Positions 1 through 48,085 of a stretch of 48,085 bases of DNA are shown piece by piece. The translations under genes and the position numbers were made by a program. Each line of letters starts with the position of its first letter. Positions within the stretch are counted from its first letter, which is position 1. The notes below the pieces were generated by a model. That model worked only from the letters and a program-made list of their open reading frames with translations, was not told the origin of the DNA and ran no database searches. Source of the stretch: Brevundimonas sp. (lineage in GTDB: Bacteria; Pseudomonadota; Alphaproteobacteria; Caulobacterales; Caulobacteraceae); NCBI RefSeq assembly GCF_024711105.1, contig NZ_JANJTL010000150.1:1-48085 (forward strand), written 5' to 3'.

Positions 1-2
1 CC

Positions 3-1118
3 TTCCGGGTGGCCGACGACGAGGGCCTGCTGCTGCTCGACCTCGACGACGTGCGGGCCATCCTGGCGCATGTGTCGCAGAACGCCGACGAAATCGGCCG
101 CACCTATGGCAATGTCGCCCCGGCCTCGGTCGCGGCCATCCAGCGGGCCATCCTGCAGCTCGAGGACCAGGGAGGACAGGCCTTCTTCGGGGAGCCGGCG
201 CTGAAGCTCGAGGACATGATCCGCACGGGCCTGGACGGCAAGGGCCAGGTGAATGTGCTGGACGCCACCACGCTGATCTCGAGCCCCCGGCTTTATTCGA
301 CCTTCCTGCTGTGGCTGCTGTCGGAGCTGTTCGAGCAGCTGCCCGAGGTCGGCGACCCGGAGAAGCCGCGGCTGGTCTTCTTCTTCGACGAGGCGCACCT
401 GCTGTTCCGAGACACGCCGCGCGCCCTGGTCGAGAAGGTCGAGCAGGTGGTGCGGCTGATCCGCTCCAAGGGCGTCGGCGTCTATTTCGTCACCCAGAAC
501 CCGGCCGACATCCCGGACACGGTCCTGTCCCAGCTCGGCAACCGCATCCAGCACGCGCTCCGGGCCTACACCCCGGCCGAGCAGCGCGGGCTTAAGGCCG
601 CCTCGGACAGCTTCCGCACCAATCCGGCCTTCGACACCGCCGAGGCCATCCAGCAGCTCGGCGTCGGCGAGGCGCTCGTTTCGCTGCTGGACGAAAAAGG
701 CGCGCCGACGGTGGTCGCCCGCACCTTGATCCGGCCGCCGGCCTCGCGGCTCGGGCCCGCCACGGACGCCGAGCGCCAGGCGGTGATGGGCGCCAGCCCT
801 GTGCGCGGGGTCTATGACACCGCCGTCGATAGGGAGTCGGCCCAGGAAATGCTGGCGGGCCGGGCTGAAAAGGCGACTGCGGAAAAGGACAAGCCGGCGC
901 GCGACCCGCGCATGGACCGCCTGGACGACGCCTACGAACAGCAGCCCCGCGCCCGGGCCTCTCGGCCCCGCGCCGAGCCGCGCGCGCCGGCTCCGCGCCG
1001 CTCCACCCGGCAGTCGACCGCCGAGGCCTTCACCAAATCAGTCGCGCGCTCGGTAGGCTCTTCGGTCGGACGGGCCATCTTCAGAGGCATTCTCGGCGGT
1101 CTGTCCCGCGGACGGTGA
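3..1118 (+). CDS. DUF853 / HerA-like ATPase, C-terminal part (5' end outside window)
   Basis: The reading frame is open to the left edge, so the N-terminus with the Walker A motif lies outside the window. About 370 residues of the usual roughly 500 are present. The visible part has the family's Walker-B-like strand (LVFFFDEAHLLF) and the arginine/sensor region (GVGVYFVTQNPADIPDTVL). A long, low-complexity, Arg/Pro/Ala-rich tail follows (about residues 280-350), and then a Gly/Ser/Arg-rich C-terminus. The family (YjgR, helicase HerA-like DUF853) contains hexameric P-loop ATPases of poorly defined role. The codon pattern is strongly GC3-rich, like the murA block at the other end of the window. 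I take it as the left core-chromosome flank of the accessory region. Confidence 0.85.
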   Translation, partial: FRVADDEGLLLLDLDDVRAILAHVSQNADEIGRTYGNVAPASVAAIQRAILQLEDQGGQAFFGEPALKLEDMIRTGLDGKGQVNVLDATTLISSPRLYSTFLLWLLSELFEQLPEVGDPEKPRLVFFFDEAHLLFRDTPRALVEKVEQVVRLIRSKGVGVYFVTQNPADIPDTVLSQLGNRIQHALRAYTPAEQRGLKAASDSFRTNPAFDTAEAIQQLGVGEALVSLLDEKGAPTVVARTLIRPPASRLGPATDAERQAVMGASPVRGVYDTAVDRESAQEMLAGRAEKATAEKDKPARDPRMDRLDDAYEQQPRARASRPRAEPRAPAPRRSTRQSTAEAFTKSVARSVGSSVGRAIFRGILGGLSRGR

Positions 1119-1453
1119 GCGGCGGGGAGTCGCAACAGACCCGCCGGTACGGAACCCGCATGGACCTTCAGGCCGGTGGGGTCGAACCTCTAGAAGGCAC
1201 CCGAGAACCTTTGATGGGGCACGCACTTGGAATATCGGGACCACTCATCGCCTCCCGTCAGGTCTGACGCCACGGGCGTGGAGGCAGCGGGTCCGCGACT
1301 CGCCGCTAGGCGCCAGGAGGTCAATGCCCTTGCGGCGCCAGGGGCGCTAGGAAACGGGCGGCAGTCGATCTTTGCGGACTAGGAAACGAAGGCGCCCATC
1401 GGCGCTCCGCCAATCCTCTTCACGGACGAGCCCCGGTCGTCTCGACGCGACCT
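1119..1453. other. Intergenic stretch, no gene seen
   Basis: About 335 bases between the DUF853 gene and the first FNR-type dyad. I see no open frame with convincing protein character, no tRNA and no copy of the tRNA-Thr 3' end that would mark an integration boundary. This is probably the left junction between core and accessory DNA. Confidence 0.5.
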
Positions 1454-1467
1454 TTGACGGAGGTCAA
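1454..1467. promoter_or_regulatory. FNR-family dyad TTGAC-GGAG-GTCAA
   Basis: A perfect 5+5 inverted repeat with a 4-base spacer, centred about 54 bases before the ATG of the TetR gene. The half-site matches the FNR/Dnr/NnrR class, and the same TTGAC...GTCAA form recurs at 24946 and 26941. Regulation of the TetR gene by the window's Crp/Fnr protein is an inference. Confidence 0.6.
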
Positions 1468-1514
1468 TGTGAGATTAGCTTGGGTCGGTCAGCGTGCTCG
1501 GGGGAGGAGCCGCG

Positions 1515-2066
1515 ATGGGCTGCAAACGCGAATTGCATGAACGGATGATCGACGCGGCCCGCGACCTCGCGCGCGGCGGGGGGGTTGAGGCCGTTACAGT
1601 GAGGGCGGTAGCAGGTCGCGTGGGCGTCAGTGTTGGCACCGTGATCAACATCTGCGGAACTATAGATGAGCTCGTGTCCGCGCTCGTCGAGCGGGACTTG
1701 ACCACGCGAGTCGAGATCATGCTGAGGGAACTCCGAAAGCCGCAGGGAACCGTGGCCGACCGGCTCAGGGACGCCTTGCTCGCGACCCTCGACCTGGACA
1801 TGGATTATCCGCGCTACAAACTTTACTTGATGGGGGCGAACGTGAATCCGCCCGCGGGAAACGCCGGAATAGGCAAACTGTTTACTCTGGTCGAACGGAT
1901 AGTCGTCGCTGCCAGAACCGACGAATTAGGCGCCTATGATGACTTGTTCCCCGCTATGCTCGGCTACTATAGCCAGCTGGTTAAAGGACTCGCGCTAGGC
2001 CAAATTGACCGCGCGGATGTAATTTCGCGGTTCAATGCGTTTGCAGTACGAATGACCTACGGATGA
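1515..2066 (+). CDS. TetR/AcrR-family transcriptional regulator
   Basis: A 183-residue protein with an N-terminal TetR helix-turn-helix: helix 1 near RMIDAARDLA, then VRAVAGRVGVSVGTVI at about residues 25-45. A variable ligand-binding half follows. I chose the ATG at 1515 because a strong GGGGGAGGAG ribosome-binding site lies just upstream; an earlier GTG at 1494 has none. Compared with the usual TetR HTH (...VSVGTLYYHF), the segment after the turn reads VGTVINICGTIDEL, which is slightly unusual. The ligand and target are unknown. An FNR-type dyad lies in its promoter, so it may be induced with the anaerobic genes. Its 3' end overlaps the convergent pentapeptide gene by 10 bases. Confidence 0.8.
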   Translation: MGCKRELHERMIDAARDLARGGGVEAVTVRAVAGRVGVSVGTVINICGTIDELVSALVERDLTTRVEIMLRELRKPQGTVADRLRDALLATLDLDMDYPRYKLYLMGANVNPPAGNAGIGKLFTLVERIVVAARTDELGAYDDLFPAMLGYYSQLVKGLALGQIDRADVISRFNAFAVRMTYG

Positions 2067-2701
2067 ATGGTGCGATATCCGTCAGGACATTCTTCCTTTG
2101 CACCTTGGAGCCTCTCTTGTCGGCTTCGCGCCATTGAGTCACCGAAGGTTGGCGAAGGAGGGGTGTGGTCTGAACCCATGTCGACCTTGGCGCCGTCGAA
2201 ACGGGTCTGAACCAGCTTGGAGCCGAAGAATGACACGGCGCAGCGCCCCTTGGCTGTCTCAATGGAGCGGAGATCCGATAGGTCGAAGCGGGCGTGGTCC
2301 AGCCTGCAGTCCTGGAACGAAGCGCCGCGCAGGTCGCTTCTGCTGAAGTCGGCATCGCGCAGATCAGATTCGTTAAACACAGCTCCGACCAGGACTGCGC
2401 CTGAAAAATCCATGCCCACACCGCAGATTCGCCGAAAGCTCGCGCCGGCCAAGGAACGACCAGTGAGCCCTTTGGGGAGCACCCGTAAGTCCTCATCGTC
2501 CAGCACCGCTGTGCGCCCCTTCGCGCCCCGGGAAATGACCCACTCCTCGGCCAGCGCGATCCGACGTTGAATGTCCTCTAGCCGCGAGTGCGCGGCCTCG
2601 TCAGGGTCCCGTACCGAACCCGTGAGATAGGCGGGGTCTATCGCACACCGAGAAAGATCGACGCGGGTGTGCGCCGTTGCGATATTACTACCGGTGAACA
2701 T
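2057..2701 (-). CDS. Pentapeptide-repeat protein
   Basis: A 214-residue frame whose middle part (about residues 75-150) has the A(D/N)LxX periodicity of pentapeptide repeats, for example GASFRRICGVGMDFSGAVL and SDLRDADFSRSDLRGASF. Such repeats fold as a right-handed quadrilateral beta-helix. Some family members protect DNA gyrase, but most have no known role, and nothing here identifies a partner. The C-terminal 60 residues lose the pattern. The start is uncertain: the ATG at 2701 lies inside a perfect palindrome (2694-2708) and has no clear ribosome-binding site. The gene converges on and overlaps the TetR gene by 10 bases. Confidence 0.6.
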   Translation of the reverse strand: MFTGSNIATAHTRVDLSRCAIDPAYLTGSVRDPDEAAHSRLEDIQRRIALAEEWVISRGAKGRTAVLDDEDLRVLPKGLTGRSLAGASFRRICGVGMDFSGAVLVGAVFNESDLRDADFSRSDLRGASFQDCRLDHARFDLSDLRSIETAKGRCAVSFFGSKLVQTRFDGAKVDMGSDHTPPSPTFGDSMARSRQERLQGAKEECPDGYRTIHP

Positions 2702-2708
2702 TGTTCAC
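2694..2708. promoter_or_regulatory. Palindrome GTGAACA-T-TGTTCAC (TGAAC-N3-GTTCA copy 1)
   Basis: A perfect 15-base palindrome spanning the apparent start codon of the pentapeptide gene. It contains the core TGAAC-N3-GTTCA, which recurs at 4961-4973 and 5416-5428 upstream of two other leftward genes. It is likely an operator, but the protein that binds it is unknown. Confidence 0.5.
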
Positions 2709-2821
2709 GCGTAAAGGCGCGATCGAGCCCAATGGAGTACATGGCCTTGAATGTCGTTGCTCAGCAACGCGGAATGGTTCCGGGAGGACTGTGGCCCCCT
2801 TCATCGCGAATAGGATGGGGG

Positions 2822-4429
2822 CTACCTCCACTCGTCAAGGAGTCCACGTCGGCGGGGGACTGATCCTGCATTGGTCGCGGCGGACAACATCACCGCAGAA
2901 GGGCGCCCGTAAAGCCATCCTTGGCCGTAAGTCACGCCGGCTTCGACAAGAACCGCGTGGACCTCCTCGGTCTCGACTACCTCGGCGACGCAACGAGTTC
3001 CGAAGTCCGCACACAGCCTGACGATGTGTTTGACCAGAGTCCTGTCGCGGTTCGACTTTGTGATGTCCCTGATGTAACGGCCATCGATCTTCACTCCATC
3101 GACCTCCAGCATCTGCAAATACGAGATCGATGCCGCCCCGGCGCCGAAGTCATCCAGATAAACCGAGTGACCGCGCTGACGGAAATCCTGGATACGTCTG
3201 TTGGCCTGATCTAAATCCTTCAGGGTCTCGCTCTCTGTTATCTCGATCAGCAGGCGTTGGGACAGGTCCTTCGCCCCGTCGAGAGCGCCGAGGATTGCGT
3301 CGTGGGCCCCAGCAGAGCCAAGGGTGGCGGCGGAGAGGTTTACCGCCACAAGGATGCTGGGCGGCTCCTGGCGGAGCCGCCTGATCACCGAACGCACGAC
3401 GCCCAGGTCCAGATCAGGCGCCATGTCCATGGCCTCGGCTGCGCGCACCGCGGCGAAAGTGTCTTCCCCGGAGAGTCTGAGAAGCGCCTCGAAGTGGTGA
3501 ATGCGGCGACTGGTGAGGTCGACGATAGGCTGGAACTCAAGTGAAAACCGTTCTTCCCTTAATCGGGCGGCGAGACGCTCTGCGACCTGCACGGTCGTCT
3601 TCATCCGCGTCTCCAGGACCGCGAAAAAGCCAGCCGTGGGAACATCGTCGGCAGCCATGTCCCTGAGAGCCAGTTGTAGCGCTCTAAGTTGATGAGAACT
3701 CGATGAGCTTTTGTCGTCGCGTCGAACCTGTCCGAGCGACCTTGCCTGGGTTCCGAAGGTCTTTAGCTCGCTGTTCAGGCGTGCTTCTAGCGTCTCTCCG
3801 CCATTATTGCGGGACCGGATCACGCCGAATGTATCCGCGCCCAGCCGAGCAGCGCCGACGCCGAAGACCGCTTCGGCTCGGATGGCGGCGCTGATCTCCG
3901 CTTGAGGCTGGGCCGCAAGGTTGTCAAAGCCAGGAATTTGAACGACTGAGATTTCCGTGTGGCCCTGATGGACCTCGCCAGAAGCCATCAACTTCTCAAA
4001 AGCTACGCGGAACTCGTCGGCGTTCAGTAGGCCGAACTCCCCGCTTCCCGAAAGGTCAGGGGGAGGAGCAAAGGCGATGACGCAGGCGACGCGCCCTCCG
4101 TTGGATGGGAGTCGACACAGGGACACCAAACAGGATTTGCCCGATGCGCTCACGACGGCGTAGGGCCCTGCCCTTTGGCCATCTCGTAGCGTTCGAAACG
4201 CCGAGCGAAGCGTGAGTGTATCTTCCCGACGAAATACTCCCAGCCACTCCTCAGGGAGCGGCTCAGGCGCCAACTGGGCGACCGCGCCAAGGGCCGTGGT
4301 AACCTCTCCGGTCGTATCAATCTCAAGAAGCACGTCGCTGGTGGCGAAGGCGAAGGCGAGCAGGGTGAGGCTGCCGGGATTCATGTGATAGTCGCGCGCC
4401 AACGCCCGCCTGCATTCGTCATGACCCAC
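2822..4429 (-). CDS. EAL-domain cyclic-di-GMP phosphodiesterase with degenerate N-terminal sensory/GGDEF-like part
   Basis: A protein of up to 535 residues. Residues 20-130 resemble a PAS-like sensory fold, and residues 130-240 resemble a degenerate GGDEF without a GG(D/E)EF motif. The EAL domain spans about 285-520. Its signature and metal/catalytic residues appear intact: E314-A-L in FEALLRL, N364 in VNLSA, E396 in EITESE, the D426-D427 pair in YLDDFGAG, K447 in VKIDGRYI, E483/E486 in AEVVE and Q503 in GQGWLYG. I therefore expect it to be active, hydrolysing c-di-GMP to pGpG. No transmembrane segment is obvious, so it is probably cytosolic. The start is a GTG at 4429; an ATG at 4384 is possible, and neither has a good ribosome-binding site. 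It is monocistronic. Confidence 0.85.
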   Translation of the reverse strand: MGHDECRRALARDYHMNPGSLTLLAFAFATSDVLLEIDTTGEVTTALGAVAQLAPEPLPEEWLGVFRREDTLTLRSAFRTLRDGQRAGPYAVVSASGKSCLVSLCRLPSNGGRVACVIAFAPPPDLSGSGEFGLLNADEFRVAFEKLMASGEVHQGHTEISVVQIPGFDNLAAQPQAEISAAIRAEAVFGVGAARLGADTFGVIRSRNNGGETLEARLNSELKTFGTQARSLGQVRRDDKSSSSSHQLRALQLALRDMAADDVPTAGFFAVLETRMKTTVQVAERLAARLREERFSLEFQPIVDLTSRRIHHFEALLRLSGEDTFAAVRAAEAMDMAPDLDLGVVRSVIRRLRQEPPSILVAVNLSAATLGSAGAHDAILGALDGAKDLSQRLLIEITESETLKDLDQANRRIQDFRQRGHSVYLDDFGAGAASISYLQMLEVDGVKIDGRYIRDITKSNRDRTLVKHIVRLCADFGTRCVAEVVETEEVHAVLVEAGVTYGQGWLYGRPSAVMLSAATNAGSVPRRRGLLDEWR

Positions 4430-4494
4430 TCCTGCCCGCGATGCGCCCGGCTGTCGCCGCGCTCGGGATGTTGTGGTGAATCGACCAGGCTTGA

Positions 4495-4896
4495 CTATCG
4501 CGTGCGGAGAAGATCTCGGATTTCCGTCAGCAGTTCCTGATCGGGAGTCAGAGTCGGTTCCGCCGGCTCGACCGGCGGTCGGCGAAGACGATTGAGGCCC
4601 TTCACCATCGCGAAAACAACTGCCGCGACGATGAGAAACTGGAAGAGAGTGTTCAGGAACGCACCGTAGGCAATGGCGACCTCCGCCTGACCGGTCAGCG
4701 CATTCGCTTCCTCCAGGACAAACTTGAGCTGAGAGAAGTCGACACCGCCGATCAATAGTCCGATCGGGGGCATGATAACGTCATCCACGAGACTGGTGAC
4801 GATCTTGCCGAACGCGGCGCCGATTATGACACCGACGGCCAAGTCGACCATGTTGCCACGGGCAGCGAACTCGCGGAACTCTGAAACCACACCCAT
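4495..4896 (-). CDS. mscL: Large-conductance mechanosensitive channel MscL
   Basis: A 133-residue protein of normal MscL length. It has the N-terminal amphipathic helix ([20 protein letters not shown]), the pore-lining first membrane helix ([20 protein letters not shown]), a short periplasmic loop, the second membrane helix ([19 protein letters not shown]) and a charged cytoplasmic helix ending the protein. MscL is a homopentameric inner-membrane valve that opens at near-lytic tension and releases solutes on osmotic downshock. It stands alone, and a TGAAC-N3-GTTCA palindrome lies 65-77 bases upstream of its ATG, which suggests shared control with the neighbouring unknown gene. Confidence 0.95.
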
Positions 4897-4960
4897 CTCT
4901 TGCCCTCCACTGCGTCACAGTCTGCTATCCGGTCACCGGGGGCGGAGCCAGCAATCAGAT

Positions 4961-4973
4961 TGAACATCGTTCA
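4961..4973. promoter_or_regulatory. Palindrome TGAAC-ATC-GTTCA (copy 2), upstream of mscL
   Basis: A perfect 5+5 inverted repeat with a 3-base spacer, 65-77 bases before the mscL start. It has the same core and spacing as the copies at 2695 and 5416, and its distance to the start codon nearly equals that of copy 3. Confidence 0.5.
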
Positions 4974-5019
4974 GCGAATCTCTGGCGGGTAGCGCCTCGG
5001 GCTTTCCTCTGAAGCGGAG

Positions 5020-5349
5020 CTAAGCGCCCGGGCTCAATTGCGGGCGATAGTCTGGAAGGAGATCCCACATGCCCGGTATCGGGCCGGCCTGAAGACGAAA
5101 GAGCGGGGCTTCATCCGCTCCGGCTGCGGAGCTGGAAAATAACCGCAGCGTCTCCACGACGAATAGTTGGGACGGCACAGGTTCGGCGACAGCCGAAGCT
5201 CTCCTCAGGCGATGCAGGACTAGCGGGATTAGGATATCCTCATGAACAGCAGTTCCGGCCACCGCAAGTTCGATGGCGAGAAGCGCAGCCACCCGTTCAC
5301 GCTGGCGCTGCGCCGCAGAGAACTCTTGAGAGAGTGCGTCGCGGGCCAT
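5020..5349 (-). CDS. Hypothetical protein, 109 residues
   Basis: I do not recognise this protein. It starts with a helical, Gln/Arg-rich segment (about residues 8-25), then an Ala/Leu/Val-rich helix containing VAALLAIELAVAGTAV, and ends with a proline-containing tail (PIPGMWDLLPDYRPQL). No signal peptide or clear membrane span is visible. No longer frame competes on either strand in this interval, and the codon use is GC3-rich, which supports coding. It is leftward, between mscL and the receiver-domain gene. A TGAAC-N3-GTTCA palindrome lies 67-79 bases upstream, as for mscL. Confidence 0.5.
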   Translation of the reverse strand: MARDALSQEFSAAQRQRERVAALLAIELAVAGTAVHEDILIPLVLHRLRRASAVAEPVPSQLFVVETLRLFSSSAAGADEAPLFRLQAGPIPGMWDLLPDYRPQLSPGA

Positions 5350-5415
5350 GCCGCCTCATGGTTCGTGTCGAGACGCATCTTGGCTCGTCATAGCCTGCTC
5401 GCAAAACGGTGACGT

Positions 5416-5428
5416 TGAACGACGTTCA
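5416..5428. promoter_or_regulatory. Palindrome TGAAC-GAC-GTTCA (copy 3)
   Basis: A perfect 5+5 inverted repeat with a 3-base spacer, 67-79 bases upstream of the hypothetical gene starting at 5349 and downstream of the receiver-domain gene. It is the third member of the set at 2695 and 4961. Confidence 0.5.
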
Positions 5429-5508
5429 CCGGTCCCATGGCGAACTTTGCAGTCCACATGCTTCAGAAAATGGGAGCAACCGCAGGGGCCTGTCTTCACC
5501 CAGGCCGA

Positions 5509-5991
5509 TCAAATCCCAGGTTTCGCAAGCCAAGTGTCTTGCAAGGGACCGCTTCGGGAGAAAAAAGCGGTTCCTCGAACAGCACTCGGATGCCCACCCG
5601 TGCGCTGTTGCGTCGCTTGGTCGGCTATTGCGACCCTAGCAGGAGCTCCAACAACTCTACCCACGTCGTCCGACGTAAACGGCTTGCTCAGCCGCGGCAG
5701 TCCTCTTTCGGCCAAGCGCTCTGAGTAACCGCTGATGATCGCTGCTGGCAGGTCCGGCCAGCGCTCGGCAATGACGCCAAGGAGTTCAGACCCGCGCATT
5801 TCCGGCATCATCTCATCCGAGAGAACTAGATCAATCTCCGAACCTGTGTCGCTTGCGAGTATCTCAAGCGCGGCCCCGGCGGAGCTTGCGCTGCGAACCA
5901 TATGTCCCCGATCGTCGAGGATCGCCTCGACGACCGTGCGCACCATCTCGTCGTCGTCCAAGAAAAGGACAACTAGTCTTTCGTCGAGCAT
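5509..5991 (-). CDS. Single-domain response regulator (CheY-like receiver)
   Basis: A 160-residue protein. Residues 5-120 are a receiver domain with the acidic triad D12-D13-D14, the phosphorylatable D59 in LVLSDEMMP, the switch serine S87 in ISGYS and the conserved K103 in LSKPF. These suggest a functional phospho-acceptor. The last 40 residues are a poorly structured tail with no DNA-binding domain, so output must come through a partner. The ATG at 5991 is preceded by GGAGG with a short 3-base gap. No histidine kinase is present in the window, so the partner is unknown. Close relatives in alphaproteobacteria often sit beside hybrid kinases, which is not the case here. Confidence 0.85.
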   Translation of the reverse strand: MLDERLVVLFLDDDEMVRTVVEAILDDRGHMVRSASSAGAALEILASDTGSEIDLVLSDEMMPEMRGSELLGVIAERWPDLPAAIISGYSERLAERGLPRLSKPFTSDDVGRVVGAPARVAIADQATQQRTGGHPSAVRGTAFFSRSGPLQDTWLAKPGI

Positions 5992-6029
5992 GTGCCTCCG
6001 GAGGTGCGGTCACGGCCTTGGGCCTGAGC

Positions 6030-6743
6030 CTAGGCTCCCCTGAGCTCTGGCGAGGCATAATCCCGGAGGTTGATGAGGACAAGCTCCGTGAGCGAAGCGA
6101 TTTCTCCAGCCGCCATCAGGTCTTGCCACGTCTCCTCTACCGACAGTCCCCGCTCGGCGGAGGACTGGAAGGCGGCGCGTGAGTGAACGATCACGGGAGA
6201 AATAGGAAGCTGCAGCAGCTTGAGCGCTTCGAGCGCGCGCTCGACCTTGGATGTTTCCCTGCCGCCACGCGCCGGCGGAGCCTGATTGAGCACGACAAGG
6301 CCCGGTTTACGCAGCTGAGTAATCAGGCGCGCGGTGTAGGCCGCCGCCGCAAGGTCAAGGTAGCTGGGACGCACCACCAGCAGGGTGAGGTCCGACCCGC
6401 TGATGGCGAGCGAGGCTTCATCCTGGAGCACCCCCGGCGTGTCGACCACCAAGGCGTCATACCCTTCGCGTTCCAGCTCCAGCTTCAGGGTGTAGAGCTT
6501 CGCGCCGGAAGAGACCCGATAGCTCGGCGCGCCGGCTGAACGATGCTTCAGGACCTCAGTGGCGGTGCCTTGGGGGTCGGTATCCGCTAAAAGCGTCCTT
6601 AGCCCCCGGCGGCTCAGGCCAATGGCGATGCTCGTGGCGATGGTGGTCTTTCCCGAGCCGCCCTTCCGGCTGATGACCGCGACCGTTTTAGGACCGCGCT
6701 TGCGCGCGCCTATCGCCTCATGACGCATCATGACACCAGCCAC
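6030..6743 (-). CDS. ParA/MinD-family P-loop ATPase, orphan
   Basis: A 237-residue protein with the deviant Walker A of the ParA family (KGGSGKTT, residues 27-34), the A' aspartate in LLADTDPQGT and a Walker B strand in YDALVVDTPG. It belongs to the short-ParA class, which has no N-terminal HTH. ParA proteins bind DNA non-specifically as ATP dimers and partition plasmids, chromosomes or protein clusters. No ParB or other partner gene is adjacent, so its cargo is unknown. It could be a plasmid relic, consistent with the element remnant to the right. The start is ambiguous: a GTG at 6743, or ATGs at 6731 and 6728. Confidence 0.85.
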   Translation of the reverse strand: MAGVMMRHEAIGARKRGPKTVAVISRKGGSGKTTIATSIAIGLSRRGLRTLLADTDPQGTATEVLKHRSAGAPSYRVSSGAKLYTLKLELEREGYDALVVDTPGVLQDEASLAISGSDLTLLVVRPSYLDLAAAAYTARLITQLRKPGLVVLNQAPPARGGRETSKVERALEALKLLQLPISPVIVHSRAAFQSSAERGLSVEETWQDLMAAGEIASLTELVLINLRDYASPELRGA

Positions 6744-7407
6744 AGCCCCGGTTCTGACATCCCCTTGTTCTCGTCCCTCTCTTTTGTCCAGAGGCGGACA
6801 TTTTCCAGGCGGCGCGACCAGTCAGTCGCATGACGTGTCGGCGACGTTTGTCTGCCCTCGTCAGGAAGAAGACATTGACCTGACGACACTGGGAGGGTGC
6901 CCCGGCGTGTCCCCGCACGGCCCATCGCGGGTGCTGGCTGTTCATACGAGGGCCGAACCGCTGGTTGATCTTCTTCGCCGGATCGACGAAGGCGCAGGCC
7001 GCCCGATCGCGCACGGGTACCTCAACAGAGGCGGAACATTGGCCCCATTCGGCATGCTGTTCGCTAGCCGCAGCACCTGGGCGCACCTCTTGCTTTCCGC
7101 CGCCTCACTCCTCGGCATCGAGACAGCACGTTTGCTCAGCGCGGACGAGGCTGCCGCGAGCAGGGGCGAGATCCAGCCTGACAGGCTGGCCAGTGTGAAG
7201 CGACCCACGCCAAGCGCCTAATATGATAGCACCCCAAAATCCGAGATCGCCCCCGAGGGATTTTAGGACAGTCCGGCTAAGTGGCCTGATTTGGTGTGCG
7301 AAAAAGGGTGTACTCCTTCGCCCGGACTGACCGAATACAGGGGTCCGGATGCTCCATAACCTCAAGGCCGCGATAGACGCGGCTTTGAAACTTTGGAGTT
7401 AGTACGA
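6744..7407. other. Largely empty stretch between parA and the element genes
   Basis: About 660 bases. The only candidate gene is the weak rightward frame 6835-7221 listed separately. The part from 7222 to 7407 holds no gene, tRNA or clear repeat that I can see, and its base composition is more mixed than its surroundings. It may contain the left edge of the mobile-element remnant. Confidence 0.4.
6835..7221 (+). CDS. Possible hypothetical protein or decayed gene
   Basis: The frame is open from upstream of 6835 to a TAA at 7221. It shows moderately GC3-rich codons and plausible protein text, for example STWAHLLLSAASLLGIETAR. An ATG at 6730 would overlap the divergent parA start, so I place the start at a GTG at 6835, without a ribosome-binding site. 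I recognise no family. It may be the 3' remainder of a larger broken gene. Confidence 0.3.
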   Translation: MSATFVCPRQEEDIDLTTLGGCPGVSPHGPSRVLAVHTRAEPLVDLLRRIDEGAGRPIAHGYLNRGGTLAPFGMLFASRSTWAHLLLSAASLLGIETARLLSADEAAASRGEIQPDRLASVKRPTPSA

Positions 7408-7695
7408 ATGATCGACTTTGACGCCTTCAAGAAGCTGGAAGGCACTGTCTGGGCCAAGGAGCCCGAGCTCTGGCTGCAAACCGAAGCCCGCCTGGTGTGG
7501 TGGCTGGCCGAGCACCTGGCCGCCCGCTGCGAGATGCATGTTGAGCCGGAGGACATGTCCCGGGCCGACCCGGGGTCCCTCTACTTCCTCAAGCTGGCGG
7601 AGGAGTACCTCCTGGCGCTCCAGACGCCGCGGCCCCAGGCCCTGGTCTGGTTCCTGTGCCGCGTCACCGGCCAGAAGCCTCGCGGGGCCGTCTAG
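7408..7695 (+). CDS. Hypothetical protein of the element remnant, 95 residues
   Basis: A compact acidic/helical protein rich in Trp and Leu (for example ARLVWWLAEHLAARC and ALVWFLCRVTG). I recognise no family. The ATG at 7408 has a GGAG ribosome-binding site about 9 bases upstream; an in-frame ATG 15 bases earlier lacks one. It is the first gene of the rightward element cluster. A strong hairpin (7702-7730) begins just after its stop, so it may be transcribed separately from the HTH-primase pair. Confidence 0.6.
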   Translation: MIDFDAFKKLEGTVWAKEPELWLQTEARLVWWLAEHLAARCEMHVEPEDMSRADPGSLYFLKLAEEYLLALQTPRPQALVWFLCRVTGQKPRGAV

Positions 7696-7701
7696 GACCG
7701 A

Positions 7702-7730
7702 GGCTCGGCGGTCTGACCGGCCGCCGAGCC
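7702..7730 (+). terminator. Strong hairpin after 7695, terminator-like
   Basis: A perfect 10-base stem, GGCTCGGCGG and CCGCCGAGCC, with a 9-base loop, beginning 7 bases after the stop codon of the 95-residue protein gene. There is no T-run after it, so intrinsic termination is uncertain. Confidence 0.4.
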
Positions 7731-7871
7731 GCCTGTCCATGTAGACGGCTACTCAATTCAAGAAATCTGCGTTCGACGAGAGGTTTCTTCCAGTAGACCT
7801 TCGACATCCGTTGATGCAGGCCGACGCAGAAGCCCTATTGAGGCGGTCCGCTGAACCTCAGGGACACGCAC

Positions 7872-8063
7872 GTGACCCCCAACGTCTACCTTAATCAGAG
7901 CCAGATCGAGCGTGAGTTCGGACTGTCTCGCAACAAACTCGCCCAGCTCCGCGCCAAGGGAGTAGGCCCCCGCTGTGTCGGATCCGGCCGGCGCACCCTG
8001 TACAGCCGCCACGATCTCGAAGCGATCTTCGGTGAGGCCTCCAATACGCAGGAGGCCCGCTGA
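7872..8063 (+). CDS. Small HTH protein (AlpA/MerR-type excisionase-like)
   Basis: A 63-residue protein. Residues 6-45 form a winged-helix/MerR-type fold (YLNQSQIEREFGLSRNKLAQ, then the RRTLYSRHDLEAIF wing and helix). This resembles AlpA/Xis-type DNA-binding proteins of P4-like prophages and satellites, which act as recombination directionality factors or regulators. The start is a GTG at 7872 with AGGG about 9 bases upstream. Its TGA overlaps the ATG of the primase-helicase (ATGA at 8060-8063 region), so the two are probably translationally coupled and belong to one replication/control operon. No integrase is adjacent. Confidence 0.75.
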   Translation: MTPNVYLNQSQIEREFGLSRNKLAQLRAKGVGPRCVGSGRRTLYSRHDLEAIFGEASNTQEAR

Positions 8064-10414
8064 TGACTATCGAGCAGCTTCCTCCCCCGCAACTGAATGA
8101 CGTCCCTCCCGAACAGGCGCTTCGCGAGATCCGCGAGCACCTTGAGTTCCTCTATGCCGGCGTTGAGGGGCACATCGTCCTTAGCTGGCCTGCCGGCCGC
8201 GGCATGGGGGGCCGGTCGTTCGATTTGGGCGCGCTCGATCACGCGGCGCACTTTGTCTTGTCGCTCCGCGAGTCCGAGAACGTCTATCTGAACTCCTGCG
8301 TCGTGCGTACGCCGATGAACAAGAAGCCGCAGGACGCGGATGCGTCCGCCCTGTGCTTCCTGTCGCTGGACTTCGATGGGGCCTGGGGCAAGCACAAGAA
8401 AGCGGACGAAAAGCTACCGCAGACGCCCGAGGACCTGGACCGCCTCATTGAGGCTTCCGGTTATCCGCCTTACACGCGCGCCTTGCTGACGGGCGGCGGC
8501 CTGTTGGCGCTCTGGGTCCTCGAAGAGCCGATCGTGTTCGCCTCTCCCGAGGAACGGTTGGACGCGAAGGACTCGGCCCTTAACTTCCAGCTACGCCTCA
8601 GGCAGGCTGCGAAGGAACGGTTCGGCTGGGATCTCGACACGACATCCGACCTCTCGCGTCTGACCCGCCTACCCCACACCCTCAATCACAAGTACGATCC
8701 TCCGCGCGCCACCAGCGCGTGGGGCGAGGACGGGCCCCGGCTCAGTCTTGCCGATCTGCGCAAGTTCGGCGAACCCCTGCCGAAGGCGGTCAAGCCCAGC
8801 TCATCGGCGCCCAGGTCGAAGAAGCGGGACCACGAGCAGGAGCGGGACGACAAGCCCAGTGTGGAGTCGATCCGCGCGGGGTGCGCCTTCATCGCGCACG
8901 CCTTCGACAACGCCGAAGTCCTGGCTGAGCCCGAGTGGAAGGCAGCCCTGGACATCGTGGTCCACTGCGAGGATGGCGTAGCGCACGCGCACGCCATGTC
9001 GCGGCCCTATCCCGGCTACGACGAGAGTGAGACACAAGCCAAGATCGAACGCAGCCTTGGGTTCGGCAAAGCGCGCACGTGCGACAACATCCGCGAGGAA
9101 CTGCAGTTCGAGGGATGCCAGCGCTGCCCCTTCTCGCAGACCTGCCACAGTCCGATCGCGCTGGGCTACCAGGTTGAGGGCTTGGTAGAGGTCGCGCGGC
9201 AGTACGCTTTTGTCGCAAACCGGAAAGGTTACATCGACCTGGACGGGCGTGAGACCTTCATCCCCTCAGCCCTGAGCACGCTCTATGCCCACAAACTGGA
9301 CGTGTCTGCCCACAAGGCCATGAGCCAGTGGTACGGCGCGCTGAAGGTGAAAGGCACGACCTACGTCCCGGCCGGCGAGCTGGTTGAAGACGAACGGCTC
9401 AACCTTTGGAGGCCGGGCGGAGTTGATCCCCGCCCCGGATCGTGGGCGCACATCGAGACCCTGCTCGAAACGCTCCTTCCGGAGGCCAAGGATCGCGACC
9501 ACCTGCTCGATCTGTTGGCGTTCCTCGTCCAGCGCCCGGGCGAAAAAGTGAACCACATGCCGGTCATTCGCGGCATCCAGGGCTCGGGCAAGTCGACTAT
9601 CGAGCACATCGTTAAAGCGCTGGTGGGCGATCACAACTGCAGGGTCGCGCAGGGCAGCAGCCTCGCCGGTCGCTTCTGGGCCGACCTGACCAACACGCAG
9701 GTTCTGGTCTTCGAGGAGACCTCACACGAAGAGCGTTCAGAGGTAGCGACGCGGATCAAAGAGTTGGTGACCGCCCGCCACATCCAGGTCGAGGAGAAGG
9801 GCATCCCCTTCTATCAGGCCCGCACACCGGACTTGGTTTTCGCCATCTCGAACGAGCAGCTACCCTTCCGCCTGGAACCTGGCGATCGCCGGTTCTGGAT
9901 CCCCGAGTATGGCGAGCGGAAGCAACCGGTAGAGTTTTACGCTGAGCTCTACCAGGCTCTCGACGCCGAGGTCCCCGCTCTCAAGGCCGAGCTGCTGGCG
10001 CGCAACATCGCGGACTTCAATGCCAAGGCTCCGGCGCCCATGACGGAGGCCAAAGCCAAGGTGATCGAGTTCTCGCAGCCTGAGATGGAGCAATACCTGA
10101 AACAGGCGATCCAAGAGAGGACCGAGCCGTTCGACATCGACTTGGTCTGGCCGGAAGAGCTTGTGCCCCTCCTGCGGCTCGCCGGGTTCTCATCAACTAA
10201 TGTCTCCCGGGTACGCAAGGCTCTGACTAGGCTGCGCGCAGCGTCCGTGGGGCAGCTTCCTGCGAACTATACAACCGCGCCGAACCGCCGCGTCTGGGCG
10301 GTTCGCAACCTCGACCACTGGAAGGAGGCCACGGCTGCGGAGCTACGCAATCACTATTCACGTCAGTCAGTCGTTTTGGACCTCGCACAATCGAAGGGCA
10401 AGAGGGCGGCCTAG
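8063..10414 (+). CDS. PrimPol-type primase fused to a DUF5906/SF3-like helicase
   Basis: A 783-residue replication protein of the phage/plasmid kind. The N-terminal third has an archaeo-eukaryotic primase look, with hhhDhD at D103/D105 in LSLDFDG and the later segment TSDLSRLTRLPHTLNHK. Around residues 335-365 is a Cys cluster (C...CQRC...C) that probably binds zinc. The ATPase domain follows: Walker A GIQGSGKST near 503-511, Walker B VLVFEET near 548, and an SF3 motif-C-like strand ending in AISNEQLPF near 595. A winged-helix-like C-terminus closes the protein. Such fusions prime and unwind DNA at the origin of P4-like satellites, prophages and plasmids. It is translationally coupled to the HTH gene. 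No origin repeats were recognised. Confidence 0.85.
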   Translation: MTIEQLPPPQLNDVPPEQALREIREHLEFLYAGVEGHIVLSWPAGRGMGGRSFDLGALDHAAHFVLSLRESENVYLNSCVVRTPMNKKPQDADASALCFLSLDFDGAWGKHKKADEKLPQTPEDLDRLIEASGYPPYTRALLTGGGLLALWVLEEPIVFASPEERLDAKDSALNFQLRLRQAAKERFGWDLDTTSDLSRLTRLPHTLNHKYDPPRATSAWGEDGPRLSLADLRKFGEPLPKAVKPSSSAPRSKKRDHEQERDDKPSVESIRAGCAFIAHAFDNAEVLAEPEWKAALDIVVHCEDGVAHAHAMSRPYPGYDESETQAKIERSLGFGKARTCDNIREELQFEGCQRCPFSQTCHSPIALGYQVEGLVEVARQYAFVANRKGYIDLDGRETFIPSALSTLYAHKLDVSAHKAMSQWYGALKVKGTTYVPAGELVEDERLNLWRPGGVDPRPGSWAHIETLLETLLPEAKDRDHLLDLLAFLVQRPGEKVNHMPVIRGIQGSGKSTIEHIVKALVGDHNCRVAQGSSLAGRFWADLTNTQVLVFEETSHEERSEVATRIKELVTARHIQVEEKGIPFYQARTPDLVFAISNEQLPFRLEPGDRRFWIPEYGERKQPVEFYAELYQALDAEVPALKAELLARNIADFNAKAPAPMTEAKAKVIEFSQPEMEQYLKQAIQERTEPFDIDLVWPEELVPLLRLAGFSSTNVSRVRKALTRLRAASVGQLPANYTTAPNRRVWAVRNLDHWKEATAAELRNHYSRQSVVLDLAQSKGKRAA

Positions 10415-10456
10415 GTCTCTCTAAGCACCCTTCCTGTTTTTTTTCGGATCGAAATA

Positions 10457-10936
10457 GTGACTGAAGTGAATGGTCTGATCGTCGAGGAAGGGGCGGCGTT
10501 ACGCCGCCCCACCTCTCCAAAGCACTTGCTCCGCCCGCAACTGGCAAGGGAGATCTACGCGGCCACGCCTGGTCTAGTCTGGGATCTCATGCTGGCTTCA
10601 GAGTTGGCGGAGGTCCTTCGTCCCAACCTGTCGCGCATGGCGATCAACGACTGGGAGTACCAGCGCGCTCCGCTCCGCCCGCCGCTAGAGCCTCGCGGCC
10701 GGTGGGCCACCGGCCCTGGCGCTCCGCGTGTCATCCGCAAGGACCGCGCGATGCTCTGGGCCATGACCGGCGGACGGTGGACCGATCCTGCGGATTGCTG
10801 GAGGCTCGCTAGGTGGGAGCTGCGCCGGCTGGGCTTTCCGGTTCCGCCGAAGGCAGACGAGGTCAACAAGCTCGTGCAGTGGCTCTTGGAGACACGGTGC
10901 TGCACTTTGAGGTTTGGCCCTGGCCGCGGCCGGTGA
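10457..10936 (+). CDS. Hypothetical protein of the element remnant, 159 residues
   Basis: I do not recognise this protein. It is basic and Trp/Arg/Pro-rich (AINDWEYQRAPLRPP, LARWELRRLGFPVPP), follows the primase-helicase in the same direction 42 bases later, and is GC3-rich. The GTG at 10457 is the longest start, but a perfect hairpin (10490-10510) lies in the first codons, so an internal start such as the ATG near 10589 is possible. A second hairpin sits after the stop at 10973-10996. It probably belongs to the same replicon remnant. Confidence 0.5.
   Translation: MTEVNGLIVEEGAALRRPTSPKHLLRPQLAREIYAATPGLVWDLMLASELAEVLRPNLSRMAINDWEYQRAPLRPPLEPRGRWATGPGAPRVIRKDRAMLWAMTGGRWTDPADCWRLARWELRRLGFPVPPKADEVNKLVQWLLETRCCTLRFGPGRGR
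10490..10510. repeat. Perfect 9-base inverted repeat with TTA loop
   Basis: GGGGCGGCG and CGCCGCCCC separated by TTA, inside the 5' part of the 10457 reading frame. It is a very stable hairpin and could mark an untranslated leader, attenuate expression, or simply be coding sequence. Confidence 0.5.
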
Positions 10937-10972
10937 TGATGATAGAGAATGTGCGCAGAACAGGGCCTCGGG

Positions 10973-10996
10973 CTTTCCTACTGGGATGTAGGAAAG
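10973..10996 (+). terminator. Hairpin CTTTCCTAC-N6-GTAGGAAAG, terminator-like
   Basis: A perfect 9-base stem with a 6-base loop, 37 bases after the stop of the last rightward element gene and before the convergent mobA. It has no T-run. It could serve both convergent transcripts. Confidence 0.4.
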
Positions 10997-11095
10997 GCTC
11001 CACAACGCTGAGCAGCGAGGGCGCGCCTCGACCGCGGGGTCGACGATGAAAAGAGGTGCTGATCTTGTACTCAAGAGAGGTGTGGATTGATGTCT

Positions 11096-11692
11096 TCAAT
11101 ATTTCTCCGCCATGGCAATTATTCTTGCAGCCCTGTACATGTCTGCCTGCGAATTGATATTGAAGAAGGGGTCGATGCCATTTACCGGCCAACATACCTC
11201 GGCGGCTCCGACACTATCCGCAACGCCGTGAAGTGAGTACTTCGATCTAGAGACCATCGCGTCGATAGCGCCCAAAACCCCGGGTCTCCATAGACTGCAG
11301 ATCGGGTGACGCCGGCCGTCGCTGATGGCGGTCGCCACATCGAAGCCTTCAGTCAGGCTCCCTCCCAAGCGCCAGGGTAAATCGGCCGGCAAGAACGGCA
11401 TGTCGCAAGGTATCGTGAGCACAGCTTGGAGATCTAGCTCAGCTGCCCAGATGATCGCCGCCCGCAGGCCGGCGAGAGGGCCGGGGATATTCGGGTGATC
11501 GTTGAGCAGCCTGGCGCCTTTGACCACTTGGTCTCCAGTTCGCACTACGATGGCGGTGGGCGCCCCCCAAAACAAGGCTCGCTCCGTCGCCCGCTCCAAC
11601 AGGCTCATCCCTCCGAGCATCCTCGATGGCTTTGCACCCCCTATGCGCACACCTCGGCCACCAGCAAGGATTGCAGTGCCGAAGCGCATCAT
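11096..11692 (-). CDS. mobA: Molybdenum cofactor guanylyltransferase MobA
   Basis: A 198-residue nucleotidyltransferase that transfers GMP from GTP to Mo-molybdopterin, giving the bis-MGD cofactor that NarG needs. The nucleotide-binding signature LAGGRGVRIGGAKP is at residues 9-22, the Mg-binding aspartate is in CDMPFLP near residue 95, and the C-terminal DPFFNINS motif is near 175. The sequence is typical in length. Its first ATG overlaps the stop of the carbonic anhydrase gene (ATGATG/TGA), so it is translationally coupled to it. It is the last gene of the leftward train that starts with narK1. The placement fits, since nitrate reductase is the likely main user of MGD here. Confidence 0.93.
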   Translation of the reverse strand: MMRFGTAILAGGRGVRIGGAKPSRMLGGMSLLERATERALFWGAPTAIVVRTGDQVVKGARLLNDHPNIPGPLAGLRAAIIWAAELDLQAVLTIPCDMPFLPADLPWRLGGSLTEGFDVATAISDGRRHPICSLWRPGVLGAIDAMVSRSKYSLHGVADSVGAAEVCWPVNGIDPFFNINSQADMYRAARIIAMAEKY

Positions 11693-12351
11693 CCTGGGAA
11701 TTTCGGCTGTTGGCGTCGCCGGGAAGGCTGGGCCGATGAGAAGAGCACGTCGGCGTCGGAGCGGCCGCCGATTGTCGTTTCGAGATCCCGGAGCAGCCCA
11801 TCACGGATCGAGTAAACCCACCCGTGAAGCGCGAGCGGTTGCCTTCGGCGCCAGGCGTCGGTCACATAGGGGTTGCGTGCCAGCGAGCGCACCTGCGCGA
11901 GGACATTCAGTTCCGCTACCAGATTGGCGCGCATATCTGGGTCGTGGATTGCCTGCAACTCAGCGCGGTGATCCTCGCAGATCCGCTGCACTCGCTGAAG
12001 CCAGTGATCGAGAACCCCGTGGCGCGCGTTGTCCATCGCCGCGCGGATTCCTCCGCAACCGTAATGGCCACAGACGATGATATGCCGAACCTCGAGGGAC
12101 TCGATCGCGAACTGGAGCACCGCCATCAGATTGAGATCGCCGATCGGGGCCAGATTGGCGACGTTGCGATGGACGAACAGCTCGCCGGGCTGCATGCCCA
12201 CCACCTCGTTAGCGGGCACCCGGCTGTCGGAGCATCCGATCCACAAATACTCCGGACGCTGCCCCTCGCTCAGGCGCAGGAAGTAGTGGGGATCGTCATG
12301 CGTCTTGCCGGCCGCCCAACTCAGGTTGTTGTCCAGAAGCTTCGAAATCAT
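11689..12351 (-). CDS. Beta-class carbonic anhydrase
   Basis: A 220-residue protein that interconverts CO2 and bicarbonate. The zinc ligands and catalytic dyad are visible: C40 and D42 (with R44) in GCSDSR, and H96 and C99 in VCGHYGCGG. The length and motif spacing match bacterial Can enzymes. The frame continues upstream, but that part is the antisense-like text of the preceding gene; I use the ATG at 12351, which overlaps the stop of the hemerythrin gene (ATGA). It is coupled downstream to mobA by another overlap. Being inside the nar gene train suggests a need for bicarbonate/pH balance during anaerobic growth, but that role is inferred. Confidence 0.93.
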   Translation of the reverse strand: MISKLLDNNLSWAAGKTHDDPHYFLRLSEGQRPEYLWIGCSDSRVPANEVVGMQPGELFVHRNVANLAPIGDLNLMAVLQFAIESLEVRHIIVCGHYGCGGIRAAMDNARHGVLDHWLQRVQRICEDHRAELQAIHDPDMRANLVAELNVLAQVRSLARNPYVTDAWRRRQPLALHGWVYSIRDGLLRDLETTIGGRSDADVLFSSAQPSRRRQQPKFPG

Positions 12352-13001
12352 TCTCTGCCCGGTGGGACGGCGGGAAGCGCGACGGCAAAGCCTCTTCGGG
12401 CCGCCATACGCCGGGCCAGATTCAGCAGGTCGGCAGGCGTCAGCCTCAGGCGCGCGATCGGCAAAACGACGGCGTTCTCGAGAGCGATGTGACGACGCTC
12501 CCGGCTGGCGAATTCCTTGAAGTGTCGCCGGTCGGCGAGATTGCCGCCGGGCGGATCTCCGCTCTCCAAGGCCCGTTCCATGAGATCGATCAGACGGGCC
12601 GCGGCCTCTATGTCCTCGCGATGGTCGGCGGACAGCGCCCCCAGCGCCTTGCCCAGTTCGTCCTCGGCCGTGCAGCGACGTCTCAGGAGCGGAAAGAGAT
12701 CGTCCTCTTCGTCGATGATGTGCAGCGGCAGATCGAACCGCAGGAAGTTGAGCGCCTCCTCCACCTCGTCGCGGAGCAGGACCGTCGCGGTTCCAACCCG
12801 CTCCACGAGCGAGCACAGCTGCCGGTGCCGATAGTGCTCGGCGAACAGCCACGTCAGGGGCTCCCCCAGCAGTCCGGCGGGGAGCGCCTCGATGGTGCGC
12901 CCGGGCGGGGCGGGCGCCAGGACGCGTCTCGTTTCGCCTTCAGAAACGGTATTCAAGGGATGCCCAGACCTTGCTGCGATCCGCGAAGCCGCCGTCTCCA
13001 T
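12348..13001 (-). CDS. Hemerythrin HHE-domain protein
   Basis: A protein of up to 217 residues with a four-helix hemerythrin-like domain. The likely di-iron ligands are in AEHYRHRQLC, LPLHIIDEEDDLFPLL, LSADHREDIE and RRHIALENAVVLPIA. Such domains bind O2, NO or iron, and in nitrate-reduction clusters they are suspected of handling NO or protecting Fe-S enzymes. The start is uncertain: the ATG at 13001 would overlap the upstream porin gene by about 60 bases and has no ribosome-binding site, and a TTG at 12956 is an alternative. Its stop overlaps the carbonic anhydrase start. It is distinct in sequence from the second hemerythrin at 35955. Confidence 0.8.
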   Translation of the reverse strand: METAASRIAARSGHPLNTVSEGETRRVLAPAPPGRTIEALPAGLLGEPLTWLFAEHYRHRQLCSLVERVGTATVLLRDEVEEALNFLRFDLPLHIIDEEDDLFPLLRRRCTAEDELGKALGALSADHREDIEAAARLIDLMERALESGDPPGGNLADRRHFKEFASRERRHIALENAVVLPIARLRLTPADLLNLARRMAARRGFAVALPAVPPGRE

Positions 13002-14169
13002 CAAAGACAGCGGACTTCAGTTCGAACGCCCACCGCTCATCGAGGGTCAGGCGGGCGGAGACATCGAACTCCTGTCCATAGGAGACCGTGTCCTGCGCGT
13101 CCGAGAAATCGCGCCAGGAACCCAGGATCGCGATCGCCTGTCCGATGGGCGGCTCGGCCCAGGTGTAGCCGACCGCGATCGATTCATCGGTCAGCCCCGC
13201 CGCCGGGGTCGTGAGAAAGACGTCGGCCCAGCCCTGGAAGGCATGCAGCGTCGCCAGCGGCGTCTGGAAGGCGCGGGCGCCATTTCCATCGAGCCGCTCA
13301 CGGGCGAGGGCCATGGTGAACGGCCCGCGGGCCAGCCCCGCGGAAACCAGACTGTAGTCGAGGTCGAAGGACGCGTTGCTCGCGTGGTTGTCAGTCTGGC
13401 GCGCGAGCTCGGCGGTCCACGTCGCCCGCCAGGGACCGCTGATGACGCGCTCCCCGACCAGGCGAGCGCCATAGGTCGTCGACGATTGCGCGGGCGCATC
13501 TTCGAACGCGAGCTGGTAGCCGTAGAGCGTGAGCCGGCCGACCGGCGTGGGGGCCTCGACATTGAGGATGTGGCTGTCCGATCGCCACTCACCCGCAGGA
13601 CTGTCGTCGCCGAAGACCCGGTGCACCCGATCAATGTAGGCGTAGGTCAGGGTAAAGGGTTCAAGAGCGGTGGTCGTCACGCGCGCCGCGTCAAAGGTCT
13701 GTTCGTTCTGGCGGAAGCCGACATTGCCTACGAACCGGGCGTTGCCCAGGACGATCCGCTGGCGCCCCAGCGTGACCTCCGTCCGAGGTAATCCAGTCCA
13801 GGTCACCTGCAGCCGGTTCAGTTCAGCGGCGTCCGGGTCCGCGACAACCGCCTGCGTTGGCGGGCCGTGGATCGTGTCGTTGAAGTCGTCGGCGAGGGCC
13901 TGAACCGCTTCCCCCTCCACAAGGAAGGTGAACCCCGAGACGGCTTGGCTGCGCCACCCCAGACGCAGTCTCGCCGTCAGCGCGTTTGCGTCTTCGAGCC
14001 CGTCCTGGCTGACGCCTTCGAACCGGACGCGACTGTCGAAGAGGATCGCCGCGGAACCACCGCCCGTGCTGGCCGCGCCGGGAGGGGTGGGGGGAGCCGA
14101 AGGTGCTTGGGCGGCCGCCATGCCGGGCGTGGCGATGGCGATGGCGGCGGCGAGTAGGAACAGGCGCAT
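12940..14169 (-). CDS. Outer-membrane porin of the alginate-export-like family
   Basis: A 409-residue protein. Residues 1-21 are a Sec signal peptide (MRLFLLAAAIAIATPGMAAA), followed by a Pro/Ala/Gly-rich linker and then alternating beta-strand text to a C-terminal Tyr-Arg-Phe, typical of outer-membrane barrels. Motifs such as EVTLGRQRIVLGNARFVGN and GFRQNEQTFDA are characteristic of 'alginate export' family proteins. That name reflects a fold, not a substrate. The ATG at 14169 has GGAGGG 7 bases upstream and follows the parvulin stop by one base. Its position in the nar gene train suggests passage of nitrate or nitrite across the outer membrane, but that is inference. Confidence 0.8.
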   Translation of the reverse strand: MRLFLLAAAIAIATPGMAAAQAPSAPPTPPGAASTGGGSAAILFDSRVRFEGVSQDGLEDANALTARLRLGWRSQAVSGFTFLVEGEAVQALADDFNDTIHGPPTQAVVADPDAAELNRLQVTWTGLPRTEVTLGRQRIVLGNARFVGNVGFRQNEQTFDAARVTTTALEPFTLTYAYIDRVHRVFGDDSPAGEWRSDSHILNVEAPTPVGRLTLYGYQLAFEDAPAQSSTTYGARLVGERVISGPWRATWTAELARQTDNHASNASFDLDYSLVSAGLARGPFTMALARERLDGNGARAFQTPLATLHAFQGWADVFLTTPAAGLTDESIAVGYTWAEPPIGQAIAILGSWRDFSDAQDTVSYGQEFDVSARLTLDERWAFELKSAVFDGDGGFADRSKVWASLEYRF

Positions 14170-14170
14170 G

Positions 14171-15289
14171 TCAGGCCCTCCGAATGAGCGTGTAGGAGCG
14201 GACGGCCGGCTCGAGGCGGCCCTTGAGGATGGACCGCACACAGTTCAGCGCGGGATCCTCGGCGCCCTGGGCGACGGAAATCATCTGGGTCCAGCGTTCG
14301 TCGTCCGCTTTTGAAACGAAGTCGGCGAGTTCGCCGCGGACAAGATCCGCGAACGTCCTCCCTTCGGCCTGGGCGGCGGTCCGAACTCGGGCGGCGAGAT
14401 CCGGGTCGGCTCCGTCGAGCCAGGCCTCGACCCTTTCAGCCAGCCCTTCCCTGTCCTGGATCAGGTCTCCGAGGGAGAGGCCCGCCTCGCCGACACGGCC
14501 GTCTTCGTAAAGCGTGAGGCCCACGCCTTGTTCGCGGGCGTCCGCCGCCAGGCTTGCGACGTACCGCGTCGCCGCGGCCATCCAGGCGCGGCTTTCCAGA
14601 TGAAGGGCGATTTGATCCCGGACGTGTTCGAAAGGCAGTTCGCGTCCGTCGATCGTGCGTTCCAGCTTGATCACATGCCAGCCAAAGCGCGACCGGACCG
14701 GCTCGGCCCCGATCTCGCCGGGCTGAAGCCGGCCAAGTCCCGCCTCGACCGGGCCGGCGAGGTCTCCGGGGCTCAACTGCCCGAGGGAGCCGCCGACGGT
14801 CGCCGATGAACAGGCCGAGTGCGCCTTGGCCAAGGGGACGAACCGTCCTGGCGAGGCCAGAAGTTCTTCGATCAGGTAGGCCGCTCGCTGGCGCGCCTGC
14901 TCCCAAGCATCTTCGCTGTCGTCTTCTGGCGCACAAAGGATATGCGCGGCTTCGCTGAGCGTCGGCGTGCGGAAGGCGTCCCGCCGCGTGTCATAGACGC
15001 GTCGGCATTCGGACTCGTCCGGCCTCGTCACGGCGACTTCCGCATCGAGAACCGCCCGGATCAGGGCTTCCTCGGGCGTCTCCTCGCGACCGTCATCGCC
15101 GATCTCGGCCTCCGGCTTGAGGCCGAGGCCATGGGCGCGGTCCAGCAGAAGCGCCCGGATCGCCAGGGCATGGCCTGCGGTGCGACGCGCTTCTTCAGCC
15201 CCGCCCGCGGGGTGGTTCTGGGCTTCTTCCGCTATCAGGCGTTCGGGAATCTGGACGCCGTTGATCACCTGGGACCGAGCGACCGTCAT
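14171..15289 (-). CDS. PpiC/parvulin-type peptidyl-prolyl isomerase of the nar operon
   Basis: A 372-residue protein. A helical N-terminal part (NifM/SurA-like chaperone region, residues about 20-130) precedes a parvulin domain near 135-240, with SEAAHILCA and the catalytic-core text GGSLGQLSPGDL, RFGWHVIKLE. A long helical C-terminus follows. No signal peptide is visible, so it is probably cytoplasmic and could assist folding of NarGH. Parvulins are commonly found after narGHJI in alpha- and betaproteobacteria. The ATG at 15289 overlaps the narI stop (ATGA), and an upstream in-frame extension lies inside narI. It is transcribed with narGHJI. Confidence 0.85.
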   Translation of the reverse strand: MTVARSQVINGVQIPERLIAEEAQNHPAGGAEEARRTAGHALAIRALLLDRAHGLGLKPEAEIGDDGREETPEEALIRAVLDAEVAVTRPDESECRRVYDTRRDAFRTPTLSEAAHILCAPEDDSEDAWEQARQRAAYLIEELLASPGRFVPLAKAHSACSSATVGGSLGQLSPGDLAGPVEAGLGRLQPGEIGAEPVRSRFGWHVIKLERTIDGRELPFEHVRDQIALHLESRAWMAAATRYVASLAADAREQGVGLTLYEDGRVGEAGLSLGDLIQDREGLAERVEAWLDGADPDLAARVRTAAQAEGRTFADLVRGELADFVSKADDERWTQMISVAQGAEDPALNCVRSILKGRLEPAVRSYTLIRRA

Positions 15290-16005
15290 CGACGGGCCCC
15301 CGTAATGCGGCGATCGATGGGGAGCGATCGCTTGCTGCGAACCAGCTGCCACCCCCGCCGGTTGAGGTACCAGATCGGAGCCGAGAGCATGTGGACCAGA
15401 CGGGTGAACGGGAAGACCAGCAGGATCGTCAGACCCAGCGTCAGGTGCGCCTTGAAGATCCAGTGGACCTCGGCGACGTAGGTCGAGGCGGCGGGATTGA
15501 AGGTGAAGATGCCCTGCGCCCAGTTCATGAACTTGATCATTTCCTCGCCGTCCCGGTGCCCGAGCGACAGGGGAATGGTGGCCAGCCCCAGGCAGAGCTG
15601 AAGCAGGAGGATCGCCAGGATGGCGGTGTCCCCGAAGCTCGAGGTGGCGCGGATGCGGGCGTCGAACAGACGCCTATGCAGGAGCAGCAGGCCGCCGGTC
15701 AGGCAGAAGATCCCGGCCACCCCGCCGGCCACGATGGCCAGCATCTGCTTGAAGCCATGACTGACCCCCAGCGTGTCCCAGACGACCACAGGCGTCAGCA
15801 GACCGACCAGATGGCCGCCGAAGATGGCCAGGATGCCGAGGTGGAACAGGATCGAGCCCGTCACCAACTGACGGCGGCGCAGCAGCTGCGACGAGCCAGT
15901 CCGCCAGGTGTATTGCTCCCGGTCAAACCGCAGGATCGAGCCGATGACGAGTACGGCCAGGGCGATATACGGATAGACGCCGAAGGCCAGGAAGTTGATG
16001 TTCAT
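15286..16005 (-). CDS. narI: Respiratory nitrate reductase gamma subunit (cytochrome b) NarI
   Basis: A 239-residue inner-membrane subunit with five predicted spans. It oxidises ubiquinol at the periplasmic side and passes electrons through two b haems to NarH. The haem-ligand histidines are at the canonical places: H55 and H65 (SILFHLGIL, FGGHLVGL), and H187 and H205 (FKAHLTLG, TRLVHML). The ATG at 16005 has a GAGGAG ribosome-binding site and starts 12 bases after narJ. Its stop overlaps the parvulin gene by four bases. The length is slightly above the usual 225. Confidence 0.97.
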   Translation of the reverse strand: MNINFLAFGVYPYIALAVLVIGSILRFDREQYTWRTGSSQLLRRRQLVTGSILFHLGILAIFGGHLVGLLTPVVVWDTLGVSHGFKQMLAIVAGGVAGIFCLTGGLLLLHRRLFDARIRATSSFGDTAILAILLLQLCLGLATIPLSLGHRDGEEMIKFMNWAQGIFTFNPAASTYVAEVHWIFKAHLTLGLTILLVFPFTRLVHMLSAPIWYLNRRGWQLVRSKRSLPIDRRITGARR

Positions 16006-16017
16006 CGTTCGGCTCCT

Positions 16018-16725
16018 CTATGCGGCCTGGCCGCCGGCCCGGCCCGGACGCGGCTCTCCGTTCATCGCGCGCAGCATGGCTTCGGCTTTCGGGCAGCCGT
16101 CATCCTCGGAGGGGCCGAAGGTGACCGCGGTTTCCTCCCAGGCCCTGTCGAGCGCGGACAGATCATCCGGATCGTCCTCGGGCTCCTGGATGAGCGTCTG
16201 AACGGCCTGGGAATCAGGGGTCGCGTCGGACAGGGCGACCAGCGCGCCAAAGACGGCCCGATAGGGGCTGGAGCGCTTGTGCAGTCTCTCGGCCAACGCC
16301 TCGAGCACATGGGACGCCTCTCCAAGCAGCGAAGCGGCGTGCTCATCCGGGAGCACCGAGAGAAAATCCAGGAAGACGGGAAGATGGTCGGGAAGCTCGC
16401 GAGCCGACAGTTCCAGGCCGTGTTGCGCATAGAGTTCGACCAGTGCGGCCATCGCCTGACCTCTGTCGCGGCTTTCCCCGTGGACGTGCTCATAGAGGTT
16501 CAGACACAGGGTGCGGGTCCGGTCGAAGAGCTGCACATAGTCTTCCTGCAGCAGGTAGGTGTCGGTGTTCGCCAGCCGCTCTGTAAGGCTGACGAGCGCG
16601 CGTGACACCGGGCCGGGAAGCCGGGGCTCCGAGTTCACCGCATCGAGGATCGACGGCATCAGGGCGCGCTGACGCTCATCGGGATAGGCCAGCATCAGGC
16701 CCAGGGCGCGGTAGATCAGGGCCAT
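16018..16725 (-). CDS. narJ: Nitrate reductase assembly chaperone NarJ
   Basis: A 235-residue all-helical protein of the NarJ/TorD family. It is needed for insertion of molybdenum cofactor into NarG and of Fe-S clusters before NarGH attaches to NarI, and it is not part of the final complex. The recognisable stretches are ALGLMLAYPD at the N-terminus, DYVQLFDRTRTLCLNLYEHV near residue 70, and ELPDHLPVFLDFLS near 110. I use the ATG at 16725, which begins one base after the narH stop; an upstream extension lies within narH. Confidence 0.95.
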   Translation of the reverse strand: MALIYRALGLMLAYPDERQRALMPSILDAVNSEPRLPGPVSRALVSLTERLANTDTYLLQEDYVQLFDRTRTLCLNLYEHVHGESRDRGQAMAALVELYAQHGLELSARELPDHLPVFLDFLSVLPDEHAASLLGEASHVLEALAERLHKRSSPYRAVFGALVALSDATPDSQAVQTLIQEPEDDPDDLSALDRAWEETAVTFGPSEDDGCPKAEAMLRAMNGEPRPGRAGGQAA

Positions 16726-16726
16726 A

Positions 16727-18253
16727 TCAGGAGACCTTTGCGACGGGTTTGGCGCGCGAGCGCTCGTTCTTTCCAAAAAGCCCAAGCTCGGTCCGGCCGC
16801 CCGAGCAGCCGTTGCCGAAGGTGAAGCCGCAGCTGGAGCGCAGGTCGTAGGCGTCTTCAGCCGCTTCCCGGTGGGTGGTCGGGATGACGAAGCGATCCTC
16901 GAAATTCGCGATCGCCATAATCTGATACATCTCGTCGATCTGAGCTGCCGTGAGGCCGACCTTCTCGGCGATCTTGTGATCGATGCGGCCCTCGACGGAC
17001 CGGGCGCGCATGTAGGCGCGCATGGCCATCATCCGCTCGAGCGCCTCGACGACGGGCTCCTCGACGCCTGCGGTCAGCAGGTTGGCGAGGTACTTGACCG
17101 GGATGCGAAGTGAGCGGACGTCGGGCATCTCGCCGTCCATTTCCAGCGCGCCGGCGGCGGCCGCGTTCTGGATCGGCGACAGCGGCGGCACGTACCAGAC
17201 CATCGGCAGGGTTCGGTATTCCGGATGAAGCGGGAAGGCGACCTTCCACTCCATCGCCATCTTCCATATCGGACTGCGGCGCGCGCCCTCGATCCACGCC
17301 TCCGGAACGCCGTCGGCCCGCGCCTGGGCGATCACCGCCGGGTCGTTGGGGTCGAGGAAGACGTCCAGCTGGGCCTGATAGAGATCCGCCTCATCGGGCG
17401 TGGAGGCGGCGGCCTCGATCCGGTCCGCGTCATACAGGAGCACGCCGAGATAGCGGATGCGCCCGACGCAGGTCTCGGAGCACACCGTCGGCATCCCGGC
17501 CTCGACGCGCGGATAGCAGAAGGTGCACTTCTCGGACTTCCCGCTTTCCCAGTTGTAGTAGATTTTCTTGTAGGGACAGGCCGAGACGCACATGCGCCAG
17601 CCCCGGCACTTGTCCTGATCGATGAGGACGATGCCGTCCTCCTCGCGCTTGTAGATCGCGCCCGAAGGACAGGCCGCGACGCAGGTCGGGTTCAGGCAGT
17701 GCTCGCACAGCCTGGGCAGGTACATCATGAAGGTGTTTTCGAAGGCCCCGTAGATCTCCTTCTGGACGCCCTCGAAATTATAGTCCTGCGACCGCCTGGA
17801 GAACTCGCCCCCGAGGATTTCCTCCCAGTTCGGCCCCCATTCGATTTTCTCCAGGCGCTGGCCGGTGATCGCCGAGCGCGGCCGGGCCGTCGGGAAATGC
17901 TTCATCTCTGGCGCGGTCTGGAGGTGCGCGTAGTCGAAGTCGAACGGCTCATAGTAGTCGTCGATCTCGGGCAGATCGGGGTTGGCGAAAATCTTCGCCA
18001 GGATCCGCCACTTGGCGCCGATCCGCGGCTCGATGGAGCCGTTCTTCTTGCGGCGCCAGCCGCCATTCCAGCGCTTCTGGTTCTCCCAGTCCTTGGGATA
18101 GCCGACGCCGGGCTTGGTCTCGACGTTGTTGAACCAGGCGTATTCGACGCCCTCGCGATTGGTCCAGACGTGCTTGCAGGTGACCGAGCAGGTGTGACAC
18201 CCGATGCACTTGTCGAGGTTCAGCACCATGCCGATCTGGGCGCGGACCTTCAT
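16727..18253 (-). CDS. narH: Respiratory nitrate reductase beta subunit (Fe-S) NarH
   Basis: A 508-residue cytoplasmic electron-transfer subunit with four Fe-S clusters linking NarI haems to NarG. The first Cys group is C16-x2-C19-x2-C22-x3-C26 (CIGCHTCSVTCK). Later groups include CEHCLNPTCVAACPSG and CRGWRMCVSACPYKK; the tryptophan in the latter replaces a Cys, as expected for the NarH [3Fe-4S] centre. The last group is CTFCYPRVEAG. The length is typical. Its ATG overlaps the narG stop by four bases (ATGA). Confidence 0.97.
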   Translation of the reverse strand: MKVRAQIGMVLNLDKCIGCHTCSVTCKHVWTNREGVEYAWFNNVETKPGVGYPKDWENQKRWNGGWRRKKNGSIEPRIGAKWRILAKIFANPDLPEIDDYYEPFDFDYAHLQTAPEMKHFPTARPRSAITGQRLEKIEWGPNWEEILGGEFSRRSQDYNFEGVQKEIYGAFENTFMMYLPRLCEHCLNPTCVAACPSGAIYKREEDGIVLIDQDKCRGWRMCVSACPYKKIYYNWESGKSEKCTFCYPRVEAGMPTVCSETCVGRIRYLGVLLYDADRIEAAASTPDEADLYQAQLDVFLDPNDPAVIAQARADGVPEAWIEGARRSPIWKMAMEWKVAFPLHPEYRTLPMVWYVPPLSPIQNAAAAGALEMDGEMPDVRSLRIPVKYLANLLTAGVEEPVVEALERMMAMRAYMRARSVEGRIDHKIAEKVGLTAAQIDEMYQIMAIANFEDRFVIPTTHREAAEDAYDLRSSCGFTFGNGCSGGRTELGLFGKNERSRAKPVAKVS

Positions 18254-21200
18254 TGGGCTGCCTCCGAGCTTTCGAGGGGTTGGTCCAGCCAGTCGATCTC
18301 GCGCATCTTGCGCACGACCACGAACTCGTCGCGGTTCGAGCCGACTGTTCCGTAATAGTTGAAGCCGTAGGCGAGCTGCACGTAGCCGCCGATCATGTGG
18401 GTCGGCTTGAGGACGATGCGGGTCACCGAGTTGTGGATGCCGCCGCGCTGGCCGGTGATCTCGGATCCCGGCGTGTTCACGATCTTCTCCTGGGCGTGAT
18501 ACATGAAGGTGGTTCCCTCACGGATCCGCTGAGACACCACCGCCCGCGCCGCGATCGCACCGTTCAGGTTGAAGAGCTCGACCCAGTCGTTATCGACGAT
18601 GCCGGCCCGCTGGGCGTCCGTTTCCGAGATCCAGATGACGGGGCCGCCGCGATTCAGCGTCAGCATCATCAGGTTGTCGGAATAGGTGGAGTGGATCCCC
18701 CATTTCTGGTGCGGCGTGATGAAGTTGAGCTCGATCTCCGTCTCGCCGTTGGGCTTGCGGCCCCTGATGCTGAGGGTCTTCAGGTCGAGCGGCGGGCGGT
18801 AAACGCACAGGGCCTCACCAAAGGCGCGCATCCAGGGATGATCCTGATACAGCTCCTGCCGGCCAGACAGGGTCCGCCAGGGTATGCGCTCGTGGACGTT
18901 GGTGTAGTTGGCCGCATAGCAGACGTGTTCGGATTCCAGGCCCGACCAGATCGGCGACGAGATGATCTTGCGCGGCTGGGCCACGATGTCGGCGAACCGG
19001 ATCTTCTCCTCTTCCTTGGGCTCCGCCAGATGGCCGTGGTCGCGGCCGGTGTGTTTGGACAGGGCGGCCCACGATCTGACCGAGACCTCGCCGTTGGTTT
19101 CCGGCGCCAGCATCAGCACCGCCTCGGCCGCCTGGACGGCGGTCTCCATCCGCGGCAGGCCCTCCGAGACGCCCTCGTCGAGCACCTTGCCGTTGAGGGC
19201 GCCGAGAAGCTTGACCTCGTGCTCGGTGTTCCAGCTCAGGCCCTTGCCGCCATTGCCGACCTTGGTCATGAGCGGACCGAGCGAGGTGAACTTCTTGTAG
19301 AGGTTCGGATAGTCGCGCTCGACCACGGTGATCTGCGGCATCGTCCGGTTGGGGATGGGATCGCATTCTCCCTTCCACCAGTCCTTGACGTCATAGGCCT
19401 GCGCGAGTTCGGCCGGACTGTCGTGCTGGATTGGCGTCAGCACGACATCCTTCTCCACGCCCAGGACTTCCGGACAGACGTCGGAAAAGGTCTTGGCGAG
19501 GCCTCTGAAGATGTCCCAGTCGCTACGCGACTCCCAGGCCGGGTCCACCGCAGCGGTCAGCGGGTGGATGAAGGGGTGCATGTCTGACGTATTGAGGTCG
19601 TTCTTCTCGTACCAGGTGGCCGTCGGCAGCACGATGTCGGAGTAGACGGCCGTCGTGGACATCCGGAAGTCGAGGGTGACAAGCAGGTCGAGCTTGCCTT
19701 CCGGCGCAACCTCGCGCCAGGCGACCTCCTGGGGCTGGACGCCTCCGGTCTCGCCGAGATCCTTGCCCTGGACCCCGTGCGAAGCGCCCAGTAGATGCTT
19801 CAGGAAATACTCGTGCCCCTTGCCTGAGGACCCCAGAAGGTTGGAGCGCCACACAAACATGTTGCGGGGCCAGTTGGCCGGATCGTCCGGATCCATGCAG
19901 GACATCTGTAGCGACCGGTCCTTCAGCCGCTGGACCGTGTAGTCCCGCGGATCGACGCCAGCCGCCTCGGCGGCGCGGGCCACTTCCAGCGGATTAGTCC
20001 TGAGCGCGGGGGCCGAAGGCAGCCAGCCCATGCGTTCGGCTCGAGCGTTGAAGTCGATCATCGAGCCTCCCCAGTCGCCGCTCGGCGCCGTGGGCGATAA
20101 GATCTCGGAGATGGCCACGGTTTCGTAGCGCCACTGGTCGGTGTGCGCGTAAAAGAAGGATGTCGAGTTCTGCTGGCGCGGGGGGCGGTTCCAGTCGAGC
20201 CCGAAGGCCACCGGGGCCCACCCGGATTGCGGTCGGAGCTTCTCCTGGCCCACGTAGTGCGCCCACCCGCCTCCGGACTGGCCCACGCAACCGCACATCA
20301 CCAGCATGTTGATGACAGCGCGGTAGTTCATGTCCATGTGGAACCAATGGTTCATGGCCGCGCCGATGATCACCATCGAACGCCCATTGGTCTTTTCGGC
20401 ATTGCCGGCGAAGCCGCGGGCCACCGCGATGATCTGGTCGCGCGGCACCGAGGTGATCGCCTCGGCCCAAGCCGGCGAATAGGGCTCGGGATCATCGAAA
20501 TCGACGGGCATGTGGTCCCCGCCGAAACCTTGGTCGACCCCGTAGTTGGCCAGGAACAGGTCGTAGGCGGTGGTCACCCACGCCTCGCCGTCCTTCAGCT
20601 TCATCCGCTTGACCGGGACGTTCCGCACCAGGACGTTCGGGTGATCCGTCGAGGCGAAGCCATTGGCCGCCGTGTTGGCGAAATACGGGAAGCGGACGCC
20701 CTTTACGTCGTCGTGGGCGCCCTTGAGGCCGAGGCGTAGCGTGACGTCCTCACCCGACGCCTTCTCCTCCAGATTCCACTTCCCGTCCTCGCCCCAGCGG
20801 AAACCGGCCGAGCCGTTTGGCGCCACGACCTTGTCCGACCGCTCGTCGAGGGCGACGGTCTTCCAGTCGGGATTGTTCTTCTCGCCGAGGGCGCGGGGGA
20901 AGTCGGCCGCGCGCAGCATCCGCTCCGGCACGAGAGCTCCGTCCTGCGGGACCAGCCGCACCAGCATTGGCAGATCCGAGTACTGGCGCAGATAGTCCCG
21001 GAAGTAGGGGACCTCGCGATCGACGTGGAACTCCTTCAGGATGACGTGTCCGAAGGCCATGCCGAGAGCCGCATCGGTGCCTTGTTTGACCGCCAGCCAA
21101 ATGTCCGAGAACTTCGACGCTTCCGAATAGTCCGGGCAGATCACGGCCGACTTGGCGCCCCGATAGCGCGCCTCGGTATAGAAATGGGCGTCAGGGGTCC

Positions 21201-21978
21201 GTGTCTGGGGGACGTTGGATCCCCAGAGCAGCAGGAAGCCCGAGTTGTACCAGTCCGCAGACTCCGAGACGTCCGTCTGCTCGCCCCATGTCTGAGGAGA
21301 GGCAGGAGGCAGGTCGCAGTACCAGTCGTAGAAGGACCCGCAGACGCCACCCATGAGCTGCAGGTAACGTGCGCCAGCTGCGTAGGAGAGCATGGACATG
21401 GCGGGGATGGGCGAAAAGCCGAAGACGCGATCCGGGCCCCATTTCTTGACCGTGTAAGCGTTAGCCGCGGCGATGAGCTCATTGACCTCATCCCAAGTCG
21501 CGCGCACGAAGCCGCCCCGGCCGCGCATCTGTACATAGTCGGCTCGTGCAGCCGAATCCTCTTGGATGGAGGCCCAGGCGGCAACGGGATTCATGGTGGC
21601 ACGGGCTGCGCGCCAGTGCTTCAGGAGCCGCGACCGGATGAGCGGATATTTCACCCGGTTGGCCGAATACAGGTACCAGCTGTAGCTCGCGCCCCGGGCG
21701 CAGCCGCGCGGTTCGTGGTTAGGCAGCTCAGGCCGCGTGCGGGGGTAATCGGTCTGCTGGGTTTCCCAAGTGACGATCCCGCCCTTGACGTAGATCTTCC
21801 ACGAGCAGGAGCCCGTGCAGTTCACTCCATGTGTCGAGCGCACGATCTTGTCGTGCTGCCAGCGCGACCGATAGGCCTCCTCCCAGGTTCGGTCGTCATC
21901 GTTCATGACGCCGTGCCGACCCGAGAACAGTTCGGTCTTGCGTGTGAAGAATGCGAGACGGTCGAGAGTATGGCTCAT
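18250..21978 (-). CDS. narG: Respiratory nitrate reductase alpha subunit (Mo-bisMGD) NarG
   Basis: The 1242-residue catalytic subunit, reducing nitrate to nitrite in the cytoplasm. The FS0 cluster ligands are H50, C54, C58 and C93, within HGVNCTGSCSW and NHEPRGCARG. The molybdenum ligand Asp is D222, in DWYCDLPPAS, the same residue number as in the E. coli enzyme. No Tat signal is visible, consistent with a cytoplasm-facing NarG; the N-terminus instead carries the family's vestigial start (MSHTLDRLAFFTRK). It is full length and intact. It begins two bases after the narK2 stop and is coupled to narH, so narK1-narK2-narGHJI form one transcript. Confidence 0.98.
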   Translation of the reverse strand: MSHTLDRLAFFTRKTELFSGRHGVMNDDDRTWEEAYRSRWQHDKIVRSTHGVNCTGSCSWKIYVKGGIVTWETQQTDYPRTRPELPNHEPRGCARGASYSWYLYSANRVKYPLIRSRLLKHWRAARATMNPVAAWASIQEDSAARADYVQMRGRGGFVRATWDEVNELIAAANAYTVKKWGPDRVFGFSPIPAMSMLSYAAGARYLQLMGGVCGSFYDWYCDLPPASPQTWGEQTDVSESADWYNSGFLLLWGSNVPQTRTPDAHFYTEARYRGAKSAVICPDYSEASKFSDIWLAVKQGTDAALGMAFGHVILKEFHVDREVPYFRDYLRQYSDLPMLVRLVPQDGALVPERMLRAADFPRALGEKNNPDWKTVALDERSDKVVAPNGSAGFRWGEDGKWNLEEKASGEDVTLRLGLKGAHDDVKGVRFPYFANTAANGFASTDHPNVLVRNVPVKRMKLKDGEAWVTTAYDLFLANYGVDQGFGGDHMPVDFDDPEPYSPAWAEAITSVPRDQIIAVARGFAGNAEKTNGRSMVIIGAAMNHWFHMDMNYRAVINMLVMCGCVGQSGGGWAHYVGQEKLRPQSGWAPVAFGLDWNRPPRQQNSTSFFYAHTDQWRYETVAISEILSPTAPSGDWGGSMIDFNARAERMGWLPSAPALRTNPLEVARAAEAAGVDPRDYTVQRLKDRSLQMSCMDPDDPANWPRNMFVWRSNLLGSSGKGHEYFLKHLLGASHGVQGKDLGETGGVQPQEVAWREVAPEGKLDLLVTLDFRMSTTAVYSDIVLPTATWYEKNDLNTSDMHPFIHPLTAAVDPAWESRSDWDIFRGLAKTFSDVCPEVLGVEKDVVLTPIQHDSPAELAQAYDVKDWWKGECDPIPNRTMPQITVVERDYPNLYKKFTSLGPLMTKVGNGGKGLSWNTEHEVKLLGALNGKVLDEGVSEGLPRMETAVQAAEAVLMLAPETNGEVSVRSWAALSKHTGRDHGHLAEPKEEEKIRFADIVAQPRKIISSPIWSGLESEHVCYAANYTNVHERIPWRTLSGRQELYQDHPWMRAFGEALCVYRPPLDLKTLSIRGRKPNGETEIELNFITPHQKWGIHSTYSDNLMMLTLNRGGPVIWISETDAQRAGIVDNDWVELFNLNGAIAARAVVSQRIREGTTFMYHAQEKIVNTPGSEITGQRGGIHNSVTRIVLKPTHMIGGYVQLAYGFNYYGTVGSNRDEFVVVRKMREIDWLDQPLESSEAAQ

Positions 21979-21980
21979 GG

Positions 21981-23372
21981 TCAGGCCGCCCGGGTAGGAG
22001 TGGAGTTCAGAAGCGAGTGTTTGCGGGCGTAAAAGGCCCAGTTCACTGCAGCGCAGGTCAGGTAGAAGCCGAGGAAGACGTACAGCGCGATAGCCGGGTC
22101 GCCGGTCGCCGCCATTGAGCTCGCGAACGCCAGCGGAATGAAGAAGCCGCCGTAGGCGCCGATGGCGGACGAGAATCCGACGATTGCGGCCGACTCCAGT
22201 TCGGCAGCCTTGAGCCGCTCCTCCGACGTTGCGTCCGGCATCAGCCGGGGGATGTCGGCGCGCACAAGGGCCGGGATCATCTGAAAGGTCGAAGCGTTCC
22301 CGACGCCCGTCCAGAAAAACAGCCAGATGAAGCTCGCAAAGAAGAGAGGGAAGTTAGGGGAGGAGCCGAATGCCCCGATGCTGTGAAGGACGAAGGCCAC
22401 GCCGACCATCAGGGCGATGAAGACACCCTGGGTGATGTTATGGCCGCCCCAGCGATCCGACGCCCAGCCCGTCAAGGCGCGTGATGCGGCGCCCACTAGC
22501 GGTCCCAGAAATGCGATCTGGAGGATATTTACCTCGGGAAAAAGCGTCCGGCCGAGCAACGGAAAGGCGGCTGAAAACCCAATGAATGAGCCGAAGGTGC
22601 CGATATAGAGAAAGCACATCAGCCAGTTGTGTTTGCGCTTGAAGACCACGGCCTGCTCGCGAAAGGACGCGCGGGCCGAGGCAATGTCGTTCATGCCGAA
22701 CCACGCCATGCCGGCCGCGACGACAATCAAGGGCGCCCAGAAGAAGCCGGCGTTCTGCAGCCAAACCTGCTCCTGGCCCGCTTCTGTTGCGATCGTTTGA
22801 GGCGCCCCTACGATTGGCGCAAAGACAGCGATGCCAGTAACAACCGGGGCGAGGAACTGCAGGGCGCTGACCCCGAGATTTCCGAAGCCGGCATTGATGG
22901 CTAGCGCGTTTCCCTTCTCCGCTTTGGGAAAGAAGAAGCCGATATTCGCCATTGATGAAGCGAAGGCGCCGCCGCCTAGACCACACGCAAGGGCCAGCAC
23001 CACGAAGACGCTATAGGGGGTCTGCGGGTTTTGGACCGCTAGACCAACACCGATGGAGGGCGCCAGCAGGGAGAGGGTGGACAATGCGGTCCAGCGCCGC
23101 CCTCCGAAAATGGGCACCATGAAGCTGTAGAAGATCCGGAGGGTCGCGCCGGACAATGCTGGCAGGGCCGTCAACCAGAACAGCTGCGCGGTGGAAAACT
23201 CAAAGCCCACCGAGTTGAGCCGGGTGGCGAGCGTCGACCACAGCATCCAGACTGAGAATGCCAGCAAGAGGTTCGGAACCGAGATCGCCAGATTACGATT
23301 GGCCACAGCTCGGCCGCCTGAATTCCAGAAAGCTCGGTCTTCGGGACGCCAGTCATGGAGGATTTTGGACAT
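21981..23372 (-). CDS. narK2: Nitrate/nitrite transporter NarK, type-II-like (nitrate/nitrite antiporter)
   Basis: A 463-residue major-facilitator protein with about 12 membrane spans. The nitrate-porter signatures are present around residues 130-170 (LACGLGGGAFASSMANIGFF, FFPKAEKGNALAINAGFGN, a nitrate signature) and in the second half (SAAIVGFSSAIGAYGGFFIP). The N-terminal text WRPEDRAFWNSGGRAVANRN is typical of the NarK2/NarU branch, which exchanges external nitrate for internal nitrite. It is the second of two NarK genes, 9 bases after narK1 and 2 bases before narG. Confidence 0.92.
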   Translation of the reverse strand: MSKILHDWRPEDRAFWNSGGRAVANRNLAISVPNLLLAFSVWMLWSTLATRLNSVGFEFSTAQLFWLTALPALSGATLRIFYSFMVPIFGGRRWTALSTLSLLAPSIGVGLAVQNPQTPYSVFVVLALACGLGGGAFASSMANIGFFFPKAEKGNALAINAGFGNLGVSALQFLAPVVTGIAVFAPIVGAPQTIATEAGQEQVWLQNAGFFWAPLIVVAAGMAWFGMNDIASARASFREQAVVFKRKHNWLMCFLYIGTFGSFIGFSAAFPLLGRTLFPEVNILQIAFLGPLVGAASRALTGWASDRWGGHNITQGVFIALMVGVAFVLHSIGAFGSSPNFPLFFASFIWLFFWTGVGNASTFQMIPALVRADIPRLMPDATSEERLKAAELESAAIVGFSSAIGAYGGFFIPLAFASSMAATGDPAIALYVFLGFYLTCAAVNWAFYARKHSLLNSTPTRAA

Positions 23373-23381
23373 CAGAGGGTC

Positions 23382-24725
23382 CTAGCTTTGCGGGTGAGGC
23401 CGACGGTCGCCTACGGGCTCCAGTCCAGCGAGTTCAGGGAATTGAGGGAGCTGGGCCAGACCGGGCTGACGAGAGAGTTCCATCCGGCGCACGGCCAGGT
23501 GCATCCAGATCAAGGCGATGCCGACCAGCAGGAAGAGCAGCATGAAGCAGCTGGTCCACACGCCGGTCAGGTCATTGAGCATCCCGAAAACGATCGGGAG
23601 CACGAAACCGCCCAAGCCTCCGATCATTCCGACCAGACCGCCGACTGAGCCCACGTGCGACGGGTAGTAGACAGGGATGTGTTTGTAGACCGCGGCCTTG
23701 CCGAGGCTCATGGCGAAACCGAGCAGGAAGACGAGTATCGTGAAACCCACGACGCCGATCTCGAGCCGAAACTCGATCGGACCACGCACGCCTTCGACCA
23801 CATATGACGTCGCCGGATAGGACAGCAGGAACGTGCAGATGAGGCTGAGGACGAAGGTCAGGTACATGACCCTTCGAGCGCCGATCCTGTCCGACAGCCA
23901 CCCGCCAAACACTCGGAAAAGAGAGCCGGGTATCGAGTAGGCGGCTGCCATCATCCCTGCAGCTGCAATGCCCAGACCGTAAACACCGGTCAGATAGCGG
24001 GGCAGCCAGAGGGCGAGGGCGACAAAGGCGCCGAAGACGAAGAAGTAGTAGAGCGCGAAGCGCCAAACGCGAATGTCTCGCAGGGGCGCGAGCTGCATCC
24101 AGGCCGCTTCGGCTTTCTGGCCGGTCCTTCTACGTTCGATGACGGCCGGGTCGTCACGGGTGAGGAAAAACACAACAAGTGCGATCACGCCCAGCGCGAC
24201 GGCCCAGCCTTGAGCCACAGCTTCCCAGCCATAGGCGATCATCACGAAGGGAGCCGCGAATTTGGTGACGGCCGAGCCGACATTGCCCGCCCCGAAGATG
24301 CCCAGAGCCGTGCCCTGGCGCTCACGCGGAAAGAATTTTGATACGTATGAGACGCCGACCGCGAATGCGCCCCCCGCGATCCCTACGCCCAAGGCCGCCG
24401 CAAGGAACTGGGGGTAGGTCTCGGCGTACGAAAGGAGGAAGGTCGCGCCTGACGCGAGCAGCATCACGATCAGATTGACGCGACGACCGCCCAGTTGGTC
24501 CGCCCACACGCCGAGAACGACCCTTATCAGCGATCCCGTCAGGATGGGCGTGCCGACCAGCAGCCCGAACTGGGTCTCCGACAGATCCAGCTCGCTCTTT
24601 ATTTGGACGCCGATGATCGAAAAAATGGTCCAGACCGCAAAGCACGCCGTGAAGCCAAAAGTGCTGAACCAAAGTGCCGAGGTTGCCCCTGGCGCAGCCG
24701 GTTGTCTGAGTTCCCCGTTAGCCAT
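23382..24725 (-). CDS. narK1: Nitrate transporter NarK, type-I-like (nitrate/proton symporter)
   Basis: A 447-residue major-facilitator protein with about 12 spans. The nitrate-signature glycine-rich helices are visible as GVGIAGGAFAVGVSYVSKFF with FFPRERQGTALGIFGAGN, and GSVGGLVGMIGGLGGFVLP in the second half. Overall it matches the NarK1 branch, thought to import nitrate with protons and start respiration. I use the ATG at 24725; a GTG at 24758 lacks a ribosome-binding site. It is the promoter-proximal gene of the whole nar train, with a perfect FNR box at 24793-24806, and a class II position (-41.5) would place transcription start near 24758. Confidence 0.92.
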   Translation of the reverse strand: MANGELRQPAAPGATSALWFSTFGFTACFAVWTIFSIIGVQIKSELDLSETQFGLLVGTPILTGSLIRVVLGVWADQLGGRRVNLIVMLLASGATFLLSYAETYPQFLAAALGVGIAGGAFAVGVSYVSKFFPRERQGTALGIFGAGNVGSAVTKFAAPFVMIAYGWEAVAQGWAVALGVIALVVFFLTRDDPAVIERRRTGQKAEAAWMQLAPLRDIRVWRFALYYFFVFGAFVALALWLPRYLTGVYGLGIAAAGMMAAAYSIPGSLFRVFGGWLSDRIGARRVMYLTFVLSLICTFLLSYPATSYVVEGVRGPIEFRLEIGVVGFTILVFLLGFAMSLGKAAVYKHIPVYYPSHVGSVGGLVGMIGGLGGFVLPIVFGMLNDLTGVWTSCFMLLFLLVGIALIWMHLAVRRMELSRQPGLAQLPQFPELAGLEPVGDRRPHPQS

Positions 24726-24792
24726 CGTCTTTGCTCGTCGTCGCCCTCTGGAGGCCACGGCCCAGACGTAGTTGGAGAGCGGTCAGACCCCC

Positions 24793-24806
24793 TTGATTGA
24801 TATCAA
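24793..24806 (-). promoter_or_regulatory. FNR box TTGAT-TGAT-ATCAA upstream of narK1
   Basis: A perfect match to the FNR consensus dyad TTGAT-N4-ATCAA, 68-81 bases upstream of the narK1 start. A site centred at -41.5 would give a start near 24758, with TACGTC (24770-24765) as a weak -10. It probably drives the 13.6-kb nar train. Confidence 0.8.
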
Positions 24807-24895
24807 TTGCGAACGTATCTCAGTTTGTTGAAAGCGATTTAATATCAATGCTTTAAAGTCATCAAGCGGGCGGTTGCGGGTTAGCGGTGACTGAT

Positions 24896-24909
24896 TTGAT
24901 CAAAATCAA
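24896..24909 (+). promoter_or_regulatory. FNR box TTGAT-CAAA-ATCAA upstream of the Crp/Fnr gene
   Basis: A perfect FNR consensus dyad 83-96 bases before the regulator's ATG. A class II arrangement would put the start near 24944, leaving a leader of about 48 bases. Confidence 0.75.
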
Positions 24910-24945
24910 GGCCGCTGGTCGTCCGACGTGGTCACTGAGCTTGGC

Positions 24946-24959
24946 TTGACATCAGTCAA
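24946..24959 (+). promoter_or_regulatory. FNR-family dyad TTGAC-ATCA-GTCAA just before the Crp/Fnr gene
   Basis: A perfect 5+5 dyad of the TTGAC form ending 32 bases before the ATG. It lies at or after the start site predicted from the 24896 box, so it is well placed for autorepression. Alternatively it drives a leaderless transcript. Confidence 0.65.
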
Positions 24960-24991
24960 GCTAAGTCAAGCCGACCTCAGGAATCCGACCC

Positions 24992-25768
24992 ATGACAATG
25001 CGTGCATCCGACCTAGACCGGGTGAAGGCCCTGCCGCTTTTCCGCAACACGACCCCCGAGACGTTTCGGGATGTCACGGGAGGTGCCTTTCTCCAGAGGT
25101 TCCCAAGCGGAACCACGCTGCTCCTGGAAGGAGATACCGTAGACTTCCTGTATGTCCTGCTCGACGGCACGGTGGAGTTGCAGGGTTCCTGGAAACAGAA
25201 GGAAACGACTTTGGCCGTGTTGCGGCCCGTTTCGACCTTCATACTCGCCGCCGTCGTGCTTGACGCTGACGCATTGATGTCAGCGCATACGCTAGAGCGA
25301 TCTGAAATCCTGATGCTGTCCGGCGAAGCCCTGCGCCGCACTATGAAACAGGATCCCGACTTCTGTTTCGCCGTCGCTCAGGAACTATCGGGCTGCTACC
25401 GAGGGCTCGTGCGCGGCGTGAAGAACCAGAAGCTGCGCGGCGGCATCGAACGGCTCGCCAACTACCTGATCACCCAGCGCGTGCGTCAGGGACAGCCGGA
25501 AACCATCCAGCTGCCGCACGAGAAGCGGGTTCTGGCGTCGCTCTTGGGCATGACGCCCGAAAATCTCTCGCGCGCCTTCTCGAGCCTCTCGACCTACGGC
25601 GTGGTTGTGAAAGGACCGCTGGTCACCATCGGGCGTCCAGAGGCCCTGGAGAGATTGGCTCGTCCAACGCCCCTCATCGACAATCACATGCCGGCGGCTG
25701 ATACGCTGGTCGGCAAGGCGGAAGCGGAACGCTGGACAGCCCCCGAGCGCACCTACGCCTACGCCTAG
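24992..25768 (+). CDS. Crp/Fnr-family regulator without Fe-S cysteines (NarR/Dnr-like)
   Basis: A 258-residue protein with a cNMP-fold sensor (about 15-125), dimerisation helix (about 120-145) and a C-terminal HTH near 172-205. The recognition helix contains E190, S193 and R194 (TPENLSRAF), the ExxSR pattern that reads TTGAT/C half-sites. Only two cysteines are present (C125, C135) and the FNR N-terminal Cys cluster is absent, so it is not an O2-sensing Fe-S FNR. Its place, divergent from narK-narGHJI, resembles NarR of Paracoccus, which responds to nitrate/nitrite. A haem-based NO sensor of the Dnr type is the alternative. About 35 extra C-terminal residues have no known role. Two dyads in its promoter suggest autoregulation. 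Confidence 0.9.
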   Translation: MTMRASDLDRVKALPLFRNTTPETFRDVTGGAFLQRFPSGTTLLLEGDTVDFLYVLLDGTVELQGSWKQKETTLAVLRPVSTFILAAVVLDADALMSAHTLERSEILMLSGEALRRTMKQDPDFCFAVAQELSGCYRGLVRGVKNQKLRGGIERLANYLITQRVRQGQPETIQLPHEKRVLASLLGMTPENLSRAFSSLSTYGVVVKGPLVTIGRPEALERLARPTPLIDNHMPAADTLVGKAEAERWTAPERTYAYA

Positions 25769-25772
25769 GCGC

Positions 25773-26765
25773 CTAGCCGCCCAACTGGGACAGGTTGCCA
25801 AGATCGCCGGGGTCGCTTGACGCGAGTTGATGAGCCCTCGGTTTTCCGCTCAAGGCCGCGGCGATACAGTGCGCGAGTTCCTCGCCATTGTCGTCAAGGC
25901 CCAGCAGCGGACGGAGTTCGACGCCTCCTTCCCCAAAAAGACAGAGGCGCAGCTTGCCTCGCGCGGTCACCCTCAGCCGATTGCAGCTATCGCAAAAGCC
26001 CGGGGCGTACGGGGCGATCAGGCCGATGGAGCCGAGGAAATCCGGATGACGGTATTCCTGCGCCGGACCGCCGTCGGCGGTTCTGGCGACGGGCGCCCAG
26101 CCCTCGCGCGCGAGCCAGGCTCTCAGGACGTCTCCTCCGACGTGGTGGTCGGCGAAATAGTCAGCATTATCGGCGGTGCGCATGAGTTCGATGAAGCGCA
26201 CTGACAAGGGCCGGCGCCGGACGAACTCCGCCCAGTCCGCGAATCCGGCCTCGGCGCTCTCGCGCAGGAGCACGGCGTTGACCTTGACGGCCTGAAAGGG
26301 CGTCGCGAGCGCGGCGTCGAGGCCCGCCATCACCTCACGGATTTTGTCCTTGCCCGTGATGCGATGGAAGGTTTCGGCGTCCAGAGCATCCAGGCTTATG
26401 TTGAGGTGGGTCAGGCCGGCCGCATGCCAGTCGCTGACGAAGCGCGAGAGATTCCAGCCGTTCGTCGTCACGGCGACCTTGTCGACGCCGGGCGTGCCGG
26501 ACACCGTCTCGACGATATCGGCGAAGTCCCTGCGGACCGTCGGTTCGCCCCCCGTCAGGCGCACCTTGGCGACGCCCATGGCGGAAAACGCCCGCACGAG
26601 ACGGCCGATCTCCTCGACCGTGAGGAACGAGAGCGGGCCATCGCGCTTCCACCCGTCGGGCAGGCAGTAGGTGCAACGGAAGTTGCAGACCTCGGTGACC
26701 GACAGTCTGAGATATCGGAATCGACGGCCGAAACCATCGGCCAGCCGGGCGCCGTCAAAGGCCAT
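25773..26765 (-). CDS. moaA: GTP 3',8-cyclase MoaA (radical SAM)
   Basis: A 330-residue radical-SAM enzyme that converts GTP to 3',8-cyclo-GTP, the first step of molybdopterin synthesis with MoaC. The N-terminal SAM cluster is C27, C31 and C34 (CNFRCTYC). The C-terminal substrate cluster is C258, C261 and C275 (CDSCNRLR ... LRLCLFGE). The protein ends in the double glycine required for activity (LSQLGG). The ATG at 26765 has AGGAG 6 bases upstream. It is convergent with the regulator gene, four bases apart, and divergent from modABC. Confidence 0.97.
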   Translation of the reverse strand: MAFDGARLADGFGRRFRYLRLSVTEVCNFRCTYCLPDGWKRDGPLSFLTVEEIGRLVRAFSAMGVAKVRLTGGEPTVRRDFADIVETVSGTPGVDKVAVTTNGWNLSRFVSDWHAAGLTHLNISLDALDAETFHRITGKDKIREVMAGLDAALATPFQAVKVNAVLLRESAEAGFADWAEFVRRRPLSVRFIELMRTADNADYFADHHVGGDVLRAWLAREGWAPVARTADGGPAQEYRHPDFLGSIGLIAPYAPGFCDSCNRLRVTARGKLRLCLFGEGGVELRPLLGLDDNGEELAHCIAAALSGKPRAHQLASSDPGDLGNLSQLGG

Positions 26766-26940
26766 GGAAGCTCCTTTCCAAGCACGGGAGGTTGGAGCGT
26801 TTCCGCGCCAGCCCTTGGTCCATCCTGGACCCGGCTCGGCGACCGTGGCTTTAGGCTTTAGGTCGAACGAGCTCGGAGCGAGTTGAAGCCCAATCTAGCC
26901 GCTGGCCCTGCAAGGTCATTGACCGCCCGGAGAGGCGCGC

Positions 26941-26954
26941 TTGACGAATGTCAA
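26941..26954 (+). promoter_or_regulatory. FNR-family dyad TTGAC-GAAT-GTCAA upstream of modA
   Basis: A perfect 5+5 dyad centred at 26947.5. A site at -41.5 predicts transcription start at 26989, and CATAAG sits exactly at the matching -12 to -7 position (26977-26982), 22 bases before the modA ATG. It may also act on the divergent moaA. Confidence 0.7.
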
Positions 26955-26976
26955 ATACGGCCGTTCGCGGGGTGTT

Positions 26977-26982
26977 CATAAG
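26977..26982 (+). promoter_or_regulatory. Probable -10 element of modA (CATAAG)
   Basis: It lies at the spacing expected for a class II FNR-type promoter from the dyad at 26941-26954. A close relative, TATAAG, sits at the same distance from the box before moeA. Confidence 0.45.
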
Positions 26983-27010
26983 GAAGCGAAGCTGAGCTCC
27001 TCGACCTGTC

Positions 27011-27823
27011 ATGCCCCAATCTGATTCCTCGCCGCGCCGCCTCAGCCGACGTTCCGTTCTGGCCGCTACGGCGGCCGGCCTTTTCGCCGGGGCCGCCTGC
27101 GCGCGCCGGTCGACCGAACCGCTCACGATCTTCGCGGCCGCCAGTCTCGCCCGGGTCATGCAGGCCGCCGCAGAGGAGTTCGAGCAACTGCGGCGTCTGG
27201 AAACGAACTGCGTCTTCGCCGGTACCGCACAGCTCGCGCGTCAGATCGGACAGGGCGCGCCAGCCCACGTGTTCGTGGCCGCCGACGACCAATGGACGGA
27301 CTGGCTGGCCGAGCGAGGGCTGATCCTGCGAGGCTCCCAGCGCATCGTTGCGTCGAACCGCCTGGTCCTGATAGCGCCAGTCGGTGCGGAGGAAGCCGCT
27401 CTAGCGCTGAACGAAGGAGGATTGCGCGAGATGCTGACTAGGGACCGGGAGGGCCGAATCGCGCTCGCGTTACCCGAGGTTCCCGCGGGCGCCTATGCGC
27501 GGCAGACGCTGGGCGCGCACGGGCTGATGGCCGAGGTCGAAGACCGTATCGCGCCGGCCGAAAATGTTCGTGTGGCGCTGGCCTATGTCGCCCGCGAGGA
27601 GGCCGCGCTTGGCGTCGTCTACGCCACGGACGCGGCCGTCGAGGAGCGCGTGAAGGTGCTCTATGAGTTCCCCGCGACATCCCACGATCCGATCCTCTAC
27701 TCGGCTGTCGCGGTGGCCGCAGGCGGAGTGGTCCATCCCGAGACCCAAGCCTTCGTGGACTATCTGGCGGGACCGGCCGGCCAGGCGTGGTTCGCCGGGG
27801 CGGGTTTCGTGGGCGCGCCCTAA
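27011..27823 (+). CDS. modA: Molybdate ABC transporter substrate-binding protein ModA
   Basis: A 270-residue periplasmic protein that binds molybdate and delivers it to ModB. An N-terminal signal contains a Tat-like RRLSRRSVLAATAAG (residues 10-24), ending near AGAACA; the Cys could be a lipidation site but the lipobox is poor. The mature part starts with LTIFAAASLARVM, the ModA signature, followed by FAGTAQLARQIGQGAPAHVF and GVVYATDA. The sequence is of typical length. It is the first gene of modABC, with an FNR-type dyad and plausible -10 upstream, so molybdate uptake is probably induced with nitrate respiration. Confidence 0.94.
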   Translation: MPQSDSSPRRLSRRSVLAATAAGLFAGAACARRSTEPLTIFAAASLARVMQAAAEEFEQLRRLETNCVFAGTAQLARQIGQGAPAHVFVAADDQWTDWLAERGLILRGSQRIVASNRLVLIAPVGAEEAALALNEGGLREMLTRDREGRIALALPEVPAGAYARQTLGAHGLMAEVEDRIAPAENVRVALAYVAREEAALGVVYATDAAVEERVKVLYEFPATSHDPILYSAVAVAAGGVVHPETQAFVDYLAGPAGQAWFAGAGFVGAP

Positions 27824-28513
27824 GTGTTGAGCGCCCCGGAACTCCAGATTGTCGGCTTGTCCCTCAAGGTGGCCGGCTGCGCCGTCGCCGCGAGCTTGCC
27901 TCTCGGCGTGGCGATCTCGTGGCTGCTCTCTCGCGTTTGCTTCCCGGGACGGTCGCTCCTGGCAGGCGCGGTTCACCTTCCGCTCGTGCTTCCCCCGGTC
28001 GTCACCGGCTACGGCCTGCTTGTGATCTTCGGTCGCAAGGGACCGATCGGCGAGATTCTGGAGCCGTTGGGCATTGTCTTCGCGTTTGACTGGACGGGTG
28101 CGGTTCTGGCCTCGGCCATCATGGGCTTTCCGCTGATGGTCCGGTCCATGAAGCTCGCGTTCGATCTGGGAGATCCGCGCCTTGAGCAGGCCGCGACCAC
28201 CTTGGGCGCACGGCCGCTGGCGACGTTCGCGACCGTGTCCCTCCCGCTCGCCCTACCGGGCGTGGCCGCCGGCGCCGTTCTCGCCTTCGCCAAGGCGTTC
28301 GGGGAGTTTGGAGCCACCATCACCTTCGTGTCGAACATACCTGGTGAAACCCAGACCCTGCCCTTGGCCATCTATGGCCTCACTCAGGTCCCGGGCGGAG
28401 AGGGGGAAGCCCTGCGGCTCATCGTCATCGCCGCGACGGTCTCGATCACCGCGCTGGTGATCTCGGAAATCATGGTCAGGCGCGCCACGGCGTCCATCCA
28501 ACGCCATGCTTGA
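27824..28513 (+). CDS. modB: Molybdate ABC transporter permease ModB
   Basis: A 229-residue inner-membrane permease with about five spans. The EAA loop that contacts ModC is visible around residues 125-160 (EQAATTLGARPLATFATVSL), followed by FAKAFGEFGATITF. The start is GTG at 27824, immediately after the modA stop; a TTG follows at 27827. Its 3' end overlaps modC by eight bases. The length is typical for ModB. Confidence 0.95.
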   Translation: MLSAPELQIVGLSLKVAGCAVAASLPLGVAISWLLSRVCFPGRSLLAGAVHLPLVLPPVVTGYGLLVIFGRKGPIGEILEPLGIVFAFDWTGAVLASAIMGFPLMVRSMKLAFDLGDPRLEQAATTLGARPLATFATVSLPLALPGVAAGAVLAFAKAFGEFGATITFVSNIPGETQTLPLAIYGLTQVPGGEGEALRLIVIAATVSITALVISEIMVRRATASIQRHA

Positions 28514-29570
28514 GGTCCGAGCCAGGATCCAGCGGGGCGGCTTCGCCCTTGAGATGGATTTCGTCTCTCGGGGCAAGGCCGTCGCCCTCTTCGGCCGCTC
28601 CGGCGCGGGGAAGTCGACCGTCGCGGACCTTGTCGCCGGGCTCATCAGGCCCTCAAGCGGCCTTGTCGCGGTCGGTGAGACCGTCCTGCTGGACACGGAG
28701 CGAGGGATCCATGTTCCGGCGTGGGAACGGCGCATCGGATACGTCTTTCAGGACTCCCGACTGTTTCCCCATCTGGGGGTCACGGCCAATCTGCTCTACG
28801 GTGCGCGCTTTAGGCGGGCTGCGTCTACGCCGTTCCCGGAGGTTGTCGATCTGCTGGGGCTGGCGCCGCTCCTCGAAAGGCCCGTGGGAGGCCTCTCGGG
28901 CGGGGAAGCCCGTCGGGTCGCCATCGGGCGTGCGCTTCTCAGCGATCCTCGCCTCCTTATCCTCGACGAACCGCTGTCGGGCCTGGACGGCGCCCTTCGC
29001 GAGGACATCCTTCCGTATCTCGATCGACTCGCGGCTTCGGGCCTGCCGCTGCTCTTCGTCACGCACGACGTCGAAGACGTGGCCCGCCTGGCCGACGAGG
29101 TCGTGCTCGTGGTGGATGGCAAGGTCTTCGGGGCCGGGGCCCCCAGCGATGCGCTCGCCCGGCCCGAAGCCGCCGCCGCCGCCGGCATCAATGCTCCGAT
29201 CTCGATCCTGGAAGGACTGGCACTGGCCGGGGAGGGCGGCGGACCGCCGACCTCGATCGATCTCGGGGGGACGCATTTCCAGACCCCGCCGCTGCATGTG
29301 CCCGCTGGGGGGCGCGTTCGCGTGGTCATAGACGCCCGCGACGTGGCGATCGCGCTGACTGACCCAGAACACGTCAGCTTTCAGAACCGGTTGCCCGTCT
29401 CCATCGCGACCATCGAGCGGCGATCCGACGGGGTTCTCTTGGACCTTGAGGGGCCGGGCCTAAGGCTGAAAGCCCTGATCAGCGCCATCGCCTGCCGCGA
29501 CCTCGGGTTGACGGTAGGCCGATCCGTGGTCGCCCTCATCAAGGCGGCCGCGGCCGCCCGTCACCTCTGA
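28506..29570 (+). CDS. modC: Molybdate ABC transporter ATP-binding protein ModC
   Basis: A 354-residue ATPase. Walker A GRSGAGKST is near residues 31-39, the ABC signature LSGGEARR near 131, Walker B LLILDEP near 153, and the switch histidine in VTHD near 186. The C-terminal third (about 240-354) is the molybdate-binding Mop/TOBE domain typical of ModC, which can feed back on uptake. It overlaps modB by eight bases at the start and the convergent nnrS by ten bases at the end. Confidence 0.96.
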   Translation: MLEVRARIQRGGFALEMDFVSRGKAVALFGRSGAGKSTVADLVAGLIRPSSGLVAVGETVLLDTERGIHVPAWERRIGYVFQDSRLFPHLGVTANLLYGARFRRAASTPFPEVVDLLGLAPLLERPVGGLSGGEARRVAIGRALLSDPRLLILDEPLSGLDGALREDILPYLDRLAASGLPLLFVTHDVEDVARLADEVVLVVDGKVFGAGAPSDALARPEAAAAAGINAPISILEGLALAGEGGGPPTSIDLGGTHFQTPPLHVPAGGRVRVVIDARDVAIALTDPEHVSFQNRLPVSIATIERRSDGVLLDLEGPGLRLKALISAIACRDLGLTVGRSVVALIKAAAAARHL

Positions 29571-30748
29571 CTGGCGGGACGCGGCCCGATCAGCATCCCG
29601 CCGTAAGCCAGGGCGAACGCCAGGAAGGCGGCGCTCCAGCATGTGCCCGACGCGATGAGGAAGGGCATGTGGGCATCCAGCCAGATTCCGCCTGTTACCC
29701 GCAGGAGCGCGGCGACATTGATCATCAGATAGATGATCACGCCCGCAGCGCCGGCAGTCAGGGGCCGTCCCGTATGCCCGCGGCTCGCCCGCGTCATGAC
29801 GGCCAGCGTCATGACGCCGATCCCACCCGCGGTAAGGGCGTGGATGCCGGCCGACTGGGGGATGACGGACGGCGCGAGCACGGCGAGCCCGATCAGCCCC
29901 AATCCGCAGGCCAGCCAGAAATAGCCCATGTGCAGGATCAGGACGAGCGGTTCGGCGAGGGTCGCATAACCCTTCCAGCGCGCGAGCCTCAGCAGATTGA
30001 ACAAACCGGCGGCGGCCAGGAGCGAGCCGGCCCAGGAACTCTCCGGCGACACGTTCCAACTCACAAGCGCCACGAGGGTGAGGACGAGTACGGCTTGGTC
30101 GAGACGATCAGGCAGGGCGGGCAGGGGGCCGCCGCGTTTCAGCTGCCAGTTCCGCGTGAAGCTCGGCGTGGTGCGTCCGCCGATCAGCGCGATCATCATG
30201 GCGACAACGCTCAAGGCGATCCGGGTCGATACAGGCGCCAGGCCGGTGAGGCCCACCTCGAGATGAAAGCCGACATTCGACAACGCCAGGACCGACACCA
30301 TCACCGCGACCGGGACGTTGCGCCAGTTTCGCCCGACGACGACTTCCCGCCAGACCATCGCCGCCATCGCCATCAGAAAAAGGATGTCGATCGAGGACAG
30401 CCAGATCCTGGGAGTAAAGTCGGGCGACACCGCGCCGGCCAGCATCGCCAGGCGACCTACGGTCCACAAAACGGTCATGGCCGCCAGTGGCGCCCCGACG
30501 ACGGGCATGCGTCCCGTCCAGTTGGGCACGGCGGTCATCAGGAAGCCGACGATGACGCCGCCGGTGTAGCCGAACAGCATCTCATGGACGTGCCACGAGA
30601 GATCGATCGCGCCGCCGTGACTGAAGGCGGCCAGCCATATTGGCACAGACACGCCAGCCCAGATGGCGCTGAGGAGAAAGAACGGCCTCAAACCGATGCT
30701 GAAGAACGGGTGGCCCTTGTAGGCCCGCATGGCCGAAGCGGTGCTCAC
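29561..30748 (-). CDS. nnrS: NnrS-family haem-copper membrane protein
   Basis: A 395-residue polytopic protein with about 12 hydrophobic segments. It has the family's N-terminal motif GHPFFSIGLRPFFLLSAIWA and a conserved WHVHEMLFGYTGGVIVGFLM, followed by TAVPNWTGRMP and RGHTGRPL. NnrS proteins bind haem and copper and protect denitrifying or nitrate-respiring cells from nitric oxide stress; their exact reaction is unknown. The GTG at 30748 is chosen because GGAGG lies 8 bases upstream; an earlier in-frame start is inside the leader. It could be co-transcribed with the chorismate mutase gene 51 bases upstream, or use a weak dyad at 30827. It is convergent with modC. Confidence 0.92.
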   Translation of the reverse strand: MSTASAMRAYKGHPFFSIGLRPFFLLSAIWAGVSVPIWLAAFSHGGAIDLSWHVHEMLFGYTGGVIVGFLMTAVPNWTGRMPVVGAPLAAMTVLWTVGRLAMLAGAVSPDFTPRIWLSSIDILFLMAMAAMVWREVVVGRNWRNVPVAVMVSVLALSNVGFHLEVGLTGLAPVSTRIALSVVAMMIALIGGRTTPSFTRNWQLKRGGPLPALPDRLDQAVLVLTLVALVSWNVSPESSWAGSLLAAAGLFNLLRLARWKGYATLAEPLVLILHMGYFWLACGLGLIGLAVLAPSVIPQSAGIHALTAGGIGVMTLAVMTRASRGHTGRPLTAGAAGVIIYLMINVAALLRVTGGIWLDAHMPFLIASGTCWSAAFLAFALAYGGMLIGPRPASQR

Positions 30749-30799
30749 GGAAATCCTCCAATGGGTGATGCGCCGCAAGATACAGGGCGCGTTCGCCTT

Positions 30800-31132
30800 T
30801 CAGGTTGATGTCCGGCCGGTCGGCTCTTGCCGCTCGTCAATTGGGGGTCGTAATGACTGGATCTGCTGTTTCACCGAACACTCCAGCAGGACGCGCCAAA
30901 CGGCCGACGCGACCGAGGGATCCGCGCCGAACGCCATGGCGCTGCGGACGACGTTGGCCATGACCTCGGCCTCGCGTGCCGGGTCCACGATGTGGTCGAG
31001 CCGGCGCTTGGCTTCCGCGATACGGCGCACGCTTCTCTGCCGAGCCGCCAGCAGCCGGATCATCGACCGGTCGATCCGATCGATCCTTCTCCTGAGCTCC
31101 GCAAGACCGGGCGGCGTATCGGAGCGGCTCAT
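30800..31132 (-). CDS. AroQ-class chorismate mutase-like protein
   Basis: A 110-residue helical protein of the AroQ/PchB fold. It has the N-terminal helix ELRRRIDRIDRSMIRLLAAR with the active-site Arg, then RRIAEAKRR (Lys/Arg contacts to chorismate), DPAREAEVMANVV and a final helix. Typical monofunctional AroQ enzymes are 90-110 residues and convert chorismate to prephenate; isochorismate pyruvate lyases share the fold. Its ATG overlaps the ubiV stop (ATGA), so it is the fifth gene of nrdJ-ubiTUV. Since chorismate is also the source of the ubiquinone ring, a link to ring-precursor supply is tempting but unproven. Confidence 0.85.
   Translation of the reverse strand: MSRSDTPPGLAELRRRIDRIDRSMIRLLAARQRSVRRIAEAKRRLDHIVDPAREAEVMANVVRSAMAFGADPSVASAVWRVLLECSVKQQIQSLRPPIDERQEPTGRTST
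30827..30840 (-). promoter_or_regulatory. Imperfect FNR-family dyad TTGCC-GCTC-GTCAA upstream of nnrS
   Basis: Four of five positions are symmetrical. It lies within the 3' end of the chorismate mutase gene, 79-92 bases before the nnrS start. No good -10 is seen at class II distance, so this is only a candidate site. Confidence 0.3.
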
Positions 31133-32031
31133 GCGAGGGCGACCATCATCCCAGGCGCTCCGTGAAGGTAGCCGCTCACCAGGGGGCCGGGCGGGCCGGC
31201 GACGCGGAGACGGTGCTGGAGCTCATCGTGGCCGATCACGCCGTCCAGATAGTCGCGAAAGGCCCGCGATACTGCGACCATGTCCATGGCGTGCGGGGAA
31301 AGCCTCACGTTCGTGACGCCCGCCGCGCGCAACGCCGTGACAGGAACATCGATCGTCTGGACGCCATGGGACAAGGTCTGCACGCCGTTGACCGCGAGGA
31401 AGGGGGCTTCTTCGAGGGTCGAAACCGTCATCCCGTCGGGGTGCTGGTCGCAGACGTATCGACACGAGTCCTTGTGCAGGCCCGCGAACCTCGCCTGAGC
31501 GCAGCGGCCCGAGATCGCGAGTGGAGCGCGTCCAAATCCGAAGAGTTCGATTTCGACGCCTGGGCAGTCCCTCGAGATCGACGAGATCGCCGCGAGGGAC
31601 AATTCGATGTTGGGACAGATCCTGACGCAACCGCGGCCCACCAGTTCCGCGGCCGCCGGGCCGCTGTAGATGTTGAGCAACGGCCCCGCGACAAAGGGCG
31701 CCGGCGAGCGATCCAGGATGGCCGACATGTCGTTGGCTTCGAGCAAGCCATCGCCTTGAGCCAGCTCGGCCGTGAGACGCCGCTCCCGCGGCGTGGCGGG
31801 CAAGGCGTAGGTCGACCAGATTATGCGCAGGCCGGCTGACTCCAGCCGTTCCGCGGCGTCCGCGAGAGCCCCCTGGAGCAGGGGTTGGCGCTTCCCGCAA
31901 ACGACCTCTCCCAGATAGACGTCGTTGATCGGCGCTTCATCAGCGATACGCCGATAGAAGTCGCGTATCCGATCGGCGGGCCAGTTGAACAGCAGGGGGC
32001 CCAGCGACAGGCTGATGGGGGAAGGCGTCAT
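31129..32031 (-). CDS. ubiV: UbiV, O2-independent ubiquinone hydroxylation, U32 family
   Basis: A 300-residue U32-peptidase-family protein that forms a heterodimer with UbiU and hydroxylates the ubiquinone ring without O2. The [4Fe-4S] cysteines are at C45 (GEVVCGKR), C177, C190 and C194 (GRCAQARF, DSCRYVC), matching the pattern of E. coli UbiV. Other family blocks are PFVAGPLLNIY and FLAVNGVQTLS. The ATG at 32031 overlaps the ubiU stop; a GTG six bases earlier is possible. It is translationally coupled to both neighbours. Confidence 0.95.
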   Translation of the reverse strand: MTPSPISLSLGPLLFNWPADRIRDFYRRIADEAPINDVYLGEVVCGKRQPLLQGALADAAERLESAGLRIIWSTYALPATPRERRLTAELAQGDGLLEANDMSAILDRSPAPFVAGPLLNIYSGPAAAELVGRGCVRICPNIELSLAAISSISRDCPGVEIELFGFGRAPLAISGRCAQARFAGLHKDSCRYVCDQHPDGMTVSTLEEAPFLAVNGVQTLSHGVQTIDVPVTALRAAGVTNVRLSPHAMDMVAVSRAFRDYLDGVIGHDELQHRLRVAGPPGPLVSGYLHGAPGMMVALA

Positions 32032-33029
32032 CGCCACTGTTTCCTGTACGCCCCGGTCGTCTCGCGCGCGCCCTCGGCCAGATCACCCAGTAGCGCCTCG
32101 AAAGCCGCGGGCGACTCGCCCTTGGCCAAGGCGTTTATGGCTGACCGGAACGCGGCGGCGACGCGCGCGACGTACGCCCGCCCTCTCTGGCGGCCCTCGA
32201 CCTTCACCGCCGTCACGCCGGCGCGGGCCAGGCCGTCCAGAAGCGTCATCGCGTTCAGGCTGACGGGGTCCTCGAACAGATATCCCGCCGGTCCGGCGGC
32301 GGCCTTGAAGCGACCCTTGCACAAGGTGGGATAGCCTCCCGGAGAGTCCGGCGACAGCCGGTCCACGGCGAGGCTGGCGAGGCGAACCGTCCGCTCGCCG
32401 GCGTCCTCGGAAAATGACACCGCTTCCGGCGGCGAACAGACGCCTGACAGATTAGGCGACCGCCCGGAAACGTAGGAGGAGAGCGCGCACCGTCCTTCGG
32501 CCATCACGCACAGGCCGCCGTAGACGAAGGCCTCGACCTCGACAGAGATTTCCCGCACGAGCGCGGCGATTTCTTCAACGCTCAGCACCCGGGGCAGAAC
32601 GACCCGCTGGACTCCGTATTCTCGGGCGTAGAACGCGATGGCCTCGGGCGTACCCGCCGCGGCCTGGACGGAAAGGTGCAGCCGGAGGTCTGGATGGGCG
32701 GCCTTCATGTGCGCCAGAACCGCCAGGTCCGCCGCGATCACGGCGTCGACGCCGGTCGTCGCCGCCGCATCGGCGGACGCCCGCCAGAGATCGGTGGCGT
32801 CCGCGCGCGCGAAGGTATTCAGCGCGAGGAGCACCTTGGCGTTTCGATCATGCGCCCAGGCGACCGCCTCCTTCAGTTCGGAAACGGAGAAGTTGAGGCC
32901 GGGAAAGTTGCGGGCGTTGGTCTCGTCCCTGAAGCCGCAATAGACGCTGTCGGCTCCGGCCAGGATCGCGGCTCGCAGCATCGCCGGCGAGCCGGCGGGG
33001 CAGACAAGCTCGGGAATGGTCGTCCTCAT
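32028..33029 (-). CDS. ubiU: UbiU, O2-independent ubiquinone hydroxylation, U32 family
   Basis: A 333-residue partner of UbiV. The [4Fe-4S] ligands C174, C181, C198 and C237 have the same spacing (7, 17, 39) as those of E. coli UbiU. The N-terminal block LVCPAGSPAMLRAAILAGAD and the motifs GYPTLCKGR and VKVEGRQRGRAYV are characteristic. UbiUV uses prephenate as oxygen donor for ring hydroxylation in anaerobiosis, according to work on the family. The ATG at 33029 overlaps the ubiT stop by four bases. Confidence 0.96.
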   Translation of the reverse strand: MRTTIPELVCPAGSPAMLRAAILAGADSVYCGFRDETNARNFPGLNFSVSELKEAVAWAHDRNAKVLLALNTFARADATDLWRASADAAATTGVDAVIAADLAVLAHMKAAHPDLRLHLSVQAAAGTPEAIAFYAREYGVQRVVLPRVLSVEEIAALVREISVEVEAFVYGGLCVMAEGRCALSSYVSGRSPNLSGVCSPPEAVSFSEDAGERTVRLASLAVDRLSPDSPGGYPTLCKGRFKAAAGPAGYLFEDPVSLNAMTLLDGLARAGVTAVKVEGRQRGRAYVARVAAAFRSAINALAKGESPAAFEALLGDLAEGARETTGAYRKQWR

Positions 33030-33553
33030 GGCCGATCGCCTCGCAGGAAGATTTTCCCCAATCGTTCAGCAAGCGGCCGAAGCCTCGTCGGGACGCCGAT
33101 CAGGTCCGCGAGGGTGACCTCGCAGGCTTCCAGCGCGTTATGGAGAGCCAGGACCGCGGCGGTGTCGCCTTCCACCTGAATCTGACGCTGAAAGAAGGCG
33201 CTGTCGGCATCGCCGCCGCCATCGAAGATCGCCAGCAGGGTCTTGAGCGGCCCCGATATGCGCGCCGTGTCGGCGGGAACCGGCGCGGCGGGCCGGACAA
33301 CCCGGACGGAGCCGGCAGTCCCGTTGGGAAGGATCTCGAACGCGATCGGCAGATCGGTGGGAGCGACCCGGACGGCGCCCTTGCGCACGGGGCCCAGCCG
33401 ATCGAAGGCGTCGGGCTTCGCGCGGGCGAGCCGCCGCAGGGACGCGGTCAACACCGCTTCGGCCGGTCCGCGGGTCTGGTAGAGCATTTCGGAGAGCGTT
33501 GAACTCGCCCGTCCATTCCGGCGGGCCTCGGCCAGCCCGCGCCTTATCCGCAT
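33026..33553 (-). CDS. ubiT: UbiT, SCP2-domain accessory factor for anaerobic ubiquinone synthesis
   Basis: A 175-residue SCP2-like lipid-binding protein, the anaerobic counterpart of UbiJ, needed for O2-independent ubiquinone synthesis. The diagnostic C-terminal segment is FFQRQIQVEGDTAAVLALHN, closely matching E. coli UbiT (174 residues). I choose the ATG at 33553, which lies inside the last codons of nrdJ (ten-base overlap) and gives the expected length. ATGs at 33568 and 33619 are possible. Coupling to nrdJ and ubiU indicates one transcript. Confidence 0.9.
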   Translation of the reverse strand: MRIRRGLAEARRNGRASSTLSEMLYQTRGPAEAVLTASLRRLARAKPDAFDRLGPVRKGAVRVAPTDLPIAFEILPNGTAGSVRVVRPAAPVPADTARISGPLKTLLAIFDGGGDADSAFFQRQIQVEGDTAAVLALHNALEACEVTLADLIGVPTRLRPLAERLGKIFLRGDRP

Positions 33554-35793
33554 CGCGAATAGCCGCATTCCGAGCAGCTGTCGCAGCCCTCGCGAGGGAG
33601 CAGGGTGGCGCGGCCGCATTGTGGGCATGCCGCCCCTCTCGGCGTGCTCGGTCCGCCCTGTGTCGCGACGTCCGATGGGGCGTCCTTGACGACCGCCGGC
33701 TCGTGAAGGTGTCGGGCGATGATCCCGCCGATGGCTGCCGGCAGGGAAGGCGTGTATTTGCCGTCGACCCAGGCGCCTCCCGCAGGGTCAAAGACGGCGC
33801 GCAGCTCATCGGCGACGAAACTCACGTCGCCGCCGCGCCTGAACACCGCCGAGATCATTCTCGTGAGCGCGACGGTCCAGGCGTAATGCGCCATGTTCTT
33901 CGAGTTGACGAAAATCTCGAACGGTCGGTTTCCAACCCCTGCATCATCGACATCGTTGATGGTCACGTAGACCGCGTGGGCGTCGAGCGGCCATTTGATC
34001 TTGTAGGTGGCGCCTTCGAGGCGCTCTGGTCGCGGCTCGAGGACCAGCTCCGGGACGGCGTTGTCGCCGGATTGAAGCCCATTCGAGTCAGGGGCGACGC
34101 TGAGCACCGAGCCTGTGATCGCATTCGGCCTGTAGGTGGTCAGTCCCTTGCAGCCCAGCCGGTAGCCTTCACGGTAGACGTCGGCGAACGCCTCGAAGGA
34201 GATATCCTCCGGGCAGTTGATGGTCTTGGAGATCGAACTGTCGACCAGGGCCTGGGCGGCGGCTTGCATCTTCAGATGGTCAGCGGGCTCCAGGGTCTGC
34301 GCGCTGACGAAAGCCTCGCCGGCGTCCTGAAGCGAGGCGTCATCGCCGTGGACGCGTCTCCACACCGACAGGGCGTAGTCCTCGACCCGCTCTTCCTTGC
34401 GCGACCCGTCGGGCTGCAAGACCTTGCGGGTATACTCGAAGGCGAACACGGGCTCGATGCCGGAGGACACATTTCCCGCCAGCAGCGATGTCGTTCCGGT
34501 CGGAGCTATCGAAGTCAGGCATCCATTCCGCAGGCCGTGCTTCTCGATCAAGGCGCGCGTTTCTCCATCGAGGTCCAGCAGATTGGGACGATCGAGCATG
34601 CACGGATCGTAGCTCGCGCACGGGCCCTTCTCCTGGGCCAGCCGCGCCGAGGCCCGGTAGGCTTCCCGCTTGATGACGCCGAGCCAGCGCTGGGTGAGTT
34701 TCACCGCCTCGTCCGAACCGTACCGGGCCCCGCAGAAGATCAGCGCGTCGGCGAGGCCGGTCACGCCCAGGCCGATCCGCCGCTTGGACCTGGCTTCGGC
34801 CTCCTGAACGGGGAGCGGAAAACGTGAAACGTCGATGACGTTATCGAGCATCCTCACGGCCGTGGCGGTCAGTTCCGCGAGCGCGGCCTCCTCCAGCGAT
34901 GCGCCCGGTTCAAAAGGCCGCTCAACAAGACGGGCGAGATTTAGCGAGCCAAGCAGGCAGGCGCCGTACGGCGGCAGCATCTGCTCGCCACACGGGTTTG
35001 ACGCGGCGATGACCTCGCAGTGCGCAAGATTGTTGTTGGCGTTGACCCGATCGACAAAGATCACGCCAGGCTCGGCCGCGTCGTAGGTGGCGCGCATCAG
35101 GCGCTCCCACAGATCCTTGGCGCGCACTGTGCGATAGATCTTTCCCACGTACAGAAGCGGCCAGTCATCATCGGCGTCCAGCGCCTTCATGAAGGCGTCG
35201 GTGACCAGAACCGAGATGTTGAAGTTGCGAAGCCGCCCTGGGTCGCGCTTGGCGTCGATGAACGCCTCGATGTCCGGATGATCTATCCGCAGGCAGCCCA
35301 TCATGGCGCCTCGCCGCTGACCGGCCGACATGATTGTCCGACACATGGCGTCCCAGACATCCATGAAGCTGAGCGGTCCCGAGGCTTCCGCACCAACGCC
35401 CTGGACAGGGGCGCCGCTTGGGCGGACCGTCGAGAAGTCCATGCCGACCCCGCCCCCGCGCTGCATGGTGACGGCGGCTTCCCGAAGATGCTCGAAAATG
35501 CCGTTCAGATCGTCGGGAACAGTGCCCATGACGAAGCAATTGAAGAGGGTGACGTTACGATCAGTGCCAGCGCCGGCGATGATCCGCCCCGCCGGCAGAA
35601 ATCGATGCCCATCGAGGGCCTTACGGAATCTGGCGCTCCAGCGGGCGCGATCCTTTGGCGCTTCAGCATGGGCAAGGGCGACTGCAATGCGGTCCCAAGT
35701 TTCCTCGACGCTGGCGTCTCCAGCGCCGGAGACCGGCTTGTAGCGGTATTTTCCATTCCAGATTTCGCCGGCCAGAGGGCTGTCGAACGCCAT
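33544..35793 (-). CDS. nrdJ: Adenosylcobalamin-dependent (class II) ribonucleotide reductase NrdJ
   Basis: A 749-residue enzyme that makes deoxyribonucleotides using adenosylcobalamin and works with or without O2. The active-site finger loop SNPCGEQMLPPYGACLLG holds N266, C268 and E270. C86 in LFNCFVMG is the likely N-terminal redox cysteine. The C-terminus is a Cys-rich zinc-binding module (CPQCGRATLLP ... CDSCSECGYSRCG), typical of NrdJ. The ATG at 35793 has AGGAGC upstream; an earlier frame start lacks one. An FNR-type box lies 100-113 bases upstream with an inverted repeat in the leader. It is the first gene of nrdJ-ubiTUV-chorismate mutase. Confidence 0.96.
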   Translation of the reverse strand: MAFDSPLAGEIWNGKYRYKPVSGAGDASVEETWDRIAVALAHAEAPKDRARWSARFRKALDGHRFLPAGRIIAGAGTDRNVTLFNCFVMGTVPDDLNGIFEHLREAAVTMQRGGGVGMDFSTVRPSGAPVQGVGAEASGPLSFMDVWDAMCRTIMSAGQRRGAMMGCLRIDHPDIEAFIDAKRDPGRLRNFNISVLVTDAFMKALDADDDWPLLYVGKIYRTVRAKDLWERLMRATYDAAEPGVIFVDRVNANNNLAHCEVIAASNPCGEQMLPPYGACLLGSLNLARLVERPFEPGASLEEAALAELTATAVRMLDNVIDVSRFPLPVQEAEARSKRRIGLGVTGLADALIFCGARYGSDEAVKLTQRWLGVIKREAYRASARLAQEKGPCASYDPCMLDRPNLLDLDGETRALIEKHGLRNGCLTSIAPTGTTSLLAGNVSSGIEPVFAFEYTRKVLQPDGSRKEERVEDYALSVWRRVHGDDASLQDAGEAFVSAQTLEPADHLKMQAAAQALVDSSISKTINCPEDISFEAFADVYREGYRLGCKGLTTYRPNAITGSVLSVAPDSNGLQSGDNAVPELVLEPRPERLEGATYKIKWPLDAHAVYVTINDVDDAGVGNRPFEIFVNSKNMAHYAWTVALTRMISAVFRRGGDVSFVADELRAVFDPAGGAWVDGKYTPSLPAAIGGIIARHLHEPAVVKDAPSDVATQGGPSTPRGAACPQCGRATLLPREGCDSCSECGYSRCG

Positions 35794-35830
35794 AAGTGTG
35801 CTCCTTGAAGGGCGGCACGACTCCCTGATT

Positions 35831-35869
35831 CCCTGCGACATTCCGAAGGGTGTGGCGACTGTCGCAGGG
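35831..35869 (-). repeat. 10-base inverted repeat in the nrdJ leader
   Basis: CCCTGCGACA and TGTCGCAGGG, a perfect repeat with a 19-base loop, between the FNR box and the nrdJ ATG. It could form a leader hairpin or a protein-binding dyad. It does not look like a cobalamin riboswitch or an NrdR box. Confidence 0.5.
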
Positions 35870-35892
35870 TTCAGCGTTGGTCAAGGTGCGGG

Positions 35893-35906
35893 TTGATCGG
35901 CGTCAA
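35893..35906. promoter_or_regulatory. FNR box TTGAT-CGGC-GTCAA between nrdJ and the RIC-like hemerythrin gene
   Basis: A perfect FNR/FixK-type dyad in a divergent promoter region. For the rightward gene, -41.5 gives a start near 35941 with TACTGT at the -10 position (35929-35934). For nrdJ it gives a start near 35858, with no good -10. It may serve both genes. Confidence 0.75.
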
Positions 35907-35954
35907 GCGGACGGGGCGTTGGCCCGCGTACTGTCCTGAGAAAGGGAGCGTTGA

Positions 35955-36452
35955 ATGAGCGCTGCGGAACTCTTCGAAGACGCACGCTGGCGTGAGACGC
36001 CAGCGCTGATCGAGCTTGTCCTGGAACGCTTTCACGCTGTCCACCGGCAGGAGTTTCCCGAGGCGCAGAGGCTGGCCGAGGCAGTTGAGCGTCAGCACAC
36101 CACCCATGAAGCGTGCCCGATCGGCCTGCTCGATCTGCTCGCCCTCATCGCAGACGAACTTGAACATCATCAGCAGAAGGAAGAAGTTGTGCTGTTCCCC
36201 CTGATGCTCGCAGGCGGACACCCGATGATTTCAGGTCCGATCCAGCGCATGTTGATGGATCATCATGACCTCGAGCTTCAACTGGCGGAGATGATCCACC
36301 TGACCCAAGCCTTTCAGGCTCCGGTGGATGCCTGCTCCAAATGGCGTCATTTGTACAAAGCCTGCGCGAAGCTCCACGCCGATCTGAGCCTGCACATGAA
36401 GATAGAAAACGAGCTTCTGTTCCCTCGTTTCGCCCAAGAGAGGGCGGCCTAG
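35955..36452 (+). CDS. RIC/YtfE-like hemerythrin-domain protein
   Basis: A 165-residue four-helix protein with candidate di-iron ligands in ELVLERFHAVHRQEF, ADELEHHQQKEEVVLFPLM, LMDHHDLELQL and LSLHMKIENELLFPRF. These match the hemerythrin domain of RIC/YtfE/DnrN proteins, which repair Fe-S clusters damaged by NO or oxidants. The N-terminal ScdA-type domain of full-length RIC (about 220 residues) is absent, so this is a short form. The ATG at 35955 has GGGAG about 7 bases upstream. It shares an FNR-box region with divergent nrdJ, and its stop overlaps the convergent moeA by four bases. Confidence 0.85.
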   Translation: MSAAELFEDARWRETPALIELVLERFHAVHRQEFPEAQRLAEAVERQHTTHEACPIGLLDLLALIADELEHHQQKEEVVLFPLMLAGGHPMISGPIQRMLMDHHDLELQLAEMIHLTQAFQAPVDACSKWRHLYKACAKLHADLSLHMKIENELLFPRFAQERAA

Positions 36453-37654
36453 AAATCTAGGACCGAGACCTGGGCGCCTGCTTGCCTGGCGTCATCGCCG
36501 GGCGGACGCCGGATCAACACATCGGCCATTGCCAAGGCGCGCTGACTCGCGGAGTCCTGGTCTGAGAGCGAACGCACGCCTTCGGCTTCCACCTTGCCTC
36601 TCTCAAGAGTCTCTCGGTCTCCGCTGGCATCAAGATCGGCGGCGAGGACCATGTCGCGCCAGGCAAGTGCCGACTGCGGGGACCGGCCGGCAAGTCCCGC
36701 TACAAGAGGCGCCAGGAAAAGCCGTGCGGTTACCATCGCCGAGGTCGGATTGCCGGGCAGGCCGAGAACGAGGCGGTTGTTCACCCGCGCGAACCAGACG
36801 GGCTTGCCGGGCTTGATCGCCACCTTGGAGAACTGCATCTCCACATCGGCGCCTTCAAACATCTGCTTGGCGAAGTCCCGGTCTCCGACCGAGGCGCCGC
36901 CCGTCACGACCGTGAGATCCGCGCGTTCCAGGCAGCGCATGGCCGCGAGGCGAAGCGCGTCCGGATCATCCGCCAGCCGCAGGCGGCCCAGGACATCGCC
37001 GCCCCATTGAGCGGCGAGCGCCTCCACGCCCAGCGACAGGCTTTCGGGGATTTTGCCGGGCTGGTCCGCGGCTCGACCCGGCGCGACCAGTTCATCTCCT
37101 GTGCTCACAACGAGAATTGTGGGGCGCCGATAGACGGCGATCGTAGCCCGGTCCGCCGCGGCGGCGGTCACGATGGAGCGATGATCCAGGAGGCGTCCGG
37201 CGTCCAGCAACTGGGCGCCGGCCCGGAAATCGGCGCCCGCCGGGCGGATGTTGCGCCTGGCGCCGGCCGGTCCGGAGAAGACGGCCTCATCGCCAATGCG
37301 CTCGACGTCTTCCTGAATCACGACGCGATCAGCGCCGTCGGGCGTCGGCGCCCCGGTAAAGATTCTCGCGCATGTTCCGCGCTCCAAGGCGGCCGGCGTC
37401 TCCGATACCCCCGCGAAGATCTCCTGGCTCACAGCCAGGCGTGCGTTCGGACGCTGGATATCCGCGTCATGAACCGCGAACCCGTCCATGGCCGAAACGG
37501 CCGTTCTGGGCGAGTCGATGGCCGCCGTAAGGGGAAGGCCGAGCACCCTCCCAAAGGCGCTCTGAACGTCTATGGTCTCGATACCCAGCGGCTGCGCCTG
37601 CGCGGTGATCCGGCTGACGGCCTCGCCCAGGCTGATCAATCCTGCGTGCTGCAT
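36449..37654 (-). CDS. moeA: Molybdopterin molybdenumtransferase MoeA
   Basis: A 401-residue enzyme that inserts molybdate into adenylylated molybdopterin. Its visible landmarks are MDGFAVHDADIQ near residue 55, TGDELVAPG near 185, the active-site TGGASVGDRDF near 245 and GLPGNPTSAM near 300. The length is typical. I use the ATG at 37654, which begins only about 3 bases after a TATAAG -10 element's expected start point, so the mRNA may be leaderless. An imperfect FNR dyad lies about 42 bases upstream. It is monocistronic and convergent with the RIC-like gene. Confidence 0.95.
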   Translation of the reverse strand: MQHAGLISLGEAVSRITAQAQPLGIETIDVQSAFGRVLGLPLTAAIDSPRTAVSAMDGFAVHDADIQRPNARLAVSQEIFAGVSETPAALERGTCARIFTGAPTPDGADRVVIQEDVERIGDEAVFSGPAGARRNIRPAGADFRAGAQLLDAGRLLDHRSIVTAAAADRATIAVYRRPTILVVSTGDELVAPGRAADQPGKIPESLSLGVEALAAQWGGDVLGRLRLADDPDALRLAAMRCLERADLTVVTGGASVGDRDFAKQMFEGADVEMQFSKVAIKPGKPVWFARVNNRLVLGLPGNPTSAMVTARLFLAPLVAGLAGRSPQSALAWRDMVLAADLDASGDRETLERGKVEAEGVRSLSDQDSASQRALAMADVLIRRPPGDDARQAGAQVSVLDF

Positions 37655-37663
37655 AGGGAAAAC

Positions 37664-37669
37664 CTTATA
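37664..37669 (-). promoter_or_regulatory. Probable -10 element of moeA (TATAAG on the minus strand)
   Basis: Ten to fifteen bases upstream of the moeA ATG and at class II spacing from the dyad at 37690-37703. It implies transcription starting within about 3 bases of the start codon. Confidence 0.5.
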
Positions 37670-37689
37670 GGCAGCGCATGTCGGCCTGA

Positions 37690-37703
37690 TTGTCATTCAT
37701 CAA
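37690..37703 (-). promoter_or_regulatory. FNR-family dyad TTGTC-ATTC-ATCAA upstream of moeA
   Basis: A near-consensus dyad with one half perfect (ATCAA) and the other TTGTC, centred about 42 bases before the moeA start. The same TTGTC-N4-ATCAA form occurs at 41477. It could also act on the small rightward frame beginning near 37719. Confidence 0.55.
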
Positions 37704-37718
37704 GTCCGGACATGGCCA

Positions 37719-37925
37719 CTGACACTGGGAGACGATCTGGGAGCTGCTACGGTTTTTCCGGGCGCCGACATCAACGACCCCGCGGGTTGGCGTTCCCGCC
37801 GGCTCTCGCTTCAACAAGCGCTTGCCGAGGTGAGGCGGCGACGGTTTCGGATCCCATTGGCCGTCGCCGCTCGCTTTGGCGAGTTTTGGGTCGAGACGCA
37901 ATCTGGCACAGCCGTGGCGTACTAA
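37719..37925 (+). CDS. Possible small unannotated or decayed gene
   Basis: A rightward frame of about 68 residues with no ATG; the first usable codon is CTG at 37719. The text is protein-like (LGDDLGAATVFPGADINDP ... PLAVAARFGEFWVETQSG) and its TAA at 37923-37925 overlaps the convergent moaC stop, an arrangement seen for other real pairs here. A nearby ATG at 37712 is in the wrong frame, so a frameshift is possible. I recognise no family. Confidence 0.3.
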   Translation: MTLGDDLGAATVFPGADINDPAGWRSRRLSLQQALAEVRRRRFRIPLAVAARFGEFWVETQSGTAVAY

Positions 37926-38398
37926 GCGCCGGGGCCCCAGGAACCTGACTTGCCGCCCTCTTTGGAAACGAGCCGAACGTCTCGAATGACCATCCCCCGG
38001 TCGATCGCCTTGAGCATGTCGTAGAGGGTCAGGCAGGCCACCGATACGGACGTGAGGGCCTCCATCTCGACCCCCGTCGCGCCGGTGAGGGAGACTTCGG
38101 CTCGAACCGAAAATCCCGGGCCGTCTGCCTGGGGCGTTACCTGCACGGCCACCTTCTCGAGCAGAAGCGGATGGCAAAGCGGAATAAGATCGGCTGTCCG
38201 TTTGGCCGCCATCACGCCCGCGAGTTCGGCGGTGGAGATGACCGCGCCTTTCGGCGTGGTTCCCGCCAGCACGGCCTCGAGCGTTTCGGACGCGCACGCA
38301 ACGAAGCCCTGAGCGACGGCGCGCCGCGGGGAGTGAGCCTTGCCGCCGACATCGACCATTCGCGCGCGGCCTTTGTCATCCAGGTGGGTCAGGGTCAT
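37922..38398 (-). CDS. moaC: Cyclic pyranopterin monophosphate synthase MoaC
   Basis: A 158-residue enzyme that converts 3',8-cyclo-GTP to cyclic pyranopterin monophosphate. The signatures are LIPLCHPLLLEKV near residue 70, GVEMEALTSVSVACLTLYDM near 110 and KAIDRGMVI near 130, including the catalytic Lys and Asp. The ATG at 38398 overlaps the moaB stop by four bases (ATGA). The final residues (KEGGKSGSW) are the usual MoaC end. It is the last gene of the decarboxylase-moaDEBC operon. Confidence 0.96.
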   Translation of the reverse strand: MTLTHLDDKGRARMVDVGGKAHSPRRAVAQGFVACASETLEAVLAGTTPKGAVISTAELAGVMAAKRTADLIPLCHPLLLEKVAVQVTPQADGPGFSVRAEVSLTGATGVEMEALTSVSVACLTLYDMLKAIDRGMVIRDVRLVSKEGGKSGSWGPGA

Positions 38399-38931
38399 GG
38401 ACAGATGCCTCGGTAGCGCGGGATCTGGCCGACGAGCGAGCACGGCCTGAACCGGCTGTCGAGTTCCTCGGCCAGCACCATGTCCCAGGCGTCCCTGCAG
38501 GCACCGGTCGAGCCGGGAACGCAGAACACGAAGGTGTCGTCAGCCTGGCCGGCGAAAGCTCTCGACTGAAGGGTCGCCACGCCGACGGTCTTCAGGCTCG
38601 CCATGTGGAACACGACCGAGAACCCGTCGAGCTCTCGGCGGAAGAGGGGCTTAAGGGCTTCCGGGGTGACGTCGCGTGGCGAAAAGCCGGTGCCGCCCGT
38701 CGTGAGGACCACATCCACGCCGGGATCGTCGACCCATGCCGAAACCTGGGACCGGATGTCGGTTACCTCGTCCTTGACGATGGCTCGCGCCGCCAGGACA
38801 TGGCCGGCCGTCTGAAGCCGCTGCGCCAGCAAGGCCCCCGACGTGTCCGTGCGCTCGTCGCGCGTATCCGACACCGTCAGTACGGCGATATTGAGGGGGT
38901 AGAACGGAAGGTCTTGTTGAATGCCGGCCAT
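38395..38931 (-). CDS. moaB: Molybdopterin adenylyltransferase-type protein MoaB
   Basis: A 178-residue MoaB/Mog-family protein that adenylylates molybdopterin before molybdate insertion by MoeA. The MPT-binding motifs are AVLTVSDTRDERTDTSG near the N-terminus, LTTGGTGFSPRDVTPEAL near 80-100 and CVPGSTGACRDAWD near 140. I use the ATG at 38931, one base after the moaE stop with GGTGGAG upstream; a GTG at 38940 is possible. Its stop overlaps moaC. No separate mog gene is present in the window. Confidence 0.94.
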   Translation of the reverse strand: MAGIQQDLPFYPLNIAVLTVSDTRDERTDTSGALLAQRLQTAGHVLAARAIVKDEVTDIRSQVSAWVDDPGVDVVLTTGGTGFSPRDVTPEALKPLFRRELDGFSVVFHMASLKTVGVATLQSRAFAGQADDTFVFCVPGSTGACRDAWDMVLAEELDSRFRPCSLVGQIPRYRGICP

Positions 38932-38932
38932 G

Positions 38933-39394
38933 CTAGTCACTCCACCGCGCCGCGTCGGCCAGGTCGCGAGGCGAGGGCTCGATCCACCGCTCGCCCCCCG
39001 GGCCGATCTCGCGCTTCCAGAACATCGCTTCGGTCTTGAGGCGGTCCATCAGGCAATCGGCGGCCAGGAACGCTTCCCTGCGGCGTGGCGCGGCGCAGGC
39101 GACGAAGACAATGGGCTCGCCCGGCGTCACTCTGCCCCCTCTGTGAACCACGGCCACATCGCTGACGCCAAAGCGTGAAAGCGCCTCCGCCGCGATGACG
39201 TCCAGGGATCGCTGCGTCATGACGGGATGCCATTGAAGCTCGAGCATATCGACGGGGGCTCCGCGGGAATCCGTATTTCGGGCGAGGCCGACGAACGACA
39301 CGACGGCGCCGTCATCGACGCGTCCTGCGATAAAGCGCTCGAGTTCCTTGGCTGGCGTGAACTGATCGAGCTCCAGCCGGGCTTCAACGGGCAA
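38933..39394 (-). CDS. moaE: Molybdopterin synthase catalytic subunit MoaE
   Basis: A 153-residue large subunit of molybdopterin synthase, which pairs with MoaD to add the dithiolene sulfurs. The visible motifs are VVSFVGLARNTDS near residue 30, AVVHRGGRVTPGEPIVFVAC near 85 and the substrate-binding lysines in DRLKTEAMFWKRE near 120. The start is a TTG at 39394, three bases after the moaD stop; no ATG precedes the conserved text. The length is typical. Confidence 0.95.
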   Translation of the reverse strand: MPVEARLELDQFTPAKELERFIAGRVDDGAVVSFVGLARNTDSRGAPVDMLELQWHPVMTQRSLDVIAAEALSRFGVSDVAVVHRGGRVTPGEPIVFVACAAPRRREAFLAADCLMDRLKTEAMFWKREIGPGGERWIEPSPRDLADAARWSD

Positions 39395-39397
39395 TGG

Positions 39398-39643
39398 TCA
39401 GCCCCCCGAGACAATCGAGAAGAAGCAGACTTCCTGCCCGTCCCTGACCTCGGCGTCATCGCGCACGACGCAGTTGTCGACGGCGGCCCGGATGGTCGGC
39501 CGTAACAGGCTCGCCGCCGCCTCGTCATCGTTAGCAAGCGCCTGGCGAAGGTCACCGACGGTGGTCACGGGCGACGCCAGCTCCATCAGGCGCTCCGACC
39601 CGAGCCGGCTTCCGATTTCGCCGTAGAAGGTGATTTTCAGCAT
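39398..39643 (-). CDS. moaD: Molybdopterin synthase sulfur carrier subunit MoaD
   Basis: An 81-residue ubiquitin-like protein. It starts MLKITFYGEIGSRLG and ends in the Gly-Gly tail (SIVSGG) that is thiocarboxylated to carry sulfur to MoaE. The activating enzyme MoeB is not in the window. Its ATG overlaps the end of the PLP decarboxylase gene by seven bases, so the two are translationally coupled. Confidence 0.95.
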   Translation of the reverse strand: MLKITFYGEIGSRLGSERLMELASPVTTVGDLRQALANDDEAAASLLRPTIRAAVDNCVVRDDAEVRDGQEVCFFSIVSGG

Positions 39644-41442
39644 TGGGGTGAGCCCGATCCATCATTCAGGGCGCCTTCGACCGCAGCCCGCAACTCGTCC
39701 GCAAATAGCCCCCCGACACGATCACGAACACTCGGCTGACACCAATAGGGGTTCATCACGACGCACCGTATGACGAGCATCTCGTCGGCATCCAGATGTC
39801 CTTTGTAGCCTTTGACATGTTCCGTGCGCAGCGCTTCCCAGCCCGCGGCGAAGGTCGTCTTCGACACCGAAAATCCCGGGGAAGACTGGAAATGCCGGAA
39901 AACGGCTTCCGTCAGGCGGTTCGACTCGCTCAGGGCGTCGCCCTCGCGCGCGATGGAGAAACACAGGATGTTCGAGTCGGCGGGTACGAACCGGGCTGCT
40001 GGCGCGACCCTTAGGATCAGGGCCCTGAGGAAGGCGGTGGCGTCCAGCGCGCCTTTCAGAAGGCTTCCCAGGCCGTTTTCATCGAATCCCAGGGTCTCGG
40101 CGGTCAACCAGGTGGCCGCCGCGCCGGCGGCCGATCGCGACCCCTCGAGGGTCGAGGCCCACTTGCCGGGCCCCAACTCGGGCCGATCCAGATAGGGCGC
40201 GTCGAAGGACGAGACGGCGTAGCGCTGCGCGTCCGCTGTCAGGAACGCACCACAGGCGTAAGGGACGTAACTGAGCTTGTGGGGATCGATCGTGATCGAG
40301 TCGGCCCGCTTTATGGCCTCGAGCGAAGACCTGGCCCGGGCTCCGATGCCCTCGTCGCCAGGCCTATGCACGAGCGTGCGGAAGAATCCGCCGTAGGCGG
40401 CGTCCACGTGCCGCCAGATCGACCAGCCTCGCGTTTCCGTCAGGGCATCGAGATGGTCAAAGATGGCGTCGATCGGATCAAGGGCTCCGGTCTCGGTGGT
40501 TCCCGCGACCGCGACCGCCGCCAGGATGGGCCTGCGCTCGCGATGGGCGCGCTGGATGGTTTGGATGAACTTGTCGATGTCCATCCTGCCCCCCTCATCG
40601 AGTTCGACGCTCCAGACGGCCTCGCGCCCGAGCCCGAAGACATCGGCCGCCTTTTCCCAAGAGTAGTGCCGATTGCCAGGAACCAGCAGCACGGGGCCGC
40701 GGTACGGCTGTCCGGATGCGATCGAAAGCCGCCGTATGATGTCGCAAGGGTTCGAGGCCAGCGCGCTGGCGGCGTCTATCGCTTCCTCATTGATATCGTA
40801 TCTGTCGCTCAGGTCCCTGAAGCGGGGCCAGCCCATGTGGGCCGCGTCGAAGAAGTCGAGTGAGGCGCCGGTCTGCTGGCTGATGCACAGGGCCAGCGCC
40901 AGCCATCGATCCATCCGATAGCGGGCTCGCCAGACCGCCTCAAAGTTGGCGATCGTGCCGCCTGAGGTGAAGTGACCTTCGACCTGCGCGCCGAAGCCCA
41001 TCATCTCGCCAAGATGCCGGATCGCCTCACGTTCGATCCGGCTGCCCACCCGGCTGGCTTCCGGCGAGGTGGTGTTCGGATTGTGCAGCATGGCCGCGAA
41101 CCAGCCCAGGATCGCCGGCAGCGAAAGATCCGCTTTCATGTGGGCCAGATACCGGGGCGTGAACGTGGGCGTTTCCTCGGTCAGCGCCTCCTGGAGAGCG
41201 TTGAGCCGCTCGACCAGCCGCAAGTCGTGCTGGGAGGTGAGACGCTCGTGGTTCTCGCTGGCGGGCGCTGAAAACCGATGATCCCGCCATTGGAACCAGT
41301 GATCCAGCATCGCTGACATCTGCTCGCGCAGACGCACGCCATTCTGGGAGTCCGCTCCCGGGAAGAAGGCGCCTGTCAGCGCCTCGGCGGAGTGCTCCCG
41401 CGACATCTCGACGGGTGAAGGGAGGGGAGTGTTGAGCGACAT
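39637..41442 (-). CDS. PLP-dependent aromatic-amino-acid/tyrosine-type decarboxylase
   Basis: A 601-residue group II PLP decarboxylase. The PLP lysine is K389 in SITIDPHKLSYVPYACG, the pyridine-nitrogen aspartate is D347 in HVDAAYGG, and the ring-stacking histidine is H260 in NRHYSWEKAADVFGLG. The text and size are closest to bacterial tyrosine decarboxylases (about 620 residues), but substrate cannot be read from sequence; tyrosine, phenylalanine, DOPA or glutamate are possible. Such enzymes consume a proton and make an amine. The ATG at 41442 lies 35 bases from an FNR-type dyad shared with hemN. It is the first gene of an operon with moaDEBC, an unusual partnership. Confidence 0.88.
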   Translation of the reverse strand: MSLNTPLPSPVEMSREHSAEALTGAFFPGADSQNGVRLREQMSAMLDHWFQWRDHRFSAPASENHERLTSQHDLRLVERLNALQEALTEETPTFTPRYLAHMKADLSLPAILGWFAAMLHNPNTTSPEASRVGSRIEREAIRHLGEMMGFGAQVEGHFTSGGTIANFEAVWRARYRMDRWLALALCISQQTGASLDFFDAAHMGWPRFRDLSDRYDINEEAIDAASALASNPCDIIRRLSIASGQPYRGPVLLVPGNRHYSWEKAADVFGLGREAVWSVELDEGGRMDIDKFIQTIQRAHRERRPILAAVAVAGTTETGALDPIDAIFDHLDALTETRGWSIWRHVDAAYGGFFRTLVHRPGDEGIGARARSSLEAIKRADSITIDPHKLSYVPYACGAFLTADAQRYAVSSFDAPYLDRPELGPGKWASTLEGSRSAAGAAATWLTAETLGFDENGLGSLLKGALDATAFLRALILRVAPAARFVPADSNILCFSIAREGDALSESNRLTEAVFRHFQSSPGFSVSKTTFAAGWEALRTEHVKGYKGHLDADEMLVIRCVVMNPYWCQPSVRDRVGGLFADELRAAVEGALNDGSGSPQC

Positions 41443-41476
41443 GCGCCCTACCTAACCGACGCGATCGGCGCCCCCC

Positions 41477-41490
41477 TTGTCATGGATCAA
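41477..41490. promoter_or_regulatory. FNR-family dyad TTGTC-ATGG-ATCAA between the decarboxylase and hemN
   Basis: A near-consensus dyad in the divergent region. Its centre lies 41.5 bases from the decarboxylase ATG, which would imply a leaderless mRNA, and 65.5 bases from the hemN ATG, giving a start near 41525. It has the same form as the moeA site. Confidence 0.55.
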
Positions 41491-41548
41491 GTCTCACGCA
41501 GAGCCCTGTCAATGTGAGCGGCGGCGGGAAGGATCATCTATTGCGGCC

Positions 41549-42940
41549 ATGCCGGAGCCAAGTTCGTCCAGACCCCGCCGCGCGTTGCCGCCAGCTTGGG
41601 CGGCTCATGCCGAGCGTCGTCTGCCGCGCTACACCAGCTATCCGCCCGCGACCGGCTTTCGCGCTATTGAGCCCACCGCCCTGGCAGCGCTGGAAGCGGA
41701 ACTCGAGCGTCCGCGACCGGACGAGCGACTTTCGGCCTACGTGCACGTCCCCTTCTGCCGACGCCTCTGCTGGTACTGTGGGTGCAGCACCAGCGTCTTC
41801 CACGACTACGATCGCGTGGAAAGCTATCTCGGCTGGCTCCGGCGCGAAGTTGACTTGTGGGCAGGACGCCTCGGTGAGCACGGGGGCTTATCCCACCTGC
41901 ACTTCGGCGGCGGGAGTCCCAATTCGCTGAGCGCTGGAGACTTTCGCAAGCTCCTACAGCACGTGCGCTGCTCGCTCGGAATCGGCCAGGGGGCCGAGGT
42001 GGCCATCGAGCTGGACCCGACCTACTGCACCGAGAGCTTCGCCGAAGCCTGTGGCGTCGCCGGTGTATCCCGCGCCAGTCTGGGCGCGCAGACGTTCGAT
42101 CCAGAGGTTCAGGCCCGCATCAACCGCCCGCAGCCGTATGAAGTAGTCCAAAACGCGATAGCGTCGCTGCGAGGTGCCGGTGTCTTGCGAGTCAACATCG
42201 ACCTCATGTACGGGTTGCCCGGACAGCGTGAGGAAAGCGTCGAGCAGTCTGCGCGCCAGGCGGCTGAGCTGAGGCCTGATCGGATAGCGGTATTCGGCTA
42301 CGCGCATGTGCCGTGGTTGAAGAAGCACCAGAGAATGATCGCGTCGAACGAGCTGCCCGATACCGCCGCGCGGTGGACGCAGGCAGAGGTTATCGACGAA
42401 ACGCTGTTTGCGGCCGGCTATGTCCGTATCGGGATGGACCACTACGCCTGGCCGAATGATCCTTTAGCTGTGGCCGCAAGCACCGGGGCGCTTCGGCGCA
42501 ATTTTCAAGGATACACCGACGACGGCGCATCGACTCTGCTGCCATTGGGGCCGTCGGCTATTGGTCAGGTGGTCACCGGCATGGTGCAGAACGCGCCAGC
42601 GCTCCGGCGTTGGCGAGAGGCAGTCTCGAAAGGAAATCTCCCGGTCCAGAGCTGGCTTGAGATCGGCCTGCAGGACCGCCTGCGCGCGGCCGTGATCGAG
42701 CAACTGATGTGTAGCTTAAATGTCGATGTCGGGGCGACTGCGCTGAAGTTCGGGCTTGCGCCAAGCACGCTCGACGAAGGATTGGCTGCTGCCCGCCGAC
42801 TCAGTGAGAATGGATTATGCAAAGTGTTCGCAAGACGGGTGGTGGTGCCTGAAGGCGCCCGGCGGCTGGTACGTGTCGTTGCGGCATGCTTCGACGGTGC
42901 GCTGGAGGCAGCAGCCCCGCGCTTCTCGCCAGCGATCTAG
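41549..42940 (+). CDS. hemN: Oxygen-independent coproporphyrinogen III oxidase HemN (radical SAM)
   Basis: A 463-residue radical-SAM enzyme of haem synthesis that works without O2. The cluster cysteines C70, C74 and C77, with C79 next, lie in CRRLCWYCGC, as in E. coli HemN. Other family blocks are PRYTSYPPAT, HLHFGGGSPN, SLGAQTFDPEVQARINR and DLMYGLPGQ. I use the ATG at 41549; the Shine-Dalgarno site is distant (GGAAGGA about 20 bases upstream). An FNR-type dyad lies 59-72 bases upstream. HemN can also supply haem b for NarI. It is divergent from the decarboxylase-moa operon and is the last accessory gene before the tRNA. Confidence 0.95.
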   Translation: MPEPSSSRPRRALPPAWAAHAERRLPRYTSYPPATGFRAIEPTALAALEAELERPRPDERLSAYVHVPFCRRLCWYCGCSTSVFHDYDRVESYLGWLRREVDLWAGRLGEHGGLSHLHFGGGSPNSLSAGDFRKLLQHVRCSLGIGQGAEVAIELDPTYCTESFAEACGVAGVSRASLGAQTFDPEVQARINRPQPYEVVQNAIASLRGAGVLRVNIDLMYGLPGQREESVEQSARQAAELRPDRIAVFGYAHVPWLKKHQRMIASNELPDTAARWTQAEVIDETLFAAGYVRIGMDHYAWPNDPLAVAASTGALRRNFQGYTDDGASTLLPLGPSAIGQVVTGMVQNAPALRRWREAVSKGNLPVQSWLEIGLQDRLRAAVIEQLMCSLNVDVGATALKFGLAPSTLDEGLAAARRLSENGLCKVFARRVVVPEGARRLVRVVAACFDGALEAAAPRFSPAI

Positions 42941-43107
42941 CCTCAGCAAGCTCGACCGACATATGAGCACTCAGCGTGCCATTCGGGTCTTCGCAAAGAT
43001 TCTGACCTGGCGATGTCGGCAGAGTCGGCGGTGGTGACGGCCGCCAGCTGAATGATTATAAAGCATTGCCCACTTGGTGTGTCCAATGTGCGTCAACGCC
43101 AATCCCG

Positions 43108-43121
43108 CCCCCAACAGGGGG
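43108..43121. terminator. Short G/C hairpin in the hemN to tRNA gap
   Basis: CCCCC-AACA-GGGGG, a 5-base stem with a 4-base loop, between hemN and tRNA-Thr. It has no T-run on either side and may be a weak terminator for either convergent transcript. The rest of 42941-43154 shows no gene and is more AT-rich than its surroundings. Confidence 0.25.
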
Positions 43122-43154
43122 TGCTACATAATCAAGGAGAAACAGTAGGATAGA

Positions 43155-43229
<75 letters not shown>

Positions 43230-43299
43230 GAAATCTGAGGAAGCGGCCCTATAGCGAGAAGCGTTCGAAGGGCCAAGCGAAAAGCGCTATCTCTTGGGG

Positions 43300-43434
43300 A
43301 TGAGCGACAAACCGGGCGGTCCGCCGCCGCCGAAGGATGTGAAGACCGCGCGCCAGGAGGCGCTGGCCAGGGCGTTGCGGGCGAATCTGCGCAGGCGCAA
43401 GGCGCCGAAGAGCGTCGAGGCGAAGGACGACTGA
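43300..43434 (+). CDS. Small conserved-type basic protein upstream of murA, 44 residues
   Basis: A short frame beginning [20 protein letters not shown] and ending in [12 protein letters not shown]-like Lys/Asp-rich text, with Arg-rich middle ([13 protein letters not shown]). Composition and position resemble small conserved alphaproteobacterial proteins found before murA. It is GC3-rich and in frame from ATG 43300 to TGA 43432-43434. The ribosome-binding site is poor (GGGG directly before the ATG). No function is known to me. Confidence 0.55.
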
Positions 43435-43517
43435 GGGTCGCCTTGCGCACGGGGGCGGCTGATGTAGAAGCTGCCTGCCCCCGGACGCCTTCTTCGTCCG
43501 GCGCAGGACAGGATCGT

Positions 43518-44804
43518 ATGGACCGTATCGCCATCGTCGGCGGCGCCCGGCTGGAGGGCGAAATCCCGATCAGCGGCGCCAAGAACTCGGCCATCAAGCT
43601 GATGGCCGCGGCCCTGCTGACCGACGAATGCCTGACCCTGACCAACATGCCGCGGCTGGCGGACACGCGGTTCCTGGGCAAGCTGCTGAAGCGGCTGGGC
43701 GTGACCGTCGAAGAGCGCGACGAGGACGGTGAGCAGATCACCGAGCTGTGCGCCGCGGACATCGCCAGCTCGTTCGCCCCCTATGACCTGGTCCGGCAGA
43801 TGCGGGCCTCCTTCAATGTGCTCGGGCCGCTGCTGGCGCGGACGGGCCACGCCAAGGTGAGCCTGCCGGGCGGGTGCACCATCGGGGCGCGGCCGGTGGA
43901 CCTGCACCTCAAGGCGCTGGAGGCGCTGGGCGCGCGGATCGAGCTGCATGAGGGCTATGTCTATGCGACCGCGCCGCGCGGTCTGACCGGAGCGGAGATC
44001 GAGTTTCCGGTGGTGTCGGTCGGCGCGACCGAGCATGCGCTGCTGGCGGCCGTGCTGGCCTCGGGCGAGACCGTCATTAAGAACGCTGCGCGCGAGCCGG
44101 AGATCGGCGACCTGGCCGAATGCCTGAACGCCATGGGGGCTAAGGTCTCGGGCATCGGGACCGACACCCTGCGCATCGAGGGCGTCAAGAAGCTGAACGG
44201 GACGACCTGGTCGGTGATCCCGGACCGGATCGAGATGGGCACCTATGCGGTGGCCGCGGCCATGGCGGGCGGCGAGGTGCGGCTGACGCGCGCGCGGCCG
44301 GGTCTGATCGACGCCCTGTCGGACAAGCTGCGTGAGGCCGGCGTCGAGGTCGAGGACACCAATGACGGCGTCATCGTGCGCAGGAACGGCGCGCGGCTGA
44401 AGGCCGTGGACGTCGAGACCGAGGTCTTCCCAGGCTTCGCCACCGACCTGCAGGCGCAATTCATGGCGCTGATGACGCTGGCCGACGGCGAGAGCCACAT
44501 CCGCGAGACGATCTTCGAGAACCGCTTCATGCACGTGCCGGAACTGGCGCGGCTGGGCGCCGACATCACGGTGCAGGGCGGCGAGGCGGTGGTGCGGGGC
44601 GTGGACGCGCTGCACGGCGCCCAGGTGATGGCGACGGACCTGAGGGCCTCGGTCAGCCTGGTCATCGCCGGCCTGGCGGCCGAGGGCGAGACGGTGGTCA
44701 GCCGCGTCTATCACCTGGACCGCGGCTTCGAGCGGCTGGAGGAGAAGCTGGGCGCCTGCGGGGCGCGGGTCAGGCGGATCAAGGGGGAGCCGGATGAGCT
44801 CTGA
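43518..44804 (+). CDS. murA: UDP-N-acetylglucosamine 1-carboxyvinyltransferase MurA
   Basis: A 428-residue cytoplasmic enzyme that transfers enolpyruvate from PEP to UDP-GlcNAc, the first committed step of peptidoglycan synthesis. K22 in SGAKNSAIK and the catalytic C120 in [13 protein letters not shown] (target of fosfomycin) are present, as are the later motifs [14 protein letters not shown] and [16 protein letters not shown] use the ATG at 43518, since the upstream frame to 43443 lacks conserved text. The coding is strongly GC3-rich. It overlaps the DUF2948 gene by 11 bases. Confidence 0.97.
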
Positions 44805-45252
44805 CAACCCTTGCGCCAACATTCCCCCGCTGAGGCTGCTGGCGCAGGACGCCGATGACCTGATGATCATCTCGGCGGCGCTGCAGGACGCGGTGGTGCG
44901 GGCCGAGGACATCTCCTGGGAGAAGCAGGCGCGGCGGCTGACCGTGACCCTGACGCGGTTCCGCTGGGAGGCGGACGCGGAGTGCGCGCGGGTGCTGGCG
45001 GCGGTGCAGCTGGGCGACGTGGTCAATGTCCAGGCGAGGGGCATGCCGCGCCAGCGCGACATCATGCTGGAGCTGCTGGCGCTGGACTTCCAGCCGGCCG
45101 AGCCGCCCGGCGGCTCGCTGACCTTCGTGTTCGCCGGCGGCATGGACCTGAGGGCCGATGTCGAGTGCGTCGATGCGGTGCTGGCCGACCTGACGAGTTC
45201 GTGGAAGGCCAAGAAGGCCCCGGTCCATCCGGCGGACGAGCAGGCCCCGTGA
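44794..45252 (+). CDS. DUF2948 family protein
   Basis: A 152-residue protein of a family found mostly in alphaproteobacteria, of unknown function. The opening ([20 protein letters not shown]) and the stretch [18 protein letters not shown] are characteristic, as is [19 protein letters not shown]. No signal peptide or membrane span is seen. The ATG at 44794 lies inside the end of murA, and its stop overlaps the GTG of the next gene, so murA, DUF2948 and UPF0262 are probably co-translated. Confidence 0.88.
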
Positions 45253-45722
45253 GCGAGGCGGCCGCGCATCGGCTGAAGGCCGTGGCCCTGGATCCGGACG
45301 GCCTGTCCGGCGCCAGCGCCGAGGTCGAGCACGAGCGGCGCGTGGCCATCTACGATCTGATCGAGGAGAACGCCTTCCGTCCCGCCGGGGCCGACGGCGG
45401 GCCCTATGACCTGACGCTGGGCCTGCGCGACAACCGCCTTCAGATGGAGGTGGTCGGGCCCGACTATCGCCGCGGGCACGTGCTGTCGCTGTCGCCGCTG
45501 AGGGGCGTGATCAAGGACTACCACCTGATCTGCGAGAGCTATCTGCAGGCGGTGCGCGGGGCCTCCAGCGTCCAGATCGAGGCCGTCGATATGGGCCGGC
45601 GCGGCCTGCACGACGAGGGCGCCCGCATCCTGCGCGAGCGGCTCGAAGGCAAGGTCGAGATGGACCATGAAACGAGCCGCCGGCTGTTCACCCTGGTCTG
45701 CGCGCTGTCGCGGCGGGGGTGA
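45249..45722 (+). CDS. UPF0262 family protein
   Basis: A 157-residue protein of unknown function, conserved in alphaproteobacteria. The diagnostic text is EHERRVAIYDLIEENAFRP near residue 30, GPYDLTLGLRDNRLQMEV near 55, LSPLRGVIKDYHLICESY near 80 and HDEGARILRERLEGK near 120. The start is a GTG at 45249 overlapping the DUF2948 stop (GTGA). A longer frame to the left has no conserved text and is not used. Confidence 0.9.
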   Translation: MSEAAAHRLKAVALDPDGLSGASAEVEHERRVAIYDLIEENAFRPAGADGGPYDLTLGLRDNRLQMEVVGPDYRRGHVLSLSPLRGVIKDYHLICESYLQAVRGASSVQIEAVDMGRRGLHDEGARILRERLEGKVEMDHETSRRLFTLVCALSRRG

Positions 45723-45841
45723 TTCCCACGTCAAAGGGTGACGCGCCCACGCTTTTGGTGCATTAAGCCGCCCGATTTCACCCGGCCCCGCGTATCGCTC
45801 GGCGCGGACGGGTTTCTGATTCCGCGAGCGAGGAAGGCCGC

Positions 45842-46060
45842 ATGGCGAAGGAAGAACTGCTCGAGTTTCCCGGCACGGTGAGCGAACTGCTGCCGAACGC
45901 GACCTTCCGCGTGAAGCTCGAGAACGATCACGAGATCATCGCCCACACCGCCGGCAAGATGCGCAAGAACCGCATCCGCGTGCTGGCCGGGGACAAGGTC
46001 CTGGTGGAGATGACCCCCTACGACCTGACCAAGGGTCGCATCACCTACCGCTTCAAGTAA
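45842..46060 (+). CDS. infA: Translation initiation factor IF-1
   Basis: A 72-residue OB-fold protein with the standard IF-1 sequence: [20 protein letters not shown], the RNA-binding [13 protein letters not shown] near residue 35, and the end RITYRFK. It binds the ribosomal A site during initiation. It stands 119 bases after the UPF0262 gene with a GAGGAAGG ribosome-binding site and 15 bases before maf. Confidence 0.98.
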
Positions 46061-46075
46061 GGGCGGGCTCCACCC

Positions 46076-46654
46076 ATGGAGCGGCCCGAACTCATCCTGG
46101 CCTCGGCCAGTCCGCGCCGGCGCGAGCTGCTGAGGCAGATCGGCGTCGAGCCGGCCCGCATCGTCGCGGCCGATATCGACGAGACGTCCCTGAAGGACGA
46201 GACGCCGAGGCGGCTGGTCGCGAGGCTGGCTGACGAGAAGGCGGCGGCCGTTGCCGCCCAGAACCCGAACGTCTTCGTACTGGCGGCCGACACCATCGTT
46301 GCGGTGGGGACGCGAATCCTGGGCAAACCGACGGACGAGGCGGATGCGCGGCGCATGCTGGGCCTGCTGTCGGGGCGGGCGCACAAGGTGCTGACCGGCG
46401 TGGCCCTGATCGCGCCGGACGGGCGCCAGGGCGCGCGGCTGTCGGAGACACGGATCAAGTTCCGGCGGCTGTCGGAGGCGGACATCGACGCGCACATCGC
46501 CTCGGGCGACTGGACGGATGCGGCCGGCGCCTATCGCATCCAGGGACTGGCGGGGGGGGACGTGGCCTTCATCTCCGGTTCGTTCACCGGGGTGGTGGGC
46601 CTACCGCTGTTCGAGACGAAGAACCTGCTGACCGGCCTGGGCTGGCGGCCGTGA
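46076..46654 (+). CDS. maf: Maf-family nucleoside triphosphate pyrophosphatase
   Basis: A 192-residue protein that hydrolyses non-canonical or pyrimidine NTPs to the monophosphate. The motifs are ILASASPRRRELL at the N-terminus, DIDET near residue 38, the catalytic aspartate in ADTIVAVG near 70, GKPTDEADARRML and SETRIKFRRL near 125, with YRIQGLAGG near 160. The branch (dTTP/UTP or m7GTP preference) cannot be settled by eye. Its TGA overlaps the next gene's GTG. Confidence 0.93.
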   Translation: MERPELILASASPRRRELLRQIGVEPARIVAADIDETSLKDETPRRLVARLADEKAAAVAAQNPNVFVLAADTIVAVGTRILGKPTDEADARRMLGLLSGRAHKVLTGVALIAPDGRQGARLSETRIKFRRLSEADIDAHIASGDWTDAAGAYRIQGLAGGDVAFISGSFTGVVGLPLFETKNLLTGLGWRP

Positions 46655-47670
46655 AGTTCGAGGCCTGGCTCGACGAGACGCCGGGCGAGACGCGCGGGAT
46701 CGTCGCGCGCGACGGCCGGTATGAGCGGCTCATTATTCATAGGGAGAGCGATGCGCCGGGCCGCAGGCTTGGGGCGCGGTCGGTCGGGCGCGTGGCGCGC
46801 CTCGAGCCGGGTCTGGGCGGGGCCTTCGTGGAGATGCAGGCGGCGGGGGCCGAGGCTTTCCTTGCGCTGAAGGGCGGGGCGCGGCTGACCGAAGGCCAGG
46901 CGGTCGAGGTGGAGGTGACCGCCGAGGCGCGCGCGGGCAAGGGGGCGGCGCTGAAGCTGATCGGTCCGGCCGAGGGGCCGCCGCGCCTCGTGACCGAAGG
47001 GCCGTCGGTGCGCGACTGGCTGGCGCGCTGGGCGCCGGGCGTGAGACCCGGGGAGGGCGCCGAGGCCATCCAGGCCGGGATGCAGGCCGAGGAGGAGGCG
47101 CTGGGGGCGGGCGTGGTGCTGCCGGGTCCTGGCCTGGACATCGCAGTCGAGCGGACGCGGGCCCTGGTCGCGGTCGACGTGGATCATCAGGGCGGCGGCG
47201 CGCGCGCCAAAACCGAAGCGAATCGGCGGGCGCTGATCGAGGCGGCGCGGCTGATCCGGCTGAAGGCCTGGGGCGGGCTGGTCGTGATCGATCTGGTGGG
47301 GTCGGGCCACGACGGGCCCAAGCTGGCGGACGCCGCGCGGCAGGCGTTCCGGGACGAGGCGGATCCGGCGCTGGGGCCGATCAGCCGATTCGGTCTGTTG
47401 CAGCTGTCGATCCCGTGGAGCCGGACGCCGATCGAGGAGATTCTGCGTGAAGGCGCCGGGCGGCCGACGCTGGAAACGCGGGCGCTGGCCGTCGTGCGGG
47501 CGCTGCGGCGGGCCCTGCTGACCGACACGGCCGCGCCGCGCTGGACGGCGACGGCGCACCCCGAGGAGGCCGAAACGGCCGGGGCCTGGGTGGCGCGGCT
47601 GGGACCGAGGGCCCATCTGGTCGCCGACCCGGCGATGCGGCCGGGCGCGTTTCGTCTGGATCACGCCTGA
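46651..47670 (+). CDS. RNase E/G-family protein, short form without the zinc link
   Basis: A 339-residue protein, shorter than RNase G (about 490). An S1-like N-terminal part is visible (GRVARLEPGLGGAFVEMQ), then the catalytic region: VAVDVDHQGG (equivalent to the IDIN strand), TEANRRALIEAARLIRLKAW and GGLVVIDL, which retain the two metal-binding aspartates. The segment SRFGLLQLS follows. The conserved CPxCxG zinc-link motif and everything after it are absent. The start is a GTG overlapping the maf stop. It is likely an RNase G-like endoribonuclease or a specialised relative; activity is uncertain. It is coupled to yacG by overlapping TGATG. Confidence 0.82.
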   Translation: MKFEAWLDETPGETRGIVARDGRYERLIIHRESDAPGRRLGARSVGRVARLEPGLGGAFVEMQAAGAEAFLALKGGARLTEGQAVEVEVTAEARAGKGAALKLIGPAEGPPRLVTEGPSVRDWLARWAPGVRPGEGAEAIQAGMQAEEEALGAGVVLPGPGLDIAVERTRALVAVDVDHQGGGARAKTEANRRALIEAARLIRLKAWGGLVVIDLVGSGHDGPKLADAARQAFRDEADPALGPISRFGLLQLSIPWSRTPIEEILREGAGRPTLETRALAVVRALRRALLTDTAAPRWTATAHPEEAETAGAWVARLGPRAHLVADPAMRPGAFRLDHA

Positions 47671-47846
47671 TGGCCAAGGCCCCCCTCTGTCCCGTCTGTC
47701 GCAAGCATCCGGCCGAGCCGGACTACCGCCCGTTCTGCTCGCGACGGTGCGCCGATGTGGATCTGCAGGGCTGGCTGAGCGGACGCTACGCCATCCCGGC
47801 CGCGGACGATGAATCGGCTGTTCGGGACACGCCCTCGGAGGATTGA
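47670..47846 (+). CDS. yacG: DNA gyrase inhibitor YacG (zinc ribbon)
   Basis: A 58-residue protein with the YacG zinc-binding pattern Cys-x2-Cys (CPVC, residues 7-10) and Cys-x3-Cys (CSRRC, 23-27), followed by DLQGWLSGRYAIP, the conserved segment that ends the core. YacG binds GyrB and inhibits DNA gyrase in E. coli. The ATG overlaps the TGA of the RNase gene. The acidic tail (DDESAVRDTPSED) is variable. Confidence 0.93.
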   Translation: MAKAPLCPVCRKHPAEPDYRPFCSRRCADVDLQGWLSGRYAIPAADDESAVRDTPSED

Positions 47847-47920
47847 CCGATCGGCCGCGGCGGGTGCTGGACAGGGTCCGGAGCCTCGCCTATAGACCCG
47901 CCTCCCGCGAGACCTCGCGC

Positions 47921-47996
47921 GCCTGGGTAGCTCAGTTGGTAGAGCAGCGGATTGAAAATCCGCGTGTCGGTGGTTCGAATCCGCCCCCAGGCACCA
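47921..47996 (+). tRNA. tRNA-Phe (anticodon GAA)
   Basis: A 76-base cloverleaf with acceptor stem GCCTGGG/CCCAGGC, D arm GCTC-AGTTGGTA-GAGC, anticodon loop TTGAAAA (GAA), T arm with GGTTCGAATCC and an encoded ACCA end. The remaining 89 bases to the window edge show no further gene. Confidence 0.97.
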
Positions 47997-48085
47997 TCCC
48001 CGCTCAAATCGTCAGCCCTACTGTGGCGGAACGCCGAAATCCGTTCTGTCATTCGGGTTCTCGCGACAGGCGAAACGCGAAACGA

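Follow-up and report, generated by a model that had tools for sequence, protein, structure and literature searches.

A modular accessory cluster combining nitrate respiration with O2-independent biosynthesis in Brevundimonas, and a chorismate mutase gene linked to ubiTUV

Gene content and extent of the cluster

The window analysed here is a stretch of 48,085 nucleotides from a Brevundimonas sp. (contig NZ_JANJTL010000150.1), part of a 181-contig draft genome and cut at the contig's left end. Family models and the order of genes in relatives delimit a conserved unit of 32 kb (11,096–42,940). Its genes and the boxes in its gaps are given below together with the flanking genes, with model matches placed relative to their cut-offs.

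9–1118: herA (HerA/DUF853; PF05872), cut by the window start
11096–11692, minus: mobA-like gene for a molybdenum cofactor guanylyltransferase, at the left boundary of the conserved cluster (TIGR02665 96 bits, below cut-off; PF12804)
11689–12351, minus: beta-type carbonic anhydrase (PF00484; NF007756 just below cut-off)
12348–12956, minus: hemerythrin-domain protein 1 (PF01814)
12940–14169, minus: orf17, predicted outer-membrane protein (PF13372 exactly at cut-off)
14171–15289, minus: NifM-like PpiC-type peptidyl-prolyl isomerase (PF00639; TIGR02933 below cut-off)
15286–21978, minus: narGHJI respiratory nitrate reductase, as narI, narJ, narH, narG (TIGR00351, TIGR00684, TIGR01660, TIGR01580, above cut-off)
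21981–24725, minus: narK2 and narK1, nitrate/nitrite transporters (TIGR00886, below cut-off, slightly for narK2 and clearly for narK1)
24793–24959: FNR-type boxes in the narK1/ftrB gap, perfect at 24793 and 24896, 2 mismatches at 24852 and 24946
24992–25768, plus: ftrB, CRP/FNR-family regulator (NF006901, NF050815, above cut-off)
25773–26765, minus: moaA (TIGR02666, above cut-off)
26941–26954: FNR-like box between moaA and modA, 2 mismatches
27011–29570, plus: modABC molybdate transporter (TIGR01256, TIGR02141, TIGR02142, above cut-off)
29561–30748, minus: nnrS (PF05940, 343 bits)
30800–31132, minus: chorismate mutase, CM_2, AroQ class predicted (PF01817 63.7 bits, above cut-off)
31129–33487, minus: ubiT-ubiU-ubiV, O2-independent ubiquinone hydroxylation (NF047962, NF047963, NF047965, above cut-off)
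33544–35793, minus: nrdJ, B12-dependent (class II) ribonucleotide reductase (TIGR02504, above cut-off)
35893–35906: FNR-type box in the gap separating nrdJ from the divergent ytfE-like gene, 1 mismatch
35955–36452, plus: hemerythrin-domain protein 2, YtfE/RIC-like (PF01814; TIGR03652 below cut-off)
36449–37654, minus: moeA (PF03453, PF00994, PF03454)
37690–37703: FNR-like box upstream of moeA, 2 mismatches
37922–39643, minus: moaC, moaB, moaE, moaD (family models)
39637–41442, minus: PLP-dependent decarboxylase, tyrosine-decarboxylase-like (PF00282)
41477–41490: FNR-like box between the PLP enzyme gene and hemN, 2 mismatches
41585–42940, plus: hemN, O2-independent coproporphyrinogen III oxidase, marking the cluster's right end (TIGR00538, above cut-off)
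43155–43229: tRNA-Thr
43518–44804: murA

Every gene that an earlier note on this DNA had named was recovered with family models, and the flanks it had given, HerA/DUF853 on the left and tRNA-Thr with murA on the right, were found as described. Its extent of 42 kb was not confirmed, as positions 1,119–11,000 form a low-GC left arm unrelated to the cluster. Family models place a TetR regulator, a pentapeptide protein, an EAL protein, MscL, a response regulator, ParA, an excisionase-like HTH protein and a P4-type primase in this arm, and none of its 12 called proteins was matched over half its length in the loci of relatives that were compared. The GC content is 65.2% in the cluster and 62.4% in the left arm, against 68.6–71.6% in six stretches elsewhere in the genome. 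The cluster also holds genes absent from the earlier note, encoding FtrB, the chorismate mutase, the tyrosine-decarboxylase-like PLP enzyme, the NifM-like isomerase, the outer-membrane-like protein and the carbonic anhydrase.

Four proteins, MoeA, MobA, MoaD and MoaE, do not reach the equivalog cut-offs of NCBIfam; the Pfam cut-offs are passed by all of these but MobA, for which the broader PF12804 alone scores high enough. The position of the mobA-like gene is conserved in relatives, and in many of them the carbonic anhydrase gene adjoins it. The cluster has two further conserved companions: orf17, retained in nar clusters with 40 invariant columns in an alignment of 36 sequences, and the PLP enzyme, whose closest solved chains belong to decarboxylases, those for aromatic amino acids and others.

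The FNR-type sites reported earlier were confirmed as sequence matches and exceed what shuffled sequences give. Three TTGATNNNNATCAA sites have at most one mismatch (0.35 expected; none of 100 shuffles gives as many), and 21 have at most two (6.8 expected). Nineteen of the latter lie within the cluster, 8 of these in the 1,366 intergenic of its 31,845 bases (0.8 expected; binomial 6e-7), but 4 of the 8 share a single gap and are thus not independent. Such boxes precede both nar and biosynthesis genes; ubiT itself lacks a box and follows nrdJ on the same strand after 56 bases. Together with what is known of the regulator's family, these matches suggest that the cluster is probably under FNR/FtrB control.

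Recurrence, surroundings and exchange

The set of functions was examined in 111 Brevundimonas genomes, of which 23 have narG, 22 ubiU and 26 nrdJ. The nrdJ gene was observed in 26 of the 28 genomes that have narG or ubiU and in 0 of the 83 others, and co-occurrence among the three genes gave Fisher p values from 4e-11 to 2e-23 with relatedness ignored. As far as contigs reach, 15 of the 17 other nar regions compared in the genus have the order of the window, and a similar order recurs in several other Caulobacterales genera (among 80 named loci). Co-occurrence and recurring order support the earlier claim that these functions belong together. They also refute, within the genus, the idea that separate anaerobic loci became neighbours in this genome by chance, which retains a negligible probability; in its favour, parts lie on different contigs in G037, G173, G203 and G236 (narG and ubiU in the first three), all of them drafts, so that distance is not proven.

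Other nar clusters of Brevundimonas and Caulobacterales in public genomes resemble the window in having the same genes in the same or a similar order and differ from it in their flanks and in the presence of ubiTUV with the chorismate mutase gene, modABC and the carbonic anhydrase. Flanks differ in most of the species compared, although some pairs have them in common (G002/G214, G083/G194, G194/G223 and G231/G166). The sister clade of the window's genome (G083, G194, G223) has nar, nrdJ and hemN and lacks ubiU, so the package need not be complete, and the cluster is modular. No paper on a nar cluster of Brevundimonas or Caulobacterales was found in the literature searched.

The earlier note had further proposed a transferable module inserted as one unit between the DUF853 gene and tRNA-Thr/murA. 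The relatives do not support such an insertion: herA and murA are 405–2,313 kb apart in all 23 that carry both on one contig, 21 of them without narG, which is the outcome that the note itself had set against its proposal, and none of the 23 has an empty site with joined flanks. Several features would suit an intact 42-kb element integrated here, namely the position of the cluster at the 3' side of a tRNA gene, the lowered GC of cluster and left arm, and the ParA, excisionase-like and primase genes of that arm. However, the 3' end of the tRNA has no second copy as a direct repeat in the window (for example when as many as 3 mismatches in 20 bases are tolerated), and family scans found no integrase among the called genes between the flanks (genes 2–43). 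Furthermore, in the sister species G083 and G223 the cluster lies some 90 kb away from murA or sits on a different contig, and the left-arm genes join it in none of the relatives' loci compared. We therefore regard an intact element at this site as very improbable; what surrounds the cluster in the window does not resemble such an element.

Transfer as such was seen in relatives, and this part of the proposal stands. G231 and G166 have in common 62,659 bp at 98.8% identity, containing nar, the molybdenum cofactor genes, ubiTUV, nrdJ and hemN, against 87.0% at their murA locus and 84.5% at herA. G002 and G214 have 30.2 kb in common at 84.2%, and G002 and G242 24.0 kb at 85.8%, with murA loci at 71–79%. 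The excess of cluster over core similarity is clear for the first pair, weaker for the two G002 pairs and unseen for the window. All five cluster alignments reject the core-gene topology (AU test), a rejection that may partly stem from errors in the core tree, whose nodes are weak (support 15–63). Forcing G002 outside G176/G181/G214/G242 was not rejected (AU p 0.49 for nar, 0.062 for moa, 0.078 for nrdJ), and the low nar/core divergence ratio of G002 pairs (0.16–0.17) is matched by one within-clade pair, G242/G236 (0.14). As G002 and G214 also have common flank at 75–77% identity, their cluster may have been exchanged in place.

Patchiness could instead reflect loss and rearrangement only, from a cluster ancestral to Caulobacterales and inherited vertically. 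The similar order in several genera fits this explanation, as does the grouping of the window's copy with its sister clade in both core and nar trees. It is contradicted by the near-identity of the G231/G166 stretch beside much more diverged core loci, barring contamination of one assembly with the other, and by the rejected core topology, with the weak nodes noted above. As a general account it is very improbable; the cluster is exchanged between related species. For the window's own lineage, vertical inheritance with loss may apply: core and nar trees place it with the same sister clade and give no sign of a recent transfer into this genome, whose copy looks mostly inherited with that clade.

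The chorismate mutase gene after ubiV

The start of the chorismate mutase gene overlaps the ubiV stop codon, making it the fourth gene of the ubiTUV run, and it directly follows ubiV in all 12 Brevundimonas regions examined, whose copies are related to each other (near-identical in G231 and G166). Each of 10 ubiTUV genomes has three CM_2 genes above cut-off, always including one at the ubi locus, and each of 9 genomes without ubiU has two (Fisher 1e-5). A copy after ubiV was undetected at 23 of 24 other-genus family loci and at 27 of 27 class-level loci, so UbiUV has no general need for this neighbour. The link between a chorismate mutase gene and ubiTUV is new here; no paper naming both ubiU and chorismate mutase was found in the literature searched.

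The CM_2 domain and conserved Arg, Lys and Asp residues lead us to predict an AroQ-class chorismate mutase. PF01817 is above its cut-off, and every NCBIfam match is below. By alignment, all 12 copies keep the equivalents of E. coli R11, R28, K39, D48 and R51, which we take to be the catalytic positions in that numbering; the Ser84 equivalent is kept in 11, and that of E52 is kept in 2 and replaced by Ile or Val in 10. Prephenate is named as the oxygen source in anaerobic ubiquinone synthesis in one report (PMC11574389). Because prephenate is also the expected product here, the gene probably supplies UbiUV. We lean slightly towards a Brevundimonas O2-independent ubiquinone operon made of ubiTUV and a dedicated mutase, which would give prephenate beside UbiUV as oxygen donor and be inherited or exchanged with it as one unit.

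The gene might instead encode a lyase, PchB-like or 4-hydroxybenzoate-forming, or an enzyme of aromatic amino acid supply, and provide no prephenate to UbiUV. This is a serious but less probable alternative. TIGR01803, presumably a family that includes PchB-type lyases, is the second-best NCBIfam match, chains of the isochorismate lyase PchB are among the nearest solved ones, and the E52 position often holds Ile or Val. Against it stand the retained mutase positions, including that of Ser84, and the two other CM_2 genes in each genome checked. A 4-hydroxybenzoate source is in addition unlikely, since relatives without the gene presumably make ubiquinone aerobically. If the prephenate-donor reading is true, the arrangement would argue on genetic grounds, and independently of E. 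coli, that the supply of prephenate is important for hydroxylation by UbiUV. The gene offers a simple and directly testable handle on the origin of UbiUV's oxygen atom.

Known systems and proposed physiology

The cluster is known in outline from Sphingopyxis, and the Brevundimonas form is a variant. According to the accessible parts of the published description, the anaerobic region of Sphingopyxis granuli TFA (SGRAN_3844–3862) has ftrB divergent from a narUGHJI-nifM-moaADEBC-moeA operon, followed by consecutive locus numbers for mobA, ubiTUV, an FNR-type fixK and nrdZ, with FNR boxes before narU, ubiT and nrdZ, strong induction without oxygen, and nar genes restricted to TFA within the set of Sphingopyxis strains compared (PMC4741004, PMC6472365, PMC7713065). 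Both regions combine narGHJI, a NarK-type transporter, a NifM-like isomerase, molybdenum cofactor genes, ubiTUV and an O2-independent ribonucleotide reductase in one block, with FNR-type boxes (here sequence matches) before nar and biosynthesis genes. Unlike the window, TFA has its moa genes downstream of nar and hemN2 elsewhere (SGRAN_2458), and the same parts of its description leave chorismate mutase and modABC unnamed and suggest acquisition of nar without showing transfer between named species. The UbiTUV pathway itself, under FNR control in E. coli, is described in two papers (PMC6747719, PMC10470549); the window has members of all three families and differs from that description in the extra chorismate mutase gene and the location inside a nar cluster. 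The nitrate respiration conjugative element (NCE) of Thermus thermophilus (PMC5748679, PMC6282519, PMC7694296) reportedly likewise joins nitrate respiration to its own regulators in a mobile block supporting anaerobic growth. It is a named conjugative element with an unrelated host and gene set. To our knowledge, it contains no ubiquinone, ribonucleotide or haem module.

Taken with family knowledge, these results lead us to read 11,096–42,940, with a probability of about 85%, as an accessory cluster for O2-free growth by nitrate respiration that is probably controlled by FNR/FtrB, includes a chorismate mutase that is most likely a prephenate maker, and is acquired and lost mostly as a whole, moving between species in modular fashion and lying here in surroundings unlike those of an intact mobile element. 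NarK1 and NarK2 would transport nitrate and nitrite, and NarGHJI would oxidize ubiquinol with nitrate as oxidant, using molybdenum cofactor supplied through ModABC, the Moa proteins, MoeA and MobA. NnrS and the YtfE-like protein may handle nitrosative damage. UbiTUV, NrdJ and HemN would substitute for the O2-dependent hydroxylation, ribonucleotide-reduction and coproporphyrinogen steps, with prephenate from the putative mutase serving as oxygen donor for UbiUV-type hydroxylation. Nitrate breathing in an otherwise aerobic genus would thus be kept, lost and exchanged with O2-independent substitutes for three biosynthetic steps, an anaerobic kit whose transfer is documented between Brevundimonas species. 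NrdJ is an addition, since a class I ribonucleotide reductase small subunit was present in all 13 genomes checked.

Gene content and extent of the cluster

A total of 51 genes were called in the window, and family scans bore out the gene list of the earlier note, which had placed these genes in a 42-kb accessory region (1119-43154). The cluster itself is shorter and is bounded by mobA (11,096) and hemN (42,940). The 10 kb before mobA differ in GC (62.4%, compared with 65.2% for the cluster and 68.6-71.6% for six other stretches of the genome). The genes are arranged as follows.

Minus strand, from the right: PLP decarboxylase (39637-41442), moaD, moaE, moaB, moaC, moeA
Minus strand, continuing: nrdJ, ubiT, ubiU, ubiV, chorismate mutase (30800-31132), nnrS; then moaA
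Minus strand, last run: narK1, narK2, narG, narH, narJ, narI, nifM, orf17 (12940-14169, predicted outer-membrane protein), hemerythrin, carbonic anhydrase, mobA
Plus strand: ftrB, modABC, ytfE-like gene, hemN

FNR-type boxes were located in the gaps narK1/ftrB, moaA/modA, nrdJ/ytfE, moeA/moaC, and PLP decarboxylase/hemN. Among cluster sites with two or fewer mismatches, 8 of 19 are intergenic, compared to 0.8 expected, with four of the 8 in one gap; this test relied on gene calls in which some starts are too short. The low-GC 10 kb to the left encodes an excisionase-like HTH protein, a P4-type primase-helicase, and ParA (5020-10936), with no integrase beside them, and no match over half the protein length was obtained for any of its 12 proteins among the compared loci of relatives. 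This stretch may be the decayed remains of a phage satellite or plasmid. A second HemN encoded in the window's genome (G000:C124:41506-42825) is distant (43% identity).

Recurrence and gene order in Brevundimonas

The 111 genomes of the genus were searched with match thresholds of 1e-60 (narG, murA, and herA), 1e-30 (ubiU), and 1e-100 (nrdJ), resulting in 23 genomes with narG, 22 with ubiU, and 26 with nrdJ. Both narG and ubiU were found in seventeen genomes, narG only in six, ubiU only in five, and neither in 83. The idea that nitrate respiration and oxygen-independent biosynthesis belong together as a package is supported: 26 of the 28 genomes with narG or ubiU have nrdJ, compared to 0 of the 83 without (Fisher 2e-23, relatedness ignored), and the window's narK-narI order is shared, to the limits of their contigs, by 15 of the 17 nar regions compared (from 22 other nar genomes). 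A hemN class defined by identity above 50% comprises 30 genomes, and the class I ribonucleotide reductase small subunit is kept in all 13 genomes checked. In two genomes, G037 and G173, the nar type is more distant (~70% NarG identity). In 11 nar regions nrdJ is flanked by the moeA/ytfE side and by nnrS; in 6, ubiTUV and the chorismate mutase gene occupy this place, and in four genomes (G231, G166, G213, and G216) ubiTUV lies outside the core block, yet in the same region. Comparable order was found in records from Phenylobacterium, Caulobacter, Asticcacaulis, and Hyphomonadaceae. The cluster is a real, recurrent, and modular anaerobic gene cluster that has been passed between related species.

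This kind of cluster is already known, and the Brevundimonas version differs from it as a variant. The corresponding region is present in Sphingopyxis granuli TFA, for which the published excerpts describe anaerobic growth on nitrate. Literature searches, at the level of listings, returned no account of the cluster in Brevundimonas or Caulobacterales, and the words "nitrate" and "anaerobic" have 0 occurrences in the main text of a 2025 Caulobacterales survey (PMC12700997).

Both the core and nar trees place the window with a sister clade of three genomes (G083, G194, and G223), and parts of its cluster differ from theirs. No match to ubiU was found in these three genomes, despite the presence of nar, Moco, nrdJ, and hemN genes (loci L111-L119), reflecting either loss of ubiTUV in the sister clade or its gain in the window's lineage. 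The window's first hemerythrin has 43-53% identity to those of the sister clade and 63-70% to most other copies.

Transfer between species and the proposed insertion site

Two other Brevundimonas genomes, G231 and G166, have in common a block of 62,659 bp at 98.8% identity that reaches the end of the G166 contig (G231:C1:2885929-2948584; loci L208 and L128-L130); in the core comparison, their murA loci are 87.0% and their herA genes 84.5% identical. Also encoded in the block are NrdD (a class III ribonucleotide reductase), an NrdG-like radical SAM protein, and two oxidases, one alternative and one multicopper; genes of the nitrate/nitrite assimilation type are present too. A third genome, G002, has 30.2 kb in common with G214 (84.2% identity) and 24.0 kb with G242 (85.8% identity), compared to 71-79% identity between the murA loci. 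As G002 and G214 also have a flank in common (75-77% identity), exchange of the cluster may have occurred in place. Amino acid differences in nar relative to those in the core give a ratio of 0.03 for G166/G231, 0.16-0.17 for the G002 pairs, and 0.23-0.52 for nine other close pairs; the ratio of 0.14 for G242/G236 weakens the case for transfer involving G002. All five cluster alignments rejected the core topology, which contains weak nodes. The argument that G002 is nested inside the group of G176, G181, G214, G242, and G236 was dropped, as AU tests gave no support. Carriage on plasmids was rejected as well, since plasmid NarG proteins are at best ~73% identical and none of the best 15 of 173 records is from Caulobacterales. 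A protein of 135-136 amino acids with no Pfam match is encoded at L128:18134-18541, and homologues occur near the clusters of G222, G002, G242, G037, and G173.

The earlier note had expected the flanks of the region, herA and tRNA-Thr/murA, to be joined in relatives lacking nar. Of the 111 genomes, murA was detected in 107 and herA in 100; the two are on the same contig in 23 other genomes (21 without narG) and are joined in none, being spaced 405-2,313 kb apart, with chromosome lengths partly rounded. The tRNA-Thr/murA/tRNA-Phe block is kept in 11 of 11 regions, and the 3' side of tRNA-Thr is variable, with one gene family in 7 of the 11, another in two sister species, and others elsewhere. 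Since the flanks are never joined and this side is variable, the contig (contig 73 in a draft genome of 2.69 Mb and 181 contigs) is the product of either rearrangement or misassembly. The tRNA-Thr gene was rejected as an integration site, with neither a repeat nor an integrase found; ten of the genes on its 3' side in relatives, inspected by eye (first 40 residues), showed no integrase. The tRNA-Ser genes adjoining the G222 and G216 clusters likewise displayed no clear repeat, the G216 gene having one 16-base match with 2 mismatches. Insertion as a site-specific island is therefore not supported.

Chorismate mutase and other associated genes

The new element is the linkage of a chorismate mutase gene to ubiTUV. 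The start of this gene overlaps the ubiV stop, and it follows ubiV in all 12 Brevundimonas regions examined (from a sample with 22 ubiU genomes) as well as in G024 and G147; G002 is among the genomes with this gene run. The product has 110 aa and is a proposed supplier of prephenate for anaerobic ubiquinone synthesis. Among 19 hand-picked genomes, three CM_2 genes above the cut-off were found in 10 of 10 with ubiTUV, one always at the ubi locus, compared to two in 9 of 9 without. Outside the genus, 24 family loci yielded one copy after ubiV and 27 class-level loci none, in a search of best-scoring loci only (one with only ~375 bases downstream) using a model built from Brevundimonas copies. 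A 2024 review (PMC11574389), with reference to Ferizhendi et al. 2024, gives prephenate in the pertinent section as the oxygen source for anaerobic ubiquinone synthesis, and TrhP, also a U32 protein, is described as requiring prephenate (PMC6599085, in excerpt); in the corresponding extract of a 2023 UbiUVT paper (PMC10470549), prephenate is still just a possibility. UbiV and prephenate occur together in three published papers; no paper combining ubiU and chorismate mutase was found in the literature searched.

The N-terminus of the orf17 product (409 aa) resembles a signal sequence, and its match to Alginate_exp is borderline; the protein is possibly a nitrate/nitrite outer-membrane channel. 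Sequence and profile searches against solved structures gave weak, implausible matches only. Its 45 distinct homologues, mainly from Caulobacterales, Hyphomonadaceae, and Sphingomonadales, are encoded at loci around nar genes. The tyrosine-decarboxylase-like PLP enzyme was considered as a ubiTUV partner and dropped; as it is also present in clusters without ubiTUV (G083, G194, G223, and G181), no link is claimed. Its gene adjoins moaD in most relatives and is near ubiTUV instead in G216, G213, and G037.
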